Shown here piece by piece: positions 1-64,000 of a DNA stretch of 64,000 bases (its first letter is position 1; every line of letters starts with the position of its first letter). The notes under the pieces were generated by a model that worked only from the letters and a program-made list of their open reading frames with translations, did not search any database and was not told the origin of the DNA. The stretch comes from Bimastos eiseni (taxonomy: Eukaryota > Annelida > Clitellata > Crassiclitellata > Lumbricidae): assembly GCA_959347315.1 (NCBI GenBank), contig OY365814.1:6252034-6316033 (forward strand), written 5' to 3'. A program made the position numbers and the translations under genes.

Positions 1-350
1 TCAATAGATCAATTATAAGGGCCTACTTCAATTACTTTTCCACAGCTAACATGACCCAGTGTTACAGTTCCGAACCTCGCAACGACGTCCCTGTTTAATT
101 CGGTAGAGGATCGTAGTATATTTCCCTGCAGCTGATTAATATGTGGCGGCAAGCAGTGCTGAATGCTGATTGGTCAGCAACCTGGTGAGTGGACCCGCGA
201 AACTTAGGCTCCAAGGACGTTAACAAAAGTTGGCTGCGGCTCAAGTGGATGCGTCGTTAAATAACTTACCACACACACACACTCGAAAGACAGACCAGAA
301 CTCGGCGGGAGGAACGAAAAAGAACATAAACACGACAGGAAGTGAAAGAG
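1..350 (+). other. Duplicated 5' leader/first-exon region, copy A
   Basis: This stretch matches 58880-59249 over most of its length, including a shared block around 'gtggacccgc' and the 3' block ending at a splice donor. It ends in GAAAGAG followed by GTAAGAAG, a strong donor at 351-352 that is kept in the other copy. A reversed CCAAT-like box (GATTGG) lies at about 170. No long reading frame is conserved between the two copies, so this is probably a promoter plus mostly untranslated first exon. By position it would belong to the gene whose CARD exon is at 18425. The link to that gene is inferred from the duplicated order leader, short exon, CARD. Confidence 0.5.
245..292 (+). mobile_element. 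Tiny LINE 3'-tail insertion inside leader copy A
   Basis: Relative to the sister leader at 58880-59249, copy A carries about 45 extra bases. They start with GGATGCGTCGTTAAATAA and continue into a CA run. The same 18 bases form the 3' end (minus strand, near 43575-43595) of the I-like LINE described below. The insertion is best read as an extremely 5'-truncated LINE copy. Confidence 0.4.
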
Positions 351-582
351 GTAAGAAGTTGGTGAAAGTCAACAATGATCGATGTCGTGTTTCTTTCATT
401 TGGTTTGTTTTTTGCTCCATGTTTTGAGGTGAAATGTCTACATATTTGTGGTCTAAAAATAAACATGATGTCAATTCCTGTTACAGTAGTCTATTTGCAA
501 TGCGTGTGTTGATTGCAATGTCTGCGTTGATTAGTAAAATTTCCTTAAGACTCGTAAGGTCAATTAGGCCCAATAGATTGAC

Positions 583-822
583 GTGATGTCTATTTGTCGA
601 CATTCTTGCAACAAAGATGGCGGAAATGGAAGCGCTAGTTCCATGGAAGTAGACAGCCTTGTTACGATGGGCTTTTTAGCCGTTGTGCAACGCGAACAAA
701 AATTAGCTCTATTCCTTCAAGAATTAATAGAATCCAATGCAGAAAGTATCGAATATGATTTGGCAGGTTTTAGTTTTATGGACCCCCAACACACACAATC
801 AGGTTGTCATGACGGGAATTAA
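583..822 (+). CDS. Unrecognised small open frame
   Basis: This is an open frame of 79 codons from the first ATG. An inner methionine falls at the segment reading MEVDSLVTMGFLAVVQ, followed by a charged, helix-like stretch. An AAGATGGCGG context (about 616) opens a different, short frame. The 3' end runs into a dispersed repeat (822-985), so the C-terminus is probably not native. I do not recognise the protein. It could be an exon of the local gene family, a transposon remnant or chance. Confidence 0.2.
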   Translation: MMSICRHSCNKDGGNGSASSMEVDSLVTMGFLAVVQREQKLALFLQELIESNAESIEYDLAGFSFMDPQHTQSGCHDGN

Positions 823-985
823 TTTCGCGGGAACGGACCCAGGTGCTGAAATTGGCATCACTGCAATGCCAGCGGATCTCACGGACATTATGTCACCGCC
901 TTAAGATAACGAGAACCTGGTAGATAGAAAGAACTGATTACAGAACTATGGTTAAGAGCACCACATAGGCGAAGTGTTAGATTGC
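822..985 (+). repeat. Dispersed repeat, shared with 13722-13870
   Basis: The segments around 'gaacggaccca.gtgctga', 'cactgcaat', 'tcacggacat' and the 'agcgccacat' end appear in the same order at 13722-13870. Neither copy shows a coding frame. The family is unknown. Confidence 0.6.
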
Positions 986-1299
986 AGCAGAAGCCAAGAG
1001 CTAACAATACATAGTATAGCTATGTCCAACAGCCTATAGAATTTCGCTCTATACTCTCTTTGATTAAGATTTGAACCCCCGTTCATCTAACAAGTGAATC
1101 TAGCCAGCATTTTTTCCCGAATACTGAGAAGGCGGCAAGTGGGCGGTCGCGACGAGAGTATTATATGTGCAACTTCTATTAGAGTCTCACATTCAACACA
1201 GATCAACATGTACCAGTTAAACTATTTTAAGTGCAAGCAACATCCATGTGCATTTCCAATAAGAAAGTATGTCCTTCGTCTGCTGTCACAACTCTCTTA

Positions 1300-1560
1300 T
1301 TATAGCAGTCATCTCATCCTAAGGTTTAGAGTCAGCAGAATGTATTGCCAGAGAAAAGAAAACCTTATTTTCATTTGGTAAATGGTTAACTCAAGATCAG
1401 CCTTAGATTAAGCATTAGACACAGAGCCAGCGAAAAGTCTTTAATTTGCTTTATACTATGTTTGAAGACTTGTTATTGTAATCGGTTTGGAATTCCAGAG
1501 TACCGAACCACATAATACTAATCTAATTCTATGTTGCCTAATTCGAGTGTGTACATTGCT
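1300..1560 (+). repeat. Duplicated intergenic block, shared with 26062-26285
   Basis: The blocks 'ttagagtcagcagaatg', 'attgccagag.aaagaaaac', 'aagtctttaattt' and 'tatgttgcctaattcgag' recur in order at 26062-26285. The second copy lies downstream of gene copy 1, so this block is part of the duplicated gene/intergenic unit. The stretches 986-1299 and 1561-2040 hold nothing I can name. Confidence 0.6.
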
Positions 1561-2039
1561 TTGATGACAGGTTTACGGTGATCATGAACTTCTTGGTTTT
1601 TACTGTTCCAGCTGTCGAAGCTTTCGGCAATAAATAAGGGGTGCTGAGGGGTGCCTGATGACTACGGGATTAAAAAGTCGACTCACACAATTGATTCAAT
1701 CCCGATGAGTTTATTTAGGGGTGGGGTACTTTCAGCGCGCTGCTTCATGCCTTCGATCGCCTCTTCAACACGAAGAAAAGTTGGAAATGAACAGCTCGGT
1801 CGTTCATAGACGAAACAAACTCGAGGTTTTCGAGTGGCTAAATATTGTTTGTCTAGTATAATAAAGTATCGGCCAGCCGAATCAGTGATACGAAAAACGG
1901 CAGAAAAGACCAAAAGGCAAAATGGCCTGACGCGCTAATTTTTCCATCTCTATAGAGAACGAAAACTACAACTCCTTCATCTCGTTAACCTGCCACGCGT
2001 AGTACAGGCGAGAACCACAGCCTAAGCAATGGTAAAGTC

Positions 2040-2150
2040 TACCTATGTGTCTGTGAGAGTTAGTGAGTGTATTGTGGGTGTGCTCCTGTGCTCCATATTT
2101 GTGTGTGTTGGTACGTGTTTGTGTTAGCGTAATTGTCTGTGAGTGCTCTC
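2040..2150 (+). repeat. TG-rich imperfect simple repeat
   Basis: An imperfect (TG)n-type tract with interspersed 'tgtgtttgtg' and 'gtgtctgtgag' words. It resembles the longer TG-rich tracts at 26740-27010 and 58140-58370. Confidence 0.6.
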
Positions 2151-2368
2151 CTTATCCAGTCGTTCCTCCAAACGTTCCTTAGCTTTGGACTAGCTAGTCA
2201 CCTCGCGGACGCGTGGTTCTATGGCTGAGTCTAGAAGTTTCGCCACTGTGGATCCATCCAGCTGGAATTGGCTTACTCAGTCCTTCAGGACCAACTATAT
2301 TGTTTTCCTTAACCTCTGATCTGTTCTGTAAGCACCCGAAAACTCCCCTCATCGTCAGTAAAGTGTGA

Positions 2369-2655
2369 TACGGTGGCCGATTGGTTAGAGCGGTCGGCCT
2401 GTAACACTCAGTGTGCGCTGAGTGAGCGGGTTCAACCCTCGTCCGACCCGTCACTGTGTAGGGACATTGAGCAAGTCCTTCGCGTACAATAATTGTTCTG
2501 CAGAACAACTACAATTGCGCCGTCAAAGCGTGTGCACTTCTGACCAAAATATGTAGGAAGAAGGGCTATATCAAATTTCAGAATAAATAAATAAATAAAG
2601 CTACTAACCCGGGAAGTGAGTACCTCTCGCTTAAAGTGGCGCTATATAAATGACT
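2369..2655 (+). mobile_element. tRNA-derived SINE with L2-type tail
   Basis: The 5' part is tRNA-like, with an A box (GGTTAGAGCGG) and a B box (GGGTTCAACCC) at normal spacing, which would form an internal RNA polymerase III promoter. The body is shared with the minus-strand copy at 18960-19150. After an AATA-type microsatellite (2582-2600) the 3' end reads 'agtggcgctatataaatg'. This resembles the tails of the L2-like LINE copies at 5020-5040 and 37440-37460, so mobilisation by that LINE is plausible. It is not a functional tRNA gene. Confidence 0.75.
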
Positions 2656-4365
2656 GATTTACGATTACGTAACGTACAAACAAATAGACCAACACAAATA
2701 TACGAACACCAAAAGACACAAGTAACAGAACACACACATAAATCCACAAAGAGGCCCTACACAAGCCACCATGCACAGACACACACACACACCGGTGGAG
2801 AGAGTATTTGGTTAAAGACGAGAAGTGACCGAGAGACACTGTTTGCATGATCTGACATAGAAAGTAGGTCGATAGGATTAAGAATAAATCCGAAATTATG
2901 GACACAAGAAGGAGAAACGCTCATCGGGAGACCTAAGACAGATGGAATTAACATCAATTTTGGAAAGCAGTGTATGATTGTATGGTTCTGTGTCTATAGT
3001 CCGAAGGTTCGATTGTCCGAAGATTGCACGGTGTCCGGTCGATAGGAGGCGGGTTTAAGAAAAGAATTGTGCTCAAATGAAAGAGGGATTGGCGAAAAGA
3101 AATATACCTAAATGGAACTTATGAGCTAGGAACTATCATGGGGACGGTTTATTTATTACTTGTGTAACGTGTAGTTGATTTACGTATCATGAACTGTACT
3201 CCCGATAATGTAGCGCCCATCGTTAGCTTCGCCATCGCTGTCATTCTTCAGTGTCCTGGCTAAGTACCTGTGTATACATATATGATACCCTAATCTATAT
3301 TTGTCGATCTGAGTTCCGCAGCTATTCTTGCTGTACGTGAATCTCTAAATCACAATATCTCAATACTTCAATGACTCGATCTCTCAGCCATTTTGCTGTA
3401 ATTGGATTCATAAATCATTTCCTTATTCTATAGGTAACGACGAGTGCTACATCTACCAAACTTGACAATCAGCAAAGTAATCAACAACACCACAAGGCTC
3501 CATTAGGAAATTAGGATTCTTGCTCAAATGGACACCCGATAAACGACTCATAAATCGCTTTCATCAGCTTCTTATCATTTCGCTGAAGAATATAATAACC
3601 AGACTAAATCGACCTTGCCAGTGGAGATAATCAATAATAAGTTAATTTAGCGATCAACATAAGGTTCATAACAATTATCTCAATAATAAGTTCACAATTC
3701 ATTACGAAGAAACGACATACAAGTAATAAACGACTTTCTCATATAATCCCATAATCATAAGTTCGTAACTACCTAATCATCCTTAATCATCAGGGACCTA
3801 ATACACGTCTTATAATCCCTCTCATAAAGGTGAGCCTCGCGGGGCTACATAATTCAAGAATATAGTCTCAATGGTATAAAAATAATAATGATGATGATGA
3901 TAATAATAATAATATTTAAAATAAATTACATAATAATGAGTTCCCTATATAATAATAAGGATCACGTTACACAGACTTGATCTCGTATGAGCTGAACAGT
4001 CAGCTAAGTTTAGCCAGTTTAGCCAGCTAAAACACTTGGGCAGGGTATTATATACCTAGGTGAGCTAAGGCATGCAGTCGCTCAGGCCAATCCTAGAAGA
4101 GCGACTTCATAGAAGACGGCGCACTACATGTGCCAGGTATACTAGGAAGGTAGGAACCACTCATATCCTGCTGACCAATAGAATTGCCTTAATAATTATT
4201 ATTTATATATTATAGCATTATGTGTATAATAGTGCATAAATATATTAGCCTTGTGATATCACTATAAGACTTTATGAAGTTACTCAGTTATTTCTTTATA
4301 TATTTTAGTGTATATTTTTGCTGCTTCAATATTGAACTAATATCAACTATTGTTCTTTAGTTCAG
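2656..4365. other. No gene seen; CA-rich and AT-rich sequence
   Basis: This stretch holds a CA-rich tract (2690-2800) and a run of ATA/TCATAA-rich low-complexity sequence (3560-3960) including a short (TAA/TGA)n stretch near 3885-3915. No coding similarity was recognised on either strand. Confidence 0.5.
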
Positions 4366-4367
4366 TG

Positions 4368-4435
4368 TTTTGCGCCGTTTTGTTCTGCGCCGTTTTGTAC
4401 TGCGCCGTTATGTCTGCGCAGTTTTGCCAGCGCAC
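4368..4435 (+). repeat. Minisatellite, about 15-bp unit x4
   Basis: Four imperfect tandem units of the form TGCGCCGTTTTGTTC, with single-base variants and a degenerate last unit. Confidence 0.7.
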
Positions 4436-4590
4436 CAGCTGGATTGATGAAAAGAATTATGTTTGGCTAGAGGCTGGATTGCGCTATTCTTTTCATTTAT
4501 CCAGCTTCCATTTAGGCATGATTCTTTTCATATCAATCCAGCTCCCAGTTTTACACATTCTTTTCATCAAATAGTTCAGCTTCTAGTGAA
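4435..4590 (+). repeat. Degenerate repeat of TTTTCATCAATCCAGCTTCC type
   Basis: Several imperfect units contain 'cttttcat', 'tccagcttccatttaggca' and reversed forms ('ctggattgatgaaaag'). The same motif builds a longer array at 32430-32720. Confidence 0.65.
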
Positions 4591-4784
4591 ATTAATGTCA
4601 GAGCATAGAACCTTCGGACCATTGAACCTTCGGTTTACCAAGCGGACACCAATTGTCTAGCCAGATGTGTTGGGTCATGTCTTGGTTGCCTAGCCAGATA
4701 AACCGGATCTTGGCTTAATTTACACGAAAGCGACAGTCATCGTTCAAAAGCAGCGGAAGCCTCTACGATAGCTCAACCATAATA

Positions 4785-5070
4785 GTAGCTCCGGTGTCAG
4801 GACTATATACATCGTTCCTCTGGTCTCGGACTTTTGGTGGCTCCCCGCATGCGCTGTACCAAGACCCAATCCAGGAGCTTCGCCTACGTGGGTCCCATCA
4901 GCTGGAGCAGCCTCCCCTTCCTCTTCGGAAGGACCTGCTCTCTCTCCCCTGCTGCTTTCCGGAAGCGCTTGAAGACTTTCCTTTTTTATCTTTAGCTTTG
5001 TGTTAAGTCGTGAGCGCCTCTTATTAGAGTGGCGCTGTATAAGTGTTCCATTACATTACATTAACCTTGT
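4785..5070 (+). mobile_element. L2-like LINE, 3'-terminal fragment
   Basis: The translation around 4880-5000 gives the typical last ORF2 segment (an 'S-W-S-S-L-P-F-L-F' type motif, then 'RKRLKTFLF'). The non-coding tail has 'gtgagcgcctcttattagag' followed by a 'gcgctgtataag' box and ATTACATTA repeats. The same sequence ends the longer L2-like copy at 36030-37500. No reverse transcriptase part remains here. Confidence 0.75.
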
Positions 5071-5278
5071 GTCATCTTCCAAATTCTTAAGCGCTCACAA
5101 AAGTAAGGTCCGGAAGTCCAGACTATTTAGCGGCGCAAAATTAAATGATAACGAGTGGACTTAATTAAGGTATTGCTAATGAACAGTATTAGAGTCTGAG
5201 CAATACATGTATGTTGATAAAGTGCTGCTCACACGGAAGCAATTCTCCTGAACCACTCTAAATAACCGTTATATTCTG

Positions 5279-5347
5279 TTATAAGTGATGTTATGTTATA
5301 AGTGATGTTATGTTATAAGTGATGTTATGTTATAAATGATGTTATGT
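5279..5347 (+). repeat. 17-bp tandem repeat x4
   Basis: Four near-identical units of TTATAAGTGATGTTATG, the last with one change, trailing into a degenerate fifth unit. Confidence 0.85.
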
Positions 5348-5544
5348 AATAAGTATGCTATGTTTTGTTATGTTATGTTATTAGTGATGTATGCTATCTG
5401 CTGGACTCTACCATTTACTAGGGTGTACATTTACTCCTTGGTACCAGTGAACGCGTCATGAAGGAGTGGTTGTCTTTGTTCTCTATAATAAGACAGAGGA
5501 ATTGGCGGGTCGTTCCTTTATCTGCCTTGTGTTTCGTGGTGAAG

Positions 5545-6170
5545 CTTGTTTTGGCTTGTTGCCAGTTTGTCGTTTCTTTGGATTGACAGATTACCACTTT
5601 ATTTTACTAGACAAATTACTTAGGCATCAATATAACATTTACAGATGTGATTGGGCAATACTCTTCAATATATACTTTGACGAAGTAGTAGGAGAAACGC
5701 TGGAAAATACCAAGACTGGAATAAAAGTATGAGGACGGTAGATAAAAGCGCAACGATTTGCAGGTGATCATGCAATGAGAGCAGAAAGCAAAGAGGGATT
5801 GCATAAAATGACGAGTAGTCTAAACAGGATATCAACGGAATACGAAAGAAAAATAAACACAGAGAAGACAAAGGTAATGATGATAGGTAATGGAGAGATA
5901 AAAACGATCAAAATAACAATAAATGGATTGATGATAGAACAAGTAAAGAGATTCTGTTACCTAGGAAACATCATAACATATGACAAAAAGTGCCATTCAG
6001 AGATTAAAAAAAGGAATGGATAAACATGCATCTTACTAAAAGAAAACTTCTGCGCGGAAAATTACATACTTGAAAAGGAGAATGATAAAAGATGTTTGTT
6101 GTTTTGGCTTGTTGTCAGTTTTTCGCTTCTTTGGTTTGACAGTTTACCACTTTATCATACTTAGGCATTG
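5545..6170 (+). mobile_element. Reverse-transcriptase fragment flanked by direct repeats
   Basis: The coding part (about 5640-6095) reads as the palm and thumb of a non-LTR reverse transcriptase: 'DEVVGETLENTKTGIKV', then FAGD where FADD is expected, then 'KINTEKTKVM' and 'VKRFCYLGNIIT'. Stops and a small shift break the frame. Blocks of about 80 bp on either side (5545-5627 and 6095-6170, 'gcttgt.gccagttt.tcg.ttctttgg.ttgacag') are direct repeats of each other. The catalytic Asp change and the stops show it is dead. Confidence 0.7.
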
Positions 6171-7069
6171 TTCTATGCCAGTACGCCTCCAGTTTGTGTC
6201 GCGTGTGACAAACCTTTTGTTACGACAAATGAACTGAACAGCTTTGATAAGGATCGTCACACAAGACGGAGGGTCATGGAACGCACTTCATTGAAACATC
6301 TCGTGACTAAAACTGTTGTTGTTTTCCGTATAATAATTATATGTATTTATAATCGAATTACGCGATCATCATTCTGTGGTCTTGTGAGTAGGTTTATGTA
6401 AAAGAAGATTATTGTTGGTGAGGTTGAGCGATGGTAACACTTTGATCAGTGCCCATTACCCTTGCTGCTGACGATGGAAAATGAGCAGTAGGACGTGATC
6501 AGAGCCATTCGCTAGTTGATTTCGACACTAAACAAATATGTTCGACAAGAGTGAGTCAATAGGTGCTTACATAGTGGTTTATATTCCGGATTTTGTGTGG
6601 TAGGCAATTCCATGCTAGGGGACCAGTGTCGGCAATCGAGAATTTATGCGTGTTTGTACGAGGAAAAACAGGCCGATAATCATTAACATTTCTAAGACAA
6701 TATGGATTAACTAGCTGAAGTGGTTTGAGGTAGTTCAGATAAGTAGAAGGTAGTAATTTATTCATAAACTTATCTACAAATTCATTTGCCTGGCATAGCG
6801 TTATTTGCGATACTTACAATATGGGAAGGGAAGAGGTATCAGGCAAGGAGGTTTTCCTAATGATTTTAAATGCTCGATTTTGAAGTATAACTAATCTATT
6901 CAACCGTGAGTGATAGTTTGCCGCCCAAGTTACATTGCAGTAGGCTAAGTAGGGATGAATTAAGGAAAAGTAAAGGTTCATGCAAATTGTTTTAGATATT
7001 GGGTACGCAATGCGTGATATAATTCCAATATTTTTAGATATTTTTGAGGTGATTTTCAATATGTGTGTT

Positions 7070-7807
7070 TCAAGTAAGGAATTGGTCAACATAGACCCCT
7101 AGAAGTTTCGTAAATTTTACTACAGGTATGGATGTATCATCAAGTTTAAATTGCTCTTCGATAGAGGGTATTTTTTTCCGATGTGAGGCAAAGCAGATGT
7201 AATTAGTTTTCGTGGCGTTGAGAGTAAGTCCATTTGCAAGAAACCAGTCATAAACTAAAGCAAGCTCTCGATTTAAAGTTGAGACCAGTTGCTCATAGGA
7301 GGAGCTGGATGCAAGAATGCTAGTATCGTCGGCAAACGAAAGAAATCTAAGAGTGGATGAGACATTGGGCAGGTCATTAATGAAGAGTAAGAAGAGGAGT
7401 GGTCCCAGGATAGATCGTTGTGGGACACCATATTTTATTAACATTACTGACGAGACTATTCCATTGCAAGAAACATATTGGGATCTGTTGCTTAGATAAC
7501 TTTTGAACCAGTCTAGAGCTAAACCACGAATGCCAAAATTTGCTAGTTTAGCCAATAAAATTTGATGATTTACTGCATCAAAAGCCTTAGCTATGTCAAT
7601 GAATATTCCCACAGTATATTCATTTCGATCAATAGCAGCCGAAACATAATCCTGGAGATCAATTAGAGATAGGGCAGTTGAATGGCCTGGTTGAAATTCG
7701 TGCTGGTGTGGGTATAGGGATTTATGCTTATCAATGAAGTCAAAGAGGCGTTTGTGCATGACCTTTTCAAGAAACTTTAAAAAAATGAGAGAATTGAGAT
7801 AGGCCAA
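7070..7807 (-). pseudogene. Reverse-transcriptase core of the CR1-like LINE
   Basis: This is an open stretch of 245 codons holding most RT blocks: an 'F-x-P-G-H-S-T' template-grip motif (about residue 40), 'FIDIAKAFDAV' (about 68-80, carrying the first catalytic Asp), 'GVPQRSILGP' (about 128; the usual Gly after PQ is Arg here) and 'SFADDT' (about 160, the catalytic pair). The next block ('LGVYVDQFLT') ends at a frame break near 7070 and continues in another frame (6814-7092). It is inactive as it stands. Confidence 0.85.
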
Positions 7808-8607
7808 TAAGTGATAATCTGATCTTTTGGCCCATTTTTATAAATAGGTATGATTTTAGCCAATTTCATTAGGTCAGGAACAATACCAGTGGTCAATGAG
7901 GAATTAATAATTTTTGCTAGTGGTTTGGCAATGAGCGGAATTATAGGGTTTATTATATGCAGGATCAAGGTCATCATGGCCACTAGAATGTGTAATTTTT
8001 AATGATCGGCTGACTGTAATAAGTTCCTCCGGAGTAGTTGGATATATGGCAAAAGATTTCAGGTTAGGGGCATCCAAATATGTTTCAAAAGAGGCCTGAG
8101 TGGGGAGCAGTTTATCATGCAGGTCCTGAGCAATGTTCGTAAAATAAAGATTTAGTTTTTCTGCAATTTTTCGGGGATCAGAAATTAGAGAGCCATTAGA
8201 GCTCAGAGAGGGAATAGTTGTCTCCAGTAATTTCACTTTTAAAATGGATTTTATTATTTTCCAGGTATGTTTAAGATCGTTGGCATATTTGCTAAATTCA
8301 GCAGCGTACAAGTCACGTTCAGTTTTTTGCGCAATGTCTTAAATTTGTTCCTATATTTTACAAATGTAGCTCTGTTTTCTAATGTCGGGTCTTTAGTGCG
8401 GTTAACATGGAATTTGGCCTTAGTTTTACACGATTTTAAAAGGGCAGAGGTCATCCAGGGTTGTTTTGGCATGTCAGATGGTTTAAGCCTTTTCATTTAA
8501 ATGGGAAATGGGGACAGCATCATGGATTAGTCTAAGTTTTGTACAAAGCAACTCGTATGCCCGAGAAGGATCACCCATTTCGCATTGTTGATCGACATTT
8601 GACCAGT

Positions 8608-9099
8608 TCAGTTTTGATATTTCAGCTTGAAACGGTCTTTAGCAGCATTGTCAGTAGGCCTATGTCTGGTGTAATGGTCAACGGGAGCTTTAACAGGAGC
8701 AGCATTAGACAGATTATCTAAATATATTAATATGGGTAAGTGATCCGAAATATCTGGTACAATTATGGATGGGTTTGAAATTTTAGTGATGCAATTTGTA
8801 AAAAAATTATCAATCAACGTAGCAGTATTATCGGTTATGCGAGTAGGCTGAGCTATAACCGGACGGAGGTGATAAGAAATTGTTACATCTAAGAATTTGC
8901 TAGTATTTGTATGGTCCTGTGCTTTAAGGAGATCAATGTTAAAGTCGCCCGTAATGTGAAGATCTTTAGTGTTTGCTGCTAATGCAGTTAAAATTAGGTC
9001 CCATTCTGTTACAAAGACATCAAGATTTAAACCAGGCGGTCTATATAATACTCCTACAGTGGTACAAGGCCCATTCAAGATGGACATAGATAAAAACAA
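8608..9099 (-). pseudogene. AP-endonuclease domain of the CR1-like LINE
   Basis: The open stretch contains the endonuclease motifs 'GVLYRPPG', 'GDFNIDLL', the N-F-F region and 'ISDHLPI' with the catalytic Asp-His. It would nick target DNA for target-primed reverse transcription. The N-terminal 'ALSETW' part lies in another frame at about 9261-9270, showing a break between. Confidence 0.8.
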
Positions 9100-9500
9100 G
9101 GATTCATACGCTATATGTTGCGAACAGCCAGTTTATATATCGTGTATTTAATGTTTTCTTTTATATAAAAGCCTACTCCACTGCACTTTCCAGTTAGTCT
9201 TGGTTGAGATTCAAAATTGTAGCCCAAAATTTGTATAGCACAAGTCAGATCAGAGGTGAGTCAGGTTTCCGATAGTGCAATTATATCCGGTGAAAAGCTT
9301 AGTATTACGTCTTCTAATAATGCAACTTCTGAGAGCAAATCTCCCTTTGCACAGTGAACAAACTCACAATGGTCTGTAAGTTGGTTAAAGGGAAAGATCG
9401 TATAAAGGCAAGCTGGACAAAGCCAGGAGTTATCGGTTACCACAGTGGCATCAAAATGGTTCAGATGATTCCTCTTAAGACAATTCACACACAATACCTA

Positions 9501-10636
9501 GATCGGATGATGACAGTAGTAGGCCTAGGTTAATTGTAGTAGCACTTGTTTTGGAAAAAATATGGATACAATATCAATTCGACGATTTCAATCATATTTA
9601 GCCTATTCATTATCAAGAGTTAGTCTTCAGACTTAACATGGATTCTCTGATTCTTAAAACTATAAAACTTCTGACACACCGACACTTCTTGTTATATAAT
9701 ATTTTCCATAGCAATAATTTAGTCGTCTTTTTCGACAACATTCTAACGTGTATCATAACTTAGCAACATTATTCGTCGTAACTATTGCTGTCAAAGTAGT
9801 AAATAAACGGTGAATCAGAGGCATGTAAACATCTCAGAAGGTTTTCTACCTTTGTCTAAACTAACAGGTCATGAACACAACGGTAGGTGTTAGTTTTTAG
9901 CCTTCGCTTTCTTACAAGTACATTGGTGCAGCGTCGTCAAGTGTCATTGTCAACCTGGTTTTCGTCCTCATCTTCCTCTTCCGCATCATTGTCTACGGCT
10001 TCTTGGTCTATTTCTTCAAATCGTCCTGTTTCAACTGTCATCTTGCTGGTAATAACATACCAGAAATTATGTCGTTTTTTCGAATAAGACAAGCGATTTC
10101 GCATCTTCAGGCACATCTGACCTTCAGGATCCGAACAGACGCCACTGTCGTTCCGGTGTTAACAGACTGTACTATTGCTCATTGTAATTTCATGTAACGT
10201 TTTTTTCGTCTTCGCGTGAGGAGTACGCACACATCAAATCATTCATCAAAGTGTGTAGGAAACGGCAATATTTCTTGTCATCCTAACTAAAACCAATTAG
10301 TTCCTCTTAATTGATGCAAGTTTGGCAGTTTGTTTATCTCTCGTCTTATTATTAGTGTACTATGATACATTTACGCTCTGGTCTTGAAGTAAACACACTT
10401 CTAATCAAACACCAAAGTATGTTGACTGCTAAATATTTCTTTTAGTCGTAGCAGTGTAGTTAGTTAATTGTTTCAATTAGTGATTTTTGTGGACAGACAT
10501 CACTTTACGTATTTACGAAGAATAAACAAAGAGAGATATAAATACCAGACGTAGCAGAATTTGCAAAAGCGTCATACTCGTTTTAATCATGAAGAAGGTC
10601 GAGTCATAGAAGGAGAAAGAACACATCATAAATGAT
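9501..10636. other. No gene seen
   Basis: AT-rich sequence with a short serine-rich chance frame near 9950-10020. A TAGGCCTA palindrome occurs at 9520. Nothing else is recognised. Confidence 0.4.
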
Positions 10637-10960
10637 GGATATCGATACCGAAAACATCGTGTTAATGCCGACGGCAGTTCATCCTGGCGATGCTTTGTGC
10701 GAGATTGCAAAGGACGAATTAAGTTGACGACAGAGGACGCGAGTAGTGTAACAACTGATCATAATCATGCTCCAGAACCGTAGCACAACGAAGTGAAGAA
10801 GACCGTCGCAGAGATCCGTCGAAGAGCAGTGACCACTGTCGAAAGACCAAGACATATAATCTAGCAAAGTTGTCTCGGGATGTCATTGCAAACAGCAAGT
10901 GCGTTGCCATCGTATACAGAGCGATCGAACAATTACGTACATGCATTTAATGTTCAGGTA
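10637..10960 (+). pseudogene. FLYWCH zinc-finger remnant (MULE-type transposon relative)
   Basis: Read from 10637, the frame shows GYRYRKHRVNADG, then SWRCFVRDCKGRI, then DHNHAP, the signature of a FLYWCH zinc finger (W-x-C, C and H-x-H ligands). A stop (TAG at 10781) follows. The same frame then continues with 'EVKKTVAEIRRRA', a second stop near 10860 and 'ALPSYTE'. That trailing order (finger, helical 'lk-x-rA' segment, 'lP') is usual in FLYWCH proteins of Mutator-like transposons. No DDE transposase was found downstream, so it is a truncated, dead copy. Confidence 0.65.
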
Positions 10961-11044
10961 TCTACTTTAAGCTTTTCATTTCTGCTTTGATTAAACAATT
11001 ATCTTACGTGTTTATTGATCATTCGTTTGTGTTTCTCTTGAGTA

Positions 11045-11150
11045 ACGGGGGCTTTTGACGGGGCGCTTTTTTCCAGGGCGCAATTGACGTTGGGCGCTTA
11101 TAACAGGGCGCATATGACGGGGCGCTTTTGTCCTGGGCGCTAAAGTCGTG
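11045..11150 (+). repeat. GGGCGC-type minisatellite
   Basis: About seven imperfect units built on 'gggcgcttttgacg' and 'gggcgcataacag' words. It is a strongly GC-rich island in AT-rich surroundings. Confidence 0.65.
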
Positions 11151-11680
11151 CCACCGTTAAGGGTATCCCTACGTTAGCGTCCCGGACAAAATTCATCGAT
11201 TTTCCGCACTAAACGCGCCTCTGAATAGACTGCACTGTAAGAAGCAGTCTGGATATACAGTGTCCCGATGAAAAGTAGACCCTAACAAAACTGTCATTGC
11301 TCGATCGAAACTTGTAGTATTTGACTGAAATTTTAAGAACAATAAAAGTGGGCATATGAGCACGAAATCCTAATTTCATTTGGAGATGTTGGTGATTTTG
11401 TCAAGTTTATGATCATTTAAAATGCAGTGCTGATAAGAGAAATTTTCCAACATGGGGATCCTACAACAGCCGTAAGGAAGTGAAGTTTCCTCTCAGCTGG
11501 TGTTCAAATATCCTTCTTGTTCACATACACACAGACGTGGACGACACTGCATGATGGCTTGGTCGATGATCACATGGTCCAATATGGTCAAATAGCAGCC
11601 ACTCCTCAAACAGACGCGCCTCAGATGATCGACTACGAATGCGGGAACGATAAACGCGTTCCAATCTAAGTATATGGCCC

Positions 11681-11794
11681 CTTAGATTGTATCTATGTCG
11701 CCCAACAAATATTAAGCTACTTAGAATGTATTTCGTCCAACATATATCGAGCTACTTTGATTGTATCTACGTCGCCAAGTTTTAGTGAAGCTAT
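11681..11794 (+). repeat. 35-39-bp tandem repeat x3
   Basis: Three units start with 'cttagattgtatct', 'cttagaatgtattt' and 'ctttgattgtatct'. Each contains 'cgtcgcc' or 'cgtcc' and ends in 'gcta'. Confidence 0.6.
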
Positions 11795-12239
11795 GGCTTT
11801 GAGGTGCTGCGGAATAAAGATTTCATGAGAAAAAGGGGAAGAGATTAAAAGACACAAAATGGTGTCAAATGAGATTTAAAGTAAACAAGCAGATGGAATG
11901 GATATAGATATTAATATCCAGCATTATTGATTTTTTCTTACATTTTAATACACGCCGGTCGTTAAAGCGATAACTGATTGGAAGTGTAACATAATGTAAA
12001 AGTTTAGAAATTTTATAAGCGCGACAAAACTCACGTCAGGGAGATCAGCTTATTCACCGTTGCTGTTTCAAATGAAAACGAGTAATTAAAGCATTGATAA
12101 TGGCCTGTTATATAGGTAATATGAGATGAGAACGGCAAGTAAGTGGACATATTCATTGACAAAAGAGAGAATTTTATTAAATCGAATGGTCTTTAGCGAG
12201 ATATTATGCCTGATATACAATTATGCATGGTGCGTAAAC

Positions 12240-12450
12240 ACGAGTAAAAATGAGAGACACACAAAAAGTGAGACGAAATACAGTGGTTAGAAATGTCGAA
12301 TAACATGTGTAACAGGGCAGCAAATCAATAAAAGTTATGCATTAAAACAGTAATCAAGAAAAGCACAACACAGTGATTTTAATTTTTAAATTGAAACACT
12401 GGATCGAGTGAATGTAAATCCATTCGAGAGATTCGAATAAAAAGCGATTT
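12240..12450 (+). repeat. Dispersed block, shared with 23480-23665
   Basis: The words 'agagacacacaaaaagtgagac', 'gttatg.attaaaac', 'attgaa..actgga' and 'agattcgaataaaaa' occur in the same order in the intron just before the propeller exon of gene copy 1. It is non-coding. It is either part of a duplicated unit or an old transposon. Confidence 0.55.
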
Positions 12451-14639
12451 ACATCTAAAGATTAAATTTAATCTGAACTAGGTGATTGAAATGAACAGAG
12501 CGCTGATGGTTGACAACGTTCATCAGTTACAGAATCTGTAAGCGGATGATCAGTGCTCGAAATGGAAAATTTTACGAAACGGAACGGAACACTAGTAGGC
12601 CTAACTATATTGGACCATTTTTAGGACAGTTATAAGGTTAAACGAAAAACAAGAATTAGTGACGATAATAAAATTATACGATTAAGGTATTCGTTGTTTG
12701 CCAATGTTGTAGAAAATTGGTAGTCTTACACTCAACCTAAAGTCAGCGAGCAAGTTGAGATTTATAACATCTTATAACTCTCTTTTTGCTGCATCCGGAT
12801 TTTTAGTGTTATGATATATCATGTTGCCGTTCTTTCAATCAATTCATTAACCTCATGATTGTTAATTTTCAAAAATATTTTTATTTTTTCATTTGATTTA
12901 AAAGCTTCATTAAAACTTTAAAAATGAAAACACAGATGCGCAATAATCCTACTTGTTTTTGACTAGATGTCGACATATAATAATAAGGACGTCAAACGCA
13001 TATAAACAACAAATAGGGAAGAGTGCCAATGTTTTCCACCTTTTTGTATTTATTGCCCTTTTATTGGCATTTTCACCCTTTTTATTTGACTTACAGTAGC
13101 TTGCTCGTAAAGTTTGTCACAAACGGGACGTCGAATCTTCGGTTCGTCGGTTCGTTGGAGTTCTTTCAACTCTTTTTCGGTATGTTCCCGTCGACTTACA
13201 GAGCTGAAATTTTGACCACATCTCGTCCTTTATCGAAAGCTCGCTATCCGACAATGCATCGACCGTCAAAAGATCTTTAAACGTACGTAGTTACTTGTTC
13301 CTAATTTTGAAGTTATGGGAATTATATTTGGTCGGCAGCGGAATGCTGTGCCTCCTTATGGAATCCCTAAGTTCGTGAGCCTACTCATACATTTCTTGCA
13401 AGTTGCAGCGCTTGCTTTTCAATATTTCACTTACAACGTCGACATAGACCTAATCCTAGAAAGTATCGTGTCAGTTATACTATTTAGTTTGACATTTCTC
13501 TCACATAAGTCAACAGAAACAAGTCATATATGCGTGTGAACATCTCGTAATCACTATTTAGGTCCAATATTGCAGATAGATGCAGTCTAGGCTAATGAGT
13601 TCAACGTTTGTACCGGTATACGTTGGCGTCCAACAGAACACAGTGACACGATTGGCCTTTCACTGTACATAACATTGACTGGGTAAAGCGGTCTACGCTT
13701 TGTTGCTGATGCATCGTAATTGAACGGACCCATGTGCTGAGAATGGCGCCACTGCAATCCAAACGGAATCACGGACATAATTATGTTACGGTCTTGAGAA
13801 TATTATCAACCTGAGCGATAGAAATGAATATATTTCACAGTTAGGGTTAGAGGCGCCACATGCGGAAAATTAAAACGCTACACACACACATAAGAGTACT
13901 TTTCATCAGTAGGCCTAGGCGAAACTAAGATCCAAATAAGCACAATAAATATAATATCATAAGGATGTCCATTAGGAGCTAAAGTATAAATTCTTTGCTC
14001 TTTTTTTCGACGATGTCTCAATTGTTCAAGTATATGTATCTTGTATCCTATCTCTGACCACAAAGGGTTAAAGATAATACGAGAGCGAAGCATCCCATGT
14101 AAAATACTCAGGCGCAGTGATGCCCTACATAGATAGGAGCAGAGATGAATGGGAAGTTGCGATGAGCCAAAACAATTTGGCCAGAACTACGTGTAAATGA
14201 TAATCAGGGATGGTGCTTGAAATGAATCACAACATGGTTTAACATGTGCATCATTAGCGTTGCCATTTCTAAGATGGTTAAAACTCTTAGAACGTCAATA
14301 TTGGTACAAATTGTACTTAGCAAAGAGTCGGGTGATTAAGCAATTAATAAGAATAATAAAGAACTTTAGACCTGTACGAGTACAATGGGCGCCTGTGCAG
14401 GAAAATCCAAGCGAATCGATAACGAAAGTCAACGTATTGACCAGAAACGCGAATGGCGATTCCTAGAACCACAGCAAATAGGTGAGTGAAATTAAGTGAC
14501 TTTCTGACTAGGACTCACACGTGGAAAACATTGAGATTGATGAGCTCGATTTGAAAGCAATGCGACTGTCTCTGCAGGATATGGTCCTCTCTAAAATTGC
14601 ACAATTACGGAATGTTGTAAACTTAGTCTCCGAATTGAT
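12451..14639. other. No gene seen; one dispersed repeat
   Basis: This contains the second copy of the 822-985 repeat at 13722-13870. Hydrophobic short frames at 13023-13280 and 13315-13539 have no recognisable domain and look like AT-rich chance frames. Confidence 0.4.
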
Positions 14640-15665
14640 GTCATCTACCTTCCTCTGTCTCAATCCTTCCCAGACAGAATTTATCATAATAGGTCTCCTT
14701 GACTAAATCAAGACAATCCCCGACCCTGCAATTCACTTACCTAATAACTCTTTATCCCTTCCTTTCACCTCAGATGCCCCAGTTCGAAATCTTGGCGTCA
14801 CCTTTGATCCTCATCTCTCTTTCTCCAACCACATTTCATATCTGTCTCGCTCCTGTTTTATGAACATTCGGGACCTGCGCCGCATCCGACCCATGCTCGA
14901 CTTCAAAACTGCTTCTACCACTGCCACCTCCATCGTCCACTCCAAGCTCGATTGCTGCAACTTCCTTTTCCTCTACCCTAAAGCCATGCAAATCAAACGT
15001 CAACAACTCGTTTACAGCTTTAGTTAGCCAGAGCCGTCACCAGAACGCCCAAGCATCATCACATAACTCCAATCCCTAAATAACTTCACTGGCTAAAAAT
15101 CCCAGAGCGCATTCCCTTCAAAGTACTGTCGCTAACTTACAACTCCTTACAATACTCCCAGCCAAATTACCTTCGCGAACTCTTCACCATCCTGGCAGCC
15201 CGTTCTACCCGATCTTCATCCTGTCTCACCCTTACTCGACCCCCAGTCACCTTACACCTCAAGTTCTCTAAATCGAGCCATATCCAACGCTGCACACGTC
15301 TCTGAAACGATCTGCCTCCTTAATTCCGTACGTTTCTACCATCACCGCCTGTCACCCAACATCATCTGTTCCAAACTCCCCTATCTATCACCCCCGGACT
15401 TTCCATTCTAAAACCAAGTCTCACCTTTCCAAGAATTCTTACCCAAACTCCTTACATGATATTCCTCCTGTCAATCCTCGACCAAAACGACGCCCTCCTT
15501 AACAGCTACTCTGCCTCCGTTGACGTCCTGGAAACAGGCCTATCTATGCTCTACTGACGAACTTTGAGCAAACCCTCTGATTTGATGCAGCGCTCGTAAA
15601 TAAGCTGATGCCCTGCGCTTGGCTTTCAAGTGGCGCTTTAGAAATTTGGAGATTACTATTGCGAT
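14640..15665 (+). mobile_element. L2/CR1-like LINE fragment
   Basis: The translation, in several frames, follows the C-terminal part of a LINE ORF2: 'LCLNPSQTEFIIIGL', 'VRNLGVTFDPHLSFSNH', 'SKLDCCNFLF' (the S-x-L-D-Y-C-N motif), then weak 'HWLKIPERIPFK' and 'SRAISNAA' blocks. It ends in a tail with an 'aagtggcgctttagaaat' box. Many stops are present. No RT catalytic block remains. Confidence 0.8.
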
Positions 15666-16078
15666 TCATAGTTTCTTTGCTACGATCAACCGATAAATAC
15701 ACATTATTACACTTTAGGCTGAAGAATAATTTTAACACAACAACGTTGAGCTAGTTATTGCTAAACTGAATTCCATTCCAATTTATACAGGGAAAACAGG
15801 GAATGGAAGATCAAACGGCGAATCAATTACAATCTTTGCAATGTGTGAATCTTTGGTTCAGCCAAAAAGACTTCGAGTCCTGTGAATTTCTATCCTGGGA
15901 GGCAGACTTGTGTTTTACCTTTGTCCTGAGAAGTAATAATAGTCGACGAACCCATTATTAGGCCTTCCAGTAAGAGAACGACCTTCCCATTTTTTAATGA
16001 TGTCTATCGGATAAATGAACCAGGTCTTGTCATGAAATAATTCGAGCAAAATTGATTTGCTTTTATTTTGTATTCAAG

Positions 16079-16119
16079 AACGACAACCAAGACCGAAAAC
16101 AGCTCCGTCTATTACGATG
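16079..16119 (+). CDS. Short upstream exon of gene copy 1 (41 nt)
   Basis: This is bounded by a polypyrimidine tract and acceptor (TATTCAAG, ending 16078) and a strong donor (GTAAGATTG at 16120). Homologous exons with the same donor lie at 31591-31622 and 63004-63041. Their lengths are 41, 32 and 38 nt, all differing by multiples of three, as expected of coding sequence. In the frame that leaves phase 1 (compatible with the CARD exon) it reads TTTKTENSSVYYD, a hydrophilic linker. The alternative frame (leaving phase 0) reads RQPRPKTAPSITM. The choice is unresolved. Confidence 0.5.
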
Positions 16120-16699
16120 GTAAGATTGTTCACTATTCAAAATCAATAATATAGCAACACGCCATACAACTTGGCCACGAGACTAAACAGTTTGAATGGA
16201 GTGCATGGTTATCTTCCTTTTATGAGTGTTTTGCTAACGGGGACAATAATTTACAATATATTATCATGTTGATGAAACTAATCGTTAGTCAGTTCAACAG
16301 TTTAAGAATAATGTTGCGAGAAGGAAAATCATAAATACTTCCATATTAACTCATACAAGAAAAAGATCTCTCAGCTATCAATAATTATTGTGAAGGAATG
16401 TGTCACCAAATGTATTTGCGATGGTGAGGACCAGTCATGAAGATAAAGGAAAAGTCTGAATCACAAGATTTGGAAGAATATTGAGCAGGGAGATTTGGTT
16501 GAACATCATCCCATTAATTTTCTATGAGAGTAAAGCACTTACGCGAAAGAAGTTCTTTTAATAAGAACTGAAACTCAAAATGTTATCGTAATGAAAAATT
16601 ATTGCAAGAAACCTACAGAAAAGTCATAGTAGAAATTACTAAGACTTATTAATTTTAGCTCTCTTTATCTCGGTTGCCTGTATGATCAAGAGATGCTAT

Positions 16700-17035
16700 T
16701 TAAGCTGTTGGAATAGCATAGCATCAACACTGGTTTGACGAATACCGCCTTTCCCTAGACCTTAGTCCATCCTCGTGATGTTGGCACATTGGGTGACACA
16801 GTTTCTCCACACACCCTGTCCTTGGCACACTCTGTGGCCTCTTTTTTCCAAGTCATTCCTCCGTCGCTGAGGTTCTTTGAGACCACGTCCTTCCAATTCT
16901 ATCTTGATCTTCCTCGTTTTCTTCTCCATCAACTTACGATCCAGTTCATTGCTTGCTTCGTGATTCTGTCCTCGTCCATGCGATGTAGATGTGTCAGCCA
17001 TCGTAGCCGTGTCTTTCTAATACCGCATGCATTTG
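16700..17035 (-). mobile_element. LINE ORF2 3' end fragment (RT C-terminus)
   Basis: The minus-strand translation gives the C-terminal region that follows the RT in many LINEs: 'WLTHLHRMDEDRITKQ', then 'RRKRGRSR.NWKDVV', then 'GMTWK' and an ending with 'CANITRMD'. Two frames are needed, so it is broken. It has no RT core. It lies in the intron region between the short exon and the CARD exon of gene copy 1. Confidence 0.65.
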
Positions 17036-18424
17036 AAAATGATGCTTCAATCAGTCATACCTTGTTAACTACAGTGGTTCCGAATCTTGTGAATCAGTTG
17101 CAAAGCAATGCATTGATAATTTTCTTCATTTGCATCTTTCGTGAAATTTCAAATAAACCGATTAAATAATATCTATTGCTGTCTTCCGTTTCAAGTGTTG
17201 CATCTTTTTGCATTTCAGTTGTACGATCTTCCACTGGAAATGTTGGACATTATCTTACAAAAGTCATATCTATATTTGGTGTTGGGTGAAAAAATTCCAG
17301 TAAAGCAGAGAGACGAAGAAGTGATCAGATCGCTCACATCGGTTGATGTCTGCTTTTCTCGAAGAATCACTAAACAACGGTTCAAAACGTCAATCTGGCG
17401 TTATCTTGAAGGTTATAAACATTACCCCAAATTACAGATTAACATATTTGATAACGTTTTCTAATCGGAAGTCTTACTTAGCGCAACTAACTCAATGCAT
17501 GAGGTCATTTCCCCATTATGGCCTATGCACTTTTAACAGCGCTGGAACTGTCCACACCACAAAAGCGCTGACTTCTGAAGCCTTATTCATAATGGTGGGT
17601 TAATTAGAAACAAAGCTATCATCAATAAGTCAAAAGTATTACTCTATAATGGTCATGTAACTACCGTGGATGAGTCACCACCGGAAGGCCTTTAGGTTGA
17701 TAAAATTACGTAAGTTTTGAAACTAGACCTTCTATGCGCAGCCAGTGCAGCGATTTTACGATCAGGGATATGATAATAATAATAATATTTTTCATGGCAT
17801 AGAAGTTGACGTATTTCATTACAGTATTATTTACAGAATTTAATCTAGTTGTCAGAGTATTACAAGTTTGAAATGAGTTCTGATCGAAAATGGTCAACAC
17901 TATGTTGCTTTAAGGGCCGCATTTAGAATCAGTGATATCTAGTTTTCATTCTCTCAGGCGGGGCAATCTTTAAGGCATGCGGTCTTATGGCTTCATGTGA
18001 TGTTCTAAAAAATGAGTCCATTGCTTACCCACGGAGAGCCCATATGACGCCATTGCTTCTGTGATGACATATCGCCGCATTCTAGCCAGGAAACTCTGTA
18101 TGCGAGCCTTTTGAATCGATGTTGCAATGATTGGTTACGATGGCAATAATTATGAGCTACGTTAAAAAAGACGGTTAACTCTATTAGATTATTTGGCAGG
18201 CAAACCAGGGCAGTGAAAAACTGTTCACCTAATCCTTTGAATAATATTTCGGAATTTATATGTCATGGTTGAAGTTGATCAAGTACCTAGCCATGAAATA
18301 CCGCGGCACAAATAAAGTCCGTGCCTTCAAATCAAAGTGAGCTATGTTTCTCATTAACTTCGAGCAAAAAAGCACGTTGCAAATATTTTATTAGAACAAT
18401 GCGGATTATTTTATATCGTTTCAG
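17036..18424. other. No gene seen (intron side of gene copy 1)
   Basis: AT-rich sequence with a short (TAATAA)n stretch near 17772-17790. A frame at 17141-17464 has no recognisable motif. Any exon between the short exon and the CARD exon should lie here, but I could not identify one. Confidence 0.35.
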
Positions 18425-18712
18425 ACTTTTATGGAAAAAACAATAAAAGATCTGCAATAATTAGAAACAACCGAAAGTATTTCTTGGAAAATATTCAATC
18501 GAATGAAGAGTTAATTGATTCGCTGTTGTCTCTCAACTGCATAACAGAAGAGCAAAGTTATTTCATTCGAAAACAATATTCAAACCGAGACAGGAACGCC
18601 GAACTTCTGTATTATGTGAGAAACTTCGACGAGAAAATGTTTTCAACTTTCGAAAAGTGTCTTCAACAAACGAATCAAGTTGCAGTAGCAAAGATCGTCA
18701 GAAACGGTGGAG
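18425..18712 (+). CDS. CARD exon, gene copy 1
   Basis: This encodes a death-fold CARD of about 85 residues: a basic helix 1 (IIRNNRKYFLENI), helix 2 'ELIDSLLSLNCITEEQ', helix 3 to 4 'RNAELLYYVRNF' and the closing 'F..CLQQTNQVAVAKI'. CARDs join like-with-like to assemble caspase- or adaptor-activating complexes in the cytosol. The exon starts after a TTTCAG acceptor (phase 1) and ends phase 1 at a weak donor (GGAG/GTTCAT), at the same place as the sister exon at 33584-33865. Unlike the sister it has no in-frame ATG: one base is missing where copy 2 has ATGAAAAGA. It must therefore be joined to an upstream exon or be defective. Confidence 0.8.
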
Positions 18713-18959
18713 GTTCATGAAACAATAATTACCTACATTTAATTTCAGTTTCATTTGAAAATATTGTGTCTTAATTCAAATGCACAATGCAATGCATCTA
18801 CATTGATTTTCGTTTTAAGCGCTCCTCGATATTCTGATGTAATTTTACATTTTCAGTGTTGCTCTGTATTGGTTATAGTCAACGTTTAATTTAGCATCAC
18901 AACTGTATTTTCTGGATGCCCAGTATCTGGAAAGGTAGGTTATGCAACTATACTGTTCT

Positions 18960-19150
18960 AATTGAAATTGAAATTCTTGAAATTTGATATCGCTCTTCTT
19001 CCAACATATTTTACTCAGAAGTGCACACACTTCGACGGCGCAATTGCAATTGTACTGCAGAGCAATTGTGCGCGAAGAACTTGCTTAAAGTCACTGGCAC
19101 CTCACTCAGCACACACTGAGCCGAACGCTCTAACCGATCAGCCACCGTGC
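18960..19150 (-). mobile_element. tRNA-derived SINE, second copy
   Basis: The reverse complement starts 'cacggtggctgatcggttag' (A box region) and continues through the same body as 2369-2600, ending near 'tatcaaatttcaag'. The B box seen in the first copy has been deleted. It is followed on its outer side by an AAT microsatellite. It lies in the CARD to TRADD-N-like intron of gene copy 1. Confidence 0.75.
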
Positions 19151-19162
19151 CCCACATGGTCC

Positions 19163-19164
<2 letters not shown>

Positions 19165-19206
<42 letters not shown>
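19165..19206 (+). repeat. (AAT)n microsatellite
   Basis: About 14 perfect AAT units, then degenerate AT-rich trinucleotide sequence to about 19380. Confidence 0.9.
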
Positions 19207-19208
<2 letters not shown>

Positions 19209-21757
19209 AATAAAATGTTAATACTATTAATATTAATAATATTATTGTCCCTAATGTTGTTATTATTATAATTATAATTTTTATTATTATTACTATCGCT
19301 ACAGTTTATTATTCTCATTATCATTAATTACGATAGTAATGCTTACAAAATAACGATAATAATATAAATAATAATAATTAAAGTCGCAAAGTAAGGAACA
19401 TACCATTAGAAACCTAGTTGATGCTGAAACAAACCCAAGCTTGAGTTTCGAGCAATACTCGTCGAATTTAAGGGAATTTTGCAGTTTATGTGCAAGGCGC
19501 TTTGTGGCCTAACCCCTTACTGTGAAATTTTTTAGTTGTAAATGTTTCGTATAGGTCTACTGCGAAATTCTTTTGAAAGAAATAGCAAATAATGAAATTC
19601 CTCCTGTTTTGCAAATATCAAATTCATGGCAATATCAAAACAATTGAAAACCAATAGATACATTTTTTGGTTATCAAAGTTAGTCAAGGTTAGATTTTGT
19701 GTGATAGAGTTTAAAGCACGGTTCTGCGCACAACCCAACATCACATTCTACTTTACATACCTACTTTCCTCCCATTCACAGGTTCAGGGCCCATATCCAT
19801 GGGGTTGGAATAGTTTGTTCTCCGAATAGATCTTACACCTGAAGTAACTATTCTCCGAATAGGCCGTGGTCGTCGCTGCCATGGATGAGCGAGAAGTAAA
19901 CCGCGGAATAGTTGCACCTGACATAGGACCTGCGAGACTTAGCTTTACGCATGCGCAAAGATATTCATTCATATCGCTTAATTAAAATTGCAACGGTTAA
20001 GATATAAAGTCCTAATTCACATTTCGTGAAAATCAATCAAATTTATAAATTGTGCGTGCATGATAAAATGCAAAGAGTTCAGTATCTTAATGTTAGAGCA
20101 AACAAGATGGCATTTTGTTCAAATTTTACTAAATTAATTATTACTAGGCCAACGTGGCAGAAGGCAACGAGCCTATACTCGGCACATCATACGCCACATC
20201 ATCAGCCACTTCGTCCGAAGTTAAGCTTAGTAGCAATTTCCCAGGACGAAAATGGAAGGCATAATAAAATGTGTTATCTCCATAGATCTAGAGGACTGCG
20301 ATGATCTAGAAACACTCTCCAGCGTTATAAACTTCACGAATGCGACGAATTATAGCAATGGTCGCCATTTTGATCATAGCCCTATTCGAGAATAGCGGAC
20401 TTACACCTAGGGTCAACCAGGAGAAGGCCTAACTTTATGTCCAGCGTAACGCACAATTCCCGCCTCATGCATAGCAGTATTACGCGATACTTCCGGGAAG
20501 GCCAGTTTTATGTCAGAGGTAAGAGTTACACCCTGGCTACTCCAACTCCATGCATATGACCCCAGAAGAACAAACTGTGCAAATTCTTTGTGCATGGACC
20601 CTCTTTGCCGTGGCTGGTACATAGCAACAGACGTTTGTCTTGTACCACGATGGCTAACAACATCCTGAACTACACTAGTGTGAAATGTTGACAACATTGA
20701 CAACTACACCCTATTTTCAAAGCAACCAGTTTTCCAAAATAACTGGTAGCTACTTAACCACGAGCTATTTTCGTCCTCATATCAACTGGAATATTTTATC
20801 TATTCAAACGTACCATCAGTGTAATTTGAAATAAGTTCTCTGAACAGCACTAGCAGCTCTGAAGAAGTGTCATTATTGTCCATGTAGCCTAAGCTGTATA
20901 GCCTTTCCCAAGCAGATCGTGCAGTATAGTCATGACAATTCTGGAAGTCTTAACGATATGTCTGGATTGTTCCAACTGCATCGCAGGTCAAATATGTGCA
21001 TTAATTCGTTCCAAATATATCCGCTATCAGTTTCGCAGATGAGGTAGGGCCTATGACTTCACATCAGTTTATTCGACATTTATTTGTGGAAAAAAACAAA
21101 TTTATCTCAGCCTTCAAGAAACGAGTATAGAAAAGAGTGTTTCAATTTTCATTAACCGCAAAAAAATTCTTCAATTTTAATTCATCGCTATCAGCTGCAG
21201 AATCAATACGAAAAACAATGTTAATTGCTAAATGCAATGTTACAATCATCAAAGTGCGTGGATTGCACAGACTACCAAAAACGTGAAATTACTTTTGACA
21301 TAATGTGTGAAAATCTGCAAAAACATAATATTACGTTTGAAACATGAAATGGGTTCTTTCTACTCTTAATACAATGTAGATCCAGTTATATGGCGACCTC
21401 TATTAGCTTCCCTCAAAAATCTCCCACCATTCAAAGAAAGTAATTAATGAGCTGCTATCTTTTCTTTCGTTCAACACATCGTTTATAATCTATTGAGGAC
21501 ATTTCATAAATTGACGTGTTATAATTGACTGATAAATGATAGAATATCATACGAAAGGCATTCTCATATTTTGTTACAATGCCTAAATGAGGATTTCGGT
21601 GATTTCAGTTACTTTCTGCTTTCAGGTACTAGTAGCAAATCTTAAAATATCAATAAACTAACATATCTTAATTATTTGATGTCCATCACAACTACAGCAG
21701 AAACCATTTCCCTCCAGTCCTTATCAACCTTAACGATTGAACTGTTCTCCATTTTAG
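19207..21757. other. No gene seen (intron of gene copy 1)
   Basis: AT-rich intron. Repeated words such as 'tattctccgaatag' occur near 19810-19870. A minus-strand frame at 20413-20703 has no recognisable domain. Nothing further can be supported. Confidence 0.4.
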
Positions 21758-22126
21758 TCGTAATAAAAGTCAAAGTTGCAAATCGTGGTGCAAAGAGGAA
21801 AGCGTACATAGAACCGCAGCTGCTTCATCAAAGAATTAGTGACCTGCAAAACACGAGAAAACCAAGATCTTTTCAAACTGATGACCTGATCAATCGACTG
21901 AAGAAGGATGGCATAGAAATCCTTAACTCTCAACTATTGAAACAGACTGTGGTTGTTTGGATCTGGTGTCAATCACAAGCAGCCGTTGAAACTATTCAGA
22001 AACTGTACGAATCGAATCAACTGACAGATATATTCTTTGCTCTTGCAGATATTCAACCACCTGCCTGTGAAATCATCAAATCTAAAGTGTTCAACGTTGA
22101 TAGAAATCAATTCAAGAAAACAGTTG
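21758..22126 (+). CDS. TRADD-N-like domain exon, gene copy 1
   Basis: This is an exon of about 123 codons. Its start follows an ATTTTAG acceptor (phase 1) and its end is phase 1. The fold pattern is a short strand (VVIKVKV), two helices, 'INRLKKDGIEILNSQL', a strand 'VVVWIWCQS', then helix 'AAVETIQKLYESNQLTDIF'. The strand followed by 'S-x-x-A-x-x-x-L-x-x-x-Y-x-S-x-x-L' resembles the TRADD N-terminal adaptor domain. This is a pattern match by eye. The donor is GC rather than GT (G/GCAAGTTC), where copy 2 has G/GTAAGTTC. If GC is not used, translation would stop at TAG (22138). About half the residues agree with the exon at 50581. Confidence 0.7.
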
Positions 22127-22525
22127 GCAAGTTCTTATAGTACACATCATACTAATAGACTGGGGCACCATGAGCGCAGGGGCACCATGGTCATCTGGCA
22201 TATTTTTGATTATTTACAGTACTTTTAACTTAATTTCGATAGCAGTTTGAACTTCCAGTTTATTTTTCCTTTTGATGTTGTTCGGGCTTCATGTTCGGAC
22301 TGTTATATATTTTATTCTTAAAAATATGTTCCCGGCTCACCAAAGTAAAATGTTACCACATATTTGCGAAGATTGTTATTTTTATAACGCCACAAGTAGC
22401 GAATTTATTTTTGATGAGTGGTATAATATTTTTTCTATGATTCATTTACATCATGCTATAAATTGTTTGCATGACTAATACGATATTGACATGTATTTTT
22501 ACACAAGACTGCAGCATGGGGCTGT

Positions 22526-23371
22526 GGGGCACCATGATCAATGCTGATGAGACCCCACAAGCGCTGGAAGTTTTTTAATTTTTTGTTTTAGTTTTTTGAT
22601 CCCTGGAAACTTAGGGTCGCATGCAAGTCGGTGGAGGTCCTAGGGCTAGGTGGAGCAAGACTATAGTAAGAAATGCAGAATAATTATATCACATTTTGTA
22701 TTGTGTAACCTACTAACGACGAAGCTAAAACGAAGCTATAAGAATTATTAGCATCATGTGTTATCGTCAACAAGCCTACGCTACAGAGAAGAACGTCCAA
22801 AAAAAATTGACTCCAAAGGACATTGGTCTGGTAGATGTAACTCACACAAAACGAGAATTCTAACGATACAATACAACTGCTATCAGACTTCCTGCTAGAA
22901 AAAAGGATAAAAGTAAACCATGTTGCGCAAGTCATAGACTTGAACGGTGACAAGGTGGGAGTAAAATATTTGGGGGAAAAAACAGCATCAAGGATCGGAA
23001 CAATAATTTCAACATTTTGTTCATCCAACTGAATCACAAACGTGCACCATTCTTTTTATGGACATCGTGAAAAAATTGGATATATCACTTTCTGTTGGTG
23101 CCACAAACGCGCCAGTAGAAAGCGGATTTTCTCATTCTTTTTCGCTGAATATAATCTGACAATTATTTTTGATTAAATTTTATGCTGCCTTCAAAGGTGA
23201 AGTGTGTGAAACCGAGATGGCTGTTTTAGATTTGTTCGTATTGGGTTTTTGTCAGAAACGCTCGGCTAAGTTTATTCGGTCTGCTACTTGTTTCTGCATG
23301 ATCTAACTCGCATTTAATGTTCACTTAATCGATGTGATCATTGTGCCCCACATCATTGATCATGGTGCCCC
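22526..23371. mobile_element. Non-autonomous DNA transposon with GGGGCACC termini
   Basis: The left end reads GGGGCACCATGATCAATG and the right end (23349-23371) is its inverted match with a small change, giving a MITE-like unit of about 850 bp. Further copies of GGGGCACC(A/G)TG lie at 22162, 22179 and 23378, so the termini seem to be stacked or reused. No target duplication was confirmed and no transposase is coded. It sits in the last intron of gene copy 1. Confidence 0.5.
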
Positions 23372-23479
23372 GTAGTAGGGGCACCGTGATCAGGTATGAG
23401 TATGTGTGATTTTCTTACAAAATTGGTCATTATGAGAAATTCATGAAATGGTAAGGCTTGTTGGTGCTAAAACACGTGC

Positions 23480-23665
23480 TAAAAGGAGAGACAGACAAAG
23501 AGTGAGACAAACTTAAATGGATTACTTGTAGAATAGAGGAGCTAATCCACATCAGTTATGAATCAAAACGGTTGAGAAGGAAGACATACGTTATAATTTA
23601 TATTTCTAAAATTGAAGGATTGGACTGAGTGAGTGTAAATACAATCGACAGATTCGAATAAAAAC
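23480..23665 (+). repeat. Dispersed block, shared with 12240-12450
   Basis: It has the same ordered words as the block at 12240. Nearby (23690-23755) is a GC-rich, self-complementary stretch around 'accgcgggtgcaccctaccc' and 'gggtagggtacgggtgcg'. No gene was seen in 23666-24263; a C/T-rich tract occupies 23810-24000. Confidence 0.55.
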
Positions 23666-24263
23666 AATGCACAATATGGCTCTGTGGGTATACCGCGGGT
23701 GCACCCTACCCGAACCGTAACCGCGAATACGGGTAGGGTACGGGTGCGTATGTTACATAATGCTGCCCCTACTTCTTGTATGCATGTCAATCTCTTATTT
23801 TCTCATTCTTAATCCTCCTTCTCCTCATCCTTCTTTCACTCCTGCCGATCCTACTCAAAATTTTCTCCTCCTTCACCGCTCCTCTCTGCTCCTACTCTGC
23901 CTAATCCTCATTCTTCGTTTTTCTCCTCATCCCATTCTTCGTACTCCACAGTCTGTTCCGTCTCGTCCTCATCCTTTCATCGCCTTTCTTCCTCCAGTCC
24001 TCTTAACATCAATTTGAGAAAAGGTAAAAATATGACATATCATGTTATGTTATATAACATATGACAAAAAATATAATCAAAACATAATTACCAAAATACA
24101 TGGTCAAAATTCTAAGTAGGCTCAAATGTACATGTATGATGAAACAGATAGCAAAAGAAGTAATATGTTTTCAATTATTTCAGTAATAATATTAATCACT
24201 ACTCAAGAAGCTGATTCTAAAGTCAATTATTTGCGCGAAATGATAATTGTGTTTTCATTGTAG

Positions 24264-25174
24264 TAATGAATACGATTTCCATTAACTTCACTGAGAGGAT
24301 CGACGTAAAAGGAATTACAAAAATGCTGAGTGTAACTAAACTTGGAAACAAAATCTACGTCTTCTATCAGCCAGTTAGTTACTCTCATGTAATCCGTGTC
24401 TTAGACGTTCGTAATCAATTTCGTCATCAGAAGGAAATCAGGTTAAAAGAGATGAGAGATGGCACTGACATTGTCTCCTGTGAGAAGGAAAACTGTCTCT
24501 ATCTCTCTGATTTCGAGTTGATGTGCGTCTGGAAGATGACAATTAAAGCAAGTGACAAACACAAAGTCATCAGATGGTTGCACCTTAATTACTCTCCGCG
24601 TACTCTCTCAGTGACCAGGAATGGTCACTTATTGATATCCAGCCCAAAGTTAATAGGTTTGAATATTTATGGATCAAGTGCAGAACTTCTTCGCTCCATT
24701 CCGTTTCCAAGAGACGCCGAGATCGAATATGCAATTCATGCGGTGGAAACATCCATTGGAAATTTCTACATACTGCACCATCGGATGGAAAATGAAGTGC
24801 GAGAGAATGGATCAAGTAAAAGTGGGAGCAACAAGATGTGGGTCGTAAGTGAGTTGACCAGCGATGGACAGATTGTCACCCGTCGTTTTATTTTCTCAAA
24901 TGAACTAGAAACGTTGAATGATTCTCAATATCTGTCAATCGATTCAGCTGATAGAGTGTTTGTGGCTGACTCAGGAAATCATAGAGTGATTATGTTAAAT
25001 TCCGATCTCAAATGGAATCGAATTCTTTGCCCAACAAAAGAGGAAGAAGGAGTTGAAACGATGATCCGATGGCCACGGAGATTGTATTACGATGAAGAAC
25101 AGAAGCAACTGATCGTCGGGAGAGGATATTATCGTCCATGGACAATTTATATTTACACTTTGAGTGAAAAATGA
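24264..25174 (+). CDS. Beta-propeller (NHL-like) exon, gene copy 1, terminal exon
   Basis: This exon follows a TTCATTGTAG acceptor. Joined in phase 1 to the previous exon it gives an unbroken frame of about 303 codons ending at TGA. Repeated blades read 'TKLGNKIYVFYQ', 'CEKENCLYLSDF', 'LSVTRNGHLLISSP', 'VETSIGNFYIL' and a clear NHL-type blade 'DSADRVFVADSGNHRVIML' (about residues 225-245). About five or six blades are present. NHL propellers usually bind proteins, glycans or RNA, so this is the likely ligand-sensing part beside the CARD and adaptor domains. An ATG near the exon start (24266) exists but is probably internal. Copy 2 is its clear homologue. Confidence 0.8.
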
Positions 25175-26060
25175 CTAACAATACATCCATATATTTTGAC
25201 AAACAATATTGTTTCAATGTATTCCAATATTTGGAATCAATCTTCTAATTTTTGTTCCACTATTGCTGGGATATCTACAGTCAAACATTAATTAGTAATT
25301 GACAGTACCTTGTTATGTGATTAACATGTAAAGGAGAACAGTATTTGGTCTGTTATGGAAACAAGTAAAACGATAAAATATGATAATGATAGTGTGAACG
25401 CATTTTGGACACTGCTTAATTTAAGTCGTATTAACTGTTATTATATACATATCAGTCAAGATATATTTAATGCAAATTTTGAGAGCTGCGACGATCGATT
25501 TGCAGGCGATTTGCAGTCAGTTAATTCGGTTAAAAATTCTGCCAAGGCAGGAGGTGGAAGACGAAGAGGAAGAGGAAGAGGAAAGGTTGTGCACGTGATG
25601 ATGGCAGCGCGCGCGAACTTTGAAGACAGATGCTGACTAGCAAATTTAGTATTCGTGTGTTCGAGTTTAGAGTATATGGCAGATTAACGTTGTGTGCTGT
25701 TTCGTCGACATTTGCGATTTGAGTTGATATTCTTTCTGTTTGAGTTAATAAGAAAGGTTTGAATTAAATCTGAGTCTTTTATTGAAGCCATTGCCTACAT
25801 TGAAAGTCAGTCGATAGTTAGGGAAAGAGGCGAACTTTGAATGTTGGTCCGTTTTATGGAGAGGGAGAAGGAGGGTTGACAGATGGATAAATCAATACAA
25901 TATTTACCCTAATTGAGCTTGTTACCTTACAAAATTCTATGTAAAAATAACGTGTTGAAGTCAGTGATCGATTTCTTAAAGAGGACAGTGAAATTTCAAT
26001 GTTAATTGCAATAATTTTCAACCCGGTTTAAATAAGTTTCATATTACTTGTTTTTCTATT
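25140..26060 (+). repeat. Gene 3' end and 3' flank, duplicated at 57379-58860
   Basis: From the last codons of the propeller exon onward, the sequence matches 57379-57690 and then 58365-58860 almost continuously: the words 'cactttgagtgaaaaatgact', 'tgtattccaatatttgga', 'ctgctgactagcaaatttag' (variant) and 'gtcgatagttaggga'. The second locus carries extra inserted sequence. The unit was therefore duplicated together with the gene. Confidence 0.85.
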
Positions 26061-26383
26061 CATAAGCCTTAGAGTCAACAGAATGGATTGCCAGAGGAAA
26101 GAAAACTTTACTTTCATTAGGTAGATAGTGAACACAATATGTAAGTCTTTAATTTGATTTTTATTTAGACTAGGTTTAAGGACTTGCTATCGCAATCGAT
26201 CGGAAATTCCTGCGCAGGGCCTTCCGACTTACAAATTCTAATACTACACGTACCGTATGTTGCCTAGTTCGAGCGCGTAACTTAACTTGTTCAGTAGGTC
26301 TTCGCGGATGACAAATACGTGTTGATTGCTTTTTCCAACAGAGACACGAGTGAGATTGAGTAAACCACGTGTTTGAGTGAGCT

Positions 26384-26409
26384 GACAAATGCAACCTACG
26401 ACTAAATAA
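26384..26409 (+). repeat. Short repeated end sequence
   Basis: The words 'aaatgcaacctacgacta' and 'aataaaa' recur identically at about 35611-35636. They look like a common 3' end of an unidentified repeat that ends in A-rich sequence. Confidence 0.45.
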
Positions 26410-26559
26410 AAAAGACCCAAAAATGACTATACGTTCAACAACAGTAGGAGCACCCCAGGAAAATGTTCTGGTTGCGCCCCAAAGTTTGATACCGACAGTC
26501 GAGTCATCACTAAAAATCGCTTTGGCTTCAGTGAAACTGCACTATCGCTCGATTAGCGC

Positions 26560-27020
26560 TAGTTTAGAGTTTCACGGGGATGTCTCGTTGAGCAAGAAAG
26601 GGGTTCCAACCGAGCTGCATTCTCCCTTCAATCGGAGTGTAGGGCCTACTAGCAACATGGGCGGAGCTAACACGACACTTTTGACCAATCGCTAGGGGTC
26701 TAATTAAATCATCATTATTTATGTCCGCAAAATTTCCCGAGCGTATATTTGTGTGCCTGTTTATGTCTGTCTGAGTGTATATGTGTGTATATACGTGTGT
26801 TTATTTGTTTGTGCGTGTTTGTGATTGTAATTGTGTCTCTGTATGTGTATGTGGGTCCATTTTTTGTGGGCTTGTGCTCGCATTTGTATGTGTACATGTC
26901 TAATTGTTTTATTTATGTATGTATGTCTGTGAGGGTTTGTGTGTATTTGTGGGTGTGCTCACGTGCGTGTTGTTTATGTGTGTTGGCTATGTCTTTTAGT
27001 TAGCGTGTGTATTTGTGATT
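26560..27020 (+). repeat. Repeat with CCAAT/GC-box block plus TG-rich tract
   Basis: The first part ('gagcaagaaaggggttccaa', 'gagctgcattctcc', 'catgggcggagctaacacga', 'accaatcgct') and the following TG-rich tract (26740-27010) are matched at 57962-58370. The 'accaatcgctaggg' to 'gggcggagc' block also occurs inverted at 32018-32065. CCAAT and GGGCGG words make it promoter-like. It may be a mobile promoter-bearing repeat. Confidence 0.65.
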
Positions 27021-27039
27021 CTGCTTGGCACGGGTCTTC

Positions 27040-27600
27040 GCAGCAGTCTCAACAGCGACAACCCCTTGACGGTCTGAGCCAAGACTGAACTCAAACTCCG
27101 ACTGAACTCTGAATACGTACTCTCTAAGACAACTCGAACCAGACTGAACTAACTGTACACAAATGCGCTTTTATTTATAGCCAAGGACCTTCCCATAGAG
27201 TCCCCCCGGACCCTACAGAACATAAAGTCCTCCCGCACTCTACAGAGTGCCCAGGTCTCTACAGCTCATGGAGTCCTCTGGACCTTACAGAGTCCCCCCG
27301 GACCCTACATTTGCAATCAAGCATGTATAGCTGTAGACACGGCGGGGTACATCAAAGAACCTGTCAATACGAGCAGATCAAAAGACCCATAGCGGCAAGC
27401 AGCCAATTGCAGGCATATCAAAGAGCAATAGCGACTAGCAGTTCAAACGGACCCTCGTCGGCGGCAAGCAGCCAATAGCCGTTGCACCAAGGGACCCATA
27501 GCATTGAGCCGATCAAAGAAACCATAGCGGCGGACAGACAAAGGAGCTGATCAGGCAGGCAGATCAAAGAGCTCATGGTGGCATGCCAAAAACGCCACAT
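27040..27600 (+). repeat. Imperfect tandem GC-richer repeats
   Basis: 27190-27310 repeats 'agagtccccccggacccta' type words. 27350-27600 repeats 'catagcggcaagcagccaat' and 'gatcaaagaacccatagc' words with variable spacing. No coding frame is evident. It resembles a decayed minisatellite or long-terminal-repeat interior, family unknown. Confidence 0.5.
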
Positions 27601-27959
27601 TATATTATCAAATCTTTAGATTTATATAGCTCCTCTATACAGAATGGTTATTCAGAGGCGCTCTCAGTTCTACGTATTTCACATAACGACGCGCTTAGGC
27701 TCTGTTATTCGTCCATGATGCGTCTTGATGAGGCATGATAATGGCGCACCGGAAGTCTTGCAGGATTGTTTTCAGTGTAGTTTGCGAAGGCGATGCTTTG
27801 TGAGGCACCTACACGTAAGTCAATTGTCAGGAAAGCAAACGAACCATAATCGCTGCAATAATTGTTATCTGGTCTTTCAGATTAGACAATACTTTTAAAA
27901 TGGTTTCATTACGGTAAATAAGGCTGCTTCTAGAATGTGGTCGGAGTCTGTTAGAATAG

Positions 27960-28970
27960 ATGCGAATAGGGATTCAACAGCACAACCAATCTAAGTTGTT
28001 GGTATTCCAAACTACAGTACCTTCGTTTAACGTTTGATTCTGTTTCCTGCACAGGCACCCATAATGCTAGTATACAAATTAGTTTAGGTGGTCTTTGTAG
28101 TTGATGCCACTTGCTTTATTAAAAGATGCCCGTTCGATCGATAAACGCTAAGCAATCACTATTAAGTGGTGCTTACAGATGAACAATGGCTGCATGTCGT
28201 GATCTGCAATTACATGTAGGAAGTATTTTTTTTATACATGTAACATGTTTGCGTGTAAAACCAGATGGAAATTGGCTGGCGTCTAATTTTATGACTGTCC
28301 TTTATTTGCTCATCGCAGCAACACCCGCCGTGTTATCAGTAGCCCTACGCATTCCCATAGTTCTAGACCGTACCAGGTGTCACAGCCGGGTTCTCTCAGG
28401 ATGGCTACTCGTTCTGTGCATTTTCACACTTAGGAGAAGGATTATAAAGAACTTTCAATAAGAAACATGATTATTATGACCAACAACGCTTAGTTCAGTT
28501 AAAAATAAAATCAGATTCTACTATGATCGTGAGTCGTCGTTAGATGTTACTCAACCAACATCCTTTGATGATGCTTCCACCAAGCGACAGTTATAGATTA
28601 GCTGTTTTTAATTGCTTGCTAGTCTCTTTCTTAGGGTACTCTTCTTAAATACTCTTCAAGGAACGTTCTTTATTGACTGAGTCAGTCGTCTCTGGCTATT
28701 AGTCAGTCCCCAGTCTTTGAGCCTGGGTCCTCGTTGAGTGATGGACTCTTAGTTCTGTGAAGATTTCGCTCGACGCGTTAATTTAAATGGAGCTGTGAAT
28801 AACTCTTCTCTATGTTGCTATGTTATCGATACGAAAATTCTCCACTTATCAATTCTGCACTACACCAATCTAAGATGCTAGTGTTCAGGATCACAGTGCC
28901 ATCTTTTTCGTTTTGCTTGTATTTGCTTGCACAGGCATCTAATATGTACCTGGCTTACAATTTAGTTAGA
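27960..28970 (+). repeat. Local duplication: 27965-28090 versus 28815-28965
   Basis: Both segments contain 'accaatctaag', a 'ggtattcc/ttcagga' block, 'acagt.cc', 'gcacaggca' and 'tacaa..tagtt' in order. A short hydrophobic frame (28186-28461) between them has no recognised domain. 27601-27959 and 28970-29718 show no gene. Confidence 0.45.
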
Positions 28971-29718
28971 CTAATGATGACGATAGCATCTTAAGTATTT
29001 ATAATAATACACGACACGTGGTCATAAAATGAGTCAGATAAATGTTTGCTTTAAATAGACGTCAATCGCAAGGTCTGAATAAGACGTTGTACTTTTCACG
29101 AATCATCACATACATTTCTTGTTAGGCCTACCTTGCACCTCTCACCATTCTTCATTTGCAGACGAATTCTTACGAGGTTAAGATTTGTAATTGTAAAAAC
29201 TTTGTTCATTAAGGGAAGCAGTACAAAGCATGAAGACCTCTTCTAATTAGTGTCTGCATACGAGCACAATGGGCTGCTGCTTAAGAAAACGAAAATGAGT
29301 CGATCACGGAAGATATTCACTTGACACAAACCAAATTCTTTGGCAGAGATATCAACGTCGGAAACTTTCGCCTTTCTCAATTTATGATGATCATGACGCT
29401 TCTTATGAGTATTTGGACGTTTCAAGAAGTAAGTGAGAAGACGACATTGAGAGGTACAAATTCATAAAGTTCGGTTGCAAAAACAATGGAACATTTATGT
29501 TTAAATAAATTAGGATTGATCCTGCTTAGTGTGTCTACTGTTAGCTTTACAGGCGAGACTGAGGACAGAATTTACTATCGGTAAATTAAATATGGCACCA
29601 GACTATTTCAATTTTAGCACAGGCGTGAATGATCCATAATTGGAGGCGTTTAATTATTGCTTAGATTAGGTCCTTGGTCTAAGCCTTGTGCAGCATAGAC
29701 CACCATAAGCTACTTACA

Positions 29719-29826
29719 TTACCGACGGCATTGCATATGTGTGTGTGCGTTTTCGCGCGTGTGTGTCTTTGTGTATGCACGTGTATGTGTGTGCATGCCT
29801 GAGCAATTATGCAATGCCATCGGTAA
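29719..29826. repeat. 19-bp inverted repeat around a TG-rich loop
   Basis: Arms 29719-29737 and 29808-29826 are complementary with one mismatch (TTACCGACGGCATTGCATA). The 70-bp loop is alternating TG/CA-rich and potentially Z-DNA forming. It lies directly upstream of the gypsy integrase remnant. Confidence 0.7.
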
Positions 29827-29841
29827 CATTTTAATTTATTT

Positions 29842-30420
29842 CCAGAGCAAGAAGATGAACATTTAAGACAAACCCGAAATCTTGATGTAGAATTGTCTGA
29901 AAAGCAACAGATAGAGGACGAATCCCTAGATAGATGGTGGAAATTAGCTGAAGAAATCGAAAAGAATTTATACGTAATCAATGGATTGTCACATCGAAAA
30001 GAGAAAATGTTAGGTCACGAAATTGAACAACTTGTTTTACCTAAGAGTCGCAGATTACAGATTATGAAATTGGCTCACGAGTCTGTAATGGGTGGTAATT
30101 TGGGAGAGGAAAAAATTAGAGAAAGGATCAAGTTATCCTTTACATAGCCAAAGATACGCAGAGGAACAGAAGAATTTTGCAAATCTTGTGTAAATTGTCA
30201 GCTGAAAGCAAGGAGCGTAATTATGGGTAGAGTTCCAATTAAGTAAGTTGTTAGTTGTTAGGAAGAGGTGGCATTCCAAAGAATTATCGTAGATGTAGTG
30301 GTCCAATTGAACTTATGTCAGCCGTAGGACATAAATATTGCTTGTGTGTAGTAGACTCGTGTACAAGATGGCCCACGGTATTCCTATTAAATCACATTCT
30401 ACTATGCATGTGCTTTCAGA
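29842..30420 (+). pseudogene. Ty3/gypsy integrase remnant
   Basis: The first frame (to 30147) covers the region before and into the integrase zinc finger: 'LVLPKSRRLQIMKLAHES' with His in 'AHES'. After a stop where Trp is expected, the sequence continues 'PKIRRGTEEFCKSCVNCQ', which supplies the C-x2-C ligands of the H2C2 finger. Farther on, 'IELMSAVGHKYCLCVVDSCTRWP' matches the start of the catalytic core (the Asp in VVDS). The rest of the core, the RT and the LTRs are not seen. Stops and shifts mark it as dead. Confidence 0.75.
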
Positions 30421-31590
30421 TACTTTTTCAGAATCAAAGTAATCTTTTTCCAACTTAAGTTATACTCGTTTGACTCTTTCATTAATAAAATCACGACAAC
30501 TCAGAAAATCGAAGTTAAAGTTTCAGCATATTAGTGTCGACAAAGTTCTTAGCATCAATTACTCGAACGTTCCGGAATTATGCTACGCAGTGAAAGACTG
30601 TATTCTGTATGAAATAAAGCATACAGCATCTAAATCTGGTCAATACTATGCAAATTTGGGCGGGCGGCAGAAGAAATCTTAGTTGGTTGTTCACCTCTGA
30701 AAGGTGCAAATATTGACACCAAATACATCAAAAGTCATTTTTCTCCAACTAAATATTTGAATTCAACATTTTTATTTCAGATTATTGAAAGCTGACATAT
30801 TTGTTGGTAAGTCTAACATATTAGGCCCGCCACAAAAACTATTTTTTTTGTTTTTGACCCCCCTACAAATTTCAGCCCTATTTCAATGACTAGGTGCCGA
30901 CAAGGCGGGTTTTGACCACAGACTCACATCTGTGCTCTCGTAAGCCGTCTGTCTGCTAATCGGGTTATTGAAAATGATCGATTTTGCTTGAAACCAGTGT
31001 CTCTGAATTCGCCAAATACTTAAGCAATCATCAAATGCTAGAAATGGAATAGCATCTCTAGCATGGCTCCATAATTTCGCTTTGCCAATCTTATTCAACC
31101 GGTTCACATCGTGACTTTCCATGCATTAGGTTTAACAGATTTCTGGTTTGAGACACATTACCAGAAGTGATAAGTATGGAAGTGTTTCCTGTCGAAATTC
31201 TAATTCGATAGCTAAAGAATGACAATGCAGCAGATTGGCATTATTATCACGCCTGTTTAACGAACTGATATCATGCATTGGGACATTTTCTCTCTCGACA
31301 GATTTATGTGCATAGAGTGAAAAACCATCCTAATTGTCAGGCTCAGAAGGTTTGGCTGCTTAGAGTCAACAGGTGAAGAAGGACTAGGGCTTTTTTGAAA
31401 ATCCATGTTGTCACTAAATCAATTTATCAGTATTTTTCAAATTAGTCTATCACAGTGAATGGTAGAGTAAATGTAATGAAAGCGGACGGAATAATGTAGG
31501 TGAATGTTTGATACGAAAAGCTTGTATATACATTTCTTTTGATTATTTAAATTAATACGCTTTGCATTGCACGTTCCTTGCACGGAACAG
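30421..31590. other. No gene seen
   Basis: The stretch after the integrase (30470-30780) has broken frames that may be more of the same retroelement but carry no motif I can name. The rest is AT-rich. Confidence 0.35.
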
Positions 31591-31622
31591 ATGAACAGAA
31601 TGAAGCTCCATCTACAACAACA
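31591..31622 (+). CDS. Short upstream exon of gene copy 2 (32 nt)
   Basis: Acceptor GGAACAG ends at 31590; donor GTAAGATTG follows at 31623, identical to that of 16079-16119. The flanking intron start ('taagattgt', 'aataatagagcaac') is also conserved. In the frame that would suit the CARD exon this copy has TGA stops. In the other frame it reads EQNEAPSTTT. Either the second frame is the true one or this copy is broken, in which case the ATG in the CARD exon at 33595 could serve as start. Confidence 0.4.
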
Positions 31623-32429
31623 GTAAGATTGTGTACAAATGTTATCCAAATAATAGAGCAACAATTTGAAAGTCGCGAACACGTTCATTGGAGTAAAAGT
31701 CTTTTAATGTACTCGGGTCAACTATTTCCAAACATGGACCCCAACTAACACAGATACTTTTGAGTGGATCCGTATATTCCGACAAGATATAGTCTTGCAA
31801 AACAGAGTATCCGGAGTATAAAGGCCATAAAGTCTCCCAGGAACATCCGTGCAACGTCATTTATTGAGTGTGGTTCAGTCAACGCAGTCCCACCGGATCG
31901 GGTGACGGATGACCCGAAATGGAAGACACTGAAATTGACTGATTTATGATTATTATATCGCGGTTGACCATGCGGCACGATCTAATTAACTGAAGCAGCT
32001 ATTGATGAATTTAGATCCCTAGCGATTGGTCTTCAGTATCCTGTTAGCCCCGCCCATGTCGTCGGTAAGGCGCGATTCACGCGAGATTCGCGCGCCATTA
32101 TCGCCTTGGTTAACGCGCCACAATGCATCAATCTCCCGCTAAGTGACGCGTTAAACTCCCGGTAACGGGGCACTAATGACGCGCTATTGATGCATTAAGA
32201 ATACTATCACGCTGGCAGTAGTGTATTTCCTTCATCATATCAGCAAGTATTTTGTAAGTAGAAACTGTATTGATGCTAATAATTATTCTTAAATGGAAGC
32301 TGGATCGATGAAATGAATTTTAAATGTGCGTTTTAAAGTGTTTAATTAAAGAAAATGTTGATGAGAAATTTCACTAGCTTCGATCCTGACGCCATTTTCT
32401 CTTCAATTGAACTTCTAATTAGGCCAATT
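31623..32429. other. Intron of gene copy 2 with an inverted promoter-like block
   Basis: 32018-32065 is an inverted copy of the CCAAT/GC-box block at 26650-26700 ('ctagcgattggt', 'ccccgcccatgt'). 32070-32215 is GC-rich with many 'gacgcg' and 'gcgcg' words and an 11-bp perfect inverted repeat (AATGCATCAAT at 32122-32132 against 32186-32196). No gene was seen. Confidence 0.5.
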
Positions 32430-32720
32430 CATTATATTTTCATCGATTCAGCTTCAATTCATGCATATTTCTCTTCGTCGATCCAGCTTCCATTTAGGTA
32501 CATTTCTTTTCATCAATGCAGCTCCCATTTAGGTAAAACATGTTCATCAATCAGGTTTTTGCACGCAACGTCCTAACATCGATTCCCGTCAATCGCAACG
32601 AATTTCTTGCATCAATCAAGTATGATATTTTTATCGATCCAGCTTCCATTTAAGCATAATTTCGTCCATCAATCCGGTTTCTATTTGTACATTGTACTTT
32701 TTCATTGATCCCGTCTCCAG
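32430..32720 (+). repeat. Degenerate minisatellite of TTTTCATCAATCCAGCTTCC type
   Basis: About seven units of 33-45 bp contain 'tttttatcgatccagcttcc', 'atttaggtacatttct' and close variants. The same motif is found at 4435-4590, 28 kb away. 32721-33583 shows no gene. Confidence 0.7.
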
Positions 32721-33583
32721 TTAAGCTACAGTTGGACATCTATTCACGTCAAATAACAAAATACGCTAAAATACACTAGAAGCACCATGGTATAAAAAAA
32801 ACGCTAAACTACATTTTTACCAAAACTGTTACTTCTGCGGCCGAACACGTAAAAAATTTAGCGTGTGAAGACATCTTGTCGTCTGCAAACTTTGGCTCAT
32901 ACAGACTGCTAAAAACACCTAAAATTGGTAATATGCTTCATTGAAGGTCGGTTAGGGTAGGGTTATGCATCGTGAGGGTCGTGTAAAGTCAGGTTAAGCA
33001 TCGTGAGGGTCGTTAAAAGTTAGAGTTATAGTTAATGTCGTTTTTAAAAATCCAAATGCAACATCATCTTTCTAATTATCATCATAGTTTCTTTAATGTG
33101 CATAATTAATGTGGTTTTCTGGGTCACCAAGGCCAAGAAATACGTAGACCTACGAAGGAATGCAAAATCACAGAATTACACACTAAGCACTATGAATCAA
33201 TATCCATAACGACCCTGCTCTGACACTCTATATCTGTAAACTACAATAATCCAAAACTAACCCTAACCGACCCTCGCGAAGCCAGCCATGACCATAACCC
33301 ACCCTCAAGATGCTTACTTTGTAATAAAGGTGAGAACATATTAAATCAAATGTTTTTCAGGCCATATACTGTATTGTTTGGGGGTGAATTAGCAGACAAG
33401 TACCTCAAAATGTTTGGATGGCACTGATGGTCATGACTATAAACTCTTTAAAGTCACGACGTCATTTTCGAATCCAACACTACCATACGACTCGTGCTTT
33501 GAATCTAAACTTCGCATGTCCGCACGTGAAACGTATCTAAGCACCGTCAATAAGACGTGTTGGTGTCATTGGTCTTTTCAAAG

Positions 33584-33865
33584 ATGAAGAAACTATGAAA
33601 AGATCCGCTGTAATAAGAAACAATCGAAATTATCTCTTTAGAAATATTCAAACGAGAGACGAGTTAATTGATTCGCTTTTGTCCTTCAGCTGTATGACGG
33701 AAGAACAAACGTACTTCATTCTGAAACAATGTTCAAACCGAAATAAAACCTTTGAACTCTTGCACCTTGTGAGATCCTTCGACCATGAAATGTTTTCACA
33801 TTTTCTGAAGTGTCTTCGACAAACGAACCAAAGGGCAGTGGCAAGGGTCCTCGAAAGCGGAGGAG
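33584..33865 (+). CDS. CARD exon, gene copy 2
   Basis: This is closely similar to the exon at 18425-18712: VIRNNRNYLFRNI, 'ELIDSLLSFSCMTEEQ', 'LLHLVRSFDHEMF' and 'CLRQTNQRAVARVL'. It is a CARD of about 85 residues. It follows a TCTTTTCAAAG acceptor in phase 1 and ends phase 1 at GGAG/GTTAAA. An in-frame ATG at 33595, absent from copy 1, sits directly before the domain and could be the real start. The next coding exon (50581) is about 16.7 kb away because the intron has filled with transposons, against 3.0 kb in copy 1. Confidence 0.8.
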
Positions 33866-33939
33866 GTTAAAAGTCAAAATTTCATCTTAAGGCTCATGAT
33901 TGAATTATTGGTTTCGTTATTATAAAGCTAGAGAGCTGT

Positions 33940-35001
33940 TTAACCCTTTGGGAGTGAGGTGAGGTATGACACACCCCATAGCTTTTCTGTGTTAGGTACT
34001 CTATGGAAAACGTGAAACCAGTCTCGATTATTTTTGATTACCTTAATGAATGTGAATTGCAGACATTTTACGGAAATTTCAGGTAATTAGCGTCCCAAAA
34101 AGTGGGACGCTTGAAAAAGTTGCTCGCAAAACTACAAAATGCAAAAATGACATTTAATTATGTCATAGCTCATCAATTGGAACACTATTTTTGTATTTTG
34201 AGAAGGTTTTGAAAAATCAGTCACTAATAGGTTAATGAATGTGAATTGCGGACATTTTACGGGAACCTCAGGAAATTTCGATCGCAATTTTTTTATTTGC
34301 AACATTTTACAATGAATTTTTTTTTAAATATGCGTGTTGGATTTTATGAATTAAAAAAGTATAGGTTTAGTGTCGAACACGATGTAACTCGTGTAGCAAG
34401 AGAGTATGCCCTGAACACGCTAATTATCGTATGCACGGATTGCATTGAGCAGTCAGTCAAAATGACGATTAAAAATATTCTGTTTACTTGTAATGTCCGC
34501 CATTCGTGCTTTAGGTAGCATTGTGACTTAAGGCTGAAAATGCAAACGTGCATTTTCACAACAGCGCTCAAATTTTTGAAAAAAACCTGAATAAAAAAGA
34601 TAACTCAAATTTTTGAAAAAAAATACAGATATATTTTAATGGAACTCCTGAAGCAAACTTAATTTCCAGCAGTGCTTAAATTTGACAAAGTTGGCCTAAA
34701 ATTTAGTTTTAGTGTGTTTAAATATTTGAATTAAAATACAACTTCGTTACTTTCATTTACGCTTACAATTCCGGCATTTTATTTCAAAATAATTTACAGT
34801 TTCGTTTTTATGGAAGCAGTGATTATTTCTTTCTTAACTGATAATTGGATATTAAACTTTATTTTAGGTCACATTTTGAGTTTTGTAGTTGAAATAGCGA
34901 CTTGCAAGAACAAAATATATATTGGAGTAGACCTATGTTATACCCCACCTCACTCCTAAGTCCTAACGTTACATTGCTTCATCTTACTCCCAAAGGGTTA
35001 A
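33940..35001. mobile_element. piggyBac-type non-autonomous element
   Basis: The element begins TTAACCCTTTGGGAGT and ends with the inverted match ACTCCCAAAGGGTTAA. TTAA at both edges is the target site used by piggyBac transposons. A second, inner match ('ggagtgaggtg') repeats near the right end. Internally, a 40-bp word (34044-34083 and 34232-34272, 'aatgtgaattgc.gacat') flanks a segment that is the inverted homologue of 37720-37890, so one element may be nested in another. No transposase frame is present. Confidence 0.75.
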
Positions 35002-36029
35002 ACACAACTAGGCCTACATGTATATCGAATGACATAAAAATCATTGTGTGGTCTCGAGGTAATCCAATATCACCAATTGCTCACTGCGTGTTAGACATAA
35101 GTCAATGTATTAATAATTGATAACAATTCTATTGGCAATGCTAACTTGTTCCAATGAACAGGTCCGTAACAAACAATACGATACAGGTTCGTAAAAACAC
35201 AAACAATCACTGCTACACGATAGCAGCGCTTGTCTGTCGGTGTATCGTTGGTGGTAGTTACAGTTTAATGATACCGTGTGGTAACAAAGACAATTAGAGT
35301 CGCCCTCCTCGCTCATCCAGGCTTGGGCTGGCACTGGTAGAGTACAACCAGTGACGGAGTTATGGTGCCTCGTTAATTTAAAATCATGCGAGCTAGATCT
35401 ATCCAGCTTTAATATTCATTAGATTTGGATGATCTTGTTCCTTTCCTCGTTTCCATTTATAAAACAGATTCCTTTCCGAAGGTTGCATATCACCCTCAAA
35501 GAAACGGGCCCTTGTCTTTAGTTCCTTCAAAAAGCCTAACCATGTCTCCAGTCTTTGACTTAACTATCGGCCAATCTCAAATTTATAATTTCTTTCTAAG
35601 ACGCATGAACGAAATGCAACCTACGACTAAATAAAATTATACGACGTCCTCGGGGGCGGGGAGGATGAGGAGAGGACCCGTTTGAGACGCCAGGACTGCC
35701 AAGGGTCAAAGGTATGGTCATCCTGGGGTCCCTGTGACTCAAAACCTCTGCCTTGAACCCCACATAAATCGCATGTTTTTATCAGGAAAGGCAATCAATG
35801 TATACGCATTTCACATAAGTGTGGAGCATGGCCTCTCTAGACTATTGCTTTATGATGTGGTGTGTTCGACAACAGTGGATCGCATGCTGGATACAGCTCC
35901 GGCCTGGTTGGGTATGTGGGGCAGCAGAAGCGTGCCCGGTTACAGTCAGTGATGAACTGATTGATTCGCCAACGATATCTGCCGGATGACGTTCGACTAC
36001 TTTCATCAATGCTTCATTAGACCAGGGTT
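35002..36029. other. No gene seen (intron of gene copy 2)
   Basis: This contains a second copy of the short word shared with 26384. Frames at 35425-35634 and 35734-35952 carry no recognisable domain. Confidence 0.35.
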
Positions 36030-37500
36030 CGGTTCAAGTGTTCCACAAACGACAGGGTCTGGACTCCACCCTTCCAGCAAATTACCAACCAATCTCTGAT
36101 CTATCTTTCCTTTCTAAGCTCCTTGAGCACTGTGTGCCCTCCGAACTGGCCACTTATGTGAATTATAAATCTCTCATGCCTCCTTTACAGTCTGGATTCA
36201 GGAATTTTCACTCTACGGAAACTCTGCCGTCTCATCTCCTAGCCAGTTGGCCGACATCATTGACTCCGGCAAAGTGACACTTTTGGCGCTCTTCTGTAAG
36301 TGCGAACTTTGAAACTGTTGATCACTCTATCCTTCTTGACCGCCTTTCTACTTCCTTTGGTTTCTCTGATGGAGCGCTCCTCTGGCTGCGCTCGTTTCTC
36401 TCTGACCGGCCACTCTCTGTGGTCTTTGGTTCAAACCGCACTGGCTGGGCCCTCCCCTCCATACGGCCTCACTCAGGGATCGGTACTGGACCCCCTTCTT
36501 TTTATTCTGTGCACTTCTGCGCCATGCAGCATCCTCCCTCCCCTCGGAATTGCCTCCAACCAATATGTTGATGACACGCAGCCTATCTGCATGGGCCCCC
36601 TTCCTCGGCTTTGCATATGGCTATGCGCATGCTGTTGGCGTCCACTGTTTTGGACTCCTGGCTCTCTTCTAATTGCCTCTCACTTAACCTTGGCAAAACC
36701 CAGTACATCTGGCTTGGTGGCCGAGTCCAACTAGGCAGGATCGACTTGGAAACCCGCCGTCAGGCTTTCCCCAACCTTTCCTTTTCCCTATCTGTTCGAT
36801 AACTAGGCCTCCTTCTTGACCGTACGCTTTCTCTGTATGGTCGCATTATTGCCGTTTCTCGCTCCTGCTTCTATCACCTGCGCCAGATACGCTCTATTAG
36901 GCAGTCGCTCTCATTCCATGCTGTATCCACGCTTGTGCACGATCTGATCTATTCTAGAGTAGACTTTAACAACATTGCCTTCATTGGAATCTCCTCTCAC
37001 AACATCTCTAAGTTCCAGTCCATTCTCATTGCGGCTGACCGACTAATTGGTGGAATTCCAAAATGCGGTCACATCTCTTCCTTCATTCATGAATCCCATC
37101 ACTGGCTCCCTGCACCACAACGCATTCGTTTCACGACTCCTGCATTGATTCATAGCAGTCTCCTTGGGTCTGCCCCGCCTACCTTATGGCTTTCTGCTTT
37201 AGGGTCTCCTCTATTCCTCACCGGGTTTCCCTTCGTTCCTCTGCCCGCGGACATCTGGTGGTTCCCCGCATGCGCTCTACCACGGCCATATCCAGGAATT
37301 TCGCCTATGTGGGAGCCACTAGCTGGAGCAGTCTCCCCTTCCTCTTCGGAAAGACCTGCTTTCTCTCCCCTGCTGCCTTCTGGAAGCGCTTGAAGACTTT
37401 TCTTTTTTCTCTTTAGCTTTGTGTTGAGTCGTGGGCGCCTCTGATTCGAGTGACACTATATAAGTGTTCCATTACATTACATTACACTGCATTACATTAT
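36030..37500 (+). mobile_element. L2-like LINE, RT to 3' end, decayed
   Basis: The translation starts in the RT fingers ('LDSTLPANYQPISDLSFLSKLLE'). It continues in other frames with a 'TVDHSILLDRL' block (mutated), 'GLTQGSVLDPLLFILCTS', 'IASNQYVDDTQ' (YVDD in place of YADD), a C-terminal region and a final 'RKRLKTFLFSL'-like segment (37370-37416). The tail matches 4990-5070, with a 'gtgacactatataagtg' box and ATTACATTA repeats. Several frameshifts make it dead. The strand is that of the host gene. Confidence 0.85.
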
Positions 37501-37549
37501 AGTGCATTACATTACATGATGTTCCTGCGCTCGAACACGTGATCCAGTT

Positions 37550-37710
37550 GGCCGATGCGGGTCTATTCAAAGCGATACTGGAAAAGTCGGGTGACGTGCT
37601 GCACCGGTTCCTTCCTCCAATAAAGGCGACGTCCTACTCCCTACGCCCACATGACCGTAAAACCAAGCAGACAATCTAGCACGAAAGTTCTTTTTAATGA
37701 GAATGCTGTA
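37550..37710 (+). mobile_element. LINE C-terminal fragment
   Basis: The frame reads 'QLADAGLFKAILEKSGDVLH' followed by 'FLPPIKATSYSLRPHDRKTK'. The 'L-P-P-x-x-x-x-x-Y-x-L-R-x-H-x-R' signature is common at the C-terminus of one LINE ORF2 group. It is unrelated to the L2-like copy just upstream. Confidence 0.5.
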
Positions 37711-39260
37711 CTATTAACCCATTAGTGCCTGATTTTTCAAAATCTGTTCAAAATGCAAAAATATTGTTCCAGTTGATGAGATATAACATAATTAAATGCC
37801 ATTTTTGCCAAAATGGTTGGCATTTGTAGTTTTCGGAGCAACTTTTTTAAACGTCTCATTTTTTGGACGCTAGGCACGAATGGGCACGTCAACTATAACA
37901 TGTTGATATGCCCATGCTATTTCAATTGTGGACTATTATTACCATTAATTTTATAAAGCACACTATAAGTATATACTCACAATCAATATATCTCCATCAT
38001 ACAAGCACAACATCTGCAAAATTGGTATGTTTAAATTAATTTATACACAAAATGGTTAAATATTGAAATCTTCTGCATACTGACAATGTCATGTCATTAC
38101 ACATCTTTGTGTTTCATATCACTAAGATCAACATTTTCATACCAACTAAAACAGTAACACAAAGTATCTAAAACAGTAGTATGAAGCCTCATAAATAATT
38201 GCTGAACCAGTTTATGGGGGTAATGGGGTAAAACACTCCATGTGTGGACTATCGTTGCACTGTTGCGCACTCTTCTTTTAGTCCCAATGGCTTCGATGTT
38301 CAGATCTCATCCCGTACTCGCAAGGCAAGTTGTTTGTTTTTTGGAGTCCAAGGTTTCTGCCGATGTATACCTGGTCTCTCCAAGGCATACAGGCTACAAA
38401 GTATAGTCGTTAGGCTATTGTATTCAATTAGACTCGAACCGAAGATGCTGGTGTCCCAGATCCCCAGTTTGGAGTGGATGGATCTGTGGTGGTCTGTTTT
38501 GTTGACAAGCTGCCTCCTCACAATTATGTTGTGTATTTTCACAACTTTTTCACAAAATTCACAACTGCTACATCAATGATCTACATCAATGCTACATCAA
38601 TAATCTTATCGAAGGATATAAGCTAATGGAACGGTTCGAGCCAACAGAATCGAAGACTGTCCACTCGCAAGAGCTGAGCAGTTCATAAAGGAGAAATGAG
38701 GGTCAGTTGACTACATGTTGGATACCAAGTGATCTGTTATTGTTGGTTGATGGAATGACAACAGCATTGTGAACTTTCATCAAACTTTCAGATGTTCTGC
38801 AATTTGGATCTGCACAACGATGGTCATGTGCCAAGGGAAAACGAGGCAGCATAGAGTAACCATACTTGATCAATATGTACAACTCGTACCATATGGACCA
38901 GAGTCGACCATATGGAACAGCGTGTCATGTTACAAGATAAAAATTCCGTCAAAACAGAGGGTGGCCTCTCTTTGCCTATTAGCTTGATGTTGCTTTGTAG
39001 AATTCTTGGATCTTGTGCCGATAAAAACAGGCTGCCAAGCATCATCTGCTCAATCAACATGATTTTCGAAGTAAAGTATACAATGTTTACTTCCAGAGCA
39101 TATCAAATAGGTTTTCCATGGATGAACTGCTTTGCAGAAAACTGCGCTTCTGTCTTTACTTTACAGGCTTTATTGCACTTGCAACAGATTTACTTGACTC
39201 TCCTAATTCCATCGTATTGCTGACATCCCTAGAACAATTGGCTGATTTTGATGTTCCTGA
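37711..39260 (+). pseudogene. piggyBac transposase remnant
   Basis: A TTAACCCATTAGTGCC terminus-like sequence lies at 37714. From about 38400 the broken frames give the core of a piggyBac transposase: 'VVCFVDKLPPHNYVVYFHNFFT' in two overlapping parts (the V-x-F-D-N-F-F-T block, His for Asp), 'ARAEQFIKEK.GSVDYMLDT' (the R-G-x-x-D-Y block), a degraded W-x-D-x-x-x-V block and a C-terminal part near 38990. Multiple stops occur and one catalytic-block Asp is changed. It lies in the intron of gene copy 2. Confidence 0.6.
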
Positions 39261-39459
39261 TTGTAGTGCATAAACAGCCATTTTTATGAATCACTTTGAT
39301 ACAATCCTGCCTTCAGGAGTGTCTTACACCAGAGTCGTCATCTGACATAGGCCTAAATGCATGCTTTGGGTAGGTATGACGAACTGTGATGTCATGTTCA
39401 CACAAATTACAGTGGACGCTGCTCTGAAGAATTTTTCAGTTTCAGCAGAATGCGATTCA

Positions 39460-39702
39460 TCAGCTTGACGGGTCGGCTTGGATGAGAATGAGGATATTGA
39501 TGAGGTTGTGCACGAAAAGGCCAATTCTGATCTGCCTACCGCCTTTGTGAATTGTTACTTCGGCCTCTGCTTCCAACAGGCTTCTGGTGAAATTATCATC
39601 CATTCCATGGATGGAATCGTCACCACTGTTCTCATCAAGGCAGTTTGGGTCAGAGGGAGTGCTTATGTAGGCTGCATCGCTGATTGCTACTAGTGACTCC
39701 AA
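39460..39702 (-). pseudogene. Possible piggyBac N-terminal fragment, inverted
   Basis: The minus frame is acidic ('PSDPNCLDENSGDDSIHGMD', then 'SLLEAEAEV'), like the N-terminal region of piggyBac transposases. It lies next to, and opposite in direction from, the transposase remnant, so the copy may have been rearranged. The link rests on composition only. Confidence 0.3.
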
Positions 39703-40730
39703 AATTCAATGGGTTCACGTTAAACTGGGTATTCCTCAAGGCTCTACTCTAAGTTCTCTCTTGTTAATCCTTTATACGGCTGACATTTCGTCTCTTTTCC
39801 CGATCTGTAGTTCTGCTGGTCATCTATTTGCTGATGAAGTACATTCAATTGTTCATAGTACCCGCCATCGCAGTTGCTATTAGTTGAGAGTATTCAATCT
39901 CTCTCAGACTTTCTTCACTCGTGGATGTCATCTGATCGGCTCTCAATTTATCTGGTATGGTACTCCTCAGCAGCGTCGGAAGTTTGCTTTCGTTCTCCTC
40001 TCTAAACATTTCCCGTTCTTCTCTTTCTCGTAAAGTGTTCGTGATCTTGGTGTTACTCTTGCTAGCTCACTTACATTTGTCGAACACGTCTCTGGTCTCA
40101 CACCACGCTCCTCTTATTTTTATCTAAGGTGTCTTCGGGTTATTCGTTGTTCTGTCTCCTCCTTCGTCTTCTCTACTTTAGTTCATGCTAATATATGTTC
40201 TAGAATTGACTACTGTAATTCACTTGTCATTGGCCTTTCAAAAGTTCGTCACTCTTCTCTTCAGTCAGCACTTAAGACAACTGCTAGACTGATAGCTCAC
40301 TTTCTCCGTTTCTATTGCATCTCTACCTTTATGTTTGATGAACTTCACTGGCTCATGCTCCATGCTTACATACAATTTAAAATTCTCATTCTAATCTTTA
40401 TGGCTCAGCAGAGTCTTGCCCGAAGATACATGTACCTTGCGTTGACGTAACACTTCAGCCTCAGTCAGCTTCCTTCCTCTTCCACTTCACTCGTCTCCGT
40501 TCCCCGAACTAGAAAAGATCTGGCTCAGTCTCGATCTTTTGCTTCAATTGGTCCCTCTCTGTGGAATGCGCTCTCCATCATGTTCGCTCTAAAATTTTAT
40601 CTAGCAGTCTCTAATCGTCTTTTACTTTTCTCAAAATCTACTTCTAGCGATGCTTTGCGCACTGTCAGCGCTTTTGAACGGTTCATTCCCTAGAGGCGCT
40701 TCATAAATAGGCTACTTAAATACAAAACAA
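39690..40730 (+). mobile_element. L2-like LINE fragment, second type
   Basis: Frames give 'LGIPQGSTLSSLLLILYTADI' (split by frame), then 'SRIDYCNSLVIGLSKV', 'DELHWLMLH' and 'QSRSFASIGPSLWNAL', the ordered blocks of an L2 ORF2 from the RT B motif to the end. It ends with a tail containing 'agaggcgcttcataaat'. Stops are frequent. It ends about 165 bp before the Polinton insertion point. Confidence 0.8.
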
Positions 40731-40888
40731 TTCAATATTCATACAATTGAATTGCAATGCGTAGGTTCTATGTGCTTCAAGGTCATTTCCTTTGCACTTG
40801 TCTCTCCCCTTACAATTAACCATGCTAGCGTACTCCATTTCCTTGCCAATCACTGCCACATATTATTCCGAGTCATTGCCTTTCTCTC

Positions 40889-40894
40889 AACGCA
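40889..40894 (+). repeat. Polinton target-site duplication, left
   Basis: AACGCA directly precedes the left terminus and is repeated perfectly at 50241-50246 after the right terminus. Six-base duplications are the rule for Polinton/Maverick insertion by retrovirus-like integrases. Confidence 0.85.
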
Positions 40895-41252
40895 AGTAGT
40901 TGTGTATAGGCCGGTTCTGGCTCACAATTGGATTGTTAGGAATGCAGACAGTCTGGCGCCGTGTACGGCGTAGGGGAAGGCGTAGGATGACGTAGGAAAG
41001 ACATACGCCCAAGTATGCGTGACCTAGGCGACGGCTGGCGGCCGTTGTAATGCCTGTCAATCATTTATTGTTCTCCGAGAGCACTAATTCAATTTGTTGG
41101 CGTGAGAGCCAATACATTGTTACGGGATGAGCGGAGGCTCCTCTCTCCCTCCTCTCCCCTAATTTCCCGCTCCCAAGGGCCACAGAGCAGGAAGGGGAAG
41201 GAGAGAGGGAAGGGCTGCGTGCCTTTGTAGCGGGTATATAGCTGAGAACGTA
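40895..41252 (+). repeat. Polinton left inverted terminal repeat
   Basis: This matches the reverse complement of 49805-50240. Shared stretches include 'gtctggcgccgtgtacggcg', 'ggcgacggct', 'tattgttctcc', 'tttgttggcgtgag' and 'agcgggtatatagctgagaa'. It is shorter than the right repeat because about 75 bp near 41220 are missing. Confidence 0.9.
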
Positions 41253-41265
41253 TGGTGGTAAGCAG

Positions 41266-41472
41266 ATGCGCTGCCTGATATTTACAATGGTTGAAATTGA
41301 TTATTCAATTCGAAAGAACAACGGAATCGTTTCATTACATTTTATTAGCAATCAACTGACATACATAATTATCAACCAAATGATAGTTAAGTCCAGTATC
41401 CGAAGTAACCGTATTAGTGATAGAGGTTACGTTTTAATTCCTACATCTATGCGAGCCAAAAAAATACAATAA
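41266..41472 (+). CDS. Small inward-facing open frame beside the left repeat
   Basis: An open frame of 68 codons starts 14 bp inside the left terminal repeat and runs opposite to the other Polinton genes. It is rich in Ile, Ser and Arg with no membrane segment and no motif I recognise. It partly overlaps, on the other strand, the decayed 3' end of the protease. It could be a small Polinton gene or chance; an alternative start is the Met at 41287. Confidence 0.25.
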   Translation: MRCLIFTMVEIDYSIRKNNGIVSLHFISNQLTYIIINQMIVKSSIRSNRISDRGYVLIPTSMRAKKIQ

Positions 41473-41486
41473 CACCCGAAAAATTG

Positions 41487-41783
41487 CTAATAGTACTTTG
41501 CAACTGTTTCTCGTTTTAAATCCAATACTTGTCTATTCAAATATTGGCGAAAAGAATCTTGAGGCGATCTGAAAAACGAATCGAAGTATTCTCCGTACGA
41601 AGAATTCTCCAAATACAAAACTATCCAATGTTTGCCAGAACGGTCATGAGTGTCGGTATTACACACTAGTAGAGCCGGTTCTCGTATCCTTTCCAATAGA
41701 CGTTCGCACGCGATTACTCCGACGAACACGGTTCCACATTTCGTATCTCGACGAATTAACTCTTCTATTCTATATCCGTTCAT
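41487..41783 (-). pseudogene. Adenain-like cysteine protease (Polinton), truncated by a stop
   Basis: The frame starts three bases after the capsid stop, an operon-like arrangement. It shows a hydrophobic strand 'VFVGVIACERLL', then 'GKHWIVLYLE' with the catalytic His and 'YFDSFFRSP' with the acidic partner, the order found in adenovirus-type (C5) and Ulp1-like proteases that mature capsids. A stop (41487) cuts it. In the same frame just beyond, a Gly-Cys-Tyr-Cys stretch (about 41465) probably marks the old catalytic Cys region. It is inactive as it stands, and its 3' end runs up to the left terminal repeat. Confidence 0.7.
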
Positions 41784-41785
41784 AT

Positions 41786-43102
41786 TTAGTTTTTGTAATC
41801 GAAAACGACGTTTCTAGATCTGTCAATCCCAAAAATATTTTCGAACTCGGCGAAGGCTGTGACGTTTATCGTATGGCCAAAGCCTGAGAAAATTTCATGT
41901 CTAATCGAACGTTTCCGCGTTTAATCAGCTTGAAATGATCACCTTCGAAAAGATCCGGTGTCAGTTTGAAGGCATAAAGCGAGTAACCGCCGGAAATGTT
42001 CTCTCTGCCGATTTCGTTTCCTTCGTCTCGCTTCCACTTTCCGGTTCCCAAGAATAATGTGGTGCTAATGAACTGATTAGTGGCACAGTTGACTTCGAGA
42101 GGTTTCACGAATTGCTGTTGGCCGTCCAAGTATAAATAAGTTGCGTCAGATTCATATGTCTAAAGTTGAAAGGATTCTTTTTTTTAGTATACGTTAAGCG
42201 CACCATTTTCGACGCATCCGATCACTATTTTGGTAGGTAACTGTCAGGAGAAAGAACTTTCTTGAGTGGCATCCAAATTTCCGGCGGGTACGAAAACGCA
42301 TCACAAACGGCTCTTCGAATCGGAAATTCCACATTTCCTCTTTCCAAAGCGTTGGCGAGCGCGACGAAAACCGATCGACTAAGTCTCATCTTTTCAACGT
42401 ATTTCTTTCAATCCAAAATTTGTACTTTAAACGTTGCGTCATTAACGCATGGCATTAGACAGAATGGGTCTTTATTTCTAACCAAACGCATTTTCATATT
42501 GACGTCGTTAGGAAGAAATCTATCTTGGAAGAACAGGTCGCTGTGAATGCATCCAAGCATGTCCACGACGCGTCCTTCGTTGGTTAACGCACTACGTTTC
42601 TTGAACCCAGAGTTTAGAGCGGCGGCGTCGTGAGGGTTCGCATTTTCTAAATGTCGAGTCACGTCCTTGTAATACAGCGAAGAGGTGAGTTGTGCATTTT
42701 TGGCCGCGAAACCGTAACTTAGGATAGTTTAGAAATAGCTTCTATAAACATAAATATTTGTTCGAATCCGTGATGAGGGTATCGTTCAAGGTAATGTCGA
42801 CTTCCGAAAACAGGCTATGTAGAAACAGATTGACTTGACCAACGTGATCGGCATCGTCTATGGCGTCGTTGTTTACGCGCACGATATTAGCTCTGACTTA
42901 TATAGTTGAGTACTAGACAAGTCCAAATAGTCTTGTCCGACGCCATAGCGCTAAATTCGATAGGATTTCCTTAAGAAATGGTCGAAATTGGATTATATTC
43001 CAAAAAAGTGTCGTTTTCTATGCTGGTCTGCGTCGGAGGTGCCAGGAAGAGATCCAATTCGCTTTTGGTACACTCGCAAGACTGATGATGAACGACGGTC
43101 AT
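41786..43102 (-). pseudogene. Polinton capsid protein, F54H12.2-like family, frame-broken
   Basis: An ATG at 43102 opens the family's cysteine-containing N-terminus, which stops within about 45 codons. Two open segments follow: 42662-42408 (with 'VVDMLGCIHSDLFFQDRFLP' and a following 'MRLVRNKDPFCLM' run) and 42129-41866 (with 'GGYSLYAFKLTPD' and 'HFKLIKRGNVRLDM'). The last part, ending at 41786, is in yet another frame. The total span (about 438 codons) is close to full length for the family widely annotated as 'F54H12.2-like', which I take to be the major (jelly-roll) capsid protein of animal Polintons. That identity is from memory of the family. At least four breaks are present. Confidence 0.7.
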
Positions 43103-43155
43103 TATTCCTCGTCGTCGTCGAATAATATCTCGCTTTAGCTTTTTATTTAATCTCG

Positions 43156-43504
43156 TTAAGGATTTCTTGTGTCTCTTACCGCCGCTACCCCTTGATTATT
43201 AAAAAGGTTATACCTGCCGGAATACGCACTTTGCCAGCCTCTTTGAAATTTTGTCCGGTAACGACATCGTTGGCTATCTACAAGCCCGTTGTCAAAAAAT
43301 TGTTTTGCGAAATCTTTAATCAAAGGCCACGTTTTTCTGAAAAATACCGCTGAGAATGTTTCCCAAACCGTGCCCGCGCTGCATGCACGAGCCTTGTAAA
43401 ACTGGCATACCGCTTCCGTTCTGTTGAGAATAATGGTCTTCGTGCACCATGCGACAGGCGCAACAAAATTGCTTTTTTGTTGTAAGAGATACGGAGCTTT
43501 CCAC
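43156..43504 (-). pseudogene. Minor-capsid-like (pVI/pX-like) protein, frameshifted
   Basis: The upstream frame (43504-43316) contains 'QRGHGLGNILSGIF', a glycine-rich hydrophobic motif typical of the small protein encoded beside the Polinton capsid gene. The continuation ('FRKTWPLIKDFAKQFF') is in the other frame (43530-43156), so one shift has split the gene near 43340. Such proteins are thought to lie under the capsid and carry protease sites of the Gly-x-Gly kind. It precedes the capsid gene by about 50 bp. 43505-43571 holds nothing recognised. Confidence 0.55.
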
Positions 43505-43752
43505 AATCTGAAATGAAGCGTTATCAACACCAGTTTAGATCCCGATATGTACTGCGAGTGGCGTTGTTGATATAAGTTTATTTAACGACGCATCCATAAC
43601 GATGATGATATGCGTCAAACACGAACAGTTATACAGAGTACATATTTACATTGTCGATAAGTGTTTTTATGTGTGTCTCTCTTCTAGTTTTAATGTTTCA
43701 TATGCAATAATGTCTTATAAGTAATATAATATTGTATGGTAGTGTTCATTGT

Positions 43753-46700
43753 CTATATACAGTAGTCCTGGATCTTCCGACCAGAAACTGCCAGCCACTT
43801 GTAGATGGTGTCCAAGCAGCTGGTTTGACCGAGCGCGGTGCTCAGTTCGTACGGCCAGTTTTTCCGTGCGCACATCCGGATGAGTTCGTCCTGGAGGCCC
43901 AGCTGGGCCGGGCACTCCAGCAGGAAGTGGCGCACGGTTTCCTGGACGTCACCGCACTCGTCGCAGTTCCCGGTCGGGTGGCGGCCCCACAGCTTCATCT
44001 GTGGGTTTAGTAGGCAGTGGCCCAACCGGAGTCTGGTTATGATGACTTCCTTACTCCGGTTGGGATCGTTATACTGTTTGGCCATCCTGAAGTTTGGCTC
44101 CAGGGCTCGGTAGTGCGAGCCAGTGTCGGAGGTGGTCCATTCCGCTTGCCACTTCCCGAGGAAGTGGTCTTTGTACTTCGCTCGAGCTTCCTGGAGCTCG
44201 AGCGTCGTCAGGATGGCGATGATGTCATTGTTTAACGCTCGCTTGCAGAGGGAGTCAGCGGTCTCGTTTCCCTCGATGCCGGTATGTCCGGGGATCCAGA
44301 CCAGGGTTGGGGTCGACTGGGTGCGTTGAGCGTATGCGTCCAGCACGTGGAGCAGTTCCGTGAGCTGCTGTGGTCTGGCAGCGGACTGCTGTCGCTCAAC
44401 GCTCTGGATCGCGGCGAGGGAGTCGGAGAAGATGACGAGATGGTGTGCATCTGCGCTGGCGGCCCATTCCATAGCCCTCTTTATGGCCTCCAGTTCGGCT
44501 GCCAGGACCGATGAGCCGTCGCTCATTCGGCAGCTTTCGTGGTGGCCGCTAGAGGGCACGTAGAATGAGCACGACACCCTACCTGCTGCGTTCTTGGCTC
44601 CATCCGTGTAGACAGCCACTCGCGCGTCGTAGGAGCGGATGTGATCTTTGACCAGATCCCTCTTTTTCAGAGGGTCGTTCAGGTCGCCGATCTTCTGTGT
44701 CAGAGTGGTGTCTGTCATGGATGGTCGCAGCAGCCACGGTGGTGTTGTGGTGCAGGCGAGCGGTTTGGTTTTTGGTGGTTCGATCTCTTGGTCGATGTGT
44801 CTTGTTTTGATGCGGATGGGGTCGGTGTCGTCATTGGTGTTTTTCAGCTTCCGACCGCTGGTGATGGATTGCGTCGGGTGGTTTGGGATCGCGTTGACCT
44901 TCGTGATGAGCTCCATCATCAACTGTTTGCGTCGTAGGTCGAGTGGCACTTCTCTGCATTCTACCTGCAGTGCAGCCAGACTCGTTCCTCGGAGCGCTCC
45001 AGAAGCGATACTCAGTGCCTTGTACTGGATTGTACTAAGCACCTTTTTCTGGTTTCTGGAGGCGCTGTCGTAGGCGACGCAGCCGTAGTCGATGACGGAG
45101 CGGATGAGAGCACGGCATATCATCAGGAGGGTGTCTTTCGATGCTCCCCAGTGCGAGCCCGCAATAGCGCGCATCAGGTTGAGGCGCGTCTTGCAGCGAT
45201 CAGCGATGTAGCTGATGTGGTCGCACCAGGTGAGATGTCGATCGAAGATCACCCCCAGGAACTTGACGTTGTTGTTGTAGGTCAACGGAGTGGTCCCGAG
45301 CTTCAGCGGTCGGTGGGCTGCAGGTGTGCCGCAGCGGTGAAATTCTACGGCAACCGTTTTTGTTGACGACACCTTGAAGCCCCATCCGTCAAAGTACTTT
45401 TTCAGTTGGTCCAGATAGTTTTGGAGATGACGCCGGTTCACTTCCGGGTTTGGGCCAGCTCTCCAGATGGCGCTGTCGTCCGCGTAGAGAGAAAGCCTTA
45501 CGTCGTCCTGTGGCTCCGGTATGTCGTTCAACATGATGATGAAGAGCACGGGGCTGATGACACTGCCCTGTGGGGATCCGTTCTCCATGAGGAAGAGATC
45601 GGACAGCTCTGAGCCGACGCGGACACGGATGTGTCGGTCGGTCAGGAAGTCCCGGATCCAGTTGAACATTTGACCGGAGATGTTGTGCTGCTGTAGCTTC
45701 GACAGCAGCCCATCTGTCCACATTAGGTCGAAGGCCTTCTCTAAATCTACGAAGACGCCAGTGAGGCTGTGCTTTGAATGAATGGCGCGTTGGATGTCGT
45801 CTTGAAGGCGGACGATGTGATCCTGGCAGCTTCGCAGTCTGCGGAAGCCCGACTGGTGCTTGCTGAGGCGGTGATTTGTTTCCATGTGCCAGGTCAGCCT
45901 GTCGGTCACTAACCGCTCCATTAGTTTGCACAAGACGGATGTCAGTGCGATGGGGCGGTAAGAGTTTCCGTCGTAGGCTGGCTTTTGTGGTTTCTGGATA
46001 GGGACAACGATGGAGTTCTTCCAGCAGGCCGGAAGTCGTCCATGTTGCCAGACCGCGTTGTACAGCTCCAGCAAGGCTAGCAGACTTGGATGCGGAAGCT
46101 GGGCCAGGATCTCGTAGGTGATGGTGTCCTCTCCTGGACTCGTGTCCTTTCTACAGCGCAGGAGGGCGATTCTCAGAGCCTGGATGGTGAGAGGCTCGTT
46201 GAAGGGCTGGTCGTCTGCCGGCAGCTGTCCCCCATGGAGCTCCTTCGAGTGCTCGTCCTCAAAGGCGGATTTGCGCTCTTGGAACTCCATGGTATGGTTC
46301 CTGTTGCTGCTGACATCTGAGAAGCACCTCCCAAGATGATTCGCCTTCTCCTGGTTTGTTGTGTAGGAGCGTCCGTCCTTCTTCAGAGTTGGTATGGCCG
46401 GTCGTGATCTCGCACCGGTCATCTTTCTCATCGTTCCCCAGACTTTTCCGAGCTTGGTCTTGTCGCTCAGCGTGGTGCAGTAGTCTCTCCAGGAGGTCTT
46501 CTGCGCGTTCTTGATGACTCTTTGGGTGATTCCTTTGATGCGTCGGTATTCTTCAGCATCCGCCGGGTGCCTGGTCTTCTGCATCTTCTTGCGGGCCTCT
46601 GTGCGCTCCTCGACGTGGCGTGTGCACTCGTCGGTCCAGTACGGCACACTCTTGACCTTCTCCTTGGGAGGAGTCGATCGTGGAATGTGCCGCGTGGCGA

Positions 46701-47556
46701 TCTCCAGCAGCGAGCCGAGGAAGTTGGTGTGGCTCGCTTCGATATCGTCGGTGATGTGTGCGACGGTGAGTTCTGCCCTGCAATCGTCTTTGAAAGCCGT
46801 CCAGTCAGCCTTTCGGTGTAGCCACCTAGAGATGAAGGCTTTCTCAACAGGGACTGCTTCCTCGATGTTGATGAGGATGAGCGAGTGGTCGCTTCCCATG
46901 GAGTCGTCTAGGACCGTCCAAGTGCACTTCCGTGCCAAGGGCGTCGAGGCCATAGCAAGATCGAGGTGACCGGCAGCTCCGGTGGCGTGGCTGGCGGTGG
47001 TCGGCGCGCCGGTGTTGAGGGCGACGAAGGCGTTGTCCTCCATGTCGTCCTCTAGTCGGCGTCCTCGTGCATCGGTGGTTCTGCACCCCAAGAGCGTGCT
47101 GTGCGCGTTGAAGTCTCCCAGAATGACTGCTGACCTGTCTTGGAAGAATCGAGAGTAGATGTCTGGTGGCAGAGCGTTTCCAGTTTGGCGTGGTCGGTGG
47201 TAGACGTTAACAATTTTGATCTTACCTGGTAGTCCGTCGAGGGTGATGGTGATCGACTCGGTGGTGCTGGTCGTTGAGAAGGCGATGCCGGTCTTCACGA
47301 ACGTTGCAACTCCTCCTCCAGCCTCTCCAGTGGTTCGGTCATGCCTCACACAGGTGTAGCCGGGTAGCTCGAACTTGATGTTAGTCCTCAGCCACGTTTC
47401 CTGTATGCAGATGATCGTCGGCGGTGTCCGCATCTCGGAGATGCGGTGCCTCAGCTCCCCTACGCGGGGTCTGAGGCTACATGCGTTCCACTGGAGTATT
47501 TGGAGGTCCGTGATGGTGGCTGTCGGTTGCAGTGGCTGACGCGGCGCTCGTGGCAC
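43753..47556 (-). CDS. LINE ORF2: endonuclease, reverse transcriptase, RNase H
   Basis: This is an unbroken frame of 1267 codons. AP-endonuclease: WNACSL at about 23, IQETW about 50, GDFNAHS about 146, SDHSLI about 220. Reverse transcriptase: 'YRPIALTSVLCKLMERL' about 530, VDLEKAFD about 601, 'NGSPQGSVISPVLF' about 658, YADD about 689, 'KFLGVIFD' about 763. RNase H: YTDGAK about 981, AELEAI about 1019, SDSLAAI about 1043, GNETADS about 1093, so all four acidic positions are present. A C-terminal knuckle C-x2-C-x8-H-x4-C lies at about 1196. All catalytic residues I can check are intact, so the enzyme could be active. It overlaps the ORF1 end by about 80 bp in a different frame. Confidence 0.92.
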   Translation of the reverse strand: MPRAPRQPLQPTATITDLQILQWNACSLRPRVGELRHRISEMRTPPTIICIQETWLRTNIKFELPGYTCVRHDRTTGEAGGGVATFVKTGIAFSTTSTTESITITLDGLPGKIKIVNVYHRPRQTGNALPPDIYSRFFQDRSAVILGDFNAHSTLLGCRTTDARGRRLEDDMEDNAFVALNTGAPTTASHATGAAGHLDLAMASTPLARKCTWTVLDDSMGSDHSLILINIEEAVPVEKAFISRWLHRKADWTAFKDDCRAELTVAHITDDIEASHTNFLGSLLEIATRHIPRSTPPKEKVKSVPYWTDECTRHVEERTEARKKMQKTRHPADAEEYRRIKGITQRVIKNAQKTSWRDYCTTLSDKTKLGKVWGTMRKMTGARSRPAIPTLKKDGRSYTTNQEKANHLGRCFSDVSSNRNHTMEFQERKSAFEDEHSKELHGGQLPADDQPFNEPLTIQALRIALLRCRKDTSPGEDTITYEILAQLPHPSLLALLELYNAVWQHGRLPACWKNSIVVPIQKPQKPAYDGNSYRPIALTSVLCKLMERLVTDRLTWHMETNHRLSKHQSGFRRLRSCQDHIVRLQDDIQRAIHSKHSLTGVFVDLEKAFDLMWTDGLLSKLQQHNISGQMFNWIRDFLTDRHIRVRVGSELSDLFLMENGSPQGSVISPVLFIIMLNDIPEPQDDVRLSLYADDSAIWRAGPNPEVNRRHLQNYLDQLKKYFDGWGFKVSSTKTVAVEFHRCGTPAAHRPLKLGTTPLTYNNNVKFLGVIFDRHLTWCDHISYIADRCKTRLNLMRAIAGSHWGASKDTLLMICRALIRSVIDYGCVAYDSASRNQKKVLSTIQYKALSIASGALRGTSLAALQVECREVPLDLRRKQLMMELITKVNAIPNHPTQSITSGRKLKNTNDDTDPIRIKTRHIDQEIEPPKTKPLACTTTPPWLLRPSMTDTTLTQKIGDLNDPLKKRDLVKDHIRSYDARVAVYTDGAKNAAGRVSCSFYVPSSGHHESCRMSDGSSVLAAELEAIKRAMEWAASADAHHLVIFSDSLAAIQSVERQQSAARPQQLTELLHVLDAYAQRTQSTPTLVWIPGHTGIEGNETADSLCKRALNNDIIAILTTLELQEARAKYKDHFLGKWQAEWTTSDTGSHYRALEPNFRMAKQYNDPNRSKEVIITRLRLGHCLLNPQMKLWGRHPTGNCDECGDVQETVRHFLLECPAQLGLQDELIRMCARKNWPYELSTALGQTSCLDTIYKWLAVSGRKIQDYCI

Positions 47557-48879
47557 CGGAGGAGAGCGCGTAGGCGGTCGTCATCGCGCCGCACACCTGC
47601 TCAATCGGAATCCTGAAGACGGCCTGGATGGTGGTAGCTAGGATCTCGATCAGTCTAGAGACAGAGATAGCGCCACCGTTAGTCTCCATGGCTCCGACGA
47701 ACAGGGTGCAGGCGCGGTTCAGAGCGTCAAGCACATCCCTCTGTACCCTACCGGTGTCGGTCGTCGCCACCTCCTCCTGTTGTCCGTCGGGCACGACAGG
47801 AGTTGGCGCGGTCGGTGGGTTCACCTGCGACCGTTTACGGACTGGGATACCAGAGGGACGCGAGCCTTCCGACTCCGCCTTAGCACTTCCCCCGGCGCTC
47901 GGAGCACCGGCTGTCGCCGTCGTCGTGTTGACCGCACCGGCCGTTGTTCCCGTCGTCTTCGTAGTCATCTTTGTCGCGGAAGCCTCCGTGGTGTTCTTCC
48001 GTGAGCGAGCAGTCCGAAGGGCATCGCTGTACAGCCTCCCTTTCTGGACGCTGATGGTGGTAGCGGCCTTGGCCAGCGTGTATTTCGGACAGCTGTTAGT
48101 CATCGCAGGATGGGGGCCGCCGCAGGCTGCACACTTCGGCTGCTCGCGCTTCGAACACTCGGTGTGCTTGTGGTCGCCGGCGCAGATCCCGCATCGTTGG
48201 TTCTTCCTACAAAATTTGGCTACGTGGCCGAAAGACAGACAGCAGAAACAGCGTGTAGGTGCTGGTATGTAATCATACATTTTGAAACTTAGAAATCCAA
48301 TATGCAGTTTGGCAGGTGCGACTGAACCAGGTTCCAGTTCAATCTTCACCGCCCTGGTCGGGGTTTTTACCTTATTCTGGATCTTAAGGATCCGTTCTAC
48401 CTTGGCTACACGGAGGTTTTCCAGACTCTCCAGGCTGCTAAAAATATCGGCATCACTTAGGTGATGGATACGCCTTTTATTACCTTTTGCACGTACCTGC
48501 CTCTGTGTCTCACAACTTCACGTGGCTCGGACACTTTGACCTGGTACCCACAGAGGTCTGTGGTAGTGAGCAGTTGAGCCCTGTGTGCTCTGCTCTCAGG
48601 TCCGCCCAAGTGAACACGCACACACGTTGCAGACGGGGCCGGCACATCCGCTGTCAGGGGGCCAAACTGTCTCTTCAGCTCCGCCCTGACCAGTGGAGCG
48701 TTAATTTTAGCTAAACAAACGCCAATAAACTCAATGAACAACCGGTTCTCAGCAGACCGGTTTATTGTCACATGGGCGGGAGGGGCCTTCTCCGCTGCCG
48801 TCACCAGTGAGGCAGGTTCGGCGCTCTTCGGAACGCTTGGCAGCTTCCGCCTCGCTGGGGCTTTTGCCGATTTCGTCAT
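47477..48879 (-). pseudogene. LINE ORF1 (gag-like), split by a frameshift
   Basis: The upstream part (48879-48457) has a basic start and an RRM-like fold region ('FIEFIGVCLAKINAPLVR'). Around 48475, at an A-run, the frame shifts. The continuing frame (48480 to 47477) holds 'HHLSDADIFSSLESLE', 'AKLHIGFLSFKMYDYIPAP' and three zinc knuckles starting CFCCLSFGHVAKFC, CGICAGDHKHTEC and CAACGGPHPAMTNSC, then a Thr/Ala/Ser-rich tail. It would bind LINE RNA and deliver it with ORF2. A farther upstream segment (49206-49012, 'PMDLTVL') is in the first frame but separated by two stops (49012 and 48952). Confidence 0.8.
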
Positions 48880-49259
48880 CGGCTTCTGGACCGTAATCTT
48901 ACTGTCCTTACGGTAAGAGTCCAGATTTACCTCGGTTTTGCGAATTTTTCGTCATTTTTCGCGTTTGGCAGCTTTATCTGCCTTGCTGGTGACGGTCTTA
49001 AACACGGCCCCTCAACCATCATCGTCAGAGTCATTTTCTGACTCAGTTGTGCAAATAAAATATTTGCTTCCGCTACCGTCGGACTCGTCACTGCGGCTCG
49101 CCCGTTTTTTAGACGGGGTCAGCACCGTCAGGTCCATTGGCGTGCCAGCATCGGGTCGAGCTCGAGGCTCAGACCCGGAGGCGAGGGGTCTCTCGCTAGA
49201 ACTCATGTCCAGCGAGAGGCGCGTACGCAGTTTTAATCTAGGTTAGTACAGTTATGTTA

Positions 49260-49560
49260 TGCTAAGACTAGTTATATTTAAGCGACAGTTATATCGATAG
49301 GGTATTTAGTATTTAAAATATCTAGACGCAAGATTAGGGACGATTACATAGTAGACAATGCAATGTAATACAATGCGCTTACACAATTTTAATTTAAACT
49401 AGTATCGTTAAATTAGACTAAAACTAGTTATATTTAGCAACAGTTAGATCGATACAATATTAAAATTTCTGAACGCAATATTTAGAGACGATCATATAAT
49501 ATAATATACAAAGCAGTTGAATCTAATATCTAACTAACAGTAACAGAAATATTAATCGCA
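49260..49560 (-). repeat. Two 156-bp tandem units upstream of LINE ORF1
   Basis: 'actagttatatttaagcgac' at 49267 recurs as 'actagttatatttagcaac' at 49422, with matching downstream words ('cagttagatcgata', 'cgcaa.attag.gacgat'). Tandem units before ORF1 suit a LINE 5' UTR promoter. 49570-49800 has irregular 'acgcgtgtgtatcac' words and no gene. Confidence 0.55.
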
Positions 49561-49804
49561 AATGTATATTAAACACGTGTACGACTCACCGCGTGTAATC
49601 TTTCTTTGTCTTCTTTGTCTTAGTCACCTGGCTTCCACACCTGGATTCCGCATGTACGTGGATTACTGCGCGTGTATTACGCATGTGTATCACAACGCGT
49701 GTGTATCACTACGCCTGTGCGTGTTGTAAAGTAGAAGTAGTCACCTCTTCTTCTCAGTACTGCGACCAACCTCATCGACCGCTAACGATCGAATCCACCT
49801 CAAT

Positions 49805-50240
49805 GTACGTTCTCAGCTATATACCCGCTACACAAAGGTTCTTTTATAAGGGCCGTTGCCAAAGGCCACGGTCATTATAATTATGCGCGCAGATGCGCTG
49901 CGTGCCAAAGCCTTCCCTCGCCTCTTCCCCTTCCCCGCCCTGCCCTGTACAACTTGGGTCAGGATTAGGGGAGGGGAGGGAGAGAGGGAGCCGCCGCCCA
50001 TCCCGTGCCGATGTATTGGCCCTCACGCCAACAAATAGAATTAGTGCAATTGGAGAACAATAGGTGATTGGCAGGTATTGCAAAGGCCGTCAGCCGTCGC
50101 CTAAGCCACGGCTACTTAGGCATGTAATTCCTAAGTAATCGCACGCCTTACCCTACGCCGTACACGGCGCCAGACTGTCCGCATTCCTGACATTCCTGAC
50201 ATTCCAATTGTGAGCCCGAACCGGCCTATACAAAACTACT
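49805..50240 (-). repeat. Polinton right inverted terminal repeat
   Basis: The reverse complement matches 40895-41252 and carries an additional block of about 75 bp ('gaccgtggcctttggcaacg' region) that the left copy lacks. A 'tgtcaggaatg' word is duplicated here but not on the left. Confidence 0.9.
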
Positions 50241-50246
50241 AACGCA
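50241..50246 (+). repeat. Polinton target-site duplication, right
   Basis: AACGCA, identical to 40889-40894. 50247-50580 is ordinary intron with nothing recognised. Confidence 0.85.
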
Positions 50247-50580
50247 CGTTGCAATTTGTTGACAATTTACCAGTCCTAAAACTGGCGATTTTGCGGTGAT
50301 TTTTCGTATTTAGCGCATTTCAAATATCTGATCAGAAGCTATATTTCTCCGAAGTGCAAATTATCATAAATAATGTCAAATTTTAGTTCTAGGCAGTCGA
50401 TAATGAAGTTCAATATCAGGAGCTTAACTAATAGTAACTAGACAATATTGCAAAGTCACTAACAGCTGAAAACGGCCCTTTCAGGTATTGACTCAATTGT
50501 AATTGATTAACTCAAGCAGCGGTTTAAACCACCATCCAAGAGTCGAGTCCTACATACATTGTATACGCTTTGTGTTTTAG

Positions 50581-50949
50581 TTGTAATAAAAGTTGAAGTC
50601 AAAACTTGTGGCACAACTTGTGTAGCTTCAATTGACCCACATCTGCTTCATCCAATTATATGGGACCTTCGATACAAAACGAAGCCATGGTCACATCAAA
50701 ATGATAAACTAGCCTGTCAACTGAAAGATGAAGGCATAGAAATCGTCGACTCTGAATTGGGGATTAAGAATATAATCATCTGGATCTGGTGTCGTTCACA
50801 AAAAGCTCTTGATACTATTCAGAAGTTGTATGAATCAAACAAGCTGAGAGATGTGTTATCTGGTTTTGGCTATATTCGTCCATCTGCATATAAAACTATC
50901 CAATCGGAAATTATCAAAATTGAGCGCAGTCAGCTCAAGCAAACAGTTG
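50581..50949 (+). CDS. TRADD-N-like domain exon, gene copy 2
   Basis: This is the homologue of 21758-22126 with the same length (369 nt) and phases. It starts after TGTGTTTTAG and ends at a strong G/GTAAGTTC donor, phase 1. It shows the same pattern: VVIKVEV, 'QLKDEGIEIVDSEL', 'IIIWIWCRS', 'ALDTIQKLYESNKLRDVL'. If the donor were not used, the frame would end at TGA 50961, so splicing is needed to reach the propeller. The TRADD-N assignment is by pattern. It follows the Polinton by 340 bp. Confidence 0.75.
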
Positions 50950-51089
50950 GTAAGTTCTTATGAATGCATTCATTATAAAGAAAGCTTGATATATTATTTT
51001 GCTGACATATCCTTTGAAGGTCATGGCAATTAAATTCCATACTTATTAGATTAAAGCTGCTACTCTTCATCTGTGACCTTGATATCTAG

Positions 51090-51690
51090 TTGGATCAGGA
51101 GCTAACCTTGAAGCCAATTTGCATCGCCTTAGTCGTGATTGTTTTTGCCAACGTCATCAGATTCGCACCGTTACACGTTCTCTAACGGCCAGCGCTGCAA
51201 CTACTCTTGCCCGTGCTTTCATTACAGCACGGCATGATTACTGTTTAACCTTCTATTCTGGTCTGCCTACTAGAAAGGCTGTCTTGTATCGATACTGTAC
51301 TGCGAACTGCAGCGAGCCTCATTGGCCAAATAATAAAAAACAATATGATCACGTGATAAGATATTACGTTGAAGGTTTTGTATTGGCTTCCTGCCCAACA
51401 GCGCATTGAGTATTATAGTGTTGCATCTCTGCATGGTCTGGCTATGCGAACTTGGCCATGCATCAGCCAACCTAATAGACCTTCGTCAGCTGACATCAAG
51501 GGCCGATGTAGTCGCTCCTCTCGCTCTATTTGGTTTTCTGGTTATAATATACGCCCGTACAGCAGCAAATGCTAAATCGAGCATTCTCTGTGATAGACCT
51601 AGAGTTTGGAATGGCCGTTTTCTGGAGGGTGACAGGACAATAAGCGTTAGACTGTGAAGGACTGAGTCATTATCTTGGAGATGCCCCATC
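51090..51690 (+). mobile_element. L2-like LINE fragment
   Basis: The translation gives 'HQIRTVTRSLTASAATTLAR', 'FITARHDYCLTFYSGLP', 'LASCPTAH' with an out-of-frame 'WLPAQQRIEY', and 'RPRVWNGRF', ordered blocks of an L2 ORF2 C-terminus. It is broken by stops. It lies in the last intron of gene copy 2. 51691-52011 has nothing recognised. Confidence 0.75.
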
Positions 51691-52011
51691 CAAATGCAAT
51701 TAATTAAACAATTCTGCCAGTGTAATAGAAATAATCATATATAAAATATAGTTAATGATATAATAATGTGGCGTGATAAGTTAGATTTAATTTAATTTGA
51801 GATACTGTACCGTTGAACCGACAATCAGTTGTCATATGCGCCTTATATCATTAGATAATCGAAATAATAAACGAAATTATCTTTAAAAAAGGAGTAAGCA
51901 TATGATCATCATGGGCCTACTTCTGTTTAGGTCGCTTATCAACAGTTCAAAACCATGACAACAAATAGATAAGAGTCAACTGTTTTATATGAGAAATTAT
52001 TTTCATTCTAG

Positions 52012-52934
52012 TCACCCGTCCGATTTCCGTCAAGTTCACAGCGAGACACAACATGAGACAAGCGGAGGAGCTGTTTGGAGTGACTAAACTGGGAAATGAA
52101 ATCTACGTCCTCTGTCGTTCACCACTTTTTTCTGTCATTAATGTTATATATGTCTTTGAGGATCGAGATCAATTTCTTCTTAAAAACACTATTCAAAGAA
52201 ACAAGTTTATATCTCCAGAAGATATTGGATCCTGTGAACAGAAAAATTGTCTCTACGTCTCAGACTATTTGACGGAGCACTGGTGCATCTGGAAGATTAT
52301 AAGAAAAACAGTAGATCAATACATGACCATCAAATGGTTCGAGACTCTATATCCGCCACGTCCTCTGTCAGTGTCCAGTGATGGTCAATTATTGATAGTG
52401 AGTCATTGGTCATCAATGCTGAATATCTATGAATCAGACGCAACACTTATATCTATTCAGTTACCAATTCATATTAAGCAACCCTGTCATGCGGTGAAAA
52501 CATCAATTGGGAATTTTATCATTCTTCACAGGTCAATGCAAGAGATGAAAGAGCGAGAGAGTGGATCAAGTGGGAGAATCAAGGAGTTCGTGTGGGTCGT
52601 AAGTGAAGTGACCAGCGACAAACCGATGATCATCCGTAGGTTTATTCCTTCAAGCGAAACACAAATCCTAAAAGATCCCATTCATCTATCACTCGATTCA
52701 GACGACCAAGTGTTTGTGGCTGACAGAGAGAACAATAGAATGATTCTCTTAGATTACGATCTTAGATGGAATCGTATTCTTTGTCCAACGAAAGAGGAAG
52801 AGGAGACGAAAACCTTCAGACCATGGAGAGTGTGCTACGACGTAGAAAAGAAGCAATTGATTGTCGGAGAAGGATGGTTTGATTCAAGAACAGGAGGATG
52901 CTGCGTTAATATTTACAATTTGAGTCCAAAATGA
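52012..52934 (+). CDS. Beta-propeller (NHL-like) exon, gene copy 2, terminal exon
   Basis: Acceptor TTTCATTCTAG, then phase-1 entry. Joined to 50949 the frame is unbroken: the codon across the junction is Val, and the first ATG (52053) is internal. Blades parallel copy 1: 'TKLGNEIYVLCR', 'CEQKNCLYVSDY', 'LSVSSDGQLLIVS', 'VKTSIGNFIIL', 'DSDDQVFVADRENNRMILL' (the NHL-type blade) and 'YDVEKKQLIVGEGW'. It is about 307 residues and ends at TGA. It differs from copy 1 mostly in the loops between strands. Its likely role is ligand or partner binding next to the signalling domains. Confidence 0.82.
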
Positions 52935-54309
52935 ATTTACTTTTTAACCACAGTTTCAGATAAACAAGACCGCTGTCTAATCTATCCTGAAATATCGGAA
53001 ACCTTTTCTAATGTATGTCAAAATATCTTATTTCAATCAAAATTTAGATTTATGTCCAGAAATATTTAGACCTTTAGGCCCATATATTTTCTGCAAGTTA
53101 GGGAAGTCTTGCATGATATCGCGGGTGACTGCACCTTTGCATAATGCAACGAGAACAGGTTTAATTAATCAGTGCTGTAATCAAGAGATTAAATGGACCA
53201 AAGAATTAATTTTCAACCTGTTAATTAAATACTCTTTGCCCAAAGTGCTCACTAAGCATTCGGTGACTATTGCATGATTAATAATTATGTTGTCCATGCA
53301 TTGGCCATACTCTGCGGGAAGGAAATGACGTGCTACTGAGAGAGGCTAGGAGCTTCCTCAGTCATGCTATCTAAAATTTCAAATGCCATTTCTTACCTAA
53401 TCAAGATTCCAACTCCCCTACTCTACCCTCTAACTCCCCTACTCTACCCTCTGGTCACGCTTTTGTGTACAAATTGATATTCTCGTATATTCAAGCAGCT
53501 GGGTTGCTCATTTTCAGAGCTGTTATTGAAGCTAGAATGATTTGTATGAGATCAATTATTTTATTCACTTTATTCAGCATACTACGGCATATGATGTGTG
53601 GAACTGAAAGCTGCGTGGGGGTCTGCAGGAGGTCAGAAGTTATTGATTGTGGTTTGATATAGGTAGGTGAGCAATGTAGATCGTTAAAGAAATTCGAATC
53701 TGGGTCTAGTTCCATGGTGTTTGCGAGGGCTTGGCTCTTTGATTCTTGTGTAAAGAGCGTCGGATTGAGATGGTGCAGGTCCAAGTTGCTATAAATGTAT
53801 CATCGGCATTGTTGCCCAAATGCATACTGCTGGGTTGCGAATTATTCCTTACATCAGGGTCGTTGAACATTGAAATTTACGGTCTCGGTAACTCTAGCAT
53901 TGAGCGGTGCCCTGGCTGTGTTTATGTCTATAAATAAGTTGATCACCCGTAAAGAGTACAGAAAATATTAACTATCAAAGCTAAAGCAAATTAATTAAAT
54001 CAAATCTCAAGATTATAACAGGTCGCCACTACGGTTGAATCGCCGTCCAGCGGATAGGCGCATGTCCAGTGTGATTAGTAGTTCGGCTGCATAATTATTA
54101 GCATAGAGAGCGTAGTAGGATTAAAGACCGTAACATGTAATCAACCGCCGACTCCATCAGACATCGTACATTAAACAAGAGACAAATTGAAACAGATAAC
54201 CCTAGAAACAGAACTGTATACAGACGTGTCCATTAAGTAAATGGTGGCTGAGGCTCTGAAAGAAGACTGCAAGAGGCATCGCTCAGGACCCTTACGTGTT
54301 GGGCACTAG
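52935..54309. other. Gene-free stretch with a possible LINE 5' fragment
   Basis: A 21-bp word ('aactcccctactctaccctc') is tandemly doubled at 53409-53451. On the minus strand 53784-53491 reads 'MELDPDSNFFNDLHCSP', resembling the acidic 'LDPDxNFF' lead-in of some LINE ORF2 proteins; no endonuclease motif follows. Nothing else is recognised. Confidence 0.35.
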
Positions 54310-54710
54310 ACCAAAACCTCGAGACCAAGACCGAGATCAAACCGAGAAGACCAAGACCAAGACCGTGTGGTCTGAGACCAAGACCAAGACCGAGACTAAG
54401 ACCGATACTCTTTTTTTATAAACAATTCAATTTATTGAGACGCTAAAACGGAATAACACGCTTAAGACATTAATCGCGTAGGGCCTAAACGTCCGGTGTC
54501 GCTAATAATAAAAAATAACCGACAAATATCAATAAAATTGCGCTGATGCCGCAAATGACGAAGAACGATAATCTAAGGCGGAGATCAATTCCAAGACCGT
54601 CCCTTAATTAAGACCAAGACCGACGCATTCGAGATCAAGACCGAGACATAGACCGATGTCTTCGAGACCAAGACCCCGGTCTTGAGACCACATCCCTGGA
54701 CCCTGGTAGA
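54310..54710 (+). repeat. (GACCAA/GACCGA)n imperfect simple repeat, two blocks
   Basis: Blocks 54318-54408 and 54588-54690 are built from 'gagaccaagaccgagac' words and separated by about 180 bp of AT-rich sequence. They may be one array interrupted by an insertion. Confidence 0.7.
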
Positions 54711-56794
54711 TACTTCAGTAGAAACTTCCGGATCGCCCGTAGCGAAAAGAATGTCAACCAAGGTAAGATTATCGCAGAGAGGAGCTGAGATCAGTGGCGT
54801 AACCATGCCTGGGCAATTACGGGCAATGACCGGGCTGCAGTTTGCTCTACCCGAATTGCAGCCAGCCCGGAATTTAAAGAAATGTTAAAACTATATTTTG
54901 AGTTTACACTGATTCACACGCAGCCTGTGTGAGTTGTGGGATTTGTCCAAATATCCGCTGATATGCTTTTGTACTTAACGGAGGGTACCCCACACTTAAT
55001 CGCATATATCGCCATATTGCAGACTTATCGTGTATACATAATTATATATATTATATATATATGCGATGATTGTAGCCCAGGTATCGTAAATCACATACTG
55101 CACAGCAGTTGCATTAATTACCTTCGAGTCACAGGCCATATCTGAAATGATACGTGACGAGGCCTCTTCTGACTATCGGATAGGTGATGAAGGGTTGAAA
55201 TATCTAGGAGCACGTAACGCAACATATCACTCGAGTGTAGGACATTTCCTGTCAGAAATACCTTATCTAGATCATTATCCAATCAGACCTGAGAGTGACA
55301 AGGATAAGTGGATTGACCCCTCAGGAAAGTCTGTATCAGATAGTCTGTTTCAGATATCTGTGTCAAATATTGCATATTATCGTACGTTCCTTTGTGGAAT
55401 ATTATCCTTTTGAAGTCTATAAGCTGACCGAGATAAACCATGTAAACGGCAGGTCACCACACACCAAACAAAGACACGTGGCTGATATGTACACATTGTG
55501 GTGATCCCGCTGCTATAACCAAATGTTGCACGGTTCAGGTCGCCAGTTCATCATAGGCCCCGCCCGCAAGGGCAGGCCGCAGCAGTAACCTCCAGTCATA
55601 AGAAGCGCAGCTCAGCCTGTCATTCTGTTGATTTGGTCGAACGTCAAAATTAGCATCTCTGCGTGAAGTAAAAATCCTCCGAAACTGTGTCAGTCCTCTC
55701 GATCTTGAAAGAAGGAAGCTGAGCTGACAGAGGCTGTCAGAATCTTTGTGATACATCACCGTTGCATGAGTACCTGGATCTGCTCTGAATCATGATTGGA
55801 CTTTAGGACTCTGCTATTCTTTAAAAAACGTGAGCCGTGGTATTTTTGATTCCTTATGAAGTAGGCCTAATAATTTGAAAGGTTAAACTCACTAAACAAA
55901 TTCACAAATTAGTGGTAGATTCTTTGACTGTACTGATACGAAGGAAAGATTGAAGGAATAAGCAACTGACTTTTGGTTGTTATATTGTACTCTGCTTACT
56001 TTGATTTAATTATGATATTAGTGATAACAATATCCCAGAATTCTCTGTTCAAAGTAGGTGTGAATGAGTATGTAGAGCGATTGGGGAAAAGAGATGGAAA
56101 GGAAAGGACACGCACTTCTCTTCGCCACCTACTTCATGGAATGTTTGAGGTCATGACATAAGGACAGGCGGAAACCCCCAGACAATATACCTCTGTCGCA
56201 GTAGAAAATGGTTGCTGCGTCTAGTTAGACGGGCAACCACTGCAACCACGATTAAGTAAGGCGAATGTTCTCTTTATCTTTACTTAATATCATTGTTCAC
56301 TCAGACAGGCAGAATAATAAGCAATGAACACATTTATAAAGCACCAGCCTCTCCACGTTCGTTAGCAAAACCATTCTTAAAATAAGCCTTACGCCAATAC
56401 TCTCGGGCCGCGCTTTTTACAGGGCCAGCTATATGAGTTTGTGAGAACAACCAATAAAAAGGAGTTATTGAAACAGACAGGTGTCACAGAGCGCCTATGT
56501 GTATATTACATACTATATTGCCACACCTGATTAATTATATAATTATTCCACTATGATGCCTATTTCATCTACGTGATATGTAGCTAATACATTTGCATAG
56601 TGGTTATTGTAATTGATAATTGTTATTATTATCGGTAGTTCTTGTCTATTTATGTTACTTATTATTTTATTAAAGGCCTACTATTATCACTGTTCCATTA
56701 GTATAATAATGTAATAGCCCATCCGCCACCTTCGTCGATTGCGTTCAATAGGTTTACATGTATTCGACTAGAAGAATACATGCACAATAGCCAC
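54711..56794. other. No recognised gene
   Basis: The longest plausible frame is 55147-55413 (88 codons, mixed polar composition, no known motif). A short (TA)n stretch lies at 55040-55062. The rest is AT-rich. Confidence 0.35.
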
Positions 56795-57330
56795 ATCAAT
56801 TGTATATTCAAAACTAGACTATTGCAATTCTCTTTTTCATAACATTGATTTCTCCCAAAAAGGACGCTTAAAACAAATCAGAACGCTCTTGCTGCGCAGT
56901 CACCAAAAGTCCAAGAAACTACCATAGAGGCCTAACCCATGTTCTCAACTCACTTCCTTGGCTTAAAGTCCCTCAGCGCAAAAGCGTGTCTATCACCTAC
57001 AATGCACTTAAAAAAACTTTCAGCTCTTTTACATTCGTCAACTATACTTACAATCTAACCGTCTGGATCAACTCGCTCACCGTCATATCTATGTATATCT
57101 CGACCTTCAGACTCATCTTCTCAGAAATTCTGCAACCGCTACTTAGTGTATGCTGCACCAGCCCTTTGTAACGGACTCACAATATAACTCATTCCCACAT
57201 TTCGCCTCCACATTTAACCTCTTCTCCGCTTTTACTGTCCTTTGCTACTTTCCATTCACAGCTGAAAGCCGAACTCTTCAAGTTGTCCTATCGAGATTCT
57301 TCTGGTAGTCGGTGATGGGGTAGTCATGTG
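56795..57330 (+). mobile_element. L2/CR1-like LINE fragment
   Basis: Frames read 'YSKLDYCNSLFHNI', 'LKQIRTLLLRSHQ', 'LTSLPWLKVPQRKSVSITYNAL' and 'AAPALCNGL', the ordered C-terminal blocks of an L2-type ORF2, with stops between. It ends just before a hairpin ('gtggcag' / 'ctgccac', 57334-57356) and abuts the truncated propeller-gene end, so it or a deletion removed the rest of that gene copy. Confidence 0.7.
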
Positions 57331-57378
57331 GCAGCGAAGTGCTGCCACGTGACCACCCCACCCCGGGATTTCGACCTG

Positions 57379-57411
57379 GCAATTTATGCTTACACTTTGA
57401 GTGAAAAATGA
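57379..57411 (+). pseudogene. Truncated third copy: last 11 codons of a propeller exon
   Basis: The frame AIYAYTLSEK followed by TGA matches the end of copy 1 (TIYIYTLSEK then TGA at 25174). The match continues through the 3' flank to about 57690. Everything upstream is L2-like LINE, so only the tail of this gene copy survives. Confidence 0.75.
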
Positions 57412-58879
57412 CTCACTATTAATCCAAATGCTTCGACAAACATTATTATTTCAATGTATTCCAATATTTGGATTCAATCTTCTAATATCTGTTCCACTAT
57501 TGCAGGGCTATCTATTGCCAAACATTAACTAATAGCTGATATGACACTTTTATGTGATGAATATGTAAAGAAGATTTGGTCTGTTACGGATGCAAATAAA
57601 ATGAAAAAAAAGATAATGATAGGCTATCGATAGATGCATGTGAAACGCATTGAGCGCTGTGTCGATCAAGTGGATGTTTATTGAATATGAAGTCTGTGAT
57701 CGATTTCTTAAAAAGAACAGTGAAATCACAGAGTTAATTGCAATTTGAAACCCGGTTTTAGATAAGCTTCATATTATCTGTTATTCTATTCGTATCATTA
57801 GATCAGTGTTTCTGTTACTGGGCCACAGCCAACGCAGATCAACACGAGCCAGTGTTACTGCGTCGAACCACGGCACCATAAGTAAGTAAGTATATATGTT
57901 CTTTATTAAACCGCTTGCAAACGCACAACACTGTAGATAGAAAAGGACTTATTACAAAACATTGATGTCTTGTTGAGCAAGAAAGGGGCTCCAACCGAGC
58001 TGCATTCTCCTTTAAATTGGAGTGTATTTGTGACATGGGCGGAGCTAACACGACATCTTTATCCAATCGCTTGGGGTCTAATTTAGTCACCAGCCCTTAC
58101 AGTTATTTATGTCCAAGAAATCCTCTGCGCTTTCGCAAAATTACCCCAGCGTGTATTTGTGTGCCTGTTTTTGACTGTCTGAGTGTATCTGTGTATGTAC
58201 GTGTGTTTATTTTGTTTGTGTGTGTTTGTGATTGTGAAAGTGTGTCGGTATGTGCATGTGAATGTATTTTTTATGGGTTTGTGCCTGCATCTGAATGTGT
58301 ACAAGTCGGATTGTTTGTGAGGGTTTGTATGTGTATTTGTGGGTGTCTGTTTGTGTGTTTTCTTGCGAACTTTGAAGATAGATGCTGACTATCAAATTTA
58401 GTATTCGTGTGTTCGAGTTTAGAGAATATGGCAGATTAACGTTCTGTGCTGTTTCGTCGATATTTGCGATTTGAGTTCAAATCCTTTCTGTTTGAATTAA
58501 TAAAAAAAGTTTGAATTAAATCTGAGTCTTTTATTGTAGCCATTGTGTACATTGAAAAGTCAGTCGATAGTTAGGGAAGGAGGCGAACTTTGAATGTTGG
58601 TCGTTTTATGGAGAGGGAGAAAGCGGGTTGACAGATAGGCAACACGTATCTATGGATACATAAATACAATATTTACAGATGTAATTAAGCTTGTTATCTA
58701 AAAAAATTGTAAAAAATTATATGTCAAAATAGCGTATTGAAGTCAGTGATCAATTTCTTCAAGAGGACAGTGAAATTTCAATGTTAATTGCGATAATTTT
58801 CAACCCGGTTTCGATAAGTTTCATATTACCTGTGTTTTCTATTTATTCACTTATTTCACAAACAACTTACGTATCAATA
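57412..58879 (+). repeat. Duplicated 3' flank with internal TG-rich insertion
   Basis: 57412-57690 and 58365-58860 match 25175-26060. The part between (57730-58360) contains a partial second copy of the end block and the CCAAT/GC-box plus TG-rich repeat also found at 26560-27020. The words 'cacagccaacgcagatcaac' and 'cac.ataagtaagtaa' occur twice (57825-57893 and 58902-58970), showing an internal duplication of about 1.08 kb. Confidence 0.75.
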
Positions 58880-59249
58880 GATCAGTGTTTCAGTTACTGA
58901 CCACAGCCAACGCAGATCAACATGAGCCAGTGTCACTGTGCTGAGCCACGTCACCATAAGTAAGTAAATCCCTATAAGTAAGTAAGGAAGGCTGTGGTAT
59001 GTATGTACTTTATTAAGCCGCTTGCAAACTCACAACATATCCCTGTTTAATTTGGTAGAGGGTCTTAATGTATTTCCCCGCAAGTGGTTCATATGCGGCG
59101 GTATGTAGTGCTGAGTGCTGATAGGTCAGCTACCTGGTGAGTGGACCCGCTAAACTGAGGCGCCAGAGACGTTACAAAAAGGAGGCTTCGGCGCAATGGA
59201 TAGACCAGAACGCGGCGGGAAGGGCGAAGAACAGCGGGAAGTGAGAGAG
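58880..59249 (+). other. Duplicated 5' leader/first-exon region, copy of 1-350
   Basis: This matches 1-350, with the same donor context GAGAG/GTAAGAAG (GT at 59250). It lacks the 45-bp LINE-tail insertion. An ATG at 59196 opens an 18-codon frame that ends exactly at the donor in phase 0, but that frame is not kept in the other copy. It is the likely 5' end of the next gene copy, whose short exon lies at 63004. Confidence 0.5.
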
Positions 59250-61514
59250 GTAAGAAGTTGGTAAAATTCAGGAGGAATCGATTTCGTGTTTTTTGTTTGT
59301 TTGTTTTCTTACACTATGGGTTGAGGTCAGATGTCTAAATATTTGTGGTCTAAAAATAATCACTATGAAACTTAACTTAAGCTTAACTAGTTAAATAATG
59401 CAATTAAATTTAGACAGCAAAAACGAATGAACATTTTATTATAATTTAAACGATCTTTTGATCGAAAAGAAATCAAAGCATGAAATTAGACACTAAAATG
59501 ATTGAACATTTATCTTAATTTATGCTATCTTTTAATTGAAAAGGAATCAAACGGGGAAATGTCGGGGGGAGAGGTCCGGGAGGAAATGTCCTGTGGGAGA
59601 TGTCCGGAACCCTCCTTCTCAGCCGTCAGAGGATCGCAGAGCTGGTCCTCACAAATCAGGTTTTTGTGACGTTATTGGTTGGTCTCTCTCGACCAAGAAA
59701 TTGAGATTGCACAGTCTACGAACCTCGCTCCTTGCCCGGACAGCATTCGTACCAATGATGGAATGGCTGCGATCTAATTGAAAACTTTGCTTGAGTAGTG
59801 AGCACCAGATGAATTTTGAATTGGATCGATTGAGCTGCAATCGATTACATTTAATCTAGTAACCAATGTCACTGATGCAGTTCATTCATACATATATCAG
59901 TTGCTGCTAAGTCATGCAGTGTAACCTATTGAGTCATCGGCGTGCTGGCTATGTTTACTATGATGTGTTATAGGACATATTCAAACATTCAGCAATACAC
60001 CATCTTGGCTGAAGTCTTCTTATATACATGTACTGCGAGCATGTCACTTTTGCAGTGTCAGACTGTTGAGTAGTGTAATGTAATCAAACATTTGTATAGC
60101 ACCCCTTCAATACATAATCAGAGGCGCGCTCTGCGCTGGTCTTAATGATGCTAAAATGTCACAGTTAACAAGTAAAAATTCATTGATTAGCAAAAATATG
60201 CGTTGTAAGTTGATAGGAGTCATCAGTGCGTATTCCTCCGCACAAACGTGGTACCAACCAACGTATTCCCGTCGACAGAACATGGCACGGATGTTCAGAG
60301 TATTCATCTTCTATGGCGTCAGAATCTCCAATAGAAGCTGCAAATAATATAGGCCTTTTGGTTTCTGGTTTTAGTTACTCAGTAACAGTAACTCTTTGTG
60401 ACAACTGTCTTTTATATGAAATGTTGACATTTCCTTTGATGCCATTTGCTTATTACGCTAATGACTCACTTGGTCTTGCCGTGTGTGACCTCACTATGTA
60501 GGCCTAGTATTTCCATGGACATTGCATGGGATCCATATGGGTCTCCTATGGGAATGCGGGTTCTATGTTGGCCCCTTGTGGACAAGCTCTCAATTGATCC
60601 CATAAATTGCAATTTAGACCCGTATAAACTCATGCAATGGACTTAAATATTATACATGTATACGAAATGTGTGCAGGTTACACGAGTATGATCAGACAGA
60701 GCGTTAAATAGGTCATAAGCTTTGTCGTTAGAAATGTCTGTGATGACTAAGACTCGGTACCCTCTGCCTGCTTTAGAATTAGTCAGAAAACGAATGGAAC
60801 TGCCTACGCCAGGGACAGCGATTCGCTACAAGCACATAATTATACCCTTACCAAAACATAGGCCTAAGACCTGCTACAAGGATGCTGTAAGGATACACAT
60901 AGAAGTCAATCGATTTCCATCCGGGTTTTTGACTCAGGATAACCCAGGCAGTTTTCATCGGTGGCCTATTCATATTTCCCACATTATGTAGAAGCTAATA
61001 ATTATTATTAGGCAACTGTTTTAAATTTATTAAGCATCGTTAATAGGGAAACTAAACTACGAGAAAAATGGACGCCTGCATAGGAAAGCACAATAGAGGT
61101 AAGCGGAAGAAAGTTTTTTTTAACAACACTCAAACATAAAAATATGGCTTACAGGTTGATAAAACACACTTGCAAAGAAATGTAAACGTTCCCGTATGAT
61201 CACTAACATTATTATGCAATACTTAAACTAGGGCATAACCGAGTAGACAATTTCTACCGAGTACCGAATCCGAGTATTTGGATGAGCTATTTTCCGGATC
61301 TGGGTACGAGCCGAATAGTAGCAGCAAATATGGTCAGCGACTGGCAACGAGTACCATCTGTAGGCAAAGCGTAGTCAATCTGCCACGTGCACAGCTATGG
61401 AGAACCATCTATAGTCAATTCAGAGTCTATAGCAATATCCATCATATAGCGTATCGTCGCACTCTAGGCTATAACAATATATTTATTATTTAATAACTTT
61501 AGTAGTGAAAAAAA
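59250..61514. other. No recognised gene (probable intron)
   Basis: Frames at 59536-59781 and 60722-60991 have no domain I can name. The 3' half of 59640-59780 ('ATKKLRLHSLRTSLL'-like reading) could be transposon-derived. TAGGCCTA palindromes occur at 60500 and 60859. Confidence 0.35.
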
Positions 61515-62180
61515 TGTAAAGCCTTGTTAGAAAATTTGAAATATCTTTACTTTCTGATGTCTACCGGAAAGTGGGTGGAGCCAATTCAAACGCAAAAATT
61601 ACTGATTTAGTTGCCACATGGGGAATGCAACCAAAAGAAATTAAAATATATAAATTAATATGATTATTTTAAATAAAATTCAATAGAATGCTAAGTTCTT
61701 GTCTAATTAATCAATAACTTGTAAAGCCTTGTTCTTGTCTAATTCTTGTCTAATTAATCAATAACTTGTAAAGCCTTGTTAGAAAATTTGAAATATCTTT
61801 ACTTTCTGATGTTCTTGCCACATAGGGAATGCAACCAAAAGAAATTAAAATATATAAATTAATATGATTATTTTAAATAAAATTCAATAGAATGCTAATT
61901 TCTTGTCTAATTAATCAATAACTTGTAAAGCCTTGTTCTTGTCTTATTCTTGTCTAATTAATCAATAACTTGTAAAGCCTTGTTAGAAAATTTGAAATAT
62001 CTTTACTTTCTGATGTCTACCGGAAAGTGGGTGGAGCCAATTCAAACGCAAAAATTACTGATTTAGTTGCCACATGGGGAATGCAACCAAAAGAAATTAA
62101 AATATATAAATTAATATGATTATTTTAAATAAAATTCAATAGAATGCTAAGTTCTTGTCTAATTAATCAATAACTTATAA
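61515..62180 (+). repeat. About 200-250-bp tandem repeat, three copies
   Basis: Units start 'tgtaaagccttgttagaaaa' at 61515, 61767 and 61971 and end 'aatgctaa.ttcttgtctaat'. Copies 1 and 3 are nearly identical; copy 2 lacks about 48 bp ('ccggaaagtgggtggagcca' region). Short 'ttcttgtctaattaatcaat' units are themselves repeated between copies. Confidence 0.9.
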
Positions 62181-62350
62181 GTAAGTCCGTTAGTCCTAAA
62201 CTTATTTCATGAAAAAATATTATTTTATTAAAAAAAATTGTTGTTTCAAAAAACTTATTTTAGCTATTTGCGGGTGTAATGTTTGCCAAGGCGAATACTT
62301 CGAAAAGTCCAATATTTCCGGTTATGCCCTAGCTTAGACGTGAATATTTA

Positions 62351-62470
62351 CAGTGGTGGACTTGACCGCCGGGCCACCGGGAAGAATCCCGGTGGGCCGC
62401 CAGGATGGGTGTAGTAATATTGGAGAAGTACTACCAAACCAAAAGGGCGGGTCATAATATTATTGTTAAG
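62351..62470 (+). mobile_element. hAT-like terminus with hairpin
   Basis: The sequence starts CAGTGGTGGACTTGACC, resembling CAGTGGCGGA-type hAT ends. A hairpin follows ('ccaccggga' / 'tcccggtgg'). The opposite terminus was not found. The family is uncertain. Confidence 0.35.
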
Positions 62471-63003
62471 CCTACAGTCAGCATTCAGCATTGCCAGCAA
62501 ACTTGATTCTCACTGATCGTTCCTCTCCGTGAATAAGAGTGTGCCCTAATTGTATTAGAGATATTTACCCATCTACCTCAGAAAGAAAACCTTCTGCAAA
62601 TTATGATAAGTGCAATGCAGCTGACTGGTCGATTCTTAGCTTTACACTTTCTAAGTCTTCGTCTGAATTTAGCAGATTTGAAATTTGTTTGCTTGTTTTC
62701 TTAACTGCTTTATAATCATACGTTTGATTGCATTATTTTACGGCTGATTTTAGTGTAGATTTGGGGGAAAATGCTAAGTTTAGATCGGCCAGTTTTCCGT
62801 TTGGTTGTCAAATAACTGCTTGCTGTTGAATATCTGTTTATACCCATTTTATGTTTGCGTGGATTGGACACATAGCATGCCAATGCTTCTCAGTGAAAAA
62901 TGTAAACAATAATTTAATTTTGGAAGACGGAGAAATATCGAGCAAATTGTTTTATGAAAAACATTTAAGATAATTGTTTTCTTACATTTTGTGCTGAAAC
63001 AAG

Positions 63004-63041
63004 AACTGCGAAGACAGAAAACAGCTCCATCCGTTACGAAG
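63004..63041 (+). CDS. Short upstream exon of the next gene copy (38 nt)
   Basis: Acceptor-like CTGAAACAAG ends at 63003 and donor GTAAGATG follows at 63042. It is homologous to 16079-16119, and the intron start ('taagat.tg', 'aataatggagcaacacg') is conserved too. In the CARD-compatible frame it reads TAKTENSSIRYE; in the other, LRRQKTAPSVTK. The CARD exon of this copy would lie beyond the window, as about 2 kb separate the two exons in copies 1 and 2. Confidence 0.5.
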
Positions 63042-64000
63042 GTAAGATGTGCGCTATTTATCATTGGAATAATGGAGCAACACGACACACAAATAGGTCA
63101 ATATAAACACTTTGAGTGGCATGAACGTCTCTAAGTCAGCTAAAATTAAGTCCATGCAAACATAAAATTTATAAATTCTTACAAAGAGACTTTCTGTTAC
63201 TCAGGCATTTTCCAAATATGTTTAGTTTCCTCTGCTTGCATAAGAAGGGACTGGAGTAGGCATAATGAGGATAAAAAGTCTAAAAAATTAGACCACTCTT
63301 TCAATCTGAACTCTTTTAACCTAAAATAAGTGTAATTGATTATCCTCAACCTAGCTACTGTCCACCAATACGGACTAGTGTTGTTGCGAAAATTGTGCTA
63401 CAGGAAGATGAATCGAATCTTGTAGGAACACGAGAATATAATACATAGAACGATTATTGGCGGCAAAAGATAGAAATCTGAGAAAAGTTGCATAGATGGC
63501 CTACGAAGGCAATAATAATCTTCGTTTAATTTCAAACTGACAAACCGCAGTATGATTACAAGAACAGTATGAGCGAATGATGACAAATTATTACAGGAGT
63601 CGAATTTAACCGTCGGCAGCCACGCAAGGCACCCATTACGCCATGCATCGCATTCATAAAACAAAACTCCCCCGCCCAGCGAAAGTAAGAAAGAAGTTAT
63701 CGCCTTAGGGAAATACGAGTCTCGATCTCGGTACCATAAGCGCTGCGTCCCAATGTGTTCACACTAATCTACTTATTCAAATATAATGTGAGAAATAGGC
63801 AAAATTTGTCCAAATCTTACAACATACACTCTTTTGGCAAGAGAAATAAAGTTGTGATAGCATCATAATTTTTTGTCATCTGCAATGCAGGCACCACCAA
63901 CAATTATCTGATCCCACATGCAATTACGTTGCACAATGAAACAAATAAAAATGCTTTAAATATTGTCCAAAGTACTGTATTTTGTTGTATTATATTGTAC
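63042..64000. other. No gene seen (probable intron)
   Basis: AT-rich sequence with no motif recognised up to the window end. Confidence 0.4.

Follow-up and report, generated by a model that had tools for sequence, protein, structure and literature searches.

A family of at least 100 genes combining a CARD with an NHL propeller in the annelid Bimastos eiseni looks like an undescribed set of internal immune sensors

Results and Discussion

A 64-kb stretch of Bimastos eiseni DNA (the window; C9:6252034-6316033) contains two copies of a gene from a family of at least 100 copies, which looks like a set of undescribed internal immune sensors built from a CARD and a propeller. The genome searched was the 660-Mb assembly in 118 contigs. 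Its mitochondrial genes follow the order nad3, trnS, nad2, cox1, trnN, cox2, trnD, atp8, trnY, trnG (proteins named by eye), which is the annelid ground order and suggests such a host, perhaps a clitellate as judged from COX1. In COX1, located on contig C118, the Lys of the motif NHKDIGTLY is encoded by AAA and conserved Met sites by ATA. An echinoderm, considered in view of the TRADD-N expansions published for starfish, was rejected on these codons, and a mollusc was set aside on the gene order. The product of a complete gene of this family would begin with a short N-terminal part, followed by a three-helix F-box-like piece, the CARD and the part encoded by a small alpha/beta exon, and would end with a six-bladed NHL propeller. 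With modest confidence, we favour the view that this is a lineage-expanded family of probably intracellular, NACHT-less sensor genes, in which the variable face of the propeller would bind a ligand and the CARD would signal.

The gene copies in the window

Copy 1 consists of at least five exons on the + strand:

16079..16119, + strand, short 5' exon encoding the basic peptide RQPRPKTAPSITM; ends in phase 0, with AG before and GTAAG after it
17219..17411, + strand, F-box-like exon encoding a peptide that begins LYDLPLEMLDIIL; phase 0 to 1, matched in the corresponding place in 17 of 20 other copies
18425..18712, + strand, CARD exon; phase 1-1, Pfam CARD (PF00619)
21758..22126, + strand, alpha/beta ('TRADD-N-like') exon; phase 1-1, GC donor, low-confidence alpha/beta model
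24264..25174, + strand, NHL propeller exon; last exon, with stop codon, Pfam NHL

When joined, these five exons form one open frame of 599 residues, and the other two frames contain 40 and 41 stops. The 5' exon starts within a codon and, therefore, at least one further exon or a start must lie upstream. Exons similar to it were found by blastn in the window (at about 31591-31622 and at 63004-63041) and at the loci L012, L011 and L014, and its residues 'TAPS' align in the public protein P0057. The last codon of this exon is a possible ATG.

Further downstream in the window lie copy 2 and the probable beginning of a next copy:

31591..31622, + strand, probable short 5' exon of copy 2 (EQNEAPSTTT); weakly similar to its copy 1 equivalent by blastn (E 0.095), followed by GTAAG
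33584..33865, + strand, CARD exon of copy 2; HMM from other copies, Pfam CARD
50581..50949, + strand, alpha/beta exon of copy 2; HMM from other copies, GT donor
52012..52934, + strand, NHL propeller exon of copy 2; with stop codon, Pfam NHL
63004..63041, + strand, probable short 5' exon of the copy that follows; similar to 16041-16180 by blastn (E 3.8e-13)

The preliminary description had reported two complete sets of three exons, in the same order and on the same strand. Indeed, HMMs built from other copies detected exactly two CARD, two alpha/beta and two propeller exons in the 64-kb window and no more, so that the three named exons stand for both sets. However, the gene has at least five exons, and the second set is complete only with respect to the three named ones. 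Its CARD, alpha/beta and propeller exons are all open and join to 523 residues, but no F-box-like exon was detectable for it in the window by HMM (next best E 0.4). Since the F-box-like exon begins in phase 0 and ends in phase 1, the 5' exon of copy 2 and its CARD are out of frame with each other when it is missing. Copy 2 is therefore probably incomplete or broken at its 5' end, or it starts elsewhere. The gap between its CARD and alpha/beta exons measures 16.7 kb and holds an antisense reverse-transcriptase-like ORF. The F-box-like exon, the family-wide recurrence of the 5' exon and the defect of the second set had gone unnoticed in the preliminary description. The other exons of the next copy probably lie beyond the end of the window, past which the next F-box-like matches are found at C9 6320786 and 6326126. 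Gene remnants are also present in the window, at 6199-6276 and 57380-57622. PADLOC returned no matches for five exons from the window.

Copy number and exon order in the genome

The suggestion that these genes belong to an expanded family was borne out when copies were counted across the genome. At least 125 propeller places were scored from 678 candidates (142 matches including split pieces), together with at least 150 alpha/beta exon places from 242 candidates, at least 150 CARD places (used from 157 matches and 387 candidates) and at least 150 F-box-like exon places from 209 candidates. All of these are minimum counts, and stops occur at some of the places counted. The 125 propeller places are distributed over contigs C9 (63), C13 (27), C14 (18) and C15 (6), with 11 elsewhere. 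At 89 of them, a CARD followed by an alpha/beta exon lies upstream on the same strand, and the wrong-side order was seen once. Randomizing the strands gave a mean of 46.5 and a maximum of 58 in 200 trials; this baseline is high because the control leaves the positions unchanged. Likewise, a CARD lies at most 8 kb downstream of the F-box-like exon at 108 of 150 places and upstream at 1, as compared with a mean of 53.9 and a maximum of 70 for random strands.

We also inspected 20 further 10-kb regions of this genome, selected as the highest-ranking propeller matches. All four main exons (F-box-like, CARD, alpha/beta and propeller) were present in order at 17 of these 20 loci. At locus L010, the 10-kb stretch may be too short to reach the CARD and F-box-like exons, such exons being listed at C9:6327406 and 6326126, and loci L015 and L028 are without one or both of the CARD and F-box-like exons within their 10 kb. 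All four main exons are open in 15 of 21 units (the 20 loci and copy 1 of the window, 10 kb being fetched for each). An isolated CARD on contig C4, considered as a different architecture, turned out to be an ordinary copy that is broken, and an alpha/beta exon in a frame of 1817 aa at C13:24809642 was rejected because this frame is a run of N.

Splice sites and related public proteins

As judged by eye, the junction phases agree across the copies: the F-box-like exon runs from phase 0 to 1, the CARD and alpha/beta exons are 1-1, and the propeller exon starts in phase 1. The donor of the CARD exon is GT in 19 of 20 copies, with one not placed. For the F-box-like exon it is GT in 12 of 18 copies and GC in one; the remaining five were left unplaced by the script and, on inspection by eye, are GT donors that no G precedes. 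Among animals in general, GC donors are uncommon. The alpha/beta exon has a GC donor in 12 of 22 copies and a GT donor in 10, and in 8 of the 22 copies read-through beyond this donor would add GKFL and a stop.

The joined protein of copy 1 matched four public proteins with E-values of at most 0.001, two of which (P0056 and P0057) have the predicted joins. P0056 (531 aa, from a contig of 1,884 bases) contains the F-box-like piece, the CARD and the propeller, the alpha/beta exon being skipped with the frame kept. P0057 (368 aa, from a contig of 1,408 bases) contains the 5' exon, the F-box-like piece, the CARD and the alpha/beta exon and ends a few residues later, while two further public relatives, P0058 and P0059, comprise the N-terminus, the F-box-like piece and the CARD. 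Predicted joins are thus present in four public proteins in all. In copy 1, introns of 1.0 to 3.0 kb lie between the corresponding exons, and the public contigs must therefore stem from spliced RNA, either directly or as retrocopies. The earlier proposal of one joined protein thus agrees with the 599-residue frame and the spliced relatives, but the join of the alpha/beta exon to the propeller is absent from P0056-P0059. This join is predicted from the conserved splice sites and phase.

Identity of the encoded domains

The identity of the CARD is firm, as had been proposed. All 19 family exons scanned, including both window copies, match the Pfam profile PF00619 with E-values of at most 0.01 (best 1.3e-11); the value for copy 1 is 9.7e-10, or 5.1e-10 with the exon alone. 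In the structure model of P0056 this part forms six helices, with pLDDT values of 85-95 over residues 91-150 and 60-70 over residues 71-90. The assignment of the last exon to an NHL-like propeller is equally firm and can be specified as a six-bladed propeller of the TRIM-NHL type. The two window propellers match Pfam NHL with E-values of 4.8e-6 and 6.8e-8, as do 16 of 20 family propeller exons at E-values of at most 0.01. The P0056 model shows a closed six-bladed propeller, and the closest solved folds are the NHL domains of TRIM2, TRIM3, TRIM71, Thin and Brat.

The third proposed assignment, TRADD-N, is tentative. The alpha/beta exon has no Pfam or PDB sequence match to TRADD-N, and its structure model shows an alpha/beta fold with low confidence. 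TRADD-N is absent from the best 50 Foldseek matches listed for this model, and a VIA fold search listed it as a weak match. The uS motif in the beta2-beta3 turn is described as a feature of the TRADD-N superfamily in the sections consulted of PMC8195603. It is absent from the alpha/beta exon, which mostly has Q/K/E and then T at this position (N-I in copy 2), as judged by eye in an alignment in which the turn was placed from the low-confidence model. The exon is nevertheless coupled to a death-fold domain in a lineage-specific expansion, with the CARD directly upstream and both joined in P0057. The label 'TRADD-N' hence denotes only a resemblance.

The same applies to the label 'F-box'. Pfam F-box-like_2 matched 2 of 18 members below the cut-off (best E 0.019), the consensus matched the F-box profile with an E-value of 0.076 over its whole length, and the four PDB profile matches obtained with E-values of up to 10 included no F-box chain. 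Should the resemblance be meaningful, the genes could encode substrate receptors of SCF ubiquitin ligases, in which the propeller would select the substrates and the F-box-like piece would dock onto SKP1, with the CARD and alpha/beta parts serving as scaffolding. The expansion would then serve the degradation of many targets, foreign or self, instead of CARD signalling. Propellers are common substrate readers, and the F-box-like exon is kept across the copies, with P5 and L6 invariant in its LPLE stretch and three helices predicted in the P0056 model. However, these helices have pLDDT values of 43-65 and the profile matches are weak, and we regard this explanation as rather unlikely.

No NACHT was found by Pfam in the window exons or in P0056-P0058, as had been noted before. 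The comparison of the layout with that of NLRs is a fair analogy, but not a matter of membership. For the earlier suggestion of a death-receptor family we obtained no positive support.

Variation and selection

The propeller loops were previously said to vary more than the strands, and this is indeed the case (mean entropy of 1.36 versus 1.06 bits, p=0.001). The face of the propeller splits the variation more sharply. In 20 copies from this genome, the top-face loops (DA and BC) have 1.66 bits, the bottom-face loops (AB and CD) 0.92 and the strands 1.06; in 47 public propellers, the respective values are 2.29, 1.12 and 1.40. The permutation p-value of 5e-5 in both sets is the floor at 20,000 shuffles, and columns and sequences are non-independent. 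Blades were assigned by hand from the DSSP string of the P0056 model. Residues in indels cluster near the BC loops (562 of 766 in our set and 1,715 of 2,369 in the public set). The propeller thus varies as would be expected of a sensor.

A variable top face on a conserved bottom face and conserved strands would also fit substrate receptors outside immunity. The genes might encode non-immune regulators resembling TRIM-NHL proteins, whose propeller binds RNA or self proteins and which expanded, for example, for transposon control or development. The closest folds are of this type, and several of them bind RNA according to their PDB titles. On the other hand, Pfam found no RING or B-box in the window exons or in P0056, P0057 and P0058, the 19 exons scanned all contain a CARD, and a hypervariable face in so large a family is unusual among developmental regulators. 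We consider such a role improbable.

The pooled dN/dS ratios from up to four close pairs are 0.43 for the F-box-like exon, 0.56 for the CARD, 0.46 for the alpha/beta exon and 0.59 for the propeller. Among single pairs, the CARD reached 1.00 in one and the alpha/beta exon 1.38 in one, with very few changes, and the ratio for the F-box-like exon is undefined in two pairs (dS of 0). As the pooled ratios are below 1, we do not regard positive selection as shown. In 6 of 10 close pairs, synonymous divergence is unequal from exon to exon within the pair (p<0.01, uncorrected and non-independent). That the family is largely decaying, most copies being duplicated debris spread with transposons and few making protein, is very improbable: some propeller places carry stops, copy 2 is without an F-box-like exon, the C4 copy is broken and remnants lie in the window, but the pooled dN/dS is below 1, most units keep their four main exons open, splice sites are conserved and spliced relatives exist in public data.

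Relation to known systems and possible function

The nearest described kind, as presented in the relevant sections of PMC8195603, is that of the DED-TRADD-N-WD40 expansions in Branchiostoma and the HEPN-Ig-DED-TRADD-N-WD40 type in Crassostrea gigas. Both they and the present family combine a lineage-specific expansion with an N-terminal death-fold, a small alpha/beta adaptor and a variable C-terminal propeller, and lack a NACHT. The present genes differ in having a CARD rather than a DED, a six-bladed NHL propeller rather than WD40, an additional F-box-like exon and an alpha/beta exon without the uS motif, and in being from an annelid, a host not named in those sections of PMC8195603. With NOD1 and other NLRs and with Apaf-1 they share a CARD and a sensor module in one chain, and the family CARD profile matches the CARDs of NOD1, BIRC2 and caspase-9 (E 0.002-0.03); they differ in that the sensor is an NHL-type propeller and no NACHT or NB-ARC was found. 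Unlike TRIM-NHL ubiquitin ligases such as TRIM2, TRIM3, TRIM71, Thin and Brat, they have a CARD, and RING and B-box were not found. In another annelid, Enchytraeus crypticus, an expansion to 26 TRIM genes has been linked by the authors to innate immunity (PMC8460440). The terms 'nhl' and 'death domain' do not occur in the available text of that article, and some of these genes might, as a guess, belong to the CARD-propeller family. Our literature searches found no account of a CARD-NHL architecture; many results were off-topic, which makes this weak evidence of absence.

If the genes are immune sensors, as we favour, the top face of the propeller with its DA and BC loops would bind ligands from invaders or from damaged self. 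Binding could cluster the protein, and the clustered CARDs might then attract a caspase, an adaptor or another partner with a CARD. More speculatively, the F-box-like piece might dock SKP1-cullin, leading to ubiquitylation of the bound targets, and the alpha/beta exon, being skippable in phase 1-1, might give rise to isoforms. A bolder and doubtful version of this idea is that the genes represent a new class of animal immune receptors in which a single chain unites an F-box-like arm with a CARD and an NHL propeller, and which, in more than 100 copies, owe their diversity to gene conversion acting exon by exon and to varying loops on one propeller face. Such receptors could nucleate CARD assembly as well as ubiquitylate the targets bound by the propeller, and the skippable alpha/beta exon, with its frequent GC donors, would switch between isoforms.

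For animals that lack antibodies, expanded death-fold proteins with variable sensors are one of the main means by which recognition may become broad. The layouts described so far contain either a NACHT or a DED combined with WD40 repeats, and a large annelid family of the CARD-NHL type would add both a lineage and an architecture to these. Its variable propeller face predicts a ligand-binding site, which makes a direct test possible, and the F-box link, if true, would mean that a single chain combines CARD signalling with ubiquitylation.

Splice donor of the alpha/beta exon and related propellers

The homologous splice donors 3' of the alpha/beta ('TRADD-N-like') exon were compared across 22 copies of the gene family. 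The donor was GC in 12 copies, including copy 1 in the window, and GT at the same site in the remaining 10.

21758-22126, + strand: alpha/beta exon of copy 1, with GC splice donor

Some public propellers, namely those of proteins P0022, P0032 and P0054, carry long acidic, repeat-like inserts around the BC loop of the fourth blade.

Repeats and mobile elements

The long intron of copy 2, between the CARD and alpha/beta exons, houses a LINE-like ORF and CCHC-like ORFs on the - strand. By appearance, the 1275-aa ORF encodes a LINE endonuclease and reverse transcriptase, and CCHC-like motifs were seen in the ORFs adjoining it; these elements, like those at 7070-9132, were named by eye.

43753-47580 and 47477-48951, - strand: LINE-like 1275-aa ORF and adjoining CCHC-like ORFs
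7070-9132, - strand: fragments of a second reverse-transcriptase-like element
61503-62180: direct repeat, with 97% similarity for two units and 68% for another

Elsewhere in the B. eiseni assembly, 35 COX1-like matches were found, counting the contig with mitochondrial COX1 (C118). Many such stretches, some nearly full length, are borne by nuclear-sized contigs (C1, C4, C5, C6, C8, C15, C16 and others), and these are probably nuclear copies of mitochondrial DNA.

Remnants of family copies

Positions 57380-57622 duplicate 25143-25392 with 81% identity; the latter segment runs from the final part of copy 1's propeller exon into the 3' flanking sequence. A second short segment resembles the CARD.

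6199-6276: short CARD-like remnant

Both the duplicate and the CARD-like remnant are traces of lost copies of the gene family.
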